Source: Stachybotrys elegans
Taxonomy: Eukaryota; Ascomycota; Sordariomycetes; Hypocreales; Stachybotryaceae
Length of the DNA: 64,000 nt
NCBI GenBank assembly: GCA_020746835.1
Contig: JAGPNK010000002.1
Coordinates: 1 to 64,000 of the forward strand
Direction: 5' to 3'
Shown: piece by piece, positions 1 through 64,000 of the stretch
Position numbering within the stretch: position 1 is the first letter of the stretch
Layout of the letters: each line of letters begins with the position of its first letter
Program-made: the position numbers and the translations under genes
Notes under the pieces: model-generated
Told to the model about the DNA's origin: nothing
The model's database searches: none
The model's input: the letters and a program-made list of their open reading frames with translations, nothing else

Positions 1-1862
1 ACCCCAGTGGGCAGGCTTTGGGCCGAATATAAGGTCTGCTGCGTAGTCGTAGTCTCCATAACCTGGTTCTTTGTGGACACCCATTGATCTCCAGATCTTC
101 TTCTCTCTCTCGCCGTAGTCGCAGAGATCTATATGGGCGTCTTCAAGCATCTCCACCCAAGCTCGGAGGAGAATCAAGCGCTTTTTGACATTACTCTCAG
201 CAAGATATATGCCACTAGGAGGGAAGATCCTAAGGCAAGTCATAAGCGGTGTCATGACTGATACATGATGGTCTTGGAGATCTTTTAAGCTGCAAGGATC
301 CGCGCCATGCTTCAGGATCTGGAGCCCCAGTTCGAGTAATTCCCTTTCACTTTGAGTTAGGAAATCTTCAAAGAAATTAAAGCTCAATCTATAGGCAACC
401 CAGTGAAGAGCTGATTCTCCTGATCGAGTTCTTATAGTAGCCAGTCTTGGATCGGATACCCTAAGACCAGTACACCGCAGAAGTGCTGATGCTCTCAACT
501 GAAGACTCAGTCGACAGGCCAGTTCAAAGCGTAGTTGAACAGGAGAATTATCGAATCCAGGAAATGCGTTTTCCAGAATAAGGCTCAAGGTATCTGTATC
601 CCTACTGTAAAACAGCCAATCCCTGCTATGGGTCCAGTTACGGCTAAGGACATATTCGAAATCGATATAGAATTCTTTTTGCCGTGTGATCAGGTCGTAG
701 AACTCTCGTTCTGTATCCATCTCTCTGAAGTGCCCATAGGCATGAAGAGCGGCATATAGGGTTGTGTCCATGTCTGGTCGAGCCGTTTGGCAAAGAAGAT
801 ACCGACAGATTTCTAGGTGTTGGCAGAGTGCAGCCGCCTATAAGAAGTTAGAAGTTGTAATTTTGATATGCAACATTGACCCACTTCTAATAAAGTGATG
901 TATCCCTTACTTATCTGAGCAACATCAAGCGGTGATGCTTCGCCACTCATAAACATCCTTCTAATCTCACCCAAATTGCCCCTTCTGCAATGATAAAAGA
1001 TTTTGGAGTCTGCTGGGACCATATTATATGATTGCATGTTCAGGCACCATGAGTTTTGAGACCGAATTATGGCCAAATTCCAAATGGAACTGCAGATCCA
1101 ACTTGGCAAACGAAGCTGGACTCGGAACTTCATCTCCTTTCTCTTCGATTTTGGAGAATCGGAGGACCACGGATGATTCTTCTCATGGTCTAGCTCCAAT
1201 TCCTTGGAGTTGTTGATGGTAGAAACAGCGTTTATCTTAGAACATGTGTTCCTTGTGCCCAAAGCTCTGTGGGCAGGCAGAATGTGCTTGGTGTTGGACT
1301 GTTCCTTAAGCAAGGTGATTTCTCGTATGATATTTGCATCCATCTGAGCCACCTGATTCTGCAAAGATTGAAGCTGAGCGCCTTGAGAGGCACTATACTG
1401 TGCTTGCGCTTGATTTAGCCGACTTTGCTGGTCGACCAAGTATATCATATACGCGAACTCTAGAGAGTTCATGGCAGTGGCGAGCTTGTCGAGAAGATCT
1501 TGCACCTTGGGGTTTCTTAGGAATGTATTTAACATTCGTCCAAACTTTTTATGCTTCGACAACTTGGCTTGTAACTCATCAACAAGCTGCTGGATCTCAT
1601 CACTGCTCTGTTGGCATTGCAGGATGCAACGGACGAGTAGGACGCCGCTATGCCCGCTTTGTTGTCGCTGTTGTTCGAGCATCTGAAGAGCGATCTGAAT
1701 CGTCTCCAAGCCAAGGATGATTTTCGAAATGTTTTTCGGCAGCTCCTTGGCAGCATCATAAATCCGCTTCAGCTTCATCACACTCTCACCTAGTTGAATG
1801 CTGAGGGATAGCAAGCCAGCTCCCGAACCTACAATACCAACAATTGTTTCGGCACCAGACAT
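1..1862 (-). CDS. Ankyrin-repeat protein with fungal N-terminal domain (3' end outside window)
   Basis: Partial gene. Exons on the minus strand are 885-1862 and 1-837, with a 47-bp intron (838-884) whose removal joins two halves of an ankyrin repeat (the join reads ITLLEAAALCQHLEICRYLL). The start is the ATG at 1862, followed by a Gly/Ser-rich hydrophobic stretch (IVGIVGSGAGLLSLSIQLGE) typical of fungal STAND/NLR-like N-terminal domains. A Gln-rich, coiled-coil-like segment lies around residues 145-190, and a linker and ankyrin region start near residue 285. The frame stays open to base 1, so at least about 605 residues are encoded and the C-terminus is missing. Proteins of this build are common in ascomycetes, often in fast-evolving regions, and are linked to non-self recognition; the role here is not shown by sequence. 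No NACHT P-loop is visible in the part present. Confidence 0.75.
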
Positions 1863-2490
1863 TGCGATTCGACAGGGATGGACGCCAAGGTTATGTGATA
1901 GGTTATGTTATTCTCTCTCGGTTTTCTCAATGATAAACCACCGTTGGGTAACCTGCTCCCTACATAAGACATAGCCTTGCTGCCTGATAATAACACAGCC
2001 TTGCTGCCTAATTAACTATTATCTCTCACTACCGAAAAGGGTAATATGGCAGAATGTTGATTAAGATGTTGCAACCTAAGGGAGATTTGTGTTGGGCATC
2101 AATCCTTTTCGGACTAGAGTCGAGAGGAAGCGCGATACGCAAGCTGAGCTGGCCAATCATCCCCAAGCAGACGCAATGAGTTTGGCCAAGTCACTCACGG
2201 TGGCCGAAGTCCTCCAGTGACTTGCAACGAGTGGCATATGCGCGGCCGGCTAAAGGGGGTATAAGAAAAGAGTCAGAGCGCCCATATTAACAGAGCCCTG
2301 CATACACTTACACACACTAGCCATAGCTTAGGGCAACAGTTCCTTCCAACCTTACGCGACGCACGCCGAACTGGGCCAGGTTATTAGAAGGAGAAGTGGT
2401 TGCGCTTCCAGAGTTTGCCGAGGACATTGTACACTGTATAATTGCCCAGAAGTGCTTAGGCGCTCTTTGATTCAACTTGCTGGGAGTCAC
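1863..2490. other. Intergenic region
   Basis: Between the ankyrin gene start and the toxin-like remnant. It should contain the promoter of the ankyrin gene near 1863-2000. The words agccttgctgcctgataa and agccttgctgcctaatta (about 1974-2015) form a short imperfect direct repeat. No coding region is supported. Confidence 0.4.
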
Positions 2491-4220
2491 TTATATAGAA
2501 AGAATGGCTTTCATCAGATCCAATGCAAGGGTGGGCGAATTCGGTGCAACTCCTTTCGGAGTCTTGTCACCAACGGGCAGACCCAGCTGTTTTAACTGAG
2601 GAGCAGACTTTTCCTGCTCCACCAATGTCGAACCTAATATCAGTAGATCTCCCTTTTCTCCCCATCCGTCCTTGGCTGGATGTACCCTCTCAACCCTGAC
2701 TGCCTGGCGTGGACTCCAGAATGGCAGGGAGTCCCGAAGCCGGCTTACGTCCATGGTAACTGGAGTCTCGGAATCGGGCACTGTAGCAAGCTTGTTACTG
2801 AAGATGTGCCATTTATTTGCAAAGTCGGCGTGTAGGTCTACCAGCATGTATGCGCAGTCTCCCCAACCTTCTCATCTACTTTACTGCGAAACTTGCGAAC
2901 AGCTTCGCTCGCCGCATTCTTCCACAATGCACCGCCTTCGAGTGCTGTGTAGCGAATGGTGAAGAGCACATCACTGATGGACCCGTAGTCGAACTGCGGA
3001 TATGGTCCCGGCAGCTCGAGCTTCCACTTGATGACGCTGGCTCTTTCAAAGGGAACATAGCGGTCGTCACGGAAATTGAGCTCAAATATTCCACTCGCAG
3101 CTGCTTAATGCAATAGGGGTGATGGGAACGTGATCTGATTGGAAACGCTCGTCGTTGGAAGCATCTTCGAGATAGTAACTACCCGTGGAGGAGCGGCCTG
3201 CCTTGAGACGGTATGTGTGCCCCAACAAATGCAGTGTTAAGTCCGCTACTTCATGGGCGGCATAGACGTAGTCGCATAATGACTTTGATATCGTTTCTTT
3301 GTTCAAATTGCTTTGGAGAACCTTGCTCCCAAGCTCTTGGAACGCCTCCGTCTTGTCGTCATGCAGTGATGTCTCCAGCCAATTCCCTGGGTATAGAAAC
3401 ACTTTCCGATAAGCCTGCCATAGAGTATATCGGTCCATCCACTTCCATTGGGCCGTGCTTATCTTGTCGGTGGAAATTCCGGAGACCTTCTCCAATCCCA
3501 AGAGGCAGCGTTGCACAAAGAGCTGCACGAGACGTGACTAGCACAGGCCTCATCTGAACATCGATCAGAAACTCAGCCGACAAGTCATCAACACTCTTGA
3601 CACCTTTGACTTGAAATTCGGTATACGAAGGAGGTACTGTTGTAAGAGTCTCTGCTTCAGATACTGTAGAGACTCCCTAGCTGCGGATAGTGAGCTGCCT
3701 GCGCTGTTGGACGAAAGAGATCCCCAGCTCTCGGTCTAAGCTGAAGACTTCAGGTTCATTCGGCAGGACAGGACATTCGGCCCATCGGAACCGCCAACTC
3801 TTGGGATATCTCGTAGGTCTCAGAGAGTCTATGTAGTGCTGTGAGATCGGTAAAAGTTTGATTCTGGTTTGAGTTGACATGGCTGGCCATTGTCTGTCCA
3901 TAAACGTGGCAATACCGAATGCGGATAGTTTGGTCAACAGCTGTGTCTCTGCAATCAGTTGATCTCTAGCTGCAGTTACGTCCTTGGGTGCACTCGCAGA
4001 TTGATGCAAATACCGTAAGTAATTGATTAATGATTTTCCCGAGGCCTTGAAGTCGCTACGAGTACGAGTAACCCGCACAAGTTGTCATCTGTCTTATATT
4101 CAAGCCTGTAAAGGTGATGGAAGCTGACTTTAGCTGCGTTTTGATTGAGTCTTTTGACCGCCTCTAAGGATATTTCAAGACGTCTCAGAATATCACAGGC
4201 ATCAGAGGCCAAAGGAGCTG
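2491..4220 (-). pseudogene. Broken remnant of a Tc-toxin A-subunit (TcA/TcdA)-like gene
   Basis: Minus-strand frames carry scattered pieces that resemble the insecticidal toxin-complex A subunit: an N-terminal helical piece (about 4027-4212), a larger piece (3677-4078), the neuraminidase-like region (3120-3600, with FLYPGNWLE followed by DDKTEAFQEL), and the C-terminal receptor-domain signature (2870-3095, GIFELNFRDDRY and QFDYGSISDV). The pieces lie in different frames. I see an in-frame stop near 3678, a frame change with apparent loss of codons near 3530, a large internal deletion near 3095-3130 that joins the middle region directly to the C-terminus, and another frame change near 2845. 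A whole TcA protein is over 1,000 residues; this remnant is about 570 codons. Fungal TcA-like genes are regarded as acquired from bacteria. It is not expected to give a functional product. Confidence 0.72.
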
Positions 4221-4474
4221 AGATGGCTTCTACCTTTCTTTACATTATCTCAGATATCATTCCGCTTATACAATGCATTACACTTTACTCCAGCGCTCTG
4301 GGCAGTTCTAGGATACTATAGATATGCAATATATATATATTCAGGACTACATCCTTATATAGCATATACTCTACTTAGAAGACACCGTTACAAACGTTGG
4401 TGTTTCATAATTGATTGGTGCAGCGGCAGTCGGTCCAGTCGGTCCAAGTCCAGGTCAGCTCTCAGTGGCTTTCC

Positions 4475-5698
4475 CTAAGAAAGGGTTTTAGCTGCCCATC
4501 CAATCCTTTGGTTTCCTCCATCAAAGACAACAAATCCTGCCTTCAAAGCGATATCGCCAAAAATATTAATCCCAATACCACTGCTTGACTGCAAACCGCC
4601 ATAGCAAGTTGAGGAGCCATCTGTAATAGGTGCGTAGTTCATATACTTTCCTGGAATGGTGAAGCGAGAAGAGCCGACACCGAAGCTAAAGCTGGGGAGA
4701 GATGTGCTGCATGGGAAAATATATCCACCGACAGAATTGCTGTTCTGAGCGCCCGAGACCTTGGAGTAGTAGGCTCTCACGATGGAGTCAGGGAGCAGGA
4801 GAAGGGTGGTACCCGTATCAGCAATACCGTCAAGAGCCGTGGTAGACAGGCTTGCAGATCCGACAGCATATCCTCTTGCTGTAAACTCCCAGAATCCCTG
4901 CGATGGATCAACGGCGGTGTATGCGATGGAACCGGTATAGGCGGAGGTGTCGATAAAGCCAAAGTTGTACTTTCCAGCGGTATGATACTTTAGGTCGGCA
5001 GTGAAAAGAGGTGAGCTTAGCTTGCTCTTGGCGGTGTCAAAGAAGGTGGTCTGTTGGCGAGGCGAGACGGTGTTGATGGAGCTAAAAGCCAGACCGAGAA
5101 GACCATCAAGGTTTGATTCAGAGGTGAAAGAATCCGACACAACGCGTGCAGCTTCAACTGCCTGAGCTGTCACCGCGAGCCCACCTACGGAAACCTTATC
5201 CGTGTAGACATCGCCGGAAGAGGAGCTGCCATCACCGTATGAGATGGACCAAGTGTACCCAGACAGCTTCTTGGCGGTGCTACTCTTCGAAGGATCATAG
5301 AGAGTCTGGCCGTCAACATCGTTGGCCGAAGTCTCAGTACTGAAGACCCAGAGGTCTGATGAGCCAGTATCAAAGTCCAGATTGAGAGTTTGAGCAGGAG
5401 TTCCGATCTGAACAGGTGTCAAATACTCGCTGTCGTACTGCTCTGGCGTGGTAGTAGCACTGCCAGTGTCCCGACGAGATGGCTTAACGTTCTCAATGGC
5501 TTGCTGCAAAGAGCTTGGAATCGGGACGTTGTATTTGATATAGGCCTTTGCCAACGCCAGAGGCCCACTCCGTTGAAAATGGGGATTCTTGACCTGTTCA
5601 ACCACAAAGTGTTTGTCTTGGGTGGTTGCTGGTGCGCCGGCAGCAGCAGAGGCCAGGGCAAGAGTAGCGCAGAGCAGAGAGTGAAGTGAGACAACCAT
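4475..5698 (-). CDS. Secreted pepsin-type aspartic endopeptidase (family A1)
   Basis: Intronless gene for 407 residues. It is an extracellular acid protease of the penicillopepsin/endothiapepsin group. A signal peptide covers residues 1 to about 20 (MVVSLHSLLCATLALA), and a basic propeptide ends near the RR at 75-76. The two catalytic motifs are present: Asp110 in DTGSS and Asp294 in DTGTT, with the flap tyrosine Y154 in SYGDGS. The two cysteines late in the protein fit the usual C-terminal disulfide. I chose the ATG at 5698 because it starts the signal peptide; the frame continues upstream through the TATA region and is unlikely to be translated. Length is normal for the family. A TATA box lies about 70 bp upstream. 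It has no obvious link to the catabolic genes to the right. Confidence 0.95.
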   Translation of the reverse strand: MVVSLHSLLCATLALASAAAGAPATTQDKHFVVEQVKNPHFQRSGPLALAKAYIKYNVPIPSSLQQAIENVKPSRRDTGSATTTPEQYDSEYLTPVQIGTPAQTLNLDFDTGSSDLWVFSTETSANDVDGQTLYDPSKSSTAKKLSGYTWSISYGDGSSSSGDVYTDKVSVGGLAVTAQAVEAARVVSDSFTSESNLDGLLGLAFSSINTVSPRQQTTFFDTAKSKLSSPLFTADLKYHTAGKYNFGFIDTSAYTGSIAYTAVDPSQGFWEFTARGYAVGSASLSTTALDGIADTGTTLLLLPDSIVRAYYSKVSGAQNSNSVGGYIFPCSTSLPSFSFGVGSSRFTIPGKYMNYAPITDGSSTCYGGLQSSSGIGINIFGDIALKAGFVVFDGGNQRIGWAAKTLS

Positions 5699-5764
5699 GA
5701 TCGCTGATGTTTGGATTGGAGGTTTGGTGTTGATATGATGATGAAAGGAGCTGGAGCGTGCCGT

Positions 5765-5772
5765 CTTATATA
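5765..5772 (-). promoter_or_regulatory. TATA box of the aspartic protease gene
   Basis: The minus strand reads TATATAAG, 67-74 bp upstream of the ATG at 5698. This is the normal fungal spacing for a strongly expressed gene. Confidence 0.6.
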
Positions 5773-7461
5773 TTTTTTTCGTAGGAAACACGTTAGATCT
5801 GTAGACATCTTTTGACAGCCACCTTCCCATTCTCATTGGCCTAAAGCCCTTGATTGCTTTTCCATCTTCCGGCATCCATTACCCGACCAAGGGACCAATA
5901 CCAACCTCACAACGTAGAGGTTTTGACACTGACAAACGAGGAACATGCTCTCTGCGCATATTCATGGCAGCCTTTTGTGCCGAAGTGCCAGTGCCTTCCT
6001 CTTATGGCAGAGCGTTAAGGGATATTTGTAGCGCGAACACTCTGTATTCTTCAACTTATGTCCATAGGATTGACTGATCTGAAGATTGCAATCGGATACG
6101 CGGCATCACGTTTGTTCTCACATGCCAACATTGAATTAAGCACCTGCCGAAAGAGGCTATCAGCGACGGGCTGACCTGGCGCTAGCCACAAGATCATACA
6201 CACCATGCTTTTTCTACATTCTGACGCATGATTCCCGACCGGCAAATCGGCATTCATACGGCCACTACACTCGATCTGGGTAATGTACCGCGCCATATTT
6301 CGAGTTGCCGCCCAGTAATAATCGCAGCGTGGGGGTCTCGATCATGAGGAAGCTGAGCGTATTAACAAAAGCCCTGACCGCATTAACTGTGGAATATAGA
6401 ACAACAGCACCTAGCTACTTATTTTGGCGACAAGCTGTAGAAAATACATTTTAAGATTATCGTCCTCCCGGTCTGTCACCCCGTTGATCTTGCCGTTATG
6501 AATCTGCTGACCAACCCGAAGAGCGACTTCCACCCGTGATCGGGTTGGTTCGCACTATGGGATGAAGTCCAGACCCTTGTTATCTGGGTGCCCTCAATTC
6601 TCGTAATGAATGGGTCGGTTGTGCTCCATGATGCGAGAGAAGACGTGCTGCCAGTGCGTCCGTAAGACCCTCTACCAGTTTTTCAAAGGCCACCGGCTTT
6701 CGCGTACATTTCGTAGCCCGACGCGAAGAGGGTATCCCCGAGATCCACCATCTGTAGCACGCCATAGTCGATTGGATGTGTTCAAAGGTGATGCTGTCCG
6801 CCTTATGAGCCTTACCGTGGAATGATTTCTGTCGAATACTTTCTGTACTTACTCGGAATGCCACAGGGAGCGACGCCTCGAACCGATTGCTGTGGGTCTA
6901 TGGCCTTATTAACACTTATTGTTATCTGGCCCTATTAGCCATGTGTTCTCTTTTCTTCCCAGAAGGGGACTATGGGAAAAGATAGTAAATACTATTTTTA
7001 ACTGCTTTCCTTATTAAATGGAGGCTTTTCTTTATTACTAAATCCTTTTTAAGTTAATATATAACGAATCATTTAAAGGTTTAGGTATACATAATGTGTG
7101 TGGCACTAGGCACCGCCTCTACTGTTTATTTGCTCTCTACTACTTACACCCCACACTGCACACTCTTTTCCTCATCATACATAATGTGTATTTTCCGTAC
7201 TATTTGTAAGTGGAGAATATTAATAATGGCAGGTCTAAGCTCCCGAGTCCTCGGTAATCAATACCTAGGGTAAAAGCCGGGGGTACATCGGGAAACAACA
7301 CGGCTGGCCCCACGAGTAAATGCCGGTCCATCAAGCTCTGAGCTAGGAAGCAAAATTTTGGCTGAATACGGAGGCGACAGCATCTGAGGGTTCAGCGCGT
7401 TATGTGCATAGGGTATTTGCCCATACTCTTCCTGTATAGCTGTTTTCATCCTTTGGCCATG
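5773..7461. other. Intergenic region
   Basis: About 1.7 kb without a supported gene. Open frames at 6051-6296 and 6580-6864 match no family I recognise and have no gene-like features. From about 6960 to 7240 the DNA becomes AT-rich, and the word atacataatgtgt occurs twice (near 7087 and 7178), suggesting an old repeat fragment. Confidence 0.45.
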
Positions 7462-7469
7462 TATATAAA
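7462..7469 (+). promoter_or_regulatory. TATA box of the OYE-like gene
   Basis: TATATAAA, 70-77 bp upstream of the ATG at 7539. Confidence 0.55.
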
Positions 7470-7538
7470 TGTGTTGTCCAGAACTCTAGGCTTACTTCAT
7501 TTACAGTACCTGAAATCATCCCAGTTGAACACATCAAC

Positions 7539-8709
7539 ATGTCAAAGCTATTCCAGCCCCTGGAGGTGGCTGGCTGCCACCTCAAGCACCGCGCAGTCCT
7601 GGCACCTCTCACCCGTTTCCGTGCCGATGATGATTATGTCCCTACCGACATGATGAAGGGTGCGTTCGGTCAAGGTTTCATACCCCTTGGATCCTTCTAA
7701 CCGTCCCTTAGAGTACTACACTCAACGAGCCTCTGTGCCCGGAACACTTCTCATCACCGAAGGCGTCCAAATTTCTCAACGAAATATCGGGTTGAAGAAT
7801 GTCCCAGGAATCTGGTCCCCTGCCCAAATTGCCGCCTGGCGCGAGATCACCGACGCTGTTCATGCCAAAAGATCTTACATCTGGTGCCAGTTATGGGTCT
7901 TAGGTCGTGCGAGCAACCCTTCTCTCCGGAGCGAGCTGGGTCTGAAGCTTCTCGGCCCCAGCCCCGTAGCGAGCTCCCCGGATAGTCCACTTCCTGAAGA
8001 AATGACCGACGAAGACATCCAAGAAGTCATCGCGGACTATCGCATTGCTGCGCGAAACGCTATCGAGGCTGGTTTCGACGGCGTCGAGATCCAGGCCGGC
8101 GGTGGATACTTGCCTGATCAGTTTCTTCAAAATGTCACCAACAAGAGGACAGACCATTGGGGCGGCAGCATTGAAAACCGCTCCAAGTTCCCCATTGAGC
8201 TCACCAAGGCAATTGCCCAGGAGATAGGATCCATAAAAGTCGCCATACGACTGAGCCCCTGGAGCGACTTTATCGGCATGGGTATGGATGACCCTATCCC
8301 GACCTTCACCTACCTCATCCAGCAGCTCCGCACCCTAAACATTGGATTCCTCGACCTGATTGAGGCACGCATCCGAGGAAACGACGATGCCGACTGCGGC
8401 GGAGATAACGATGTGTCTTTCGCCGTTCACGCCTGGGGCAAGGACGCGCCCGTCATGGTCGGTGGCGGATTCAATAGCGAGTCTGCTCAAAAGGCAGTCG
8501 ACGAGACCTACAAAGACTACAACCTGGCTATCATTTTTGGTCGCCACTGGACAAGCAACCCCGATCTGCCCTTCCGTATTAAGGCCAATATTCCGCTTAT
8601 CAAATATGACCGGTCAACTTTCTATACGCCTAAGAATAGTAAAGGCTACAGTGATTGGGCGTTTAGTGAGGAATTTTTGGTATCGAGCGGCGCTGCTAGG
8701 GTCGTGTAA
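7539..8709 (+). CDS. Old Yellow Enzyme-family NADH:flavin oxidoreductase with altered active-site residues
   Basis: Exons 7539-7659 and 7712-8709; the 52-bp intron begins gtgcgt, contains a ctaac branch point and ends cccttag. The product is 372 residues, an (alpha/beta)8 FMN-dependent ene-reductase fold. Family signatures are APLTRFRA near the N-terminus, QLWVLGRAS (100-108), DQFLQNVTNKRTDHWGGSIENR from 176, and the phosphate-binding GGGF plus IIFGRHW region near the C-terminus. The usual HxAN(G)Y substrate-binding motif reads Q168-A-G-G171-G-Y173: the His and Asn that hold the substrate carbonyl in yeast OYE1 (H191, N194) are Gln and Gly, while the proton-donor Tyr is kept. This could mean a changed substrate or loss of classical enone reduction. 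The neighbouring MAPEG and efflux genes fit a detoxification setting. Confidence 0.9.
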
Positions 8710-9369
8710 AGAATAAGAGGGATCATGTACATATAAATTTAGCAATTATTCGCATAGACCCTTGACCTTACGAAGAACAGTAGCATCATAACCTACTCCA
8801 TAGTCCAATGCAAGCCCAGGGATGTCACTAAACGCCGTTGTGCACCAGAGACTTGGCTGATATGACGGGTGTTAGGGGTTTACGTGGGAGCATCAATTAG
8901 AATAGCACCCGCGGTATTGGACTAAAGATATGAGATGCTCCCGGGCTCGATGGCTTGGAGAATTGTAACACAAGCCCATGGGTTTGAATGGAGTCAATGA
9001 GCGGCCAAGCTGCGGGGACAAGTCCAGGATCGGTTGACACGCCAGCCTACGAGGTGGCAGCTAGCTACCTCAGAACAAGGATGGAAGAAACATCACTCAA
9101 TATGCTTCAACCATCTTGAATGTAAGATCACTTCCTTTTGACTATTTTCGTAATCCTTTTTGGCTTTATTATGGGGGTCACAGAAGAGACTGAGCTCGTG
9201 TGCAGCTCCTAGTCGGCAGGTTAGGTCATGGACCCAAAAGGGCCGAGACGAGTCAAATTCCCTAATCACACAATTTCTATTTCTCACATGAACCCCTCGT
9301 GAGGTGACCACTGGATGGCAGGTAACGTCCTCAACTACTATAATGTCCCAATGACCCCACTTCGCACAA
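8710..9369. other. Intergenic region
   Basis: Convergent 3' flanks of the OYE-like and MAPEG genes. No open frame with family resemblance and no repeat seen. Confidence 0.4.
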
Positions 9370-9807
9370 TTAGAAGAAAATCTCCCAAGCTGCCTTGGCT
9401 GTCATGCCCATAAGCACAACCGAGCTCGCGAGAAAAGCTGGGAAGCGCAGAAGAACATTGTTGTATGAAACATGGATTAAGCTGTGAAGAACTCTTAGTC
9501 CCACATAAGTCCATGCTAGTTGTACAGTAACCTTATCCTTAACACCTAATAGGGTTAAGCTAAGAAGTACTGCATAGAATTGGGTAGGTTGCTCCAGTAG
9601 ATTATTAAAGTTATCTGCTGGCCATTGGACAAATGCAGGTAGCTTTGTAGCCTTCTCCTGTTTGACAATGTTCGGGTCAAAGGAGATATTGTATTTCTTT
9701 AGCGCTGGAGTCCTACGAATGTATAGTAGGGCCTCCATAGCAAAAGTCCATACATTAAGACCAACAAGGGGGCCAAGGAGTGGCTTATTAACGAGGAGAG
9801 TCGACAT
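9370..9807 (-). CDS. MAPEG-family small membrane protein (microsomal glutathione transferase-like)
   Basis: Intronless, 145 residues, about four hydrophobic segments (near residues 8-28, 75-90, 92-112 and 122-143). The middle carries the MAPEG-type signature DNFNNLLEQPTQFYAV followed by WTYVGLRVLHSLIH. MAPEG proteins are trimeric membrane enzymes; members conjugate glutathione to lipophilic electrophiles or reduce lipid peroxides. The start is the ATG at 9807, and the length is normal. The codons are more AT-rich than in the neighbours. A role in coping with electrophilic xenobiotics is inference from family and context. Confidence 0.82.
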   Translation of the reverse strand: MSTLLVNKPLLGPLVGLNVWTFAMEALLYIRRTPALKKYNISFDPNIVKQEKATKLPAFVQWPADNFNNLLEQPTQFYAVLLSLTLLGVKDKVTVQLAWTYVGLRVLHSLIHVSYNNVLLRFPAFLASSVVLMGMTAKAAWEIFF

Positions 9808-10614
9808 GATGGCTATCCTATATTAGTTCTGTGGCCTTGAAGCATATGCAGTGGAAGCGGTACGAACTGACTTGATTTAGGTAGTATGAGACAACCTTTT
9901 GGCAGTGGATGAGAGATGATTTGTAACGAGGAGCATCTGAGTAGAGGTGATGCTACCGTGATGAATATATATATGATCAATTCCGGAGGCAAATGTCAAG
10001 CTAATAATTGGACCTCGGCAAATACGGAGATTATATTACGTAGCTTCGGGCTTAAGGGCGTATAAATCCGTCCAAGTCGGCTGCCCGGATGGATACCCGA
10101 TCCATCCCCGAACGTATCCATTCTTCTGCCATGAATAAGCAAAGCCGATGCCAGTCCACAAAAATCGTCATCGCGCAATGGGACTACCGGTACTGGTTAC
10201 GTAAATGCTAGGACCTGGTCCTCTTTTTGTGAACAGTCCGACTGGCCCAGGTTCGGTTCCCAGGATATGGTTGAATCAGCGGTGGCTGTGGCATCCAACC
10301 CAGGTGACCCAGTTAGAGGTGACCCAATTAGATCGGTGGTTGTCAAATGAACCAAACCTGTACCGCTTGTTGCTTCTGTCAACTGAGTGGAAGGCAGGGA
10401 GTGCATAGCAGAAGTGGTTGAGGTGTGTGATGAGTTTAGCCTTTGACCGCCTTCCATTGTACCGTGAGGCTCACATTCTTGTCTCAACAGATAGCCTGTG
10501 CTAGTCGGCGAATTGGATACCTCTATTGGCGAGACAATAGCATGTTGGTTGTGGTCTCTCTTTGTTGCTGTCACAAAACCACTTAATTTTAGCTCCTCCC
10601 AATGGCGATGGGAG

Positions 10615-10666
10615 CCTCCTTGAAGTCGCTGGTCTATATCCCATTGGGGGCACACAAACGGGAAAT
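10615..10666 (-). repeat. Inverted repeat copy A
   Basis: Its reverse complement matches 11351-11401 with about four differences (three transitions and one single-base indel in a C run). The shared core includes cccaatgggata and agaccagcgacttc. Confidence 0.75.
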
Positions 10667-11350
10667 CCCACATAAACGCTGCTAATATTAGTACAATTAT
10701 CTAGGGCGTCATAGCAATTACCTATGTTTCGTTGAGTTCATGCCTAATTCTGTGCTTAGGACGTGGATCATTAAATTTTCAACTTTAAGATCACTCAGAG
10801 ACATGTTCTTAGTATGGCAAATTTCTTAGATATAAATGTCATTGTCCAGGCGCCATATGAGAATTAGTGACTTCTTTAGAGTACGCAAGCCTTAGGAACA
10901 CATTACACAGGTAATTATCTATACTGCATAAAGGCTAACTACTTCTATATATAAAAGCGTCCAGATCTATTTGTGTGATAGCTTGTATGGGACTTCTATG
11001 TCGACTCTCAGTCAGATTTCTCATCCTATCCTGTCCCACCCGCCTTGCTATGCGTTGGCCCAGACGTCAATTTGTGCTCGCTGCGGCCTAAATAGGAGGA
11101 GAGGCTCAGAAATGATGCATTACGGAGTTAAGCGACCGGCTGAGCATCTGCTCAGAGCGAAGGTAGTGAGAGAAATGTTAACACGAAATGACATATATTC
11201 TATGTGGGACAGTGCCGGCATCTAAAAAAGGGACAGTATGGATGACAAGAAATGTGACATGTAGGATGGTAGATCTACGCTTGAGATAGCAGATGGGTTG
11301 AAGGCAGCACAGAACACAAGAGGCCGAGATGTCAGTAAGCAAAATGCGCG

Positions 11351-11401
11351 ATTTCCCGTTCGTGTGCCCCAATGGGATACAGACCAGCGACTTCGAGGAG
11401 G
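11351..11401 (+). repeat. Inverted repeat copy B
   Basis: Partner of 10615-10666 in opposite orientation, 685 bp away. It is preceded by the word gtcagtaagcaaaat, which recurs 105 bp downstream. Confidence 0.75.
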
Positions 11402-11598
11402 CCCCCTCCGACGATAAAGACGACGTCAGATTTAGATGACAATTGGTTAGTCAGTAAGCAAAATATCCAAGCACAAGTAGCAAATAAGTACGCCAAAAAG
11501 AGACAAGGTGGTCAATACAAATTTTAATCAAAACGCTATGTCTATGATCAACCAGTATATGCAAGCATGTGTAAGGTACATCAATTATCCTTCCCACC

Positions 11599-13499
11599 TC
11601 AATCCATCTTCCTCAATGCCTCATCCATTGCTACTCTCCACTTGTGGGCGTTCCTGCTGATGAGCCAGATGCCCATGGACCCTAATACCAAGCAAATCAC
11701 GCACAGAGTTGTCATCATGTAGCCCATCCCCACACTCTCAATCCATGGCGCGGCAACTATGGTGCCGACGCAGCTCAAGATGTTTCGGACAAAGTTGTTG
11801 ACAGCGACGCCGGCTGAGCTACGCTTGCGGACAAATTCGGTAAGCATGGTTGTACCGAGGGTCTGGTGAAAGAAGTTAGTTTGAAAAAGGTTCAACGATT
11901 GCAATGATGGCGCACCCAAAGCTGCAGGGAGGAAGGGGGAGTCTCTGGACTTACAAAGTGAAGCATCGAGGAGAACCCGAAGACGAAAAGCGCACTGATG
12001 GGCACCATGTACTGCACCTCATAGTGCATGGACCATCCAAACCATAGCAATGAAAGCGGGTACAGGGTGTTAGCTAGCCATGCATTCTCCTTCATCCGAT
12101 CCTCCGGCAGGTAAATGAGCTTCCCCTCTGGATTGTACCTGTCGGCCTTGCGAGCCTCCCTTGCCATGATATTATCGATCCAGGGACCACCGACTGCTGA
12201 CGAAACGACATACCCCAATCCAGTTGACATGTACGTCACTCCTACAGCAGTTTCGTTGAAATTGTACGGAGGGCGAGCAAAGCCGTATTGGATGGCGATG
12301 TTGAGAAAGTAGACGGAACTGAAGGCGATGGAGGCGATCAGTACTGTGAGAAATACGGGTGGGAAGCGTAGGAGGAGGAGGACGCTCAGAGGCTCGACAA
12401 GGTAGTGGTTGAGCGACGTCGCAAACTTGCTGCTCTTGACCTTGAGCGACTCCCGAGTGGACATGCGTGTGAGCTCCTGCGTCATGGCAGGCTTGTTTTT
12501 GCGAGCTAACGTTTCCGGAAGCAGGAAGAAGATGGCCACAACGATAATAAAACCGTAGATTGCCAGGAACCACATGGTTGATCGCCAACGCAAGTGCTGC
12601 GCCAAAACACCACCAAGGAGCGGACCGACCAGGGGCCCAATCATGGGTCCCAAATAGAAGAGACTCATGGCGCGGCCTCGATCATGGGATTCCCAAATAT
12701 CAGCGATGGTGCCTGTGCCAATGACTTGCACACTGGCCGAGGCGCCACCGGCCAAGAAACGGAAAACAATGAGCATGGGCGCATTGGTGCTAACAGCACA
12801 GAGGACGGAAAAGACAATGAAGAGGGTGAAGGAGATGAGGTAGATGCTGCGGCGACCAAACTGCTCGGAAAAGGCAGACCACCAGATGGGGAAGATGGAC
12901 AAGGAGAGCATGTACAAGGCGACAGACATGTTGATGATGGTCTCAGAGGCACCAAGCTCGTCAGCTAAAGCATTGAGGGCGGCTGCGAGGGCATGTCAGT
13001 CATATCATCCCATTGTTTATGAAAGTCGAACAGCTCTCATCAAGAGCTTAGGGGAAGAAGTGTGCATACGGTAGAAGATGGATGAACCCATAGGTCCTAC
13101 AGCTGTAGCCAGAGAGATGGTGGCCGTGATACCCCATTTCGTGGAGTTGCGATATTTATACGGGCAATCGACTTCGGGTATAATGGTGAAACGGCCAAAG
13201 AGCCCACGCCGCTTGGAGCGTGGGACAATATATAGTGGGCCAAAGTGAGCAGATGAAGCTTGTAACTGAGCGTGAGTCTGGGTATTGTAAATATTAAGCT
13301 ATTATATCTTGTCTGAGGCTTCACTGGTAGCACTTACACTAGCTCTAATGCCGTCCTGATCTTGCGTAGTATCTGTGTTGTGATTAAGACTTGGGTTTGA
13401 AACGGCGGTTATGTCCAAGTGAATAGATGGTGGACACTCAATCTCGGCAGAGGAACGCTGGCCATGGGCCTTTTCATGGTCCAAGACACCGGCAGCCAT
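11599..13499 (-). CDS. MFS drug:H+ antiporter of the DHA1 group
   Basis: Four exons on the minus strand: 13338-13499, 13070-13265, 11955-12982 and 11599-11862 (introns of 72, 87 and 92 bp, all GT-AG). The product is 549 residues with a soluble N-terminus of about 95 residues and 12 predicted membrane helices. Family marks are the TM1 region GPMGSSIFYPALNALADELG, the loop 2-3 motif SEQFGRRS, and the efflux motif region GPMIGPLVGPLLGG in TM5. It belongs to the fungal multidrug/polyamine efflux branch and would export a drug, toxin or pathway product at the plasma membrane. The start is the ATG at 13499; another in-frame ATG at 13544 would add 15 residues. It ends the detoxification-like group on the left side of the carboxylesterase. 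Confidence 0.92.
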
Positions 13500-14396
13500 T
13501 GCAAAACCTTGGTATTGGAGAAGACAACTCGGGCGTCGGTTCATGTGTAAGCCTGGGTGGGAAGGAAGTCGAGTCGGAAGCTTTGAGTTGCTGCCAAGGC
13601 CTGGTAGGGAATTTGGCGTTTAGTGGCAGCATCTCGCCACCTACTCAAAAGCTCGGCGTGGTCCTTTTCCTTTTGAACAGGTTAGTGTAAGAGAGTCAAG
13701 GAGAAAATATACGATTGCGAACGGTGCCCAATTGCCAAGCCTGCAGCCAATTCCGATTCGAGGCAAGTGTTGCGTCAGCTTAGGCAGAATTTTATCATGT
13801 CATTATTAGTGCGGGCAATGCAATGACTGGGGTGTGCTAATCTCTCCGGGGAATGAACGGCCGTTGCCCGGCTGGAAGGTGAGAGCAGTGGAGCAGACGT
13901 TGCTAGTGTTTGAGGCCGCGGAACAGCTTCCGGAAACAGAAAACACCCAACCTTAGAGTCCACATACAAGGGTCTTCAGGCACGGCGGCTTGCCCTCAGC
14001 ATCTGAACCACGGATTATGATGGTGGTGACGGGCAGTACTCGGTCTCTGTAATTTAGAATAGAGTGGCTGTTTTGTGCTATAAGCCTCAGTAGAATCAGG
14101 CCCTTAGGGTTATGGCATGCAGAATCGTATGCAGTTCTAAATTTTGGTATGTTGTATCTCGCAGTGGCATGGTAATTGCTCGAGATTGCCGAGGTAGAAG
14201 GTATTGGCCAAGAGGTCGATGCATTCTAAAAGGATGCTTGGGAACAAATACCTACGAAGTATGATATTAGTCCTTCATCTTTGCATACATACATTGCTCA
14301 ACAATCCCACCGGCATTGAGAGCGTCTACCAATTGCCTATAGATTGTGGAAGACGCCTCCAAAGGTTCCAAGTCTATCCATGGGGCCCGTAACTTC
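13500..14396. other. Intergenic region
   Basis: Contains the promoter of the DHA1 transporter and the 3' flank of the carboxylesterase. No gene supported. Confidence 0.4.
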
Positions 14397-16001
14397 TCAT
14401 GGCTTGTTGAGCAAATCCCAAATCTCTAAACCCTTCTCCCACTCATCATCTGTCCAAATATCCGTCTCGCCATCGCTCCTCCACCGCCTCACCTCCTTGG
14501 GCTGCTTTGGGCCCCATTCCACTTTGTCGCCCTTGATAAAGGACGCGAAGCCTTGGTTCCAGCCTCTGAGCAACGCCTTCTCCTGGTCAGTCAGCCCACC
14601 CGAGAAGTTGGCACCCCAGAACCAGATGGGCACATCACTCGAGTGTGTCACCCCCAATTCAAGAGGGAAAGTCCCATTGACGCAGTCGACCCGCTTGTCG
14701 AAGCGGTACCGCAGAACCTCGACACCCGGAACGAGGCCACCTTGAAACAGTGCGTTATATAGTCCGCGCTGAAGAGCATGGACTTGAAGGCTCGCGTAAG
14801 TCTTGCCGAAAAATTCCTTCCAATCATCGTAGCCAGCTGGGAGCTCCTTGTTCGAGCCGCAATGGTGCCCCATCAGCTTTCTCACTGCACTCTCTGGAAA
14901 CTCTGCGCAGAGGCGAGAGTAGACAGCGTGATGAGAGTTTTCAGGTGTTCGCCAGGTGCGATAGATGGTGTGTTCATCTCTGCATTCTCCGCTGAGAAGC
15001 GTGATGCCACGTTCCTTCATTCTCTTCCCAAAATCCCCATCGCCCACCATAGACATGAGGTTCTTGGGCAAAAATGTGCCATTATCAACAAGTCGGAACT
15101 CGTGAATCTTCATCTCCGTTTGTACCCCCACCAACTGCTGGTACGGCAGACTTCGAAGGATTTCCAACTTCTTGGCTGATGGGAGCTCAAGCGAGATACC
15201 CAGCCTTGTGATGTACTCGTCGAATTGCTTTTGCTGCTCTGCCAGTGTCTTGGGCGTAACGCCGGGCCCGTTGGAGAGCATTGTGATTCTCCTGATGATA
15301 CGCGTCCCTTCTGGAGCACAGTATAGCTCGTGCGCCAGTTGCTGGAAAGCCGAGAAGCCGCCAGCAGAGTATCCAGCGGCGGTAATATTCGATGGGTCTC
15401 CTCCGAATAACGAGATATTTGCGTACGTCCACTCTAGAGCAGTTCTCTGGTCCCATAAGCCCATGTTGCCACTAGGTTCACCATTGCTCCTCGCCTCCGA
15501 ATCGAGCTCTTCACTTGCAAGAAACCCAAAGGCATTCAACCTGAAAGCAGGAAACACCATTATCGCCCTGAAGGCCGATTCCTTAAGAAGTGGCCCCAGT
15601 GAGCCTGGACCCCAATTGGCACTGCCGACTTGCAGGAAACCGCCATGGAAATACACGCAGACAGGCCAGCCCCCCTCCGGCGCAGGCTCTGCAGGGATCC
15701 AGATGTTCAGTTGCAGACAGTCCTCATCGAAGAGGGTTTTGTTTTGTGGGGTGCGAGCTGGAGGCTGTGGGCAGATTGCTGTTCCACCAGTGAATCGACC
15801 TGGGTTCGAAACCGTGCCGTACTTGAACTCCTTGGGTAACTTTCGAGGTGCTCGAAAACGGTATTCGCCAGTAGGTGGTAGGGCATAGGGAATGCCGCCA
15901 AAGTAGCGGACTACCGGTTCGTCGTGCTGACTCAAGGTCAGGCCTTCGATCAGCCCTAGTCGGCCAGCATCCAAGGTGTAGCTTTGCTGCTGGTATGCCA
16001 T
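14397..16001 (-). CDS. Type-B carboxylesterase
   Basis: Intronless, 534 residues, alpha/beta-hydrolase of the COesterase family (PF00135). The oxyanion-hole HGG is at about 119-121 (VYFHGGF), the nucleophile is Ser212 in GYSAGG, the acidic residue is likely in SGECRDEHT, and the catalytic His is likely in GVTHSSDVPIWFWG. There is no signal peptide, so it should be cytosolic, unlike lignin- or lipid-degrading secreted relatives. It would cleave small ester substrates. It is divergent from the acyl-CoA synthetase gene across a 560-bp shared promoter. Opening an ester in a plant or xenobiotic substrate would fit the cluster, but specificity is unknown. Confidence 0.93.
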   Translation of the reverse strand: MAYQQQSYTLDAGRLGLIEGLTLSQHDEPVVRYFGGIPYALPPTGEYRFRAPRKLPKEFKYGTVSNPGRFTGGTAICPQPPARTPQNKTLFDEDCLQLNIWIPAEPAPEGGWPVCVYFHGGFLQVGSANWGPGSLGPLLKESAFRAIMVFPAFRLNAFGFLASEELDSEARSNGEPSGNMGLWDQRTALEWTYANISLFGGDPSNITAAGYSAGGFSAFQQLAHELYCAPEGTRIIRRITMLSNGPGVTPKTLAEQQKQFDEYITRLGISLELPSAKKLEILRSLPYQQLVGVQTEMKIHEFRLVDNGTFLPKNLMSMVGDGDFGKRMKERGITLLSGECRDEHTIYRTWRTPENSHHAVYSRLCAEFPESAVRKLMGHHCGSNKELPAGYDDWKEFFGKTYASLQVHALQRGLYNALFQGGLVPGVEVLRYRFDKRVDCVNGTFPLELGVTHSSDVPIWFWGANFSGGLTDQEKALLRGWNQGFASFIKGDKVEWGPKQPKEVRRWRSDGETDIWTDDEWEKGLEIWDLLNKP

Positions 16002-16561
16002 CGCAGTGCAACTTATGCGGATTACGCTGGGAGGTTTCTGAGTGGACTAGGCTCTGACACAGTTACAGTTTGGTCGACACAACGTCTCAGGCTCACGATA
16101 TCGCACTTCAATAGCGCTTGGCCATCTCATTCTGACGTAGGGCCAGCTGATAGTTCTAGTACGGCATTGCCCGGCATACCCAGCTCCGCGGCTTAGTCCC
16201 GGTTGCTCTCAGCAAGACACGGAAAGGTGGCGCTTGGACTCCTACATTTACTTTTAGAGAAGAGAAGATAAGATTAGTCTAGCGGATGTTAAGGCCCTGG
16301 CAGCACGGAGCCAAGTCCGAGGCGAGAGAACCCGACGACTCCCCGGCGTTCACGTGTGCCGGTGACGGACCTGCGTCTAAGAGATTTTCCCCAATTGGCA
16401 ATGGTGCAGTGGGTATCGAAGTCCGGTTACTTTTGTTGAGCCATTGTAGGTGGACATGAGGTATGAGGCACTAATGGGCCAATCCGATTATATAGAAAAT
16501 AGAAAATCGATTCATCCTACGGACACGTTCCTCCTAGTAACTCGTTGAATCTGCCTACAAA
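16002..16561. promoter_or_regulatory. Divergent promoter: carboxylesterase / acyl-CoA synthetase
   Basis: The 560 bp between two divergent starts. It holds the word gaagtccggttac (16418-16430), which is shared with two other cluster promoters, and a TATATA at 16489-16494, about 70 bp before the synthetase ATG. Confidence 0.5.
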
Positions 16562-18415
16562 ATGCAAGCCAGTCTTCAGCGGACGCCGCTGTTAAAACTT
16601 ATCAACGAGCAGGACCCCTCGTCCATTGCCATTGTCAACCACAGCAGTGGCACAGCGTTTTCATACGGGTCTCTAATCCGTGACGTTGCACGAGCGCGGC
16701 ATGCGCTCTTGCAGTCCGTCGGCGACAAATCATTGGCAGGCGAACGGATTGGATTTATTGTTGAGAATGGTTATGGCTTCGTAGGTATGGATGGCACACT
16801 CAATCGCAATGAATTTCGTGACAAAAGGCTTCGTGGCTGACTAGAACTACCAGTCACGTTCTTGGCGATCCTGGCTTCTAGCGCCGTCGCGTTGCCTCTG
16901 GCACCTTCTCACCCGGCGAGTGAGTTGCGATATATTCTCAATGATAGTGCAGCAGCGGTTGTCATATCATCCGCCACACACGTCAAACAGGCCGAAGAAG
17001 TCCTCGAAGAGGGCTTGGATCATGTCCCTGTTCTGCACCAACTGGGCACATTCGATGAGCAAAGAGGGAACGCCGTCGACGTGGAATGGACCGAGCCACC
17101 CAGCGGCGCCACATGTGGCATGATGCTCTACACATCTGGCACAACGGCACGTCCAAAGGGCGTGGTGCTCCGAGAAGCCTGCCTGCTTGCCCAAGCGCAC
17201 ACCCTTCACGAAGCCTGGAACTACCAGCCATCGGACCGTCTCCTGCACATTCTGCCTCTGCACCATATCCATGGTACCGTGAATGCGCTCCTCGCACCTC
17301 TACTTGCGGGTTCAAGCGTCGAGTTCATGATTGGATTTAATGCTGAACGAGCTTGGTCTCGCCTAGCTGCACCATTCCTGCCCAACGGGAATGTCATAGC
17401 CAACAGCGCGAGCGACGGCACCAACAACGACGCCAGCGGTAAAATGGTGTTCCAGCCCATTACTTTCTTAACAGCTGTGCCTACAGTCTGGGCTCGCATG
17501 CTGTCCGCCTACCCTTCTTTGTCTTCCGAGTTTCAAAAGGCTGGCAAGAAAGCAATCTCCGTGGAGCACCTTCGCCTCAACATCTCTGGTTCGGCGTCCC
17601 TCCCTGCCCCGATCCGAGAGGCTTGGACCGACCTCTCCGAGGGCAACGTTCTGCTCGAGCGTTACGGTATGACTGAGATCGGTATGGCCATCTCTTGTGG
17701 CCTGGACTACAGTGACCGCGTTGAGAGTTCCGTTGGCTGGCCGCTTCCTTCCGTCGAGGTCCGCCTGGCTGAGACCAACGATGAGACGGGCGAGGAGACT
17801 ATCATTGCGTTTGGGGAAGAAAGGGACCCTGTAACAGGCAAGGAAAGGCAAGGAGAAATCCAGATCCGGGGACCAACCGTCTTCTCCGAATACTGGCGCA
17901 ACCCCGCCGCCACTAAGAAGGAGTTTACCCGTGACGGCTGGTTCAAGACTGGTGACATTGCCATTAGACGCACTGTTCCAGGGTCGGGCGAGGGCAGATC
18001 CGGCCCATGGGCTCGTGGCCCAGCATACTTCATCCAGGGCCGTCGCAGCGCCGACATTATCAAGAGCGGCGGAGAGAAGATATCCGCCTTGGAGATTGAG
18101 CGTGAGCTAATGGCCCTCCCCAACGTCGCTGAATGCGCAGTGGTTGGATTGCCATCAGAGGCCTGGGGCCAGAAGGTCGCAGCAGTGGTTGTCTTGTCAG
18201 AGGCAGGCAAGAACAGCGCCAAAACGTGGGGAGTAAAGGAGATGCGACGCGACCTCAAGGCTCACATCCCGCCGTTCAAGGTCCCCCAGGAGCTGGAGAT
18301 TGTTGAGTCTATCAAGCGCAATGCAATGGGCAAGGTGAACAAGAAGGATTTGATCGCAGCTGTCTTTGGCGATACCGAGAGAATAAGGAGGAGGAGCCTT
18401 AGTGGTCGCAGGTAA
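16562..18415 (+). CDS. Acyl-CoA synthetase, malonyl-CoA-synthetase-like (AMP-binding)
   Basis: Exons 16562-16784 and 16854-18415 (69-bp intron); 594 residues. It belongs to the ANL adenylating superfamily: the substrate acid is activated as an acyl-AMP and transferred to CoA. The ATP-binding motif YTSGTTARPKG is at 167-177, and the A5 motif ERYGMTEIG at 343-351. The RYGMTE form is, as I recall, characteristic of malonyl-CoA synthetases (MatB/ACSF3), where the Arg binds the second carboxylate. The later TGD and the C-terminal catalytic Lys region (NAMGKVNKKDL) are present. There is no peroxisomal SKL tail. In the Fusarium benzoxazolinone pathway malonyl-CoA is the acyl donor, so such an enzyme beside hydrolases is suggestive. 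A medium-chain or aromatic acid substrate remains possible. Confidence 0.88.
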
Positions 18416-18647
18416 TGGCAGTTGGTACATGGAATGAAGTACCGTGGCAAGTTTGATCGTTTTTATAATAGATTATTGTGTTTTACCAACCCTTCATCCA
18501 GAATCACAGTATACGACTACAGGGTCAAGTCATTTCCTGTGCCCGGAATGAGGGAGCGAAACATAACAATACAAAGGCGAATTTCGCTCAAGGTCTAGAA
18601 ACTCCGTAGTAACCTTCTATCTATGACTTTCTCACTACAGCTTCTTT

Positions 18648-20491
18648 CTACAACATCTTTTGAACCTGTTGTGCAACCCCCAAGACTTTTTCCTCCTCCA
18701 TGCGCCTGCCCACAATCTGCAGACCAACACTATACCCATCCATTTTCTCGATATCGTATAGGCCCCAGTTCCAAGCATCCATACTGTTACGGGGCTCGTA
18801 TTCCACAGGAGAAGGAGGATCAAGTGCTTTGGAAGCCTTGCCGGCTGGAAAAGACAGCGCAGTGTAGTCGAGGAAGTTGAAGAGCTTTGTGTAGCCAGGA
18901 TAGCGTAGTGTCCGATGCGGGATTGCGGTGTGTGGCGCGGTGGGCACAAGTAGAACGTCAACGGGTCGACCCGACGACGACCTCATGGCATTCCACATAT
19001 TATGGTACGCAGCCTGCACGGCCTTCTTTCTCTTGTTCAGTTGCCAATATTCGTAAACCGATATCGCCGGGCCACGTTCCACCAAGCTCTGGACATGAGG
19101 CATGAATGGCTCGCCACCTGCGGCAACATCGCGTCGAATATCTTCGCCTCCGTCAACAATGTAATGATCATCCTGTAGAAATTAGTACGCAGGGAACATG
19201 ATGGCTTCGAAGGGGAGTTGATCTCACCTGGATCTTGATGCAGTCGGAGTTTAGAGATGTATTCCAGGGAACGAGTTCATGTCCAGCTGCCACCAGCTTT
19301 TCGCATAATTCTTTAAATACCCTTTCAATGGGCGGATGTACCTTCACCGTTCCGTCATCTACCATAACCCCAAAAACTAACGGCTTTTGTGAATATCGCT
19401 GGAAGACGTCTTCTCTCCATGGCATAGGTGGGAGTTGAGGATCCAGTCTCCAGCACTCGGTCTCAATCACAGCTTTCGACGCCAGTGTAAGAGTGTTGAG
19501 TGTTCTTGCCATAGGGCCAACGACGGAAGGTATCTGATGTTGTCCATCTTGAGAGACCGCTACACCTTCATACGAAAACCTGCCGCTCTGGTGCCAGGTC
19601 AGCAAGTCAAGCACAACTGATTGTTAGAAAGTACGGTCGCCCACGCTTGGCTTGAAGCCCCATAAGCCGTTCATGTGGGCTGGGAGACGGATGGAGCCGC
19701 CAATATCAGTGCCCCAGCCGAGCGCTGACCCACTGAGGGCCAGAAGAGCACCTTCGCCTCCCGAGGAGCCGCCTGGAGTGAATTCAGGGTTCATCGGGTG
19801 CGTGGTCAGGCCCCAAAGCGGATTATCTGTTTCACCCCACTGCCAGGAGTTAGTAAGTTTGAACCAGATGCAGATGGTGTATTTTCGTACCAGAATACTC
19901 TGAGGCAGGTTTGTTTTGGCGATGATGACGGCTCCGAGTTGTTGGAGCACCTTCACTAGGACACAATCTGAGTCGGCTGGATGGAAGGCGCGACCAACAT
20001 AGCCCAGTGTTGAGTCTAGCCCTTCAAGATTGAATTGATCCTTGAGCGAAACCGGCACACCATGGAGGGGCCCCTTTAGTCGCCCATGTTCCTGCTGAAA
20101 GGCGTCGAGCTCACTCGCTTGGTTCAGAGCCACATCGAAGCAGACCTCTGTCAAACAGTTTGTCTAGCAGCACTTGGTTAGCGGCGCCTTACGGTGGCCA
20201 AATTTCAGATGGCGAGCATACTCTCTGATGGGCTTCTTTGGCTCTAAGACAGGGGTTAGTCATAGGAATTGGCATGTTTGCTTTACCAATGATCTCTTAC
20301 TTTGCAATGTGAGCAAGGACGACGGCCTCGCATGTAATCTCTCGGGTTTCTAATAGCGTGGTCAAGTCTTGGATGTCTTTCGCAGCAAGGATGCGAGGAT
20401 CAGACGGTGTATCTTCGCCGTAGGACTTTATGAGTTTCTTATCGCGTATTGCCCGCTTCTCAGCGACAACCTCTGTCCAGTGGCGAGGCAT
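18648..20491 (-). CDS. Amidase-signature hydrolase (acetamidase/fatty-acid-amide type), first copy
   Basis: Six exons on the minus strand: 20301-20491, 20222-20243 (only 22 nt), 19891-20163, 19645-19839, 19228-19587 and 18648-19172. Introns are 51-58 bp, and all joins keep the frame. The product is 521 residues. The Ser-cisSer-Lys triad is visible: Lys in PVSLKDQF, the cis-Ser in GGSSGGEG, and the nucleophile Ser in GTDIGGSIRLPA. The enzyme hydrolyses a carboxamide to acid plus ammonia or amine in the cytosol. The start ATG (20491, MPRHWTEVV) is the one used in relatives; the upstream frame lacks support. It is divergent from the dienelactone hydrolase gene over 420 bp, which suggests joint regulation. 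Confidence 0.92.
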
Positions 20492-20911
20492 CTCACGCTT
20501 AGAAAAGCACTTTAAGCCGCAAGCTAAGGGTCGCCTGCGAATCGTATAGGTAGACTTGAAGGATCGGTGCCTGGAGAACAACGCCAACTTGTACTCAGTA
20601 CTCCCAGGAGCAGTTGGGTGGATGACTTGAATCCTTATCATGTCAGTGGAGTCCTGATTGCTGGTCGCTTCGGCTTCGGCTTACATCTCGAGTAGCGAAT
20701 CTGGGTGCTTGATTAGGGGTCTAATCGCCGACCGGCTCTGCTCCCGCCAGATGCCGATGTAGCCCCTGAACTCCACATGAGTTATCCGCGAGTGCTAGAA
20801 ATTGGAGCTGCAAGGTCTACAGCAATACAGGCAAACAGCTCCTCAAATCATTTTACCGTTAATCTTTGTCGCAACATACATTTCAGAGTCAAGCGAGCGA
20901 TACCAACCAAC
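20492..20911. promoter_or_regulatory. Divergent promoter: amidase 1 / dienelactone hydrolase
   Basis: The 420 bp between two divergent starts; several CGG/CCG triplets lie near 20725-20755 (atcgccgaccggctctgctc), possible half-sites for a Zn2Cys6 factor. No TATA box is evident. Confidence 0.4.
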
Positions 20912-21940
20912 ATGACAGACATCCATGACCCTGTGCTCGCCAAGCCGGCTGACTTGTGCTGTCTCAAAGGCGACTTTCACAATGGTGAGCCCACGGGAAG
21001 CATCATCCAGATCGAGGGCGTTGACACCTACGTGGCCAAGCCTGATGCCAAGGTTGTCAATGGAAATGTCTTGCTCTTCTTCCCTGATGCCTTCGGGCTG
21101 CACATTAACAGCAAATTGATGATGGACGCCTACGCTGCTTGTGGATATCTCACTCTCGGCGTCGACTACTTTCTTGGCGTAAGTGCATCATTAGAAATCC
21201 CGGCTTGTTTGAAGAACACTCTGTTGATACGTCTAGGGTTGTAGGACGGCGTGACAAAGTATAGCACTTCGCCGCTAAATGATCCCAACTTCGACCTGGG
21301 AGCTTGGACCGCCAAGCATCTGCATCCCTCAGAGGAGATTGGGCGGCAGTGGGTAAAGAACGTCAAAGCCAAGTACGGCAACGACGGTAAAACCAAATTC
21401 GGTTGCGTTGGCTACTGGTGAGTTTGCTCGATTCCCCTGAAATGCTCAGGTAGCGTGAGTTGATCAAAAATAGCTGGGGCGCACGGTTCGTGTTAGAACA
21501 GCTGTCCGATGATGGCATTTGCGTAGCTGGCGCTATTGCCCACCCGTCTTTCGTAAACGAGAGCCATGTGCAGAAGTCGAAGGGTAAGAGCAGCTCAACA
21601 TACGGCTGAGGGCCTGAGATGATTGTGATAGCTAAACCGTGGCCAATAGCACCCATCGCGTTCTCTGTTCCGGCCACCGACAAACTGTTCTCAAATGAGT
21701 CGCGCACGAGAGTGATTGAGATCTGCACTGAGAAGCAGCAACGGTTCAACATGCAAATCTTCTCCCACGTTGGCCACGGCTTTGCAGTAAGATCAGAACC
21801 AACCGTCAAGATCTATGTACTAGGCTAACAGACTTTGCCAGTCACGAACGCGACTTACGGACCCTTATGAGGTTTGGGCCAAGGAGCAGCACTTCAAGGC
21901 ATTCATCGAATGGCTTGACTTCTGGATTGCCCAGGCATAA
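20912..21940 (+). CDS. Dienelactone hydrolase-family protein
   Basis: Five exons: 20912-21178, 21245-21417, 21474-21583, 21650-21786 and 21842-21940; 261 residues. The catalytic triad is Cys147 in GYCWG, created exactly across the second intron, then Asp in PATDKLF and His in SHVGHGFA. DLH enzymes open the lactone ring of dienelactones formed in chlorocatechol and aromatic catabolism; fungal relatives act on varied lactones or thioesters. For exon 4 I chose the acceptor ccaatag, because it gives the family sequence KSKAPIAFSVPA; an in-frame acceptor 18 bp earlier would insert six residues. It is paired head-to-head with amidase 1. Confidence 0.92.
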
Positions 21941-22655
21941 TGCGCAACAAGGCGAGACTGTACTAGCTGCAGACGAAAGTCGTAAATAACAAAAGGCATA
22001 GAATCGGGAATATGAAAGAGACTAGAATAGACAAGTGTTATCACAATACTCAGTGACTCTTATATATCTCAATGTGGCAACTGCACAGTAGATACAGAAC
22101 ATGACCAGCAACTACTCGTAACGTTATGGGTTAGGGACCTACGTTGATGAGGCCGTCACGGTGGTTGGTTCTGATGTCCGAACCCTGCCACCTCTCGTTC
22201 GCTACGATCAGGAGGGAATCAGCCTAAGTGGTCTAGTCCACCCGTCCCATGTGGCATCATGGCTTTAGAAGCTCCTCAAAAAGCCCTTGCTATGCAGAAA
22301 TTGAAATAAACGAGACAGACCATGACGTGAACTCTTCCGCCACAAGCGGCATAGGCAGACCTAAGGGTGCACCGTGCCTAGCCGTATAATCCTCGGCCCC
22401 CTATCAGCGGGAAGAGATAACTCGGTCCACTTAACGGCCTTGATTATAGACTTGCTGTAAATCGCTATCATTGTGGCCAACAATCCATGCTCAAGGCTGA
22501 GATGGGCTCGGGGAACTGCCGGCACACTCGGGGAGCAAGCTTGGGCAATTCAGTTGCTTCGACGCTAGTAATTCGCCACTCCGTAGAACAGATGGGATGC
22601 GGGGCAGAGTAGCCACCGCGGGTGGTATCTTATTGCGATAAGGATATCGGTAGGG
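21941..22655. other. Intergenic region
   Basis: The 3' flank of the dienelactone hydrolase and the promoter of the aldo-keto reductase. No coding or repeat structure recognised. Confidence 0.4.
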
Positions 22656-22663
22656 TATTTAAA
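22656..22663 (+). promoter_or_regulatory. TATA-like box of the aldo-keto reductase gene
   Basis: TATTTAAA, 74-81 bp upstream of the ATG at 22737. Confidence 0.5.
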
Positions 22664-22736
22664 GTAGCTGGGCAATGGTTGTGCAAGGAGAAGCGGCCCC
22701 GCGGATACCTGCCCCTAAGCTCCGAAATCAATCAAG

Positions 22737-23950
22737 ATGGTCAAAACGATCACTTTCATCCACGGTGTGGAGGTTCCAGTGCCCGGCTTTGGTGCCATGG
22801 GCATTAGCTCCTCATTGGGCCAGAACCTCAGTTACGACGAGGCCGAGCCTGTTCTTCTAAAGGCCCTGGAGCTGGGATGCACATTCTGGGACACGGCCGT
22901 ATCCTACCGGGCTGGGGTCAATGAGAAGCTCCTCGGCGACTTTATCCGCAAGCACAACTGCCGAGATAAGCTTTTCAGGATGTATCCCCTCACCCATACC
23001 CAACCCTCCCACTAGCTAATACGTGTGGTTCTGTAGTTGCCTCAAAATGTGGTGTTGCTGTTTTCGAAGACGGTGCTGTCACTAATAAGGCTGAGCACAT
23101 CAAGAGTTACATTGATGGAACTATTGAGCGACTTGGATTCACACCTGATCTCTATTACCTCCACCGCATTGACCGAAGTCAGTATCCCGCACTTCCCGCC
23201 CCAATCGCTGAAGCTGACCCTTCAAACGTAGCCACCCCTCTTGAGGAGTCTATCACAGCCTTGGACTCGCTTCGCAAAGAAGGCAAGACAAAGTACATCG
23301 GACTTTCTGAATGCTCTGCGGCGACCCTGAGAAAGGCGAACTCCAGTTAGTCACCACCAAGCCGTAAAGACACTGCATCGTTCACTGATACGTTCATGCA
23401 GTTGCCAAGATTCATGCTGTCCAGGCCGAATACTCCGCCTTCGAGACACTCCATGAGGTCGATGGACTTGTCGACACAGCACGCGAACTTGATGTTGCTT
23501 ACATTGCCTATGGACCTCTAGGTCACGGCTGGCTGGTCGAGAACTTTCCCTACAACTCGCCCGAAGACTTCAACGAGGACGACTACCGCCGTGAGAGTAA
23601 GCCAGCGATTCCCTATCTATGCTCTCATCAATCACTGCTGACATCCCTCCTTAGTCCCCAAGTTCCAGGGCGAGGACTTCTACGCCAACAAGAAGATTAG
23701 CGAGGGCTTCAAGGAGCTTGCTAAGCGCAAAGGTTGCACTGTCACGCAGATTGCGCTCGCGTGGGTGGCTGCTCAGGGCATGATTGCAATTCCGGGCACC
23801 ACAAAACCGTCGCGGCTAGTGGAGAATTGGTCTGCAAGAGATATTGAGTTGACAGAGGAGGAGTTGAAGCAAATGCGAGCCACGATTAATGAGCTGAAGC
23901 CGCGGGGTGACAGATACAATGAAGTGGCCGCGAAGGACATCGGTAACTGA
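22737..23950 (+). CDS. Aldo-keto reductase (fungal pyridoxal reductase/YakC-like), first intron donor anomalous
   Basis: Exons by family alignment: 22737-22977, 23037-23345, 23402-23596 and 23655-23950, giving about 346 residues in one frame. The catalytic tetrad is visible: Asp in FWDTAVSY with Tyr following, Lys in ASKCG, and His in YYLHRID. The C-terminal NADPH-binding part ([15 protein letters not shown]) is intact. It would reduce an aldehyde or ketone with NADPH. The first intron is odd: frame and homology require the exon to end at 22977, but the intron then begins ggatgt, where gtatgt would be expected. The only GT nearby (22982) breaks the frame. This is either a non-canonical donor, a sequence error, or the first lesion in a decaying gene. 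Confidence 0.82.
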
Positions 23951-24329
23951 GGAGTTGTAAGCACATCATCATAGACCATCTGTTTCGAGAGGTTTGCACA
24001 AGTCTGATGACATTGATGGATGAATCTAATGAGCTCATCTGGCCCCTGGAAGGACAAGTTGAGAAACATTATAACACTTGGTGTCTACGTGGATCAATGT
24101 GATGATGGAAAGAGGTATGCAGTCCGCGGCGAAAGCAGTAGAGGGACAATACAGTAGGGATGGCGCCTAATTCCCCCAACCAATGCAGTCGTAAACAGTC
24201 GAGAAATAACCAATATATATAAGATCTAACTGTTAGGCTGAATTAGACTACCGCCAAACATGTTGCCAGGAATATGACATTGCTCTATGTAAATTCTGTA
24301 ACCAAACGCTGCAACCAAATACTGAGCTA
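23951..24329. other. Intergenic region
   Basis: Convergent 3' flanks of the aldo-keto reductase and metallo-hydrolase genes. Nothing else recognised. Confidence 0.4.
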
Positions 24330-25526
24330 TCACTGTTGACTAGCCTTGGCCAGTCCCTCGCTGCCTGTATCAAACTCATTGAGCCAACCCCACTTGGTCT
24401 TCTCCTTCCAACCCTTGGCGAGCCAGTCATTCGCTGGCGTTGGATAAACATCGATAGCGCCATACAGGCTGTTGTCGTGAGCGATGACAGGAAAAATGTT
24501 TTCGTAAGCATCGAATTCGGTCATCTTGTCGATGCTGCGTTTCGCCTCGTGAGCACAATGATGCCATGCACCCGCGGCGGTGGTTGGGTCGAAGAAGGGC
24601 TCTGTGCGGCTCTTGTTGCGATGAATGTCGACGAAGATGTCACCAGGGCATGTCATTGCTGGGCGTGGCAAAGCGCGGCTGAATGGGTTGGGGGAGATGT
24701 CGACGGGAAGAGGCATATATGGCGTTGGCCGGAACTCTCCTCCCTGGTGTGCGATATCTCCGCCCATGAAGATGAAGGTTGGAGGGTCAACCGTTGTGCG
24801 AGCAAGGGCGGATAGATGGCCAATTGTGTGGCCAGGGGTATTGAGGAGGTAGAAGCTTCCATCGCCGTAGAAGTCAAGAGCATCAAACTGGCCAATCCTG
24901 AGGCCTTTTCCTTCCTTGGCAAAGTCGATCTCGCGGAGGTTACGTCCTTCCCATGCCTTCTCATCAATGTGAGAGTCGGGCACTGTAGGCCAGGCAGGGA
25001 CATGTGCCTTCTTGAATCCGGGCCCGACAATCAAATCCGTCGTGGCTGGGAACGTCTGGGCGTCGCCGACATGGTCGAAATGCCAGTGTGACCAGATGAT
25101 GCCTCCAACCTCTGATAAATCTTTGCCGTTTTCCTTCAGAATTGTGGCGACATCTTTCTCCACCTGGATCTTGCAGCCCTGCTCTTTGACACCTTGGACG
25201 AAGGTTGTGGGTAAGTTCTCCCAGTCTTTGCGCACGCCGAGATCGAAGAGCAGGGTGTCGTACTTGTTGCCACTTTTAGGATGTTCAACGATGAACGAAA
25301 AGTCGCACCCTTTCATCTCCTCATGCCCGGGCATGAGCGGATGAAGGAAGGCCCACATGGGGAAGTTGGACATATAACTAGTGGTATCGATGATTGACAC
25401 CTTCACAGTGACCTGTGAATCTGGGATTTGCAAGTCCGGAGGCGTCTCAGGGTGAATGACTGAGACCATGTCCATCACGGAAATGCCTGGACCGCCGTCC
25501 TCTTGACGTTGTGGCTGGGCAAGCAT
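24330..25526 (-). CDS. Metallo-beta-lactamase-fold hydrolase (lactonase/lactamase type)
   Basis: Intronless, 398 residues from the first true ATG at 25526; the longer upstream frame begins at a TTG and is not used. The metal ligands are complete: H147-x-H149-x-D151-H152 in [10 protein letters not shown]233 in TPGHTIGH, D257 in GGDIAHQ and H350 in IAHDNS. It should bind two Zn2+ and hydrolyse a lactone or lactam, or a related ester, in the cytosol. In Fusarium an MBL-fold gamma-lactamase (MBL1) opens the benzoxazolinone ring; this protein is of the same broad family and cluster setting, but orthology cannot be judged by eye. It is divergent from the MOSC/reductase fusion gene. Confidence 0.93.
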
Positions 25527-26278
25527 TGCGACGAGTTGAGAAGAGAGATGCAAGAAGTAGATGCTTGTGTATCTAAGTCGACTCGAAGTATTTCCTCAGA
25601 TGAGCCTTTTTAGTGTAGGGATGCAGGAGCGCAAGATCTTGACTGACTGGCAAAGGAATTTACGGATATCTGCCTCTTTCTGTACTCCATGTCAACGGAG
25701 ATATCCTATCAACCCACAGAGCCAGGGTTGCTCATCCTAGCAGGATTTCATCTTTGTCCTCCACAGGAGATAGGAATCAAAGGAAGCAGATACTGATTCC
25801 CCACGTTGGATATGGCGGGTATGGCTTGGCCGCTCAGCCTTGGGACCAATAGGATGCTCGCGGATCAACTGAGATAGGCAATTAGCTGATAAGGAACGGG
25901 GTAAGGGTCGAGAATTCGCTATCTCTACGCGGTCAGCGCCATCTACTCATAACTATTGGCTCAACAACTAGCGGCGATGCCGGCATCCTTATCTCCTCCT
26001 CATGCCCCAAGATAACAGTCATGGTCGGGAAGTCCGGCTAACTTTCGATTTCTGACACGCACCTGATAGCGGGGCAACTCCGCGGAGCTTCGGGCTTGAG
26101 GGACTCAGCAGCAGCTCCCGCAAATTATTCGAGACTTCACACAAGTCGCTTCACATACCCGATGTCGTAAATGCGGGGTGAAAGAAGGGAAAAGTAGAGA
26201 CCAAATATTGACACGGTATCTATCATCTCTCGGAGGTTGGATTTTTTTAACCAGACGCGTTGCCTCGTTTTCTATACC
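25527..26278. promoter_or_regulatory. Divergent promoter: metallo-hydrolase / MOSC-reductase fusion
   Basis: The 752 bp between two divergent starts. It holds the palindrome ctccgcggag near 26076-26085 and the word gaagtccggcta (26029-26040) shared with other cluster promoters. Both contain CGG triplets of the kind bound by Zn2Cys6 factors. Confidence 0.5.
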
Positions 26279-27964
26279 ATGACCCATCTCCCCTGGACAA
26301 ACGTCTCAAAGGAGACGGTAATGAAGCTCGAAAATGCGCCATGGCCTGAGGAGGCGACTCTGCTTCAAATACGAACTGGAAAGGTCAAGAAGTCTGGCTT
26401 GGGGGGAGAAATCACATCCGCAATTTACAAGGATGAACATGAAGGACCAATATTTTGCGGATCAACTGGGCTGCAGGGCGATGAGCATGCTGCTCACTCA
26501 CACGGCGGCATAGAGCGAGCAGTGCACCAGTACAATCCAAGCCACTACCCAGACTGGCGATCAGAAGGCGTTCCAAATCCTCACCTGTACGAGATTGGCG
26601 CCGTTGGAGAGAATATCGCCACGACGAGCATGAGTGAGGACAATGTCTGTATTGGAGATGTGTATCAACTCGGTAGCGAGGTTTTGTTGCAGGTCAGTGA
26701 ACCAAGACACCCGTGTTTCAAGCTCAATGCACGCTTCGAGTGGCCGAGGATGTTGAAGCGAACGATTCAAACAGGACGTTCAGGCTGGAACATGCGCGTG
26801 TTGAAGGCGGGGAAGATTTGCAAGGGCGACAAAATGGTTTTGTTGAAGCGACCGTATCCTGAGTGGTCCGTCCTCAACGTGCAACGAGTCGTCAGAGGAA
26901 AGCATGTTGAACTCGATCTCCTTTCGAGACTTACCCAGCTTCCTATGCCAGAGCTGTGGCTGGGAATTGCCAACGATAGACTAAGGCGCGCTCCGAAGCG
27001 GTACGTCTTGGTCGACGCTGAGCTCGTCACACCACGCGTTCGCAAGCTCACTTTTGAGCTGAAGGGTTCATTCGTGTTGACGAACCCCGAGTTTGGCCCT
27101 TACGGATTTGCTATGATATCCTTTGGACTCGATAAGAAGTTCAACAGGTCTTACTCTATCGTTGAAGGCAACCTGCACAAATTCAGCCTTGGAGTATCTC
27201 TCGACCGCCACTCTCGAGGAGGGTCGACATATATCCACAAGGAACTCAAGGTTGGTGATGAGATCACTATGGCACCCGGGGACAACCCCGGTGCCCAGGA
27301 GAAAGACAAAAAGTGCGATGCGGGACTAGGACGCATCCTTCTCGTTGGAGGCATTGGGATCACGGCTTTTCTCCCATCAATCGCGGATTGGGAGATGAAG
27401 GGCTTGCCCTGGCACCTCCATTATGCCGTGCGTAGTCGGAAGGATGCAGCTTTCTTGGACCGTCTTCCCAACGACAAAACCACAGTCTATGCCTCCGAGG
27501 AGGGTAATAGGCTCAATGTTGGGTCTATTATCCCGAAGTTAGGTTCTAACAACAACCCGACAGCCCGAATCTTCTCATGTGGTCCAGGACGCATGATGCT
27601 AGAATGTTCCCGCATTACTAGTGAGTACGGCTATCCCGAGCACATGGTGCATTACGAAGACTTTGGCAACGGGGAAGGAGGAGGCTTTGGTGATCCTTTC
27701 GATGTCGAGGTTGATGACCCAGACGAGGGCAGGCACGAGGACCTGACTGTTCCTGCGAACAAGTCACTGCTCGACGTCCTAGCAGAAGCAGGCTTTGATG
27801 TAACGGCATCTTGCCTGGCCGGTGCATGTGGTGCATGCAAAGTTAGACTGTGTAAAGGAGAGGTTGATTATAAGAGCACGTCGCTTCTCTCATACGAAAA
27901 GGGACGCGCTCTCCAAAGCTGTGTTGATCGCGGAATCGGTAAGATCAAGATAGAGATAGAATAG
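26279..27964 (+). CDS. MOSC-domain / flavin reductase / [2Fe-2S] ferredoxin fusion protein
   Basis: Intronless, 561 residues from the ATG at 26279 (an in-frame ATG at 26237 would add 14). Domain order: a MOSC domain of the YiiM type at about 25-195, with its conserved Cys in EPRHPCFKLN; a short helical 3-alpha piece at about 205-245; a ferredoxin-reductase FAD/FMN-binding barrel at about 255-350 with RSYS; an NAD-binding lobe at about 355-470 with LVGGIGITAF; and a plant-type [2Fe-2S] domain with C512, C517, C520 and C548. The second half is built like phthalate dioxygenase/vanillate demethylase reductases. In one chain NADH electrons could reach a molybdenum-type MOSC partner, as in N-hydroxylated-compound reduction, or an oxygenase. 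Substrate unknown. Confidence 0.92.
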   Translation: MTHLPWTNVSKETVMKLENAPWPEEATLLQIRTGKVKKSGLGGEITSAIYKDEHEGPIFCGSTGLQGDEHAAHSHGGIERAVHQYNPSHYPDWRSEGVPNPHLYEIGAVGENIATTSMSEDNVCIGDVYQLGSEVLLQVSEPRHPCFKLNARFEWPRMLKRTIQTGRSGWNMRVLKAGKICKGDKMVLLKRPYPEWSVLNVQRVVRGKHVELDLLSRLTQLPMPELWLGIANDRLRRAPKRYVLVDAELVTPRVRKLTFELKGSFVLTNPEFGPYGFAMISFGLDKKFNRSYSIVEGNLHKFSLGVSLDRHSRGGSTYIHKELKVGDEITMAPGDNPGAQEKDKKCDAGLGRILLVGGIGITAFLPSIADWEMKGLPWHLHYAVRSRKDAAFLDRLPNDKTTVYASEEGNRLNVGSIIPKLGSNNNPTARIFSCGPGRMMLECSRITSEYGYPEHMVHYEDFGNGEGGGFGDPFDVEVDDPDEGRHEDLTVPANKSLLDVLAEAGFDVTASCLAGACGACKVRLCKGEVDYKSTSLLSYEKGRALQSCVDRGIGKIKIEIE

Positions 27965-28274
27965 ATGAGCGTTGGCATCCTATAATCTCGAAATGATCAT
28001 ATTCTCTAGCTGGTTCGACAATAGAAATGTGAAATTTGAACGGTTGTGACGAAACCACCAGCATCAATGATAAAATGAACTCAAAATGCCTGTTTATGTT
28101 TCGTACGTGATATTCACACAGTCAATGGATCTGTTGTCCCCAAGAACTTATTACACAGCAGCTGCACAGCCACAAGCCTCGCGCTTTTCTCAGCCTAATT
28201 TTCTCATATGTTATTGGATATCGTCTCAGGGGCCTCCTCGAAGCTGCGGATCTATATCCCCTAAATCCTTTTAT

Positions 28275-29885
28275 CTAATTGGAGCCAGAGTTGTCGGCGC
28301 AGTCGAAGACTCGGGCAATCATGCCAGTCTCAAAGGCGGTTTTGATCGCCATAGCAACCGCATAGCTAAGAGGACACGGTGTTAGTCCGCTGCATTACGC
28401 TCCAGGAGCAAAAGATATGAGACTTACGCCGTTCCGACAGTCATAAAAAGGCCGAGGAGGGCTATGACGACGTGTGCAGTGTATTGGGCCTTCTGCGCAA
28501 GTGTACCAGATCTGTGACCCTTGAAGTCGTGCATCCAAAGAAGGCAAGGGAAGATCAGACTGAAAGGTGCGGCGCAGAGAGCACCGGCTAACCCGAGCAA
28601 GTAGTTGAGGATAGGGACAGCTTCAGCAACAATAAAGGCAGCCGTGCCAAGGGCGAAGTTGACACCGAGCCATGTGCCCCAGTGGACAAAAGTGTTCTTC
28701 TGAAGATGATCAGAGTCTCTGAGGATACGGACAAAGGCGTACTTTGCGGCGACGTGCTGGTATATACCAATGCCGACGATTAGACCAGGCAGTGAGATGC
28801 CATATGAGATCTTCTTGAAGAGAGGCCCTGCGCTTCCAAAAGCGGGAACAGAGAGCCACCTTCCACAATAGCGGTAGATGACGAGGCTCAGGACGAGATA
28901 CAGAGTTCCGACAATGAGACCAGCCCAAAGGCAAGCCTTGCGGTAATCCTGGGGCCGACGCATCTCAGAGATGACGGGAAGGAACATGGACGAGCCAGCG
29001 GTGCAAATAAAGATGTTTGCAGAGCTGATCATGCCCACAATGAAGCCTGGGTATGCAATAGCACCCCAACCAAGGTCAAAGTCACCAGTAGGGGGGGCTG
29101 CCGCAGGCCGGTCTTGCTGGGTAACGGCGATGGTGAAGACGAGGACTCCGATAGTGAAGGTAATCATGCCGACCCAAGTCAGCCAGCCGAGATTGGAGAA
29201 GGTGCGAACGGAGGAACAAGCTGTGACTAGAATTGCACCGACAAGGCCAAATACGGCAGTGCATTGTGAGTGGTTTGAAAGGGCATTGAGGCCTACGGCT
29301 GTTGTGGCGACGCCGCCTGCTGTAATAAGGACCTGAAGGACGATGATTTGAACACCGACGAGTTCGCGGCCAATCTTGCCCCAAAGAAGACTCATCATAT
29401 CAGCCAAAACTAGGTAGCAGACAGATTAGTGGGTTTTTTTTTTTTCTTGTACGATTTTCGGAGCATTAGGACTAGCTCACCGTGGCATTCTGGATGTCTA
29501 TTGCGGAAGTCGCCCAGGATGAGGGCAGTATCTGAGGGCTGTTAGTATAAATTGATGGAAGAGACTGTGAATCTCACTTACAGATGTTGAGACAAGTAAA
29601 GCCGATAAGAATGAATGATCCGCCAACAGCGCCAACAGTTGAAATTGCCTCGGGAATGGCAAGAATACTCATGGCAAAGTTGATCTTGCAGAACATAATG
29701 GCAGCACGCTGCCAGCTGACTGTCCTGAATTCAAGAACATCCGTGCCGGTCTGGAAGACTTCGCGGGACTCTAGATTAACTTCATGGGATGAGATGCCGG
29801 CCTTTACGGACCCGGCGGCAGGCACCATGTCCGTCTTGTCAGACGGCTGGTACTTCTCACCACTAGGTCCAGTCTCGTTGGCCAT
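28275..29885 (-). CDS. Amino-acid transporter of the AAAP family (N. crassa MTR-like)
   Basis: Four exons on the minus strand: 29582-29885, 29481-29531 (51 nt), 28428-29409 and 28275-28365; 475 residues. About 11 membrane helices follow a hydrophilic N-terminus of about 55 residues. The family signature across the first introns reads [20 protein letters not shown]. Relatives such as Neurospora MTR import neutral and aromatic amino acids at the plasma membrane. In this cluster it may instead carry an aromatic amine or acid; that is inference. The short exons are supported by frame and by homology on both sides. A run of T residues on the plus strand (29429-29442) lies in the second intron. Confidence 0.9.
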
Positions 29886-31056
29886 GGTTGAGATGAGATA
29901 TGTATATGGAAGAATGGCTGAAAGGGGAAGTAAATTGGACAGCATGAGGGGGCGAAAACGAAAAGCAGGCAAATGGATCAGGACGTGCATTGATATAAGA
30001 GTGCCAGCTAGATGCCAGGGCCTAGACCTGTCTAACTGGCATATGATAACGCCCAGCATGAACCCTGGGGTAGTTCCCACCAAGACAGCGAGCCTGTCAT
30101 ACCTCTGGGCATGGTAAGCCACAAACGCATGCGAAGAAAGATAAGATATGCCCCGACCTGCCTTCCCTCGTCCCTCGTTCCCTGTCTTTCCCCGTCCGCC
30201 ACTGAGATGCATGCATACTTGGACCGGGAGTTCGAACTTGGCTCTTGAGCATGAGCTCGGCTTCGACAAGCGCCCAGATGAGTGAAGAATCGATGATACG
30301 GTGCTCTCGGTCTTATCTAACGCTACTCAGTCCTATGGCCCCGTAGATACGCAAAAGTATAGATAGCGGGTGGATCGGAAGAGGAAGAGAAGCCGCTCTT
30401 TCCGCGAAAGGTGGTGGTGTAGTCCATAATAAACGACACTTTAAGAAGCATATCGCCTGTACTACCTTACGACAACATCAAGCGATTTTGCGTTGACGGT
30501 GATGCAACAGTGGTGCGGCAGTTCGCACTATCAAGTCTAGATGAAACGGTGAATGCGTTGCCTACATCTGACAATGTTTCACGGCGGTCAGAACACCACA
30601 ATATCAAGTACGGTAACCGCAACGTGCTCGCGCGTTCTTATGGAACAGGGATGCGATACACACAACGGGGCAACACCGGAAACATGCCTACACGAAGTGA
30701 CGGGGGCGCTAATCACGTATCCTGATATCTGCTTCCCCCGTTTGGATGCTGCTGGCTCTGTTTATTCCGGTTCTCCGACAAAGCTCATGTAATAATAAAT
30801 AATTTTTAAAGCCTTGTAGTTATAGTAAAGCCGATTAGGTCTCATCTCTATGCCATCCTCTTTGCTTTTATTAGGGTGGTAGCTTCGTGCAGCAAACAAA
30901 TACAGGATAATTACTCTGAGTCGCAAAGACGCATTTGTTGTCTATTGTTATAGCTAACTTGTAATGTTTCCCGTCAGTCTCAAAGCAACGCCATTCGCGG
31001 TGCCGGAGCTCTATGAACAATACATATCAACTCATTATTATGTAGCATGCTTGTGC
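29886..31056. other. Intergenic region
   Basis: The promoter of the transporter (left part) and the 3' flank of the monooxygenase. Short open frames near 30510-30790 have no family resemblance. Nothing repeated seen. Confidence 0.4.
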
Positions 31057-32590
31057 TTACTTCTGTAGTTCCTTCCGCATTTGAGATAATGCTCTGTCGA
31101 CATCGGCCTTCAAGTCGGGGAACCACAACCAGTCCAGCCAACCGTTCTGCAGCTTGTCAAGAATCTTGTTCATGTCACTTCCGCACTCTGGGTGCTGGAA
31201 GTAAATCATCTTACCCACCTCGAAGGCCCGATCGAGCTGCTTTTGCGCACGCGGCCTCCTGACGGCGTCGTATGCCTTGAGACCAATGTTGATCTCACCA
31301 AGCTGCTTAGCGCCCCTGGTAGGGCTCTTCATGAGCTCCTCGAGGACAAAGGCAAGAATGAGGGCATCCTCGACACCCTGAGCTGCTCCTGCGGCCTGGA
31401 ACGGCATGGAGGCGTGGGCGCTGTCACCAAGGAGGCAGACCCTGTCCTTGTAGTAGGTCGAGGTCTTTTGGTGGTGGAACAAACCCCACTTGACCGGTTT
31501 TGCCTTGGCCACGAGTCGCCGGAATCGATCGTCAATGTTGTCGCCGTCAAAGTCGGCCAGCATCTCCTCCCTTGTGAGAGGCTGGGTGACCCTGCCCGGG
31601 TGTGGCCACGACTCGTTTGGTGTAGCCTTGATAAGAAGGAAGTTGAGCTCCTAGTCGTGGTCAGTATCCTGGTGCTGCTGTCGATGCGCATGACTTACCT
31701 TGCCTCCGGTGATTCGGTATGAGACAGCACCTCTGTTGTGACCGAAGTAAATCTTTGCGACATCTGTCTTCTCACCCATAATCTCGGACGCCTCTTCCAT
31801 TGGGATGACGGCTCGGTAACAGTGGGCACCAGAGTACACCGGCTTTGCTTCCTCGGGATGAGTTGGCGTTAGGATGTATTCCCGCACAATACTTGCGATG
31901 CCATCACCGCCTACCAGAATGCTATGTGTAGCAACATCACCGTCCGCAAACTCCAAGGTGACTTTGTCGGGGTACTCCTTGATCGAGACGAGCTTCTTGC
32001 TGAACTTGACCGTCTCAATGGGAATGAAGCTGGTCATGATATCAAGCAGCTCCTTTCGGTGAGCCTGTGGGATGGTTAGCTAACCAGTTCATACCCGGGG
32101 AGGGGTACCTACAGACTTGCGAAGGTAATCTTTATGTCCCCACGCCGACTTGAGGTTGCCATTCCAGGGCTGGCCGTCACCGAAACCAGGCTCGAGCAAA
32201 AGGCCCTCGAAAAAGACCCACTGCGCATTATCGGGCTTGTTCCCAACGCAAAGGGCCTCATACAGAGGACGGAAACCAGGCTGAATCATATCCAAGGCCT
32301 GCATCCCATTCGGGCCGAATCCGATGCCGGCACTGTCACTTGAGTGTCAGCAAAAGGCTCTGGGTGACTGGGGCCAGACGACTTACCCAACAACAGAGTA
32401 CTGGCTTGCTTCCTCGTAGATGGTGAATGGCACTCCCTTTCTGTGAAGTCCCATGGCCAGAGCAAGGCCCGCGACGCCGGCGCCTATCATTCATGATGTG
32501 GTTAGAAGACGATAGGCAACGAGAGGAGAATTGAAGACGGGGTCTCTAAGTACCGACGATGGCGACATTGAATTCGGAGTTGACTGTCAT
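31057..32590 (-). CDS. FAD-dependent monooxygenase, salicylate-hydroxylase-like
   Basis: Five exons on the minus strand: 32554-32590, 32387-32483, 32113-32338, 31699-32064 and 31057-31650 (introns of 48-70 bp, three of them exactly 48); 439 residues. The class A flavoprotein fold shows the dinucleotide motif GAGVAG at 13-18, a DG motif (VGGDGIAS), and the FAD ribityl-binding [20 protein letters not shown] typical of the salicylate 1-monooxygenase group. It would hydroxylate an aromatic ring with NAD(P)H and O2, with decarboxylation if the substrate is salicylate-like. It is divergent from the Zn2Cys6 regulator. Ring hydroxylation would pair naturally with the dienelactone hydrolase if a catechol is made, though no intradiol dioxygenase is present here. 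Confidence 0.92.
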
Positions 32591-33193
32591 GCTGTTGATG
32601 TGTATTGAAGCGGATTTGTTGGTCAAGAGGCTCAATATCGGTCCTTATAGCATTGAAGGATGAAGGATGAATCAGCAAAGCACGGAACAACCCATACATC
32701 ACAACATCATGGGCCGTTTTGCCTCCAGGACGGGGATACGTCGGTTGGCTGTGAACCCTTTGCACGAGTGTAACAGATCTTCCCTGTTGGCTTATCGCAA
32801 ATAATGATTGGACAGAGATTCGTTATCTCTATCTCCGGCAAGATCCGGTTTTGCCCCGGAATTGCTTACTTTTCCAGGGCGTAGTGAATACTAAGAGAGA
32901 CCCCGACACAAGGCAAGCAAGCCATGGTCGCAGGCTCCGTAGATAATGAAGACCCGTACATAGCAAAACTGCGCTATCTATCATGGCTGAAGCTCTATGC
33001 CTGTCCGTAAATCCGCAACCGGATACCCGGATGATAAGGTTCGCACTGGCACCAAGATGCTCGAAGTCCATGTGCTTGCCCCACCTTGTCCGTCATTTCT
33101 TCTCTCTATTACCTAAGAGTTGGCCAACCCCCTCCCCGAGGTGAGTGTGTTCTCCATTTCCCATCTTCTCCCCGTACCTCACCCGGAGATACC
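32591..33193. promoter_or_regulatory. Divergent promoter: monooxygenase / Zn2Cys6 regulator
   Basis: The 603 bp between two divergent starts. It contains paired CGG/CCG words, for instance agatccggttttgccccgga (32840-32859) and aaccggatacccggatgata (33017-33036), candidate sites for the adjacent zinc-cluster factor. Unproven. Confidence 0.45.
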
Positions 33194-35555
33194 ATGACAC
33201 CATCAGTCGACAACGGATCAGACCAGGCACCAATCCCTGCTGCCAAACGGCGCCGAATTGCCCTAGCATGCACTGCTTGTCGTATGCGCAAGTCCAGGTA
33301 TGTCATTGGTCCGTCGCCCCCTTTCAGGGTCTGGCGCGCTAACGCTGGGCCATGATGCCGCAGATGCGATGGCACGCGCCCATCGTGCTCATCGTGTGTT
33401 TCTCTTGGCTTTGACTGCCAGTACGAGATTAGCGAGTCTGCTACCAATGTCATCGTTCGCAAGGAGTACATGTCGGACTTGGACTCACGCGTTGCCAATG
33501 TCGAGCAAATCGTCCAACGACTCAACTATGTCCTCGAAGGCCATCTCTCCGCCTGCGCTGGCGATGCTCAGTATCGCCCGTCCCACTCACTCCCGCCGAT
33601 GCCGTCATCGGCGGCTTCGGACGGCCTCCCGCATGCGGTTGGCCTCGAGGAACCTCAAGATGAAGATGCTACGACGAATGGAATGGCCATGACCTTCATA
33701 GAGGAGCACACATCGGCATTCTATGGTGCCTCTTCGAACATCAGCTTCACACGTCTTCTTCTCGGTGCGGTCAATTATATTCGCAATTCCGCCCGCCGAG
33801 AAGGACTGCCTCCAGACCGACAACATGCCCTCAGCGAGAACAGCCTTGCCAAGGCCTCCCGATGCTATGCAAACCCAGTCGCGGCATCACCGGCCCCAAG
33901 CCCCAAAGCAATGACCACTCTACCCCCAGCCCAAGATATGGAGCGCATGCTCAACGTGTACTTCAGCACCGCTGGCAAGGTCTTTCCCTTCATCCACGAA
34001 GACTCAATGAGGAACACCTATGAGGAATGTAAAGCGAATGGCTGGACCCGAGTCCGCAGGACTTTTTTAGGCAGCCTCAACGTCATCTTTGCCATGATTA
34101 CGAGCCTTGACCGCGATACCATTCCCTCGTCTCAAGAACGCCAGGAGAAGTCCAACGTCTTCTTCAGAAGAGCAACGGATCTCTGTGGCGAGCTATCAAA
34201 GCAGGTCATTAGCCTTGAGAATGTCCAGTATCTCGTTCTGGTCGTTATTCATTGCCAAGGCGTTCAGCGCTCAGTGCAGGCCTGGAATTATCATGGGCTT
34301 GTCGTCCGATCGGCCATGGCTTTGGGACTTCACAGCGTCAAGGCTCGGGAAAGCTTTGACGAGCTGCAGGCCGAGTATCGTCGACGAACATGGGTTGTGA
34401 TATACTGCATGGACAAGGTTCTGAGTGTTGCCTTTGGACGGCCCGCCATCATCCCCGATGAGTACATGGTGGACCAGCCGTCGCTATCCGAGCTTGCCTT
34501 GCCCTCTCCGGATGGCTCACGCACAGACGTCGAGGCCCCTGGCGATTTTCTCGCCGTTTCCTTCCGGCTATACCAAATCATGAGCGGCTCTCTAAAACAT
34601 CAATACGGCGGCAATATCGACAATGCCGAACCCGAACTGGATGACATGGCGTCTCTGCAGGCCTCGGGCCAGTTCAGAAAGCAACTCCGCTCCTGGTCCA
34701 CGAGCCTACCGCCGTACCTGCGATTATGCGAGTCCAAATCAAAGACGCTCTTAGAGAATACTGAAGTGAATCGCCTTAGGGTCATTCTTACGCTAAGGTA
34801 CCACAACATCAATATCCTGATTCACAGACCACTCCTTGGCAGCACCATTCGACACCTTTTTGGCGGCAGCCAAATGTCCCTCAGCAACCCTTCTTACATC
34901 ATTCAACTTGCCATGGGAGAGGCCCACGAGTGCATTCAATCAGCAAAGAGTACTATTGAGATTGTCTACACTATCATCACTGCCGACCAAACGGGGAATA
35001 ACAACCTCGGCGTGGGCTACTATACACTTTACTATGGTCAGTTTCACTCAACGTGACCGAACCATTAGCTAATCAACGCGACGGACAGTATTCAGTGCCT
35101 CTTTGGTCATTCTTGGCCGGATCCTCTGGACGCAGCATGGCCATGGCCAAGCAGACGAGACATCTTTGGCCATTTGCAAGGGTCTATTAGGACAAGTACA
35201 GACCATTTTCCAGAAGTTGGACCACGACAACGGTCTGGTCGTCAGCTGCTCAAGGTACCTTGACAACCTGTTGGAAGTATGCTCAGCTCCGGGTACGTGC
35301 AATTGTCCAAAACTGGTGGGATCCAATCATCTGACAAGATACGCAGATGCTACTGTCGCGGTTCAGAACGAGCTAGATGATTCGACGTCAATGATGCGAT
35401 TCGACCGCCAGCCAATGCCGGCTCCTACCCCGAATCCAATGGAAACTATGCATCTCGGAATGGGAGACATGGACCTGTTTCACCTCTACTCATCAGACAT
35501 CTATGACCCAAGCCTCTTCGAGGGCTTGGATAGGCCAGTGAGAAATATCGAATGA
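33194..35555 (+). CDS. Zn(II)2Cys6 transcription factor with fungal-specific regulatory domain
   Basis: Exons 33194-33297, 33364-35036, 35089-35292 and 35347-35555; 729 residues. The binuclear zinc cluster is made across the first intron: C26-x2-C29-x6-C36-x6-C43-x2-C46-x6-C53, preceded by the basic KRRRIAL. A short coiled-coil linker follows ([20 protein letters not shown]). The middle-homology region (fungal_trans) covers about residues 210-500, with the signature [21 protein letters not shown]. The last intron (54 nt) has no stop and is a multiple of three, so a retained form would add 18 residues. The position between the monooxygenase and amidase 2, and the family, make it the likely pathway regulator. 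It binds DNA in the nucleus; targets are unknown. Confidence 0.93.
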
Positions 35556-35763
35556 CGGAACAGTTCCAGGGCAATATGAATTAAATTTATGGAAATGGTG
35601 TATCGGATTGGGGCTCATTTATCACCTTGTAACGCTTCATGATACTCACGGATCTGTCATCTGCTCATCCACACGTTTCACGGGATCAGCTTGCACATTA
35701 CCTTCAATCTTGTCTATATTGGTCTAGATACTTTTATTCAGCTATGCTTCGCTGCCATCGAAA

Positions 35764-37616
35764 TCAGGCCTTCAATGCGTCCGCAATAACCTCAGTGGCC
35801 ATTAGCGTTTGCTCGTCCTGGAATCGCCATCCGACCAGTTGGAAACCCGTTGGTGCGCCATCAACAACGCTCGCATCATCTAGCGTCACAATTAGCGAAT
35901 AAAAGAATTTGAGCAGGGCTTGACCCACATCCATCTTTGGAGTCAACAATCTTGTTGACCTTGCCGAAAGGAACGACACTGCTGGGGAACTAGGCTCGTC
36001 AGTGACTAGTCACCTAGTGTCTCTCAAGGACACCAAATTTCTCTGGGAGAACATACGTCAAGCAGGTTCCACAGTATTGTGTACATCAGTGGACCGAACT
36101 CTCCATGGGGGACGGCTGAGCCACGGCTGGCTGGGCAAAGCAAGACGTCGAGATCGGCATCCCGCCAAATCTTGGCCCACTCGTCTCGATAGTCATGTAT
36201 ATCGGCACTGATGCGAATGTTTTCGTGCAGGTCCGGGACATAGCCAGGGTCCAGGAACTGGCCTGGGTCCATGGCTGCGAGGTCCGCTATCGGCTGTTCG
36301 CCACCGTCTTCCAGAAATTTGAAGGGTAGGTTTACTTGGTCGAGTGCGAACCAGCGCATGGCGATCTTCATCGCCTTCATGGTTGGTGGAGCCTCGATGA
36401 CCTTGATCGTGTGCCCTGCGGCTCTGAGCTTGTCCACTGCCGACGCGATACATCTCGCGATAGGTGGGTAAACAGGAAATTCAGGGTCTTGCGACCATAC
36501 TCCAATAGTTAGCTTCTCCTCTCTGGGAGCATCGTGCCATGGCACGGCAAGCGCCGTAGAATCGTAGCGCCAAGGTTGAGCTTGAATGACAGTCTTCATA
36601 AACAGTGTAAGATCCTGCGCTGTGTGCGCGATCGGCCCAAGGGTTGGCTGCACACCCTGCCACCCCTTGGAGGCCAGATCAGCCTGTTTTGCCCATGGCA
36701 GACGGTTGACTGTGGGCCGGAACCCGTAGACCCCAGTGAACAATGCAGGAACTCGAACAGAACCAGCGATATCCGAGCCAACACCCATGATGGATCCCCG
36801 GAGGCCTATCTGGGCTGCTTCACCTGAGCTGCTGCCACCAGGCGAGAGGCAGAGCTTGTAAGGGTTCAGGGTTCGCCCAAACACATTGTTGAAACTCTCG
36901 CAGACCTGTCCAACCATCAGCCACAATTACTGATGAGGAACTTTGCACTCACAAAGAGTGTCTGAGGGACATTGGTTTTGCAGTAAAACACTGCTCCTGC
37001 AGCTTCGAGCATCTCGGCAATTACGGCGTGCTCATCCGCAGCAGGATATTTGAGATGACCGACGAAACCCATGGTAGAATGTTCGCCTTTGATATGAACC
37101 ATATCCTAGCAAGGTTAGCTGTGTCAATGTTCGGAGGTGTTTGAATACATACCTTGAGAGTGATGGGCAGCCCGTGAAAGGGGCCGACCGTTTTGCCTTC
37201 CTTGGCGAAGTATTCGTCAAGCCATCGCGCACGTTCGAGCGCTTTGTCAAAGAAAATCTCCGTGAGGGAGTTGGTCTAATTCATGGCAGATGTTAGCTTG
37301 GACATGCCAGCCCGGTCGAGGGGCATACCAGTTGATGCACGAGTGCTGCCCGCTTGCAGAATGCCGCGGCGACATCATATGACGAAAGCTCACCCGAGGC
37401 AATCTTTGCCGTTAGGCTCGTCGCAGTGTTGTTTTCTGTGATGTCGTTCTCCCGATCCGTCAGCAACGCAGCTTCTTTGAGCAAGTCGAAGGCGCTGTAC
37501 GTGCTCTCCGGGGAGACCTTGCTAGTGATGGTGGTTGGCAACCGCCATTCTTGGGGAATGAGGGCATCTCTTGCCGCCCTTTTCTTCTGAATCAACTCTT
37601 GCCACTCTGACGTCAT
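35764..37616 (-). CDS. Amidase-signature hydrolase, second copy
   Basis: Six exons on the minus strand: 37329-37616, 37153-37275, 36953-37105, 36057-36905, 35929-35989 and 35764-35879; introns of 47-67 bp. The product is 529 residues. The triad is present: Lys in GLPITLKD, the cis-Ser in GGSSSGEAA, and the nucleophile Ser in GSDIAGSVRVPA. The C-terminal FGKV...DGAPTGFQLVGW is of the fungal acetamidase/fatty-acid-amide-hydrolase type and is only continuous if the 49-bp final intron is spliced. It differs clearly from amidase 1 (for example GGSSSGE versus GGSSGGE and different intron positions), so it is not a recent duplicate. It converges on the regulator gene with only 208 bp between stops. 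Confidence 0.92.
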
Positions 37617-38521
37617 TATGCGTGTGAGCGATGGTTCTTGTTAAAAATGCTGCTTAATCTAACTGGGCTTGGGTGTATCCATAGTTATATTAGAGCCAAC
37701 ATGAATATACCGAGTTATCATGCTTCCGGCACTTCACCGCTATCGACACTGTTGTTTCCGCAGATACCGCTATCATCTATGCAGCGGTCTTCGGGGCAAA
37801 GCCGGAAAGGTGATAGCTTAGCCGCCCTGACAGGGTCTATCCCTTTGAGTGTGATAAGGCTCCCTCAATGTATTCGACCCACATACCCCCCCTCAATTCA
37901 GGTCAGTATACAAAGTAACTTCGAATAGGGGTACAGCTGTACAGACAAAGAAAGGCTGTGACGTATGTAATATAGCTCTATGTACCTGGCAGGAATGCTG
38001 GGACTTCTATTATAGCCTAATTTCTTAGGAAACTGAAGTTACGATTTTTTTTCTGTATTTTTATTGGTTAAAAACCCTGTCTACGACATTGAGGGAGCCT
38101 TATCACACTCAAGGGGATAATTAAGCAGCGATAGTGGGTGCGCCGGAATTGGTCCTATCTGAGCCGAGCCCTATTACGTATTTATTTGGATTGACTTGCC
38201 TACAGTATACTGTACTGGAATATACCGAGTAATAACCAGGAGGAGTTTGCCATGTAATTATGCTCAACTGTGCGAGAACATCCTGATCACTAGTACAATG
38301 TAGTGGTCCAGCAAAAACAGCTACATACCGCTAAAATCACGCTTTGACATGGTGATTAGAAGCTAGCCTTGAAGCGTCGTCTGCCAACTTGAGTCAAGCA
38401 GTCACTAATAGAGGTGATATTCAAAAGCAGTCTACGTTGATCTTCTCACAGCCGTAATTCTATTTTATTCCTCCTCTTCGGATTTCCTGACCTTGCCTCC
38501 CCGAACTCGTGCTCCGTAGGT
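37617..38521. other. Intergenic region with a MITE-like inverted-repeat segment
   Basis: The promoter of amidase 2 lies at the left. The centre holds a candidate foldback element (37722-38150, listed separately). No gene supported. Confidence 0.45.
37722..38150. mobile_element. Candidate MITE/foldback element
   Basis: About 430 bp. A perfect 27-bp inverted pair (37845-37871 and 38086-38112, core gagtgtgataaggctccct) lies inside weaker outer arms (37724-37744, ccggcacttcaccgctatcg, against 38126-38149 reversed). There is no coding capacity. Ends and target-site duplication could not be fixed by eye. Confidence 0.5.
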
Positions 38522-39877
38522 TTAGTCGGTGAGATCTGCTCGCTGTCTCCAAGCCTCATCGTTGGCAAGTCCCACGTAGTCTTCGTGAAACAAGCACGTG
38601 GCAAGGAACATGTCCCCATTGCGATTTTTCGGCATAATGTACGTCAGGTCAGGGACAGGCGACATGCGTGCGCGCCTCACAAAGTCTGGCGCACCAAGGC
38701 CCTTGCCAAAGTCGCAGGTGTTCAGCCAGTGAAGCTGGGCCCACGAAGAGCACAGAAAATCTCTTCCAGGCTTGATGCGGGCTCCGTAGAAGATTGTGGT
38801 CTTGTCTTCGGTATTGTTGATGAGTGTAGCGAGACTGCGAACAAAATGATCGTCTACCTTCTTTAGCGATTCTCTGCTCTCAACAGCAACGTCCGCCAAT
38901 GATGCGTCAGCGAGCTCTTGTGCGGTTTTCCAGGTCGTATCGGCCAGTGCGACAAGATGACCAAGGTATCCATCCTCAACAGGAGGGTTCAGAATCGACC
39001 GGGAGTCTACGGCACGTTGCAGCTGGACCATCTCGTCCTTGGCAACTCGTCCTTGGCGGACGCGAACCGCGGTGAGGCGCAGGACAAGGAACGCGGTGAG
39101 AGCATCGTTTGTAGAAACCCAGGTGCGCCCGCTTGAAGCCTCCTTCTTCAGGTCTGCCAGCTGCTTTGCTGAAAAGCGCCAATAGTGCCACTCAATTGGT
39201 CTCGGCGGGCTCTTTGGTTGGGGAGCGGCCTGGAGCATCGAGGGACGACGCATGACGTCGTGGTCGGCAGACGGCTCCCCGGGCTTCAGAAGAGGCACAA
39301 TCGTATCGGCGTCCCGGTTGCCGGCCGCCACCAACTTCGGGTCATACTCCTCGCCTCTGCCTGCGGCAGCAAACATCTTCAAGACAGTCCCTTGGCCGTT
39401 CATGTCCAGGGCGTTGTGCATGGAGGCGACGCAGAGGAGAGTGCCACCCTCGACGAAATTGGCCTGTGCAACGAAGACGGGCAATTCAGTGCCAGCCTCG
39501 TACTGGTAGCCCATGCCTTTCACTGGGCAGAGAATATCGCCGTCAAGCATAGCGAAGGGGGCATCGGCCTTGACCACGTATTCGTACGCAGGGCAAAGTT
39601 TTGTGCAGTCCTTGCGAAGTATGGGAGATTTGCCCTGATGCGGCAAATAAGGTACAATCTCGTATTTTCCCGAGCTGGTGGCAGTTTGACCCGTCTTGAT
39701 CACTTGGCCAGCAAGCGACGGATACGCTTCGAGCAACTTGAGCGCGCTCTTATCCAGGGTAGCCATCACATCGTCGCGAGTGGTTCCGGGCTTGTCTGGG
39801 AATCCGAGGATGATGACAGTGTACGTATCCCAGCAGAGTTGGCCAAAAATGCCGGGCTGTCGCAGCTTTTGTGCCAT
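38522..39877 (-). CDS. Acyltransferase of the transferase/BAHD-like family (trichothecene 3-O-acetyltransferase TRI101-like)
   Basis: Intronless, 451 residues from the ATG at 39877. The open frame extends 26 codons further upstream to a GTG at 39955, so a 5' exon or a different start cannot be excluded. The HxxxD catalytic motif is at H154-NAL-D158 (SMHNALDMNG), and the structural DFG motif is present as CDFGKGLGAPDF. These two motifs define acyl-CoA-dependent acyltransferases of PF02458. Members move an acetyl or other acyl group from CoA to a hydroxyl or amine. In this cluster it could cap the toxic product, playing the role that NAT-type N-malonyltransferase plays in Fusarium FDB2; this is inference. 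It acts in the cytosol. Confidence 0.88.
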   Translation of the reverse strand: MAQKLRQPGIFGQLCWDTYTVIILGFPDKPGTTRDDVMATLDKSALKLLEAYPSLAGQVIKTGQTATSSGKYEIVPYLPHQGKSPILRKDCTKLCPAYEYVVKADAPFAMLDGDILCPVKGMGYQYEAGTELPVFVAQANFVEGGTLLCVASMHNALDMNGQGTVLKMFAAAGRGEEYDPKLVAAGNRDADTIVPLLKPGEPSADHDVMRRPSMLQAAPQPKSPPRPIEWHYWRFSAKQLADLKKEASSGRTWVSTNDALTAFLVLRLTAVRVRQGRVAKDEMVQLQRAVDSRSILNPPVEDGYLGHLVALADTTWKTAQELADASLADVAVESRESLKKVDDHFVRSLATLINNTEDKTTIFYGARIKPGRDFLCSSWAQLHWLNTCDFGKGLGAPDFVRRARMSPVPDLTYIMPKNRNGDMFLATCLFHEDYVGLANDEAWRQRADLTD

Positions 39878-39955
39878 CTGGTCGGTTGAATAAAGGGAAT
39901 GAGCAGACACGGTGCTGCGTGACGAGGAGAGCTCCGTTGGAGGGGATTGTATCAC

Positions 39956-40807
39956 TTATATCAGCAACCCAAATGCTCTTCTCACGATAGTCCGCTTGAG
40001 AAGCCGGGGCCGGGGAGTTTGGTAACAGACTTTACAATCAGGGTGCAGCTCCCCCTAGTTCTGATATGATCGGGTCAGGCCGCGAGTATGGGTGGATTCA
40101 AATCCGAATCTTTGATAAGCTAGTCCATTTATCCGAGTCAGCGGTAAGTCCGGTTCATCTCGGGAACTGAACCCCACCAGCTGCCGGGAAGATAAGATAC
40201 GGATACAAAGTAGATAAAACAGCGAGCCACCAGGACGTGATAACCAGCTAAAGATAGGGATCGGACCCTCCCAGCTGAAAGATCCACGGTGAACTGGACC
40301 GCCTGGGTCGAACTTGCCAGAGATAAGACGCTGGACGCTTCATGGCGAGGCGTAGCGTAGCGAGTCTGCTACCCTGTACGGTAACTTGTTGTTATTTCTC
40401 TCTTCCGTTCATGACTGCTTTGTCTACCGCTCACCCCTAGTGTATTGACTCTCTACTGGTTCCTCCACCTCGGACTACATACCTCGTTTCGTCATGATAA
40501 CACGTGGCTAGCATGGCTTCAAAAAGTGAAGAAATGGATACAATATCCCCTTGAGGGAGCAAGCTTGTATAAGCCCCACACTTGTTGAATCAGCTCCCAC
40601 GTACACTAAAGTAATAGCTATGCTCGCCTAGCTAGAGGGTTAAAGAAGTACTGAGGCAGTATTGTGAGGAACTTAGTGATAGGCAGTGATAGAGTGAGAA
40701 TATTAAGCATCTACTTCTTTTCTACCTAGTATTGGCTAATATCCCTGTTAGTGACAGGCTTGCTCCCTTACCATACTGGGATAGTAATATTTACAGTAAA
40801 ATATCTC
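39956..40807. other. Intergenic region
   Basis: The promoter of the acyltransferase (left) and 3' flank of the sugar transporter (right). It carries aagtccggttc at 40146-40156, the word shared with two other cluster promoters. No gene supported. Confidence 0.45.
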
Positions 40808-42465
40808 TTAAACTCCCTTATTCTCAATAGTAATGCTTTCTGCCTGAATCTTCTTATCCACCTGTAGCACATCGGCATCCTCACCATCAAAGATAATGGC
40901 CATTTGTTCCAGAGTTCGGCCACGGGTCTCAGGGTAAAGGAAGTAGGCCATCAGCAGGAATGCAATCAGAAAGACAATAAAGGTGAAATAGTACCTCCAG
41001 CCGATGCTACTGAGTGCGATGGGGTTCACAAACATGTTGAAAACACCAGCGACAATACCAGAGAGCCACATAATACCGACGCCCCTGGAACGGAGACGGT
41101 ACGGCCAGATCTCGACGGGGTACGAGAACATCAGCGGTGTGCTATCTTGTGTTAGCTGAGAGCAGGCAGTGGGATATCAAGAGTACTCACAGCCCCACGT
41201 CGTAACCGGCGAAGAAGATGAAGAGAAACGGGATAACAGTAGTTCCCACGGCCGAATTGCCGGTGCTTGCAAAAGAACCGGATAACCCGGTGATGATAAT
41301 GTAACTGACTAACATTGTTCCGGCAGAAGTAAGGAATAATGGTCTTCGCCCAAGCCTCTCAACACAGGCTGCAGCTCCAACCGACCAGAAGAGGTTCCAG
41401 ACCTGAAGCAACGCAGAGATGAGCGTTTGGTGAGTGACACTTGTGATTCCCACAGTCCTCAGCACAAGGGCGAGATAGTATGACACAACTCCATTGCCAC
41501 TCCACTGGCTAAAGACTCCAAGAGAGACAGAGATGACTAGGCGCCATCTGTTACCCTTGGTCTTGAGCATGTCCATGTAGCTAGTAGTGGCATGGGCTTC
41601 CCGCTCGGCCTTGATAGTGTTTCCAATTTCCTCGGATTCGAAAGTGACGAGTGGTGCGTTAGCGACTCCAGCCGCGTGGTGCTTGACAATGAATTGGACT
41701 GCTTCCTCCATCCGGTCGACAGAGGCAAGCCACCTGGGGGATTCGGGAGTCAGGAAGAAGCCAGGGAGGGCTATAAGGGGCAGCAGGAGCTGCAGGAGGG
41801 ATGGAAGTCGCCAATCCCAGGAGCTAGAATAATTCCTTGTTCCAAACGTAACCCATGCAGATAGCAGGCTGCCAAGGTAGAAGCCGCACTGGAAACAAGA
41901 AGCGGCGATTGCTCGGTGCGTGGGGTAGGCGATTTCGCTGATGAGAATAGGCGCGCCGATGCTGTAGCAACCAGCAGCCACACCGAGCAGGGCGCGTGCA
42001 GCAATGAAGACACCCGCGCTGGGAGCAGCAGTTTGGAGAATGGCGCCAGACACAAGAAACACGTAGGCGATCCAGATACCTGCCTTTCGGCCATATTTGT
42101 TGGTGGCCCAAGCGGCGACGAAGAAAGAAACGCCGTTGGAGATCCAGTAGATTCCGTTAATAAATCCGAGCCAGGCGCCCTCAGGCATGTCCATGAATGC
42201 GTTCCATTTAGGAAGCGCCTGAAGACCGTTCATCAAAGATCCATCGTAGCCGTTGGCGGAAGCTTGACCAGTTTATTAGCGCCAAATTCCCGGGCAAGCA
42301 TGTATATGTCGAACTGGACTCACAGAACAGGATGAGGGAAAGGATGTAGTAGTTGAGCTTCAAAAGGTGTGGCTTTCGGTACCAGGGCTTTTCATCAGTC
42401 GGCAACACTGATGCCAACTGGCCGTCGACCGAGTCGGGGCTCATTTCGACGATGCTGCCTCCCAT
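40808..42465 (-). CDS. MFS sugar transporter (lactose permease/hexose transporter type)
   Basis: Three exons on the minus strand: 42324-42465, 41191-42262 and 40808-41141 (introns of 61 and 49 bp); 515 residues and 12 predicted helices. Sugar-porter signatures in order: SANGYDGSLMNGLQAL in TM1, NKYGRKAG in loop 2-3, PESPRWL before the central loop, ERLGRRPLF in loop 8-9, and PETRGRTLEQM at the end of TM12. It would bring a mono- or disaccharide, or a glycoside, into the cell with H+. The ATG at 42465 is the first true start; an upstream frame begins at TTG. It shares a 589-bp divergent promoter with the GH3 beta-glucosidase, a classic substrate-uptake plus hydrolysis pairing. Confidence 0.94.
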
Positions 42466-43054
42466 TATGGTCAAGGTTGTATGGACTGTTGATCAAGACT
42501 TTGGCTTTTGTTGTTGCTCTGGAGGCAGGTCAAGAAGAACATTGTCGTCATGGGCAAGCTTCAGACTTTATAGTTGGGAGCGGTAACGTCCGTCTAGAGA
42601 TCGGGGAACTCACGGAAGACGATATCCGGCCCAGGCCTTTGGTCCTGTTGCTTGACGGACTGCAACCTATCTACCCCAGGAATCTAGCCCACTAGACTAC
42701 TGGTATGAGGGCGGGGGTGGGCTAACGATTCAGTCTGGGGTCGAATCCACAGGGAGATAGCACATTGTTATCTATGGAGCCCCTTGATATCAATCTCCCA
42801 GCCTGATAACCAGGGGGAAATAGCGGAGAAGAACGGAAAGAGGAGGGTGGAGAAAGCCCGAAAGGGACTAGTTTACCGGGATCTCTTTCGGTTCTGCTCT
42901 CATGGTGAGTTTCGCTAAGCATTGGCCCCTCCTCTACTTTAAGGGCGCGATAGCACAGCGGAAAACAGGATGATACTACCCAGCTCTCTTCCCCTGCAGA
43001 GCACCAAAGTGGGCCCAAACAACCAAGTCACATCAACAACTTGGAGCCAGCATC
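42466..43054. promoter_or_regulatory. Divergent promoter: sugar transporter / beta-glucosidase
   Basis: The 589 bp between two divergent starts. It includes gcgggggtgggc (42711-42722), which fits the SYGGRG consensus of the carbon-catabolite repressor CreA. Joint carbon repression is likely but not shown. Confidence 0.45.
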
Positions 43055-45735
43055 ATGTCACCTTTACTGAGCAACCCTCACCAAGATGAGCTGTTGGTTG
43101 AAGAACTGCTGTCCACGCTGACTCTGGAGGAGAAAGTGGCACTTACTGCAGGTGGGTTTCTTCCGCAGCCGTTTCGCTTCTCGACTTAACAACCTGATAG
43201 GCAAGGACTTCTGGCACACGACACCACTCCCGTCTCGAGGTATACCATCTATACGCCTCTCTGATGGGCCCAACGGCGTGCGTGGCACGCGCTTCTTTGA
43301 CGGTGTTCCCTCGGCCTGTCTTCCTTGCGGGACTGCGCTTGGTGCTACCTTCAACCCAACCCTGTTGACCGAGCTGGGACAGCTGCAGGGTCAGGAGGCA
43401 AAGGCCAAAGGCGCCGTGGTCGTGCTGGGTCCAACGCTCAACATCCAGAGAGGCCCACTGGGTGGTCGGGGCTTCGAATCCTTTTCAGAAGACCCCATCC
43501 TATCTGGCATTTTAGCCGGGCATTACTGTAGGGGGGTTCAGCGGGAGAACATTGCTGCCACGCTCAAGCACTTTGTCTGCAATGACATGGAGCATGAACG
43601 AATGGGAGTCAATGTCATGGTGACTCAACGTGCTATGCGCGAGATATACCTGTTGCCCTTTATGCTAGCCATCTCCATAGGCGATCCCCGGGCCGTCATG
43701 ACAGCATACAACAAGGTCAACGGAACACATGTCTCAGAGAGCAAGGAACTGCTACAGAATGTTCTCAGAGACGAATGGAAGTTCGACGGCCTAGTCATGA
43801 GTGATTGGTAAGTCGTATCCCGAATCAAGATGTAGTCGGAGCTGATGATTGGTAGGTTCGGTACCTATAGCACAACGGGTTCCATTCAGGCGGGTGTTGA
43901 CCTTGAGATGCCTGGCCCAACGCGTTGGAGAGGGCAAGCCCTGTCTCATGCTGTCAAAGCGAACAAGGTCACGGAGCCGCAGCTCGACGACCGCGTGCGA
44001 AATGTCCTGAACCTCATCAACTATTCGGCAGGATCTGGAGTCCCCGAAAATGCCCCCGAGTTACACTTGAATCGCACGCAAGACCGGCAACTTTTACGGC
44101 GAGCAGCGGCCGAGTCCATCGTGCTCCTCAAGAATAAAGATGCCGTATTGCCATTCTCCAAGTCCAAAAGAACCGCTGTCATCGGACCCAACGCCAAAAC
44201 CGCCGTCTTCTGCGGAGGAGGCAGCGCCTCGCTCCTCCCGTACTACGCCGTCTCGCCCTACGAAGGTATCGCAAGCCAGTGCGAGGATACCGTGTTTTCC
44301 CAGGGCGCTACCAGTCACAAGATGCTGCCGCCGCTGGGCAACGTCATGCGGACGGCGGAAGGCCATCGCGGATTCACCTGGAGAGCATACAACGAGCCCC
44401 CTTCCGAGGTAGATCGGAAACCCATAGACGAGCGAGTCCTTGGAGAGTCTAGCATCTTCTTCCTGGATTATGAGAACGAAGCTCTGGCTCCAGTTTGGTA
44501 TTGCCAAGCAGAAGGAGTCTTCACCCCTGATGAGAGTGGCCTCTACGATTTTGGCCTTGGGGTCGAAGGCACGGGCATGCTGTACATTGACGACGTCCTT
44601 GTCATCGACAACGCCCAACATCAAAAGCCAGGCGGCGTCGTGTGGGGCTCTGGCACCATCGAAGAGATTGGTAGCAAAGAACTAGTAGCCGGTCAAGATT
44701 ACCGGGTTCGACTGGAATGGGGCTGTGCCAAAACAAGCAAACTATCCCCAACCGGTCCCGTTGGTGGCAAGCACGGAGGCTTCAAGCTTGGGGTTTGCCG
44801 GCGGATCCACCCTGACGATGCCATTGCAGAGGCCGTAGAGGTAGCCAAAAATGCTGACCAGGTCGTGCTGGTAGTGGGACTGAACGGTGAATGGGAGACG
44901 GAAGGCGAGGACCGTGAGATGATGGACATGGGCTCTCAAAGCAACACTCTTGTCTCCAAGGTACTGGCGGCTAATCCTAACACGGCCGTCGTAGTTCAGT
45001 CGGGAACGCCCGTCGTGATGCCCTGGATCGACGAGGCCAAGGCAGTCTGCCATGCTTGGTATGGCGGAAACGAGACTGGAAACGCGATTGCAGATGTCTT
45101 GTTTGGTAATGTGAACCCGGTAAGGCGGTCTTCTCTCTCCCCATTCTTGCGTCCATGGCTTACGATTGATGCAGGCCGGCAAGCTGCCGCTGACAATACC
45201 GCGACGACTCCAAGACAACCCTACATATTTCAATTTCCGCTCTGAGGCAGGACGCGTCCTGTACGGTGAGGATGTGTACGTGGGCTACCGTTACTACGAA
45301 ACGATTGACGCCAAACCCCTCTTCCCCTTTGGCCACGGCCTGTCCTACTCTACCTTTGACCTGTCAAGCCTTAACGTGCAGACAGACGACGTCGTGACAA
45401 GAATTACACTGCAGCTCTGCAACACAAGTTCTCGTGCCGGCACTGAAGTCATCCAAGTCTATGTCGCACCGCCGACAACACCGGTTAAACGCCCGCTCAA
45501 GGAGCTCAAGGCTTTTAGCAAGGAGTTTTTGCAAGCTGGAGAGAGTAAGCTCGTCGTGGTGGATTTGGACACGGTGTTCTCGACAAGCTATTGGGACGAG
45601 GGCTGCGAAAAATGGTGCAGCCGGGCGGGCGAATACAAGCTCCTAGTCGGTACTAGTAGCGCAGAGATTGCATTGGAAGCGTCCTTCACGGTCGGCAGGA
45701 CTAATTTTTGGACAGGGCTCACGCCGCAAGCGTGA
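43055..45735 (+). CDS. GH3 beta-glucosidase with PA14 insertion (intracellular type)
   Basis: Exons 43055-43151, 43201-43807, 43856-45119 and 45175-45735 (introns of 48-55 bp); 842 residues. It has a GH3 N-terminal barrel with the nucleophile Asp234 in VMSDW, codon-split by the second intron, and substrate-binding signatures [10 protein letters not shown] and [15 protein letters not shown]14 domain sits at about 385-520 ([20 protein letters not shown]), followed by the C-terminal GH3 and fibronectin-III-like domains ([12 protein letters not shown]). There is no signal peptide, so it should cleave glucosides inside the cell, which matches import by the adjacent porter. Plant glucosides such as phenolic or benzoxazinoid glucosides are plausible substrates (inference). 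The repeat block begins only about 100 bp after its stop. Confidence 0.95.
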
Positions 45736-46580
45736 GAGCACATTATCTATAAGTATATATTATTATTTCCCTACTGCTTGACTGCATTTCCTACTAAATT
45801 GTCTCTCTGCTGCTTATTCTACCTAAGACTATATACCTTTTATCCCTCCCGAGCATGAAGTTTAAAAGGCTTGCACTGTTTTTTTTAACTGTCTTTTTCA
45901 GTCTACCCTAGACCCGTTCCCATATACTATTACTAACTAAATAGGTTCCTTATATTATATACTTTTTCTATAGCTACTATACATTATATACTTCTTTATA
46001 GCTTTCTTTATAGCTTAGTATATAGCTTTTATATATAACTATAGCTTTTAATATATTATATAGTACCTTTTATATATAACTATAGCTTTTAATATATTAT
46101 TTAATTAACTCTTTAACTACTTTAGTTACTATAGTCTATTTTATATTATAAGGGCATTAAATATATAATTTAAAGATAACAAAAGTAATTAATTTAATAA
46201 CTAAATAAAAAACCAACTAAAAACCTATACTAAAAAACTAAGTTAATTATACTAGGGCTCTATAGCTACCCCTTTCTTATTAGTTTAATTTAGCTACTAA
46301 AAGGCTTATTATCCCCTTTAAATATAAAGTAAAGGCTACTTAAAAGAGAATAGTAAGTGTTCTTTTCTAGCTATACTAAGGTTAAATAGATTATATAAAT
46401 GCCTAATTGCCTATTATATAATACACTTAATTATCTATATTATATATCCCTTAACTATTATTATATAAATCTTTATAATCTTTACTTATTTAACTCTAAT
46501 TAAATATTATATTAAGGCTTTAATTATATACTATAAGGGCTATAGTTATAAATATAGTTATAAATAAACTAATAGTAATA
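45736..46580. other. AT-rich RIP-type tract
   Basis: The base composition changes sharply at about 45.8 kb from gene-like to very AT-rich, dominated by TA steps with almost no CA/TG or CG. No element could be identified in this part. Confidence 0.6.
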
Positions 46581-48440
46581 ACATACATATATAATAAGTA
46601 ATATAGTATAATAAGTAATATAAAAATCTCTTATTCTATATTTTAATTAATTAATTAAATGCTTTACTATAACTAGCTATATTAATTATAAATAATAAAG
46701 CTAGTATTAATCTTACTTTTAAAGCCCTTTAGAAAGAACTAAAATTAAGCCTATAATACACTATATAAATATATAGTATACTATTAAAAATACTATACTA
46801 CTAGTAAAAGGGAAAGCCTTTCTAATATAATATTATACTAAATTTATATAAACTATCTAATCTTGAAAAATAGACAATAGTTTAATATATTTTTAATTTA
46901 GATTTATAAGGATTTCCTCCCTAGCTTTATAATATAGAAAAAATAGCTAACTAACTACTAGCTAATTATAATATACCTTTTATTAAACTATACTAAACTT
47001 TAAATTTTATTAAGTAGTAATTAAACCTTAAAATATATTTTTTTTATAAATATAACTTTTAAAAAGTTAAATATAAAGATTTAATTATAATAAATATATA
47101 GTTCTTATTTATATAGAATATAATTATAAAGTATAGTATTAAATTAAATAATCTATATAACTTTAATAAAACTAGCTTTATAATAGATATTATTATAAGT
47201 AGAATAATTATTATTAATATAGAAAGATATTAGAACTCTAAAAAGATTTAACTTAAAAACTAAAAATAGATTACTATAATTTAATTAATTAATATAGAAG
47301 AATAAATACTATTACTATTTATTATTATTATAGGTTAATATTATTCTTTAAGTTAATATTAAGAAAGTAATTTTCTAAATAATTAGACTATTATAACTAT
47401 TAAAAATAACTAAACTAATAATAAAATAAACCTTAAGTAACTAAAGTACTTTAATTAATATATAATTAAGAGATTAAATAGTGTTTATTATTTACTAATC
47501 TTTAATAGGTATAAAAGCTATTATTCTATTGCCTTTAAGGATTTCTATAAGAAAAATAAGATTATTATACTTTATATACTATCTTATTTATTTTATTTAC
47601 TTTAGCTCTTAAATATAAGCTATTTTAGGCTATTTAAGAAAGTATATAGTTAAAAAATAGAGTATTTAATTAAATACTCTATAATATATATTTTAAAGAC
47701 TAAGTTCTTTTTTACTTTCTATACTATATATAAAACTACTATTATAAAGAAAAATATTTAAAAAGAGTTTAAAAAGACTAGATTTATTTCTTTTAATATA
47801 AACTATATAATTTTAAAGCTAGATATATAGTTATAAACCCTAATACCTTCTATTACTAATCTAGAGATTTCTAACCCTTAGACTTTAAAGATATTAAAAA
47901 CTATTTAAAAAACTAAATCTTAGTTAGACTATTTTAAAAAATAAATTAGGAAATATAAAAGTAACTCTTTAAAGTTAATTATTAAGGCTTTAAAATTAAT
48001 AACTAAAGGAACTAAGGTAGTATTATATAAAATAACCTTATTAAGAACTAAAATCTAGAATCTTTAAATAGTAAATAAAATACTAAGCTAGTGCTAAAGG
48101 GAAAAAAAGAAATATTTATAGAATAGAAAGATAATAACTATAGAGAAAGATTAGAGATTAATTAATTAATTAAAGGTAAATATATAGATAGTAGTAGAAT
48201 TATTAAGATAAAGTAGTTAGTAAAGGTTAGTATAGCTAATCTACAGGCATTATAATATATATAAAAAGCCTAGGTATAATTTACAAACCTATAAGGTAGA
48301 GATAGAGATATCTAGGCAAGAGTATAATAATTAGTTTTAATTAATTAAATAGTCTATTATATTTTTATTAAAGTTTCTATCTTAAGGGTTAAGAAAAGTA
48401 TATTACTTATTATACTATATTACTTATTATATATATACAT
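46581..48440 (+). mobile_element. Tc1/mariner pogo (Fot1-like) DNA transposon, RIP-decayed, ends intact
   Basis: A 1,860-bp element. The terminal inverted repeats are at least 42 bp: 46581-46622 and 48399-48440 share taagtaatatagtataata, and each contains two tandem ataagtaatat units. TA dinucleotides flank both ends (46579-46580 and 48441-48442), matching the TA target duplication of this superfamily. The few TIR differences are transitions. A decayed transposase fills the interior. Confidence 0.88.
46660..48350 (+). pseudogene. Pogo-type DDE transposase, decayed
   Basis: Plus-strand reading, with frequent stops and transitions, follows the fungal pogo transposase in order. First is an N-terminal helix-turn-helix/CENP-B-like part. 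Then comes the DDE domain (near 47145 a segment like YNFNKTSFIIDII, corresponding to the family YNFDETGF; near 47510 GYKSYYSIAF, corresponding to GHESHHSVAF; then LLNISYFRLFKKVYS). The C-terminal leucine-rich and zinc-knuckle part is at about 48040-48330 (RTKIWNL, ITIEKD, then RHYNIYKKPRYNLQTYKVE with cysteines changed to tyrosines). All changes are of the C-to-T/G-to-A kind. It is inactive. Confidence 0.82.
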
Positions 48441-48442
48441 TA

Positions 48443-49094
48443 TAGTTAATAAGTAGGGTTTTTTATCTAGAGAATATATTAAATATTATCTAGGCCTTAT
48501 ATAGTTTAAAATAATTAGTATTAAAAAGGCTTTCTATTTCTCTTTACTAAAGTAACCTATAGAGCTTTCTATTCTTCTCTAACTAAAATATATTAGTTAT
48601 AAAGAATAAATAGACTCTAAGATATAGATTGGGCTATTATATTCTTATAGTCTTTATATACTTAGTTAGTCTATTAGCTTTTTTCTTTTTTCTTTAGTTC
48701 TAGAGGGGGTTTAGATTTAGACTTTTAAATTATTATTTAAAAGGCTTAAAAGCCCCAGTCTATTACTATTAGTAATATTATTTCTTAGTCTTTTAAAATA
48801 AATAAACTCATTTAGATAGTTTAATTATTTATAGCCTTAGGTTATTTTTAAAGACTTAAAATGCCCCTAGTATTTTAGCTTTTAGTTAAATTTATATATA
48901 GTATTAATAAATATTAAATTTAATAGTATATATATAGAAAAAGAGAAAGAAAGAAATAATAAAAAAAGTAAAGGCCTTTTTATATATATTTCTTAAACTC
49001 TATTTTAAAGCTAGGCTCTATATACTAAATTATATATTTCTAGCCTAATATAGCTATAGTACTATCTATAGCTATAGCTATTATATATAAGCCT
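48443..49094. other. AT-rich RIP-type tract
   Basis: Between the pogo element and the inverted-repeat pair. No coding pattern could be recognised on either strand. Confidence 0.5.
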
Positions 49095-49490
49095 ATGTAG
49101 CCTAATAACTTCTACTAAAATCGCGGTATATAAATAGTATTTTAACCTTAGTATATTACTCTTAATAATAGTATATTTAAGGCTAGCCTTATTAAAGTAT
49201 ATACCTTATTAGAATATATATAAGGGCTAGAGCTAATAAATAGTATATATATACATTAAGGCTAGTTTACTAACTATAAGTTTCCTTAACTTTATATACT
49301 TTTACTACTATTACTATTACTATAGTCCCTTTATTATTCTCTAGCTCTAGCTAATAGATAATATTATTTAATAATTCCTTTATTATTTAATACTATTCTT
49401 TAGTTTTATAAATAGTAAGGCTACTATTATTTATATATACTATTATTCTTTTTTTTATACTAAATATACCTACTATATTAAAAGGCTTAT
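49095..49490 (+). repeat. Unknown repeat family, left copy of an inverted pair
   Basis: About 395 bp whose reverse complement recurs at 50575-50851 and continues at 58590-58725, on the far side of the Gypsy insertion. Shared words include aagggctagagctaataaat, gctagtttactaactata and cctttattattctctagct. This copy has an extra stretch of about 50 bp near 49120-49180. Confidence 0.75.
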
Positions 49491-50574
49491 TATTAGTAAG
49501 TTAAGTCTTTTTATTCTTTTTACTTTACTACTTTTTATATAGCTCTAGAGCTTTAAAAAAAGAGAAATAATAAAAGTTATTCTATTATATTCTAGACTAT
49601 TAGTAATACTATTATTAAAAGACCTTTTAAAGTAATTTATTTTATAAATAACTTTACTAGTATTAATAATAGTAATAACTAAAGCTATTATAATTACTAA
49701 AGTAACTATATTATTATAAATATAAGTATTATTTACTTATATTTTAATTTTAATTAGTTAATATAAGTAAATAGTAAAATATAAATAATAAATTTATCTC
49801 TTTTAAGCTAGGGACTTAAAGGCTTTATATAGCTATAAATATTAAGCTTTTCTTTATTAATAGCCTAGAGTAATATTATAGGCTTTTCTAGTATTATTAG
49901 TTAAAGCTTTCTATTAGTATTACTAATAGTACTCTCTATTTAAGTATAGGTTATAATAAGGCTTTTATAATATAACTTTATTTAGTTAATTAGTATTTAT
50001 TTAATAAGTTAACTAAAGCTTTTTAGTTGGGTATTAATCCCGCTCTAACTCTCTCTATATATATATATATATATATTTATAAAAGGCTAGCTTAACATTC
50101 TATTATATTATATGCCTATATATATATAGCTTATAATAGTATATATTTATAGCTATTTATAGCTTAGTTACTTAATTACTTAGCTAGTTAGCTATTTTAT
50201 ATACTTAATAATAGCCTTATTATTATTTTCTCTACTATTTATAACTATATTAATTACTAGGGTACTAAATACTATTTTTACTATTTATTTACTTTTTATT
50301 ATTTATACTTTATATTATTTACTCTTTTCCTTATTATAAAAGTAGTTTAAAAATACTAATTAAATAGTATTAATATATTTTATACTTTTTATTAAATTTT
50401 AATATAGTAATTAAGCCTTAGAATTATAATTATAAAAGAGAAAATATAAATATTTATTTAAAAGCTAAAATAAATTAATATTAGTATAAAAAGCTAAAAG
50501 TTAAAAAACTATTATTAATTAAAGAATTATAAAAGCTAAATAATTTATATTAAAATTAAAAGAATTATAAAAAT
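49491..50574. other. AT-rich interior between the inverted copies
   Basis: Decayed sequence with an (at)n run near 50058-50079. No transposase or other coding pattern recognised. Confidence 0.45.
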
Positions 50575-50851
50575 TATATAATATAATAAGTATATATAGT
50601 ATAGAAAAAAAATAATAGTATATATAAATAATAGTAGTCTTACTATTTATAACATTAAAAATAATATAATATAATAGATATATTTAGTATAGAAAAAAAG
50701 TAATAGTATATATAAATAATAGTAATCTTACTATTTATAAAACTAAAGAATAATATTAAATAATAAAGGAATTACTAAACTATTAATATTATTTATTAGC
50801 TAAAGCTAGAGAATAATAAAGGGGCTATAATAGTAGTACTAATAGTAAAAG
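50575..50851 (-). repeat. Unknown repeat family, right copy, proximal part
   Basis: Reverse-complement match to 49300-49490. A segment of about 90 bp containing atagtatatataaataatag is tandemly duplicated here (about 50577-50665 and 50666-50755). It ends at the Gypsy target duplication aaaag. Confidence 0.75.
50847..50851. repeat. Target-site duplication (left), AAAAG
   Basis: 5-bp duplication flanking the Gypsy element; the same five bases occur at 58590-58594. Confidence 0.75.
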
Positions 50852-51210
50852 TATTATGTTTTACCTTAGTTAGAGATTATATAAGTATATATATAACTAC
50901 TTTTAAACTACTACTCTACTCTTCTAAATAGTCTAAAACTAATAAATAGAGCTAGCAGTTTTAAAACTACTAGAAGAATTAATAAAAGTAGTCTATATAG
51001 TATATAGATAGAAGGATTTTATAGAGTATATCTAGCTAGAAGCCTACTAGCTATTAATATAACTTAGTTATCTTAACTACTATATATACTAAGTATTTAA
51101 TTATTACTAAATATAATATATATTTAATAGTATATATACTCTAACTACTCTACTAATAACTAACCCTAATATAATTAAACTTAATTATAGTTAGGAATCT
51201 AACTATTATA
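50852..51210 (+). repeat. 5' LTR of the Ty3/Gypsy element
   Basis: 359 bp, the same length as the 3' LTR (58231-58589). It starts TATTATG and ends CTATTATA; the usual TG...CA ends appear as TA...TA, as expected if RIP changed them. It is more strongly mutated than the 3' copy (for example tgttttacc against tgtcttacc). Confidence 0.85.
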
Positions 51211-51449
51211 TATTAATAGCTCTTATTTAGACAATTACTATATACCCTTAAGTAATATTAAATGTAATATTAACTAACCCACTTATACTACCTTATACTC
51301 TAGGCCCTTAACCTAAGACTATAACTAAGGCAATAGCTTGCCTAAAGGCTAAGTATACTTAGAAAGTACTAGTCCTATATAATAATAATTAATAGATATA
51401 ATAATCCATTGCATAAATACAGTAGTAATTACAGACTATAATACTAGCC

Positions 51450-54400
51450 TAATAGACTATCTAAAGTATAGAATAATATAAACTAGGAGCTATTATTAAG
51501 CCCCTACTGCCTGATTACTTTATAGAAAGCCTTAACCAGGTTAAATAGTTCTTAAACCAATGTAATATATACCTCTAGTACTTTCTATACACTCTTATAA
51601 GTAATAAAGAAAAGGTTCTATTTATTTTAAAAAGGTTTAAAGAAATAGCTATATATATATTCTAACCTATTCTTAAAGACTACTAGAATTATATTTATAT
51701 AAACTAAAAAAATAAAACCAACTAACTATTTAATAACTACTTAGAGTTTAAATAATAAATTAAAAATATATTTAGAATTATTAATAAAGAAAGAGTAGTA
51801 AAATAGAAGTTAAAGAGCCTTAAGTAGATTAAATCCACTGCTAACTATAGATTACTATTCTAATAGATTACTATATCCCTTAACTAGAAAGATAGTGCCC
51901 TTATAGCACTCTTTTACAATAGACTAAAGGAAAGAGTTAAAAATAAGCTCTATAAGAAATAATACTCTAAAACCCTTATTAAGTATATATAGATAGTAGT
52001 CTACATTAATAAAAAGCAATACTAATAAGAGTAGAAAAAGAAGGAAGCTATTACATAATATAGATATAAACAACCCTTTAAGAATAGCTATAGCACTAAT
52101 ACTAAGCAATACTAAAGGGAATACTCTACTATATATAGAATATATACTAGAGCCATAGATACTAGTATTAGTACTATATAGTAAAAGAACAATATTACCT
52201 ACTATAACTATAGTAAAAAAGGCTATATTTAAAGAAACTATATAAAACTAACCTAAAATAAGTTCTAGGTAGGAATATTTAAGAAAGAAGGATTTAAGGA
52301 AATAGATAAGAAAGAACATATATACTTTATACTACTTTCTAATAAAGGAAACACTAGTATCAGAACTATAATATATACTATAGTAATTATTATATATAAT
52401 AAAGAGAAGCTATAATTTTATAGACTTATAACCCCTTTGGATTAGAATAACTATAAAGCTATATAGAAGAATAACTTTAACCCTACTAAATAGAATAAAC
52501 TTTATAATAGAGAACTTAAATATAGATATATACCTAAAGAACATTTTAATAAAAAAGGGCTTTACTAAGAACTAGAGAATTAGAAATATTAAATACTTAA
52601 GCTTATCTTTATAAAAAAGAAAGACCCCTATACCTTAGTTAGATAGAGCTACTATAAGAATAATAACTATAAACTTTATAAGTATAAAAAGTACTATTAC
52701 TTTAAATACTATTATATACTATAACTTTAGAACTAGTTTAAAGAAATATAGTTAAATAACTTTAATTTAGACTAATAGGTAGTTAGCTATATTTAGAATC
52801 TATATAAGAAATAACTTTAGGTAAATAAAGCTATTAAATAGGAACCCCTTAGATCCCTATAAGAGATTATTAAAACCTACTAAGACTCTATAGATAATTT
52901 CTAAATACTATAAAATGTCTAGTAAGTATAGAAAGCCCTAGAGAAGTAAGATAAAAAATAATAAGAGTGAAGACTTATATAAGATACAATTATTACTATA
53001 ATATTATATAATTAAGATAGGAATCCCATTGATTATATTTCTATACAATCTTAATAAGCAAACTAACTATAGTAAATAAAACAATTAGTAAAGAGAACCT
53101 AAATATATTACTAGAACTAAGGGACTATATACCTATACCTTACTTATACTAAGTATAATATTATAGTAGGACTTAGATTAAATATCTTAGAAAACAATAT
53201 TATTAATAATAAAAACCACAAATAGCCTATAAAATCTATAGAGGAAAGGATTTAGAATGCATAATCTAATTGAAATAGTAAGAAAGTATAGAAAGCACTA
53301 TAAAACTTATATAGTATATAGATATAGCTAATATATTGCTTTAAAGAGATAGAAACTAAGTGTACTATTAAAGCACTTAATAGTATTATTAGAGAATAAA
53401 GCCCTAATAATAATAGATTCTATATCTATAGAGTAAGAATAGTTTAGGCTCTAAAAGAATAAACTAAGTAGGAATAGATAGTAGAAAATACCCCTATTGC
53501 CTATAGAGACTACCTAGACTATAATAAGGTTTTATAGATATTATACTATATATACTTATATAAAATATATAGTAAAGATAAATTTAAGAATAACTATTTT
53601 TCTATTAAGATTATAACTACTTTAGTACTTAGATACTACCTATATTAAAACCTTAAGAATTATTAAGTAATAAGGGAATAGTTATATAATCTATTTATTC
53701 TTAAATAGAAAGACTAGAAATATAGTAGTTAGTATATAAAAGCACTAAACCATTATAACTGTCTATATAAAGAATATAAAATATATATATAAGCCAAGAT
53801 TACAAACTGGTATAATATATTAAAAAACTAAAAACACCCTTTAAGGTAGAATGCTAGGGCATAGAGCATAAGGTTCTATATATATATAATAATAATAATA
53901 AAGTATAGAAACTTATTATATAAGTATAGGTTAATAGACAATAGCTTATAGTATTTCTAAACTATAGAGTATAAAAGAATTACATTAGCCTTAAGGCTAT
54001 AAATAGGCTTAAGCTACTGTGGAAATTAATATAGGAAACTACTATTTAAGATACTAATAGAAATGCCCTACTAGAAGAAGGCATTATAGAAGAGATTAAT
54101 TACCTTTATCTATAAGTTATAGACAATAATATATATATTCATGCCTATATTAAAAAGTTCTAAATAGTAGATATACTTTTAGAATATAAATAGTTTAAAA
54201 AGCATAATCTATAGATTAACTAGGAAACTAGCTAGATAGAATTGCTTAAATAAACCATACCTAGCTATATTAAAGCAGACTTAAAAAGATCTTAACCTTC
54301 TACTAGATAACTAAAAGAAGAAAAGTAAAGAATAGAATTCTTACTACCTCTATAAGGAATAGTATATAAATAGATATAAGGATAAAAATAATAAGTAAAT

Positions 54401-57400
54401 TATATTATATGCTAAATAATATAGTAATTTAAAAAGCTTAATAAAGACCTTAAGGAAATAAGGCAGAAAGTAATAGAAAGAAAGAAAAAATTAAAGAATA
54501 TACTAATATAGTACTATAAATATAGGGAGCTCTTTAATAAAAAAGTTAAAGAAAAACTACTATAACACTCTAAATAGAACTATAAGATTAATATTATTAA
54601 TAGGAAATAGTTATACTTTAATAAGCTATATACTCTTAATATAAAATAGAAAGAAGTACTTAAAGAGTATTTAGAATAAATACTACACTAAGGAAAGATT
54701 TAAGTATTTAAATCATTAGCTAGATACCTAGTTATATTTATATTTAAGAAAGATAGTAAACTATAACTAGTTATTAACTATAAATAACTTAATACTATTA
54801 CCATTAAGAATAAAACACTACTATCTTTAATAGGAAAAATAAGAGATAGACTATATAGTAAAACAATCTTTACTATACTAAACCTTATATTTATATATAA
54901 TTAAATCTAGATAAAAGAAAGAGATAAGTAGAAAATAGTATTTAGAATAAAGTATAGACTATATAAATACCTTACTATACTATAAGAATTAACTAATATA
55001 TTTATAATATTCTAATAAATAATTATATATATTTTAAAAGAATACCTTAATATTTTATTATATACTATCTTAATAATGTACTAATCTTTTTTAATAATAA
55101 GGAAGAATATAAGGGATATATATATAAAATACTATAGCTCCTTAAGAATATATAACTATTAGTTAACTCCCTTAAAAGTAAATTCTATAAAAAGAAAGTG
55201 GCTTTCCTAGAATATATTATCTTATATAATAAGATTAGAATAGACTTAAAAAAGATTATAGTAATTAAGAACTAAAAACCCCTAATAAATATTACTAAAG
55301 TATAATTCTTTATTAGTCTAGTAAACTACTACTAATAGTTTATTAAGAATTTTAAAAAGATTACTATATCTTTTATAAATATTATATAAAAAGGACTTAA
55401 GTTTTAATAGATAGAGAAATAATAAAAAGCCTTTAAATAGATTAAGAATACTATTACTAGTAAATCTATACTAAGGACTTTTAACCCTAAATAAGAAATT
55501 AAACTTAAAATAGACTTATTTAATTTTATAAATAGAGTGTAAATTGGGTAGAAGGATAATAAAAGGAATTTATACTCTATTATATTTTAATTATACAAAC
55601 TATATAGAGTAGAACTTAACTACTTAATATATAATAAGGAATTCTTAGTAATAGTAAAAGCTCTTAAAGAGTTTAAATACTATTATATAGATAGTAAATA
55701 TTAGATTAAGATCTTTATAAATTATAAAACATTATTTATTTTACTATTACTTAGAAGCTAAGTAAGTAATAACTTAGTTATATTAAATACCTTGTCTAAT
55801 TTAATTATATTATTATCCACTACAAGGGAATAGAAAATAAAAGAGTAAACACTATTAGCCAGAGACTAGACTTTAATAATAGACAGCCTATTATTAATAA
55901 ATAACTTTTAGAAAAGACTCTAGAAGAATACTTATAATAGACTAGAGTTATAAGGGTAGGGAATATATAACTAAGGGAATAATACCTTAAGATAATCTAG
56001 AAAATTATTATAGAATGGCATTTTAGGGATTTTAAAGAATAAAATACTATTATAAAAACTAAATAGACTATATATAGAGGGAAGGTTTACTTACTAAATA
56101 AAGTAAAATATAAAATCATTAATAACTATTATATTACTAACTATTATAACCCTAATAAAATAATAATATAAATTAAATAGCTTTATAATTCTAATACCCT
56201 TAATATAGCCCTAAAGAAATAAATAAAAAAATATAAATTCTATAATATAAGTATTATAAATATTTTCAAGATAGTATACTTACTATTATAGAGAATTAAA
56301 AATATAATAATAGTATAGATAATAGTAAATAAATATTATACTACTAAGTGCTAGATAATATTAGGAATAACTTTATTTAATATATATATAAGTTGCCTAT
56401 ATATAGACATTAAGGAGTTATAAAAACCCTAGAATAGATTAAATAGAACTATAAGTTCCCTAATATAAAGAAATATATTAAATATATTCTTACACAATAT
56501 AATATCTATAATAAGGCTAAATTATAATAATATAAACCTTATAGAGAATTATAATCTCTTTAAGTACTACTCTAATTATAAAAGTTAATATCTATAGATT
56601 TTATTATTAAACTACTAGTATTATAAGACTCTATAATAGGATATATTTATAATAGTATTCTAGTTATTATTAATAAACTTATAAAGTTCTATTTTTACAT
56701 TTCTTATAATAAATTAATAGACATAGAAGAATTTTTATATATCTTTTTATAATATATTATTACTACCTATAGATTACTATTAGACATTATTATAGATAGA
56801 GGAATACTATTTTTCTTATAGTTTTAGTAGTGCCTTATAGTATAGATTAAACTAAATTATAAGCTTAGTATAGTATAGAGACTATAAGTAAATAAACAGA
56901 CTGAATGTATAAATTAAATACTTAAGATATATTTATAATACTATATTAACTATAAGCAAGATAATTAAATAGAGAAGTTATCTATAGTATAACTTATATA
57001 TAATATATTAGTTAATAAAATTACTAAGCTTATACTAACTTATATAAACTTTAGATTTATACCTAATACCTATTAAAAATATAAAAAAGAATCTTTAGTA
57101 TCTAAGGTAATACTTAAGTTAAATAACTTAAAGAATTTATATAAATAGCTTTAAATAGAAATTCTCTTTATATAAGAATAAATAAAAAAGCATTATAATA
57201 AAAAATAGTTAAAGAAACTAACCTTCTAGAAAGAAAATATAGTTTACCTTGCTATAAAAATATTAATATAAAATAATTTAATAAAAAACTTAATTACTAT
57301 TATATTAAACTATTTTCAGTTAAAAAGTATATTTTTAATAATAACTATAAGCTTAATCTACTAAATAAAGTATAACTATATCCAATTTTCTATATTTTAC

Positions 57401-57620
57401 TATTAAAACCTATAGAAAGAATAATTTATATTGGAAAAGTATATATTAATAAAGCTACCCTAGAGTAAGAATAGAAAGTTAAAAAGATTCTTAACTATAA
57501 GAAAATATAAAAATAGAAAACTAATAGAAGTATTTTATTAAGTAGAAAAACTACAATGAGTTAAAAAACATATAGAAACCACTTAAATACCTATTCCATG
57601 CCTAGAAGGAGATCTAGTAG
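51450..57620 (+). pseudogene. Decayed gag-pol of the complete Gypsy element
   Basis: Continuous homology to fungal Gypsy polyproteins can be followed on the plus strand, interrupted by dozens of stops from transitions of CAA/CAG/TGG codons to stop codons. No frame longer than about 60 codons survives. Domain positions are given under the element. Non-functional. Confidence 0.8.
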
Positions 57621-58214
57621 TACTATTAATAAATAAGGAAACCTGCTCGCTAATGCTAAAAATAGATAACTAGTTTAGTAAATTAGTATATATTAATAAG
57701 TTAATCTCCTCTATAGTTAAGAACTTATCTTCTGCTAAATGCTTATTATTTATCTTTTTATAAGTAAAAAGCTACTTACTAGCCTAATATAAGTAATAGC
57801 ATTACTATTTAATCCTAGATAGCTTTACTATTGCAGCCTTAACTTTACACTTTACTATATCCTTAATATATTAAAGTTCCCTTTGTATTTTAATATTCTA
57901 GAGTACTAAGAAAGTTAGTAATAGAAAGGAAATAAATAGAAGAAAACCATACATTAGGGAACTATAGATATACTATTATAAGGTTTCTTTATCTAAGTAT
58001 AAATAAAGTAATAATTTATACTAGCTACCTTAATATAAGGCTTGCTTAAGTATAAATAGTAACTATATACCATATCTAAAGGAGTATTATAAAGTTTAAT
58101 ATATATAGCATAAGTAATAATAAAAGAAGTTTTAAAATAAGGTTAAGAATTCTTTATAATATAATATAATATAGTTATATAATAATAAAAGGATTAAATT
58201 TAGGACAAACTTAT

Positions 58215-58225
58215 AGAAGAAGGGG
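58215..58225 (+). other. Polypurine tract of the Gypsy element
   Basis: AGAAGAAGGGG, five bases before the 3' LTR. It primes plus-strand DNA synthesis in LTR elements. Confidence 0.6.
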
Positions 58226-58230
58226 CACTA

Positions 58231-58589
58231 TATTATGTCTTACCTTAGTTAGAGGTTATATAAGTATATATATAATTACTTTTAGACTACTGCCCTACCC
58301 TCCTAAGCAGTCTAGAACTAATAGATAGAGCTAGTAGTTCTAGAACTACTAGAAGGATTAATAGAAGCAGTCTATATAGTATATAGATAGAAGGATTCTA
58401 TAGAGTATATTTAGCTAGAAGCCTACTAGCTATTAATATAATTTAGTTACCTTAACTACTATATATACTAAGTATTTAACCATTACTAAATATAATATAC
58501 ACTTAATAGTATATATGCCCTAACTACTCTACTAATAACTAACCCTAATATAATTAAACTTAGTTATAGTTAGAAACCTAACTATTATA
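58231..58589 (+). repeat. 3' LTR of the Ty3/Gypsy element
   Basis: 359 bp, a less mutated partner of 50852-51210. Differences are almost all C/T or G/A transitions, most often with the mutated base in the 5' copy. Confidence 0.85.
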
Positions 58590-58725
58590 AAAAGTATATA
58601 AAGTTAAAGAGACCTATAGTTAGTAAACTAGCCTTAATATATATTTATACTATTTATTAGCTCTAGCCCTTATATATATTTTAATAAGGCTAGCTATAAT
58701 TCTAATAGAAGTTATTATATTATGG
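58590..58725 (-). repeat. Target duplication (AAAAG, 58590-58594) and distal part of the split repeat copy
   Basis: After AAAAG, the sequence is the reverse complement of 49100-49300 (ttagtaaactagccttaat, attagctctagccctta). It continues the right copy interrupted at 50851. Confidence 0.75.
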
Positions 58726-58855
58726 GACACTAAAGTTAGATAGTAGTATAGAGTGTATTAGCTAGCTATCCCCTTAATATAGAGACTGAAGCTTAAGGCT
58801 TTAGTCTAAAGGGACTAAGGGCCTCTTTTAACTAGATTCTATAGTAGTTGTGCTA

Positions 58856-60871
58856 TATTATGTAAGGGGTAGGGCCTGGGGCCCTGCCCCTGTAATAACT
58901 ATCCCCTCTTTTTAAGGCACTGTCCTAGCGACTAGATTTGGTTGTACATTGGGGTTGGGTGTTAGTAGTGTTAGTGTGGTGTTACGTTGGTGTTTTGGTG
59001 GCGTGATGCGTGTGTTATTGGTGGAGGTGGGGTATGGTGTGTTTGTTGTTTGTTGTGGTGGTGCGCTCTATATAAAAGTTTTCTAAGAAGTCTTTGTGGG
59101 TCGCTAGGCAAACACCCTGTACCTATGTTACCCCACTATTACAACACTATTGTTTCGCTCTGTTTGCGCCTAGAATTTCTTTTCTTTTCTCTTTATCTCT
59201 CTATTGCTGCGGTTCACTCTTCTTTTGTCTGTGAAATGCCTCTCCTCCGTGATGGATCTAACCACTCCTTGGCCTTAGGGCTCTCTTTCTCCCGCTCGCT
59301 CTGCCTTAGTATGTCAGGCTTGCGTTGATGAGCTCTTGAGCAGGATGTCTCTGGCGGGATGAGATTGCTATCTGGGCCAATTGCTGGACCAGGAGCTGTG
59401 CTCTGGCAGTTATGCTATGAGTGCTTTCCCGCTGTGTTTGCTGGCTCTCTCTCTGCCCTGATAGTTTTCTCTTAATGTGTGACTTCTTGCCGTTGCTGAA
59501 ATGAACCAAGCCCTTGACTCTATCCTTCTGATGACTGAGCTTGTGCTGGCTGAGGACGAGGATGATGATGATGTTGAGAATGATGATGATGATGAGGTTA
59601 CGTTTGTTAACGTTCGCCCTCTCTTGGCAGCGATAACTCTTGTGTCGTGCTCTAGGAGCGGTGTAATGGCGCCTCCCCCTTGTTGCTCCTTGGTATTGGC
59701 CTCTTGTTCTGGCTTGGGGCGTGCCACTGGTGTGTTCTCTTCTGACTGTGTTCTGGGCGGTTGTGTTTCTTGCTCTTCTCGTGGGTCCTAGGACCCAGAT
59801 TTTGCTTTGGCCTTGCGCTCCTGTGTGTTGTTTTCTTGACCTTTGCCCTCTCTGTTTCCTGCCCCCTCCCAAAACGTCTTTGTTGTGCTATTGCTGACAT
59901 TGGGTCTTGTGTAGGGACTAAAGTTCTATATGCATTGTTTTAGGACTGGTTAGAAGGTATGGAAGCAGGATAAGCAGCCTGTTGTGCTGGCGATTGACTG
60001 CTGCTTTGGTGAAGACCCTGATAAGGTGTTTTCTCTCTGTACGTAGTGTATTAAGCGCTGTGACCTTTGCGAGCTGGTGAGTTGCCCTTTGGTTGTCTTT
60101 GATGTTGTGTTGGTTTGCTGACTCTTTGCTAGCCTTACACTGGTCTTGCCGCTAACCTTGCCGTTCTTGTCTGTTGGTGCTAGATGTTCTGCGTTTGGCT
60201 TAGCCTGTGCGTTGCCCCTGTTTTGGAGGGTGAAGGCTCTGGCCCCTTCCTTTTGTTGTCTTTGTTCTGTCTTGCCCTTGCCTAGGGCGCTTTTGACCTT
60301 GGCTAGGCCTTTGACAACCTTAATACAGTGTATGGATGGCACTATTGCCTTATTGGTGTGAAAAAGAACACTTTGGTAAGTGTTTCCCTTCTGTATTGTG
60401 GTTCCCTTTGTTGCTAACGTTTTGTAGGGTGTGTGGACTATATACTGTGAGTATCTAGAGTGTAAGTTTCTCGCTGTGGTGATGGCTAACCCCTGTCCTG
60501 CCTTTGCTGCGCTGGCCTTTGACCAGGCCTGTTAGAAACAGCTGGTTGTTCATAGTGAAGATGCTAGTGAACCGGGCTATGTCGCCTGGGAACAGGCACT
60601 GGGTTGTGTCTGCTCTCTTGTGTAGGCTGTCTTGATCCAGGCCTTTCCTGACTGTATTGCTTGGGTTTGGTGCTAGGTTGGGTAGCTTTGGGGTCTGCGG
60701 GATCTTTCTGCCCCTGAAGACTTTGAGGAGTAGTTTTTGTGGTGTTTTAATGTTGTTTCTCTGTTTGGTGAATGAATTTGTTTGTTTTGGTGGTTTGGGG
60801 ATTGGGCCTGAGGCTACGTTTTGTTAGATTAGATATTTAGTTGTGTGACTTTGTTGCTGTTAATGTAATAC
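58856..60871. other. Unidentified G/T-rich segment, possible LTR and 5' part of another element
   Basis: The composition jumps at about 58.85 kb to G- and T-rich on the plus strand. The start tattatgtaaggggtagggc resembles the Gypsy LTR start, is followed by a near-perfect hairpin (ggggtagggcc / ggccctgcccc), and has a TATATAAAAG at 59069-59078. Plus-strand frames near 59501 contain an Asp/Glu-rich run (EDEDDDDVENDDDDE). Open frames exist on both strands, none recognisable. It may be a plus-strand element truncated by its neighbour. Confidence 0.4.
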
Positions 60872-61285
60872 TGTAACGGCCTGTGGGCGCTGTTGTTTTA
60901 CTGAAATTTTCTCCCCTGTGGGGCCTTGTGTGTGACTGGCGTTCTGGTGGTGTTTTTAATGTTCCTTTGGTGATATGCTCCCTTGGTACTCTCGGCCTTA
61001 GTGATCCAATGTCTCTAGGTGATTCTTGTCTCTCCTTCAAGAGGTTCTAGTACTATGAGAAGCCTTAATAAAATGATGATTTTTGGATTGCTAATGTAGC
61101 CTGTACTGTTCCTTGAAACTTGTATATGCTTCTAGAGGCTAATATGTCTGCCCTTGGTTGCTGGTTTGAGAGTTTCTTTCTCTATAGGATCTTGGGTTGG
61201 GGTTTTGTAGGTGAGGGGTATTGCCTCTGGCTTCTTGTTGATCCTTGGTAGTAGCCTTTTGTTGCTTGTTTTTAGTCTATCTCTT
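60872..61285 (-). repeat. Candidate 3' LTR/3' end of the minus-strand Gypsy element
   Basis: Begins tgtaacggcctgtgggcgc on the plus strand, i.e. ends ...GGCCGTTACA on the element strand, a common LTR terminus, and lies directly after the chromodomain. The matching 5' LTR would be outside the window, so this is uncertain. Confidence 0.35.
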
Positions 61286-61329
61286 CTTATAGCTTTTAAC
61301 TATACTAGATGTATGGATATTAGTTGCTT

Positions 61330-62945
61330 TAACCTACTGATTGAACTCTGTTGGCTAACCTTTCCATTTGATTAGGTAGTATAGTTTACTATTAATTATA
61401 TTCTTGCCTCTGATGTTCTCTACCTTCTATTTGTTAGGGTCTTTTTCTAGATCTAGTAGTGGTATTTGCTGGTCTTGCTCTAGAGTCCCCTTCCTTACTT
61501 TCCATGGCTTTAGTAAGCTGATGTGAAAGATATTATGGATTTGGCTATACTTTTTAGGGAGGGTAAGGCGGTAGGCTTGTATACTGATTACTTTGAGGAC
61601 CTTAAGGGGCCTGATGAACCGAGGTGTTAGTTTCTTTTTCTTTCCTTTTAGCTGGAGGTTCTGGGTGCTAAGGCTAACCTAGTCTCCTCTGTGTAGTGCA
61701 AGTGGGGTGTGCTTGTTATTGTAGTTTCTTGCTGCTCTCTTGGTTGTGCTGCTCTAGTGTTCCTTAAGTTGTTGTCTGACCTCCTTTAATTGGTTTAGCC
61801 TATTGGTTACCCTTGGTATTGTCTGCCTCTTGGGGTCTAGCTCCTCCTGATGCTGTAGTGTTGGGTTATATCCTATTAGGGCCTGGTTTGCTAATACTTG
61901 TGTTGTTGCGTTTACTGTATTGTTATAGGCAAACTCTGCCATTTGTAAGATCTAGGCCTAGTTGCTTTATTGTTGGTTAATGAAGTAGTGTAGGTAATGT
62001 TCCAGGGTCTGGTTTATCTATTCTGTCTGGCTGTCTGTCTGTGGGTGAAACGCTATTGATAACCTCCTTTTGATCTGGGTTTGGTAGTATAGTTTTGACT
62101 AAAAGGCGCTGGTGAATATGGGGCCCCTGTCTGATACTATCCTGTTAGGCGATCTAAACTGTAGTTTTACGTGGTAGTGAAACACCTCTGCGAGCTCTGC
62201 TGTGTCTAGGTGGGAAGACATAGGGATAAAGAGTGAGTATTTGGTATAGTGGTCCACTATTACCAAAATTGTGTCAACTTCCTGCCTATTTTAATCCACT
62301 ATTGGTAGCCCTGTAATAAAGTCTATTGAGAGTTCATGCTAGGGTCTGCTTGGGATAGGTAGGGACTCTAATGTACTATATGTAGGGTGTTGTTAAGCTA
62401 TAATCCCTTGGTAGACTGCGTAGGTTGTTACCTAGTCTAGGACTTCCTTATAGATACTCTTCTAGTGGAACTGTTGTTGTATAAGCTCTGTTGTTCTGTT
62501 GGTGCTGAAGTGTCTTGCAAGTGGGTTGTTGTGGTATAGTTCTAGTATCTCCTGTTGGATGGCTGGGTCTTTAGGTATATAGATACGATCCTTGTATGTG
62601 ACTAGTCCTGACTGGCTGACTGCCCGGTAGGGGGATCTCTCTCCTGGCTTCTTGGATGTTATCTTGGCGTGGACCTTCTGTGTTACTAGATCCTTCCCCT
62701 GTGCTGCCTGTATTAGGTCTACTAGACCCTTAGTTATGGTTGTGCTTTGGGTAACCTGCTGGCATAGGACTGTTCTGACTGTTTGTTATGGCTGGTGTGG
62801 TACGCTTCCTTCTTGTGGTTCTTGTGTGGGGCATTCTCCTTTCTGTTGGTAGTTTTTTATAGGGTATTTTCCTTTCCATTGTTAATGTTCCTTAGGGTAT
62901 TCTCCTTCCTGTATGTGGTTCTGCTTGGGGTATCCTTCTTTCTAT
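61330..62945 (-). pseudogene. Integrase-chromodomain part of gag-pol, lightly decayed
   Basis: The best kept section of the right-hand Gypsy element. The longest uninterrupted piece, 61754-61942, holds the conserved AEFAYNN motif. Stops on the minus strand are mostly former Gln or Trp codons. Inactive as it stands. Confidence 0.75.
62815..62945 (-). repeat. Imperfect tandem repeat inside pol
   Basis: About four units of 30-36 bp built round ggggcattctcctt/gggtattctccttcc. On the minus strand they encode repeats like KGEYPKE, KGKYPIK and KGECPTQ, between RNase H and integrase. Confidence 0.55.
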
Positions 62946-64000
62946 AGCAGTGGGCTGTCTAGCTATTTTAAATCATCCCTTTTAATAGGGTTTTATATAG
63001 TAGCCTGTACCTAAGCCTTTTAAGCTGCCTTAATCTTGAGTTTTAGCTCTAGGAGTGGGTTTAGTAGTGCTTTTTCTCTCTCTCTATAGTTTGGTTTTCT
63101 TAATAGTCTATTAGTAGGGTTGCTTTTTTCTAACCTATATCTAATAATAAAATCATAGGGCATTAAGAATATATACTATTGTACTTGCCTTTTATTAAGC
63201 TAGGGCTGGCTTATAAATTGCTATAGGTTTTAGTAGTCTATAAGTACTTTAATAGGTTGTACTATCCTTTTAAAGTAGTAGTGCCAGTGTTTAAATAACT
63301 TTATAATGGCTATAAGTTCCTAATCTAGTATACTATAGTTTAGCTCTAGGCTTTTAAACTTTTAGGACTAAAATGCAATAGAATAGTGTTTTCCTTTCTT
63401 ATTGGGCTGTAATAGAATCCCAGCTATAGCTCTCTTAGATATATTAGTTTCTACTCTTACTGCTTATTTAGGGTTAAAGTAGTGGAAAAGGGGCGCTTGT
63501 TGAAATGCCTAGATAAGGTTCTTAAAGGTCTATTCTTTCTTAGGGTTTAGTATTACTATACTAAGTTTTCTTCTATTCTTGCTTTCCTTAAGTAGGCTAT
63601 ATAGTGGCATAGTAATATTAATATAACCTTAAATAAACTATTGGTAAAAGTTATAGAACCTAAGAAATACCTGGATTTTATAGTAGGAGTGGGGTTATTG
63701 CTATTTCTTAATAGTAATGACTCTAATAGGGTCTATAGTTATACCTTTATTAAATAGAATAAATCCTAGGAACTTAACCTTATATTAGTAGAAAGTATAC
63801 TTAGATGGTTTTGTAAATAACTCTATCTATTAGAGTTACTTAAGTACTTACTAAATGTAATATATATAGGTATCCCTATCTTTTAAAAAGATAAAGATAT
63901 TATCTAGATAGGTAATATAGACTATATTAAGGAGTCTATAGAGTGCTTAGTAAATGTATAACTGAAAGGTAGTGGGTATATTAGTAAGGCTAAAGGGCAT

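What the first reader, a model, noticed from the sequence alone, without database searches (positions are those of the whole stretch)
14397..45735. Large catabolic/detoxification gene cluster resembling, but not matching, Fusarium benzoxazolinone (FDB) clusters
Fourteen adjacent genes cover uptake, bond hydrolysis (MBL-fold, two amidases, esterase, dienelactone hydrolase), redox steps, acyl activation and transfer, and a zinc-cluster regulator. FDB1/FDB2 clusters are known to combine an MBL-fold lactamase, amidases, dienelactone hydrolase and malonyl-CoA-dependent N-acylation. Here a NAT-type enzyme is not seen, while a TRI101-like acyltransferase and a beta-glucosidase/sugar porter pair are present. 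This may be a variant pathway for a lactam- or amide-containing plant glucoside.
Basis: partly seen in the sequence, partly recalled or inferred. Interest (0 to 1): 0.85.

Follow-up and report, generated by a model that had tools for sequence, protein, structure and literature searches.

The report
Plant-toxin detox gene cluster in Stachybotrys
This stretch of a Stachybotrys elegans genome carries a close relative of the gene cluster that maize-infecting Fusarium uses to break down the cereal defence chemical benzoxazolinone, here with extra enzymes and in a genus where we found no report of it.

Summary
All 14 genes are there. "Resembling, but not matching" is half right. The host is Stachybotrys elegans (Tsr1 100% identical to B0I35DRAFT_391509). 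[quoted passage not shown] The MBL groups with Fusarium MBL1, not MBL2 (100/100). A missing NAT is expected: NAT1 belongs to FDB2. Extra here are a YiiM-type molybdenum reductase fused to a phthalate-dioxygenase-like reductase, a TRI101-like acyltransferase, and a promoter dyad (CGG-N7-CCG, best form CGGGGCAANNCCG) in 6 of 7 cluster promoters and 0 of 2 promoters of the three right-hand genes. Those three (acyltransferase, sugar porter, GH3) are doubtful members, although the acyltransferase and an MBL1-like gene are also linked in Exophiala spinifera. MBL1 is closer between Stachybotrys and Fusarium coicis than between two Fusarium species; Tsr1 proxies show the opposite, which points to lateral transfer. 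Function is inferred; nothing was assayed.

The parts
14397..16001 (-). carboxylesterase (COesterase), counterpart of GLRG_10897 / FVEG_12634 by domain and position
   Evidence: PF00135 9.8e-55; other matches in own genome 35-43% over parts
16562..18415 (+). AMP-binding enzyme, probable malonyl-CoA synthetase, counterpart of GLRG_10898 / FVEG_12633 by domain and position
   Evidence: PF00501 and PF13193; best NCBIfam model malonyl-CoA synthase 3e-89 but 299.7 bits against a cut-off of 558
18648..20491 (-). AMD1-type amidase, six exons, 521 aa, no internal stop
   Evidence: PF01425 4.2e-101, profile 2-445 of 445; model
20912..21940 (+). DLH1-type dienelactone hydrolase, five exons, 261 aa, divergent from AMD1
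   Evidence: PF01738 9.9e-26, profile 1-213 of 217; Cys147, Asp194, His226 located (triad role recalled)
22737..23950 (+). aldo/keto reductase, counterpart of GLRG_10901 / FVEG_12638 by domain and position; exon ends approximate
   Evidence: PF00248 on three separate ORF pieces; low-scoring model
24330..25526 (-). MBL1 ortholog, metallo-beta-lactamase fold gamma-lactamase, 398 aa, HWHFDHVG at 147
   Evidence: 86.4% to F. coicis, 83.6% to F. camptoceras MBL1; 100/100 clade
26279..27964 (+). YiiM-type MOSC domain fused to a phthalate-dioxygenase-reductase-like module with 2Fe-2S; candidate counterpart of FDB2 gene FVEG_12641 (sequences not compared)
   Evidence: PDB YiiM 6.3e-26 (domain alone) and phthalate dioxygenase reductase 4.4e-28; MOSC cysteine 146, CLAGACGAC at 512
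28275..29890 (-). amino-acid transporter, counterpart of FVEG_08292 by domain and position; ends approximate
   Evidence: PF01490 1.2e-17; N-terminal exon seen
31057..32590 (-). FAD monooxygenase, salicylate-hydroxylase-like, counterpart of FVEG_08293 by domain and position
   Evidence: TIGR03219 2.8e-66, 223.9 bits against a cut-off of 446.35; the paper gives 1.06e-66 for FVEG_08293
33194..35555 (+). Zn2Cys6 transcription factor, counterpart of FVEG_08294 by domain and position, probable cluster regulator; ends approximate
   Evidence: PF04082 1.3e-25 and PF00172 4.8e-6; full cysteine motif after splicing read by eye
35590..37616 (-). second amidase, counterpart of FVEG_08295 by domain and position; 3' exons approximate
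   Evidence: PF01425 3.4e-52 on its largest exon; model
38522..39877 (-). TRI101-like BAHD-type acyltransferase, 451 aa, HNALD and DFGKG motifs; membership uncertain
   Evidence: PF22664, PF02458; Tri101 structures 1.7e-51; homologs; motifs (their meaning recalled)
40808..42400 (-). sugar porter (MFS), divergent from GH3; membership doubtful; ends approximate
   Evidence: PF00083 3.2e-61
43047..45735 (+). GH3 beta-glucosidase with PA14 and Fn3-like domains; no signal peptide apparent by eye; membership doubtful; start approximate
   Evidence: PF00933, PF01915, PF07691, PF14310 on separate ORFs
26070..26082 (+). exact CGGGGCAANNCCG between MBL1 and the MOSC gene
30666..30678 (+). exact CGGGGCAANNCCG between transporter and FAD monooxygenase
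32846..32858 (-). exact CGGGGCAANNCCG between FAD monooxygenase and regulator gene
37792..37804 (+). exact CGGGGCAANNCCG upstream of second amidase; a second CGG-N7-CCG at 37727
22509..22521 (+). CGG-N7-CCG dyad, two letters off the consensus, upstream of aldo/keto reductase
16162..16201 (-). two imperfect sites (one and two mismatches) between carboxylesterase and AMP-binding gene; only the second is a CGG-N7-CCG

Best explanation
An FDB1-type xenobiotic detoxification cluster in Stachybotrys elegans. Shown by sequence: MBL1 orthology, gene content and order, open gene models, no second close copy of the three genes searched, a shared promoter dyad. Inferred: benzoxazolinone-type lactams induce the cluster through its Zn2Cys6 factor, which binds CGG-N7-CCG (best form CGGGGCAANNCCG). 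MBL1 opens the lactam ring. DLH1 and the amidases clear ring-opened esters, carbamates or amides. The malonyl-CoA synthetase supplies an acyl donor. The YiiM-reductase fusion removes N-hydroxyl groups, for example from the hydroxamic acids that are parent compounds of benzoxazolinones. The aminophenol product is acylated by an enzyme outside the FDB1 core: one of two unlinked NATs, or the neighbouring TRI101-like acyltransferase. The cluster probably moved laterally among Fusarium, Stachybotrys and relatives.
For: MBL in a 100/100 clade with F. coicis and F. camptoceras MBL1, in the other half of the tree from Fusarium MBL2 types. The seven genes from AMD1 to FVEG_08295 of the F. verticillioides FDB1 table present in order (7 of its 9 genes), AMD1/DLH1 divergent as in three published species, plus the three extra C. 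graminicola genes GLRG_10897, 10898, 10901. Own genome, three genes searched: other MBL matches 43% and, in three pieces of one locus, 33-63%; other carboxylesterase matches 35-43% over parts; other MOSC fusion 40%. Dyad in 6 of 7 core intergenic regions; of 1000 dinucleotide shuffles 1 reached the hit count at its best of 16 spacers and 0 reached six regions. 4 of 14 genome-wide exact consensus matches lie inside the cluster; up to two mismatches, 19 matches in the window against 8.94 expected, 0 of 100 shuffles as many. MBL1 identity S. elegans-F. coicis 86.4% exceeds F. coicis-F. camptoceras 83.4%, while Tsr1 shows 75.2-77.4% between S. elegans and five Fusarium species and 88.4-90.6% for three Fusarium pairs. 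YiiM and phthalate dioxygenase reductase matches with the MOSC cysteine kept.
Against: No expression or enzyme data for this fungus. Orthology was tested by tree for MBL1 only; the other genes rest on domains, order and published tables. The NmrA-like FVEG_08287 has no counterpart among the models in the interval, and whether the MFS gene at 11.9-13.1 kb corresponds to FVEG_08288 was not tested. The AMD1-DLH1 region lacks the dyad. In Fusarium, deletion of AMD1 or DLH1 did not stop BOA breakdown (abstract), so their roles are uncertain. The dyad was found in the same promoters that it is said to explain; 6 of the 14 CGG-N7-CCG in the window lie in genes (5 coding, one in an intron), two of them in the TRI101-like gene and one in GH3, and one more lies at 13858; a one-mismatch consensus match lies outside at 3905. 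A direct-repeat class with spacer 8 also hit 5 of 7 core regions with 0 of 200 simple shuffles, but it is in 3 of 4 left-flank control regions too. The Tsr1 comparison uses other Fusarium species as proxies, not F. coicis and F. camptoceras.
Confidence: 0.78

Rival explanations
1. The same cluster, but its natural substrate in this fungus is another lactam, lactone or hydroxamate and not cereal benzoxazolinone.
For: MBL2 of F. verticillioides is not needed for BOA breakdown, so relatives differ in substrate. F. camptoceras has FDB1 but is noted mainly from banana and cacao. S. elegans is known as a parasite of Rhizoctonia (abstract in listing), and no paper in the library holds both Stachybotrys and benzoxazolinone.
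Against: Its MBL groups with MBL1, the form that hydrolyses BOA in F. verticillioides; most of the FDB1 gene set is kept as well.
Confidence: 0.3
2. The TRI101-like acyltransferase, sugar porter and GH3 are part of one pathway that imports and cleaves a glucoside before the lactam steps and acylates the product afterwards.
For: Adjacency; sugar porter and GH3 are divergent; the acyltransferase PV08_07932 and an MBL1-side gene PV08_07937 of Exophiala spinifera share a 2845400-bp contig, the only species that I saw named in both printed hit lists. The review passage says that benzoxazinoids are stored in glycosylated form.
Against: 0 of 2 promoters of these genes hold the dyad. None of the three is named in the published FDB1 or FDB2 gene tables that I read.
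Confidence: 0.2
3. An FDB2-type cluster, or a hybrid of FDB1 and FDB2 made after their duplication.
For: It holds four gene types otherwise listed in FDB2: carboxylesterase, AMP-binding, aldo/keto reductase, 2Fe-2S protein.
Against: No NAT match on its contig; two NAT loci on C3 and C9. MBL is MBL1 type. FVEG_08295 has no FDB2 paralog, and a counterpart by domain and position is present here.
Confidence: 0.06
4. Unrelated catabolic genes that happen to be neighbours.
For: Gene clusters of mixed enzymes are common in fungi (general knowledge).
Against: Gene-by-gene agreement of order with published clusters and a shared promoter dyad.
Confidence: 0.01

Closest known systems
FDB1 cluster of Colletotrichum graminicola (GLRG_10897 onward), Glenn et al. 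2016, PMC4726666
   [quoted passage not shown] synteny with F. verticillioides reported as highly conserved; no FDB2 cluster in the genome.
   Different: The paper names three genes beyond F. verticillioides FDB1, so a MOSC/2Fe-2S gene is apparently not part of it (figure not seen); no C. graminicola sequence was held here by name for a direct comparison.
FDB1 cluster of Fusarium verticillioides (FVEG_08287-08295)
   Same: AMD1, DLH1, MBL1, amino-acid transporter, salicylate hydroxylase, Zn2Cys6 factor and second amidase in the same order; AMD1 and DLH1 divergent.
   Different: Here four more enzymes lie inside or at the left edge; the NmrA-like gene is not seen; MFS relation untested.
FDB2 cluster of Fusarium verticillioides (FVEG_12625-12641)
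   Same: Carboxylesterase, AMP-binding enzyme, aldo/keto reductase, 2Fe-2S protein, transporter, by the names in the table.
   Different: NAT1 is absent here and the MBL is not MBL2.
YiiM and other MOSC N-reductases (E. coli YiiM, human mARC)
   Same: MOSC domain by sequence with the invariant cysteine; a review passage reports YiiM-like proteins with added flavin and 2Fe-2S domains.
   Different: Location in a detoxification cluster; substrate unknown.
Tri101 trichothecene 3-O-acetyltransferase
   Same: Same profile families; Tri101 structures are the best PDB matches.
   Different: Its database relatives run from 89% down to 34% identity; Tri101 proper was not placed in the tree; the substrate is unknown and nothing here ties it to trichothecenes.

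Membership tests
FDB1 cluster | MBL1 ortholog rather than MBL2 | tested here: met
   100/100 clade with F. coicis and F. camptoceras MBL1 in a tree of 67 rows
FDB1 cluster | AMD1, DLH1, MBL1, transporter, salicylate hydroxylase, Zn2Cys6 factor, second amidase in that order | tested here: met
   7 of 7 by domain and order against the published table; sequence orthology not tested except MBL1
FDB1 cluster | AMD1 and DLH1 divergently transcribed | tested here: met
   18648-20491 minus, 20912-21940 plus; published arrangement
FDB1 cluster | NmrA-like gene and MFS gene at one end (FVEG_08287, FVEG_08288) | tested here: inconclusive
   NmrA-like not among the models in 14-46 kb, no search made for it; an MFS gene at 11.9-13.1 kb was not compared with FVEG_08288
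FDB1 cluster | not linked to NAT1 or an FDB2 cluster | tested here: met
   NAT matches in the genome only on contigs C3 and C9, none on the window's contig C12
FDB1 cluster | induction by BOA and need of MBL1 for BOA breakdown | not testable with these tools
   no expression data or assay
FDB2 cluster | NAT1 in the cluster | tested here: not met
FDB2 cluster | MBL2-type lactamase | tested here: not met
YiiM/MOSC N-reductase | MOSC domain with invariant cysteine | tested here: met
   Cys146 aligned with the cysteine of the conserved PC(Y/S)KL stretch of YiiM; invariant cysteine described
YiiM/MOSC N-reductase | binds molybdenum cofactor and reduces N-hydroxylated compounds | not testable with these tools
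   needs protein
TRI101 | acetylates trichothecenes at O-3 | not testable with these tools
   HxxxD and DFGxG motifs are present but the substrate is unknown

The most novel reading that the evidence does not exclude
FDB-type clusters carry a self-sufficient molybdenum enzyme, a YiiM domain fused to its own reductase, that reduces benzoxazinoid hydroxamic acids (DIBOA, DIMBOA) to lactams. In S. elegans the lactamase step would then be followed by acylation of the aminophenol by a BAHD-type TRI101-like enzyme fed with malonyl-CoA, in place of NAT1. That would be a complete, NAT-independent benzoxazinoid detoxification route in one locus.
Probability: 0.15. Interest if true: 0.72.

Novelty: new variant of a known kind. 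Interest (0 to 1): 0.5.

Why it matters
Glenn 2016 proposed that FDB1 arose in Fusarium and moved from there to C. graminicola. A progenitor-like FDB1 in Stachybotrys, with more of the FDB2 gene set and an MBL1 that branches outside the two Fusarium sequences, reopens where the cluster came from and how often it moved. The YiiM-reductase fusion gives a concrete, untested enzyme for the hydroxamic acids that precede benzoxazolinones, and the dyad gives a regulon test that can be carried straight to Fusarium FDB1 and FDB2.

Tried and rejected
Chance adjacency: rejected on gene order. FDB2 membership: rejected on the lack of NAT and on the MBL tree. A second FDB-like locus in the genome: searched with 3 of the 11 cluster proteins (MBL, carboxylesterase, MOSC fusion), not found. 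That the TRI101-like gene and the GH3/porter pair belong to the same regulon: no dyad in 2 of 2 promoters, left open. tRNA and Rfam scans of the window: nothing. The first gene-finder runs chained genes together because intron cost was too low; replaced by the two-strand version and by hand-checked splice sites. Fusarium, Colletotrichum and Exophiala DNA are not in the collections that I could fetch, so synteny there rests on papers and on locus tags in hit lists.

Literature: no paper in the held library has both 'Stachybotrys' and 'benzoxazolinone'. Of the other searches I saw titles and abstract starts only: 20 of 32 papers, 15 of 41, 11 of 11, 3 of 3, 10 of 10, 12 of 754, 10 of 97, 20 of 12,368. 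None of those lines named an FDB cluster in Stachybotrys, the dyad, or a MOSC enzyme of FDB clusters. In PMC4726666 'MOSC' and 'molybden' occur 0 times, and in PMC10512309 'MOSC' 0 times. Supplements were not readable, and many subscription papers are not held.

Rows dropped: the MBL tree used hits P0001-P0066, the first 66 of the 120 printed out of 1576. The acyltransferase tree used hits P0242-P0280 plus P0286, P0288, P0289 and P0298, i.e. 43 of 87, its own record replaced by the window protein. The first dyad scan tried 48 orientation/spacer classes with simple letter shuffles; the later test took the best of 16 spacers of the inverted class only, with dinucleotide shuffles, and a longer region upstream of the second amidase.

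Full report
WHAT IS THERE. The window is fungal and equals contig C12:1-64000 of a 43.4-Mb assembly in 61 contigs. A Tsr1 reading frame on contig C56 is 100% identical to B0I35DRAFT_391509 of Stachybotrys elegans, on a contig of the same length, 2152387 bases. AMD1 and DLH1, both rebuilt by hand across several introns, give complete models.

IT IS AN FDB1-TYPE CLUSTER. Glenn et al. 2016 (PMC4726666; seen: outline and abstract, passages, sections 18 and 23, section 21 part 1) list F. verticillioides FDB1 as NmrA-like, MFS, amidase AMD1, DLH1, MBL1, amino-acid transporter, salicylate hydroxylase, Zn2Cys6 factor, second amidase. The window has the last seven in that order. They state that C. [quoted passage not shown] The window has these too, with AMD1 and DLH1 between the second and the third, which would fit the numbering. 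The divergent AMD1-DLH1 pair was described for F. pseudograminearum, F. verticillioides and C. graminicola (PMC3460631; passages and section 12). The salicylate-hydroxylase-like protein scores 2.8e-66 against TIGR03219, below that model's cut-off; the paper gives 1.06e-66 for FVEG_08293. The two E-values come from different searches, so this is only a rough likeness.

MBL1 ORTHOLOGY. Of the 120 hits printed out of 1576, the first is F. coicis (87%) and the second F. camptoceras (84%). In a tree of 67 rows the window protein, these two and one unnamed protein form a 100/100 clade; the Fusarium MBL2 or 'gamma-lactamase fdb1' types lie in the other half of the tree. The motif HWHFDHVG is present at residue 147, as the HxHxDHxG of Mbl1 in the paper. 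PMC5610705 (passages) gives 85% between FVEG_08291 and its C. graminicola ortholog; no sequence of that name was among the printed hits.

NOT FDB2. NAT1 is the signature of FDB2. The genome has two NAT loci, on C3 and C9 (exon-wise search). Close second copies of the three FDB-type genes searched are missing: other MBL matches are 43% and, in three pieces of one locus, 33-63%; other carboxylesterase matches are 35-43% over parts; the other MOSC fusion is 40%, on the same contig 1.9 Mb away. Which NAT group the two loci belong to was not tested; PMC4542470 (passages) reports that malonyl-CoA was used only by the N-malonyltransferases, group II.

LATERAL HISTORY. MBL1 identities: S. elegans-F. 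coicis 86.4%, S. elegans-F. camptoceras 83.6%, F. coicis-F. camptoceras 83.4%. Tsr1: S. elegans against five Fusarium species 75.2-77.4%, three Fusarium pairs 88.4-90.6%, S. elegans-S. chartarum 82.7%. Tsr1 of F. coicis and F. camptoceras themselves was not compared. The order is reversed, which vertical descent does not predict. The tree puts S. elegans as sister to the three others, not inside Fusarium (99/83), so the direction of transfer is open and an old duplication with losses is not excluded. The cluster lies between the contig start and RIP-like AT-rich DNA at about 46-76 kb.

A PROMOTER DYAD. In the 5200 bp of seven core intergenic regions, inverted CGG-N7-CCG occurs 7 times in 6 regions; the AMD1-DLH1 region has none. 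In 1000 dinucleotide shuffles the best of 16 spacers reached 7 hits once and six regions never; no shuffle had four sites sharing five spacer letters. Other spacers give 0-2 hits in the intergenic part of 14-38 kb. Four sites read CGGGGCAANNCCG exactly. The whole genome has 14 exact matches, 4 of them within these 12 kb; the backwards control has 10. Against it: the motif was found in the regions that it is tested on; 6 of the 14 dyads in the window lie in genes (5 coding, one in an intron), two in the TRI101-like gene and one in GH3, and one lies outside at 13858; a direct-repeat class with spacer 8 did nearly as well in the first scan but is also in 3 of 4 left-flank control regions. The promoters of the TRI101-like gene (930 bp) and of the porter/GH3 pair (646 bp) have no CGG-N7-CCG. 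The likely binder is the Zn2Cys6 protein (inference from its class).

THE EXTRA GENES. The MOSC protein matches YiiM over residues 31-191 (6.3e-26 with the domain alone) and phthalate dioxygenase reductase over 264-552 (4.4e-28). The MOSC cysteine (146) and the 2Fe-2S motif CLAGACGAC are kept. YiiM reduces an N-hydroxylated base analog (PMC5818509, passages). mARC also reduces hydroxamic acids, though not all, and YiiM-like proteins with flavin and 2Fe-2S domains are on record (PMC10637980, passages). DIMBOA is a cyclic hydroxamic acid (abstract in listing). A role on such compounds is my inference. FVEG_12641 of FDB2, called a 2Fe-2S protein and induced by 9.5 log2 units on BOA (PMC10512309, passages and section 9 part 1), may be its counterpart; sequences were not compared. 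The TRI101-like protein has 86 homologs at E up to 0.001 besides its own record. The nearest named ones are Sarocladium strictum and Fusarium lateritium (88%; 87.4 and 86.9% in global alignment), again closer than Tsr1 (73.6% and 76.4%). Exophiala spinifera PV08_07932 (71%) and the MBL hit PV08_07937 (65%, on the MBL1 side of the tree but outside the MBL1 clade) share a 2845400-bp contig; E. spinifera is the only species that I saw named in both printed lists. Against membership: no dyad in its promoter, no such name in the FDB gene tables, and presence in many fungi with no named MBL1-like hit.

VERDICT. A well-supported FDB1-type cluster in a genus for which the held library showed no report, with at least one enzyme beyond the FDB1 content named in the text that I read. 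Substrate, induction and the role of the right-hand genes remain to be tested. How FDB1 works is known only in part even in Fusarium: MBL1 is needed for BOA breakdown, AMD1 and DLH1 were dispensable (abstract).

Noticed in passing
window 3085-3537 (-): One reading frame matches ABC_toxin_N (7.1e-24) and, weakly, the TcA TcB-binding domain: a Tc-toxin-like gene piece in a fungal genome, near weak ankyrin and SesA-like matches. Described only.
   Followed up: no
window 46000-64000, continuing to about C12:76000, and C12:108000-132000: AT-rich blocks: 10 of 14 four-kb steps have 10-29% GC, the rest 35-41%, with TpA/ApT 1.16-1.76 and depleted CpA/TpG in most, typical of repeat-induced point mutation.
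   Followed up: partly
window 60001-62000: Inside the AT-rich block, 44% GC with a very strong AT skew of -0.44, unlike its surroundings.
   Followed up: no
C12:1936471-1937904 (-), in L016: A second MOSC-reductase fusion, 40% identical to the cluster enzyme, about 1.9 Mb away on the same contig.
   Followed up: no
P0244 and P0251: Two proteins both labelled Sarocladium strictum are only 79.6% identical in the TRI101-like family: misnamed genomes or paralogs.
   Followed up: no
window 11892-13091 (-): An MFS transporter just left of the carboxylesterase, with a CGG-N7-CCG dyad at 13858 upstream of it; it might be a cluster member or the counterpart of FVEG_08288.
   Followed up: no
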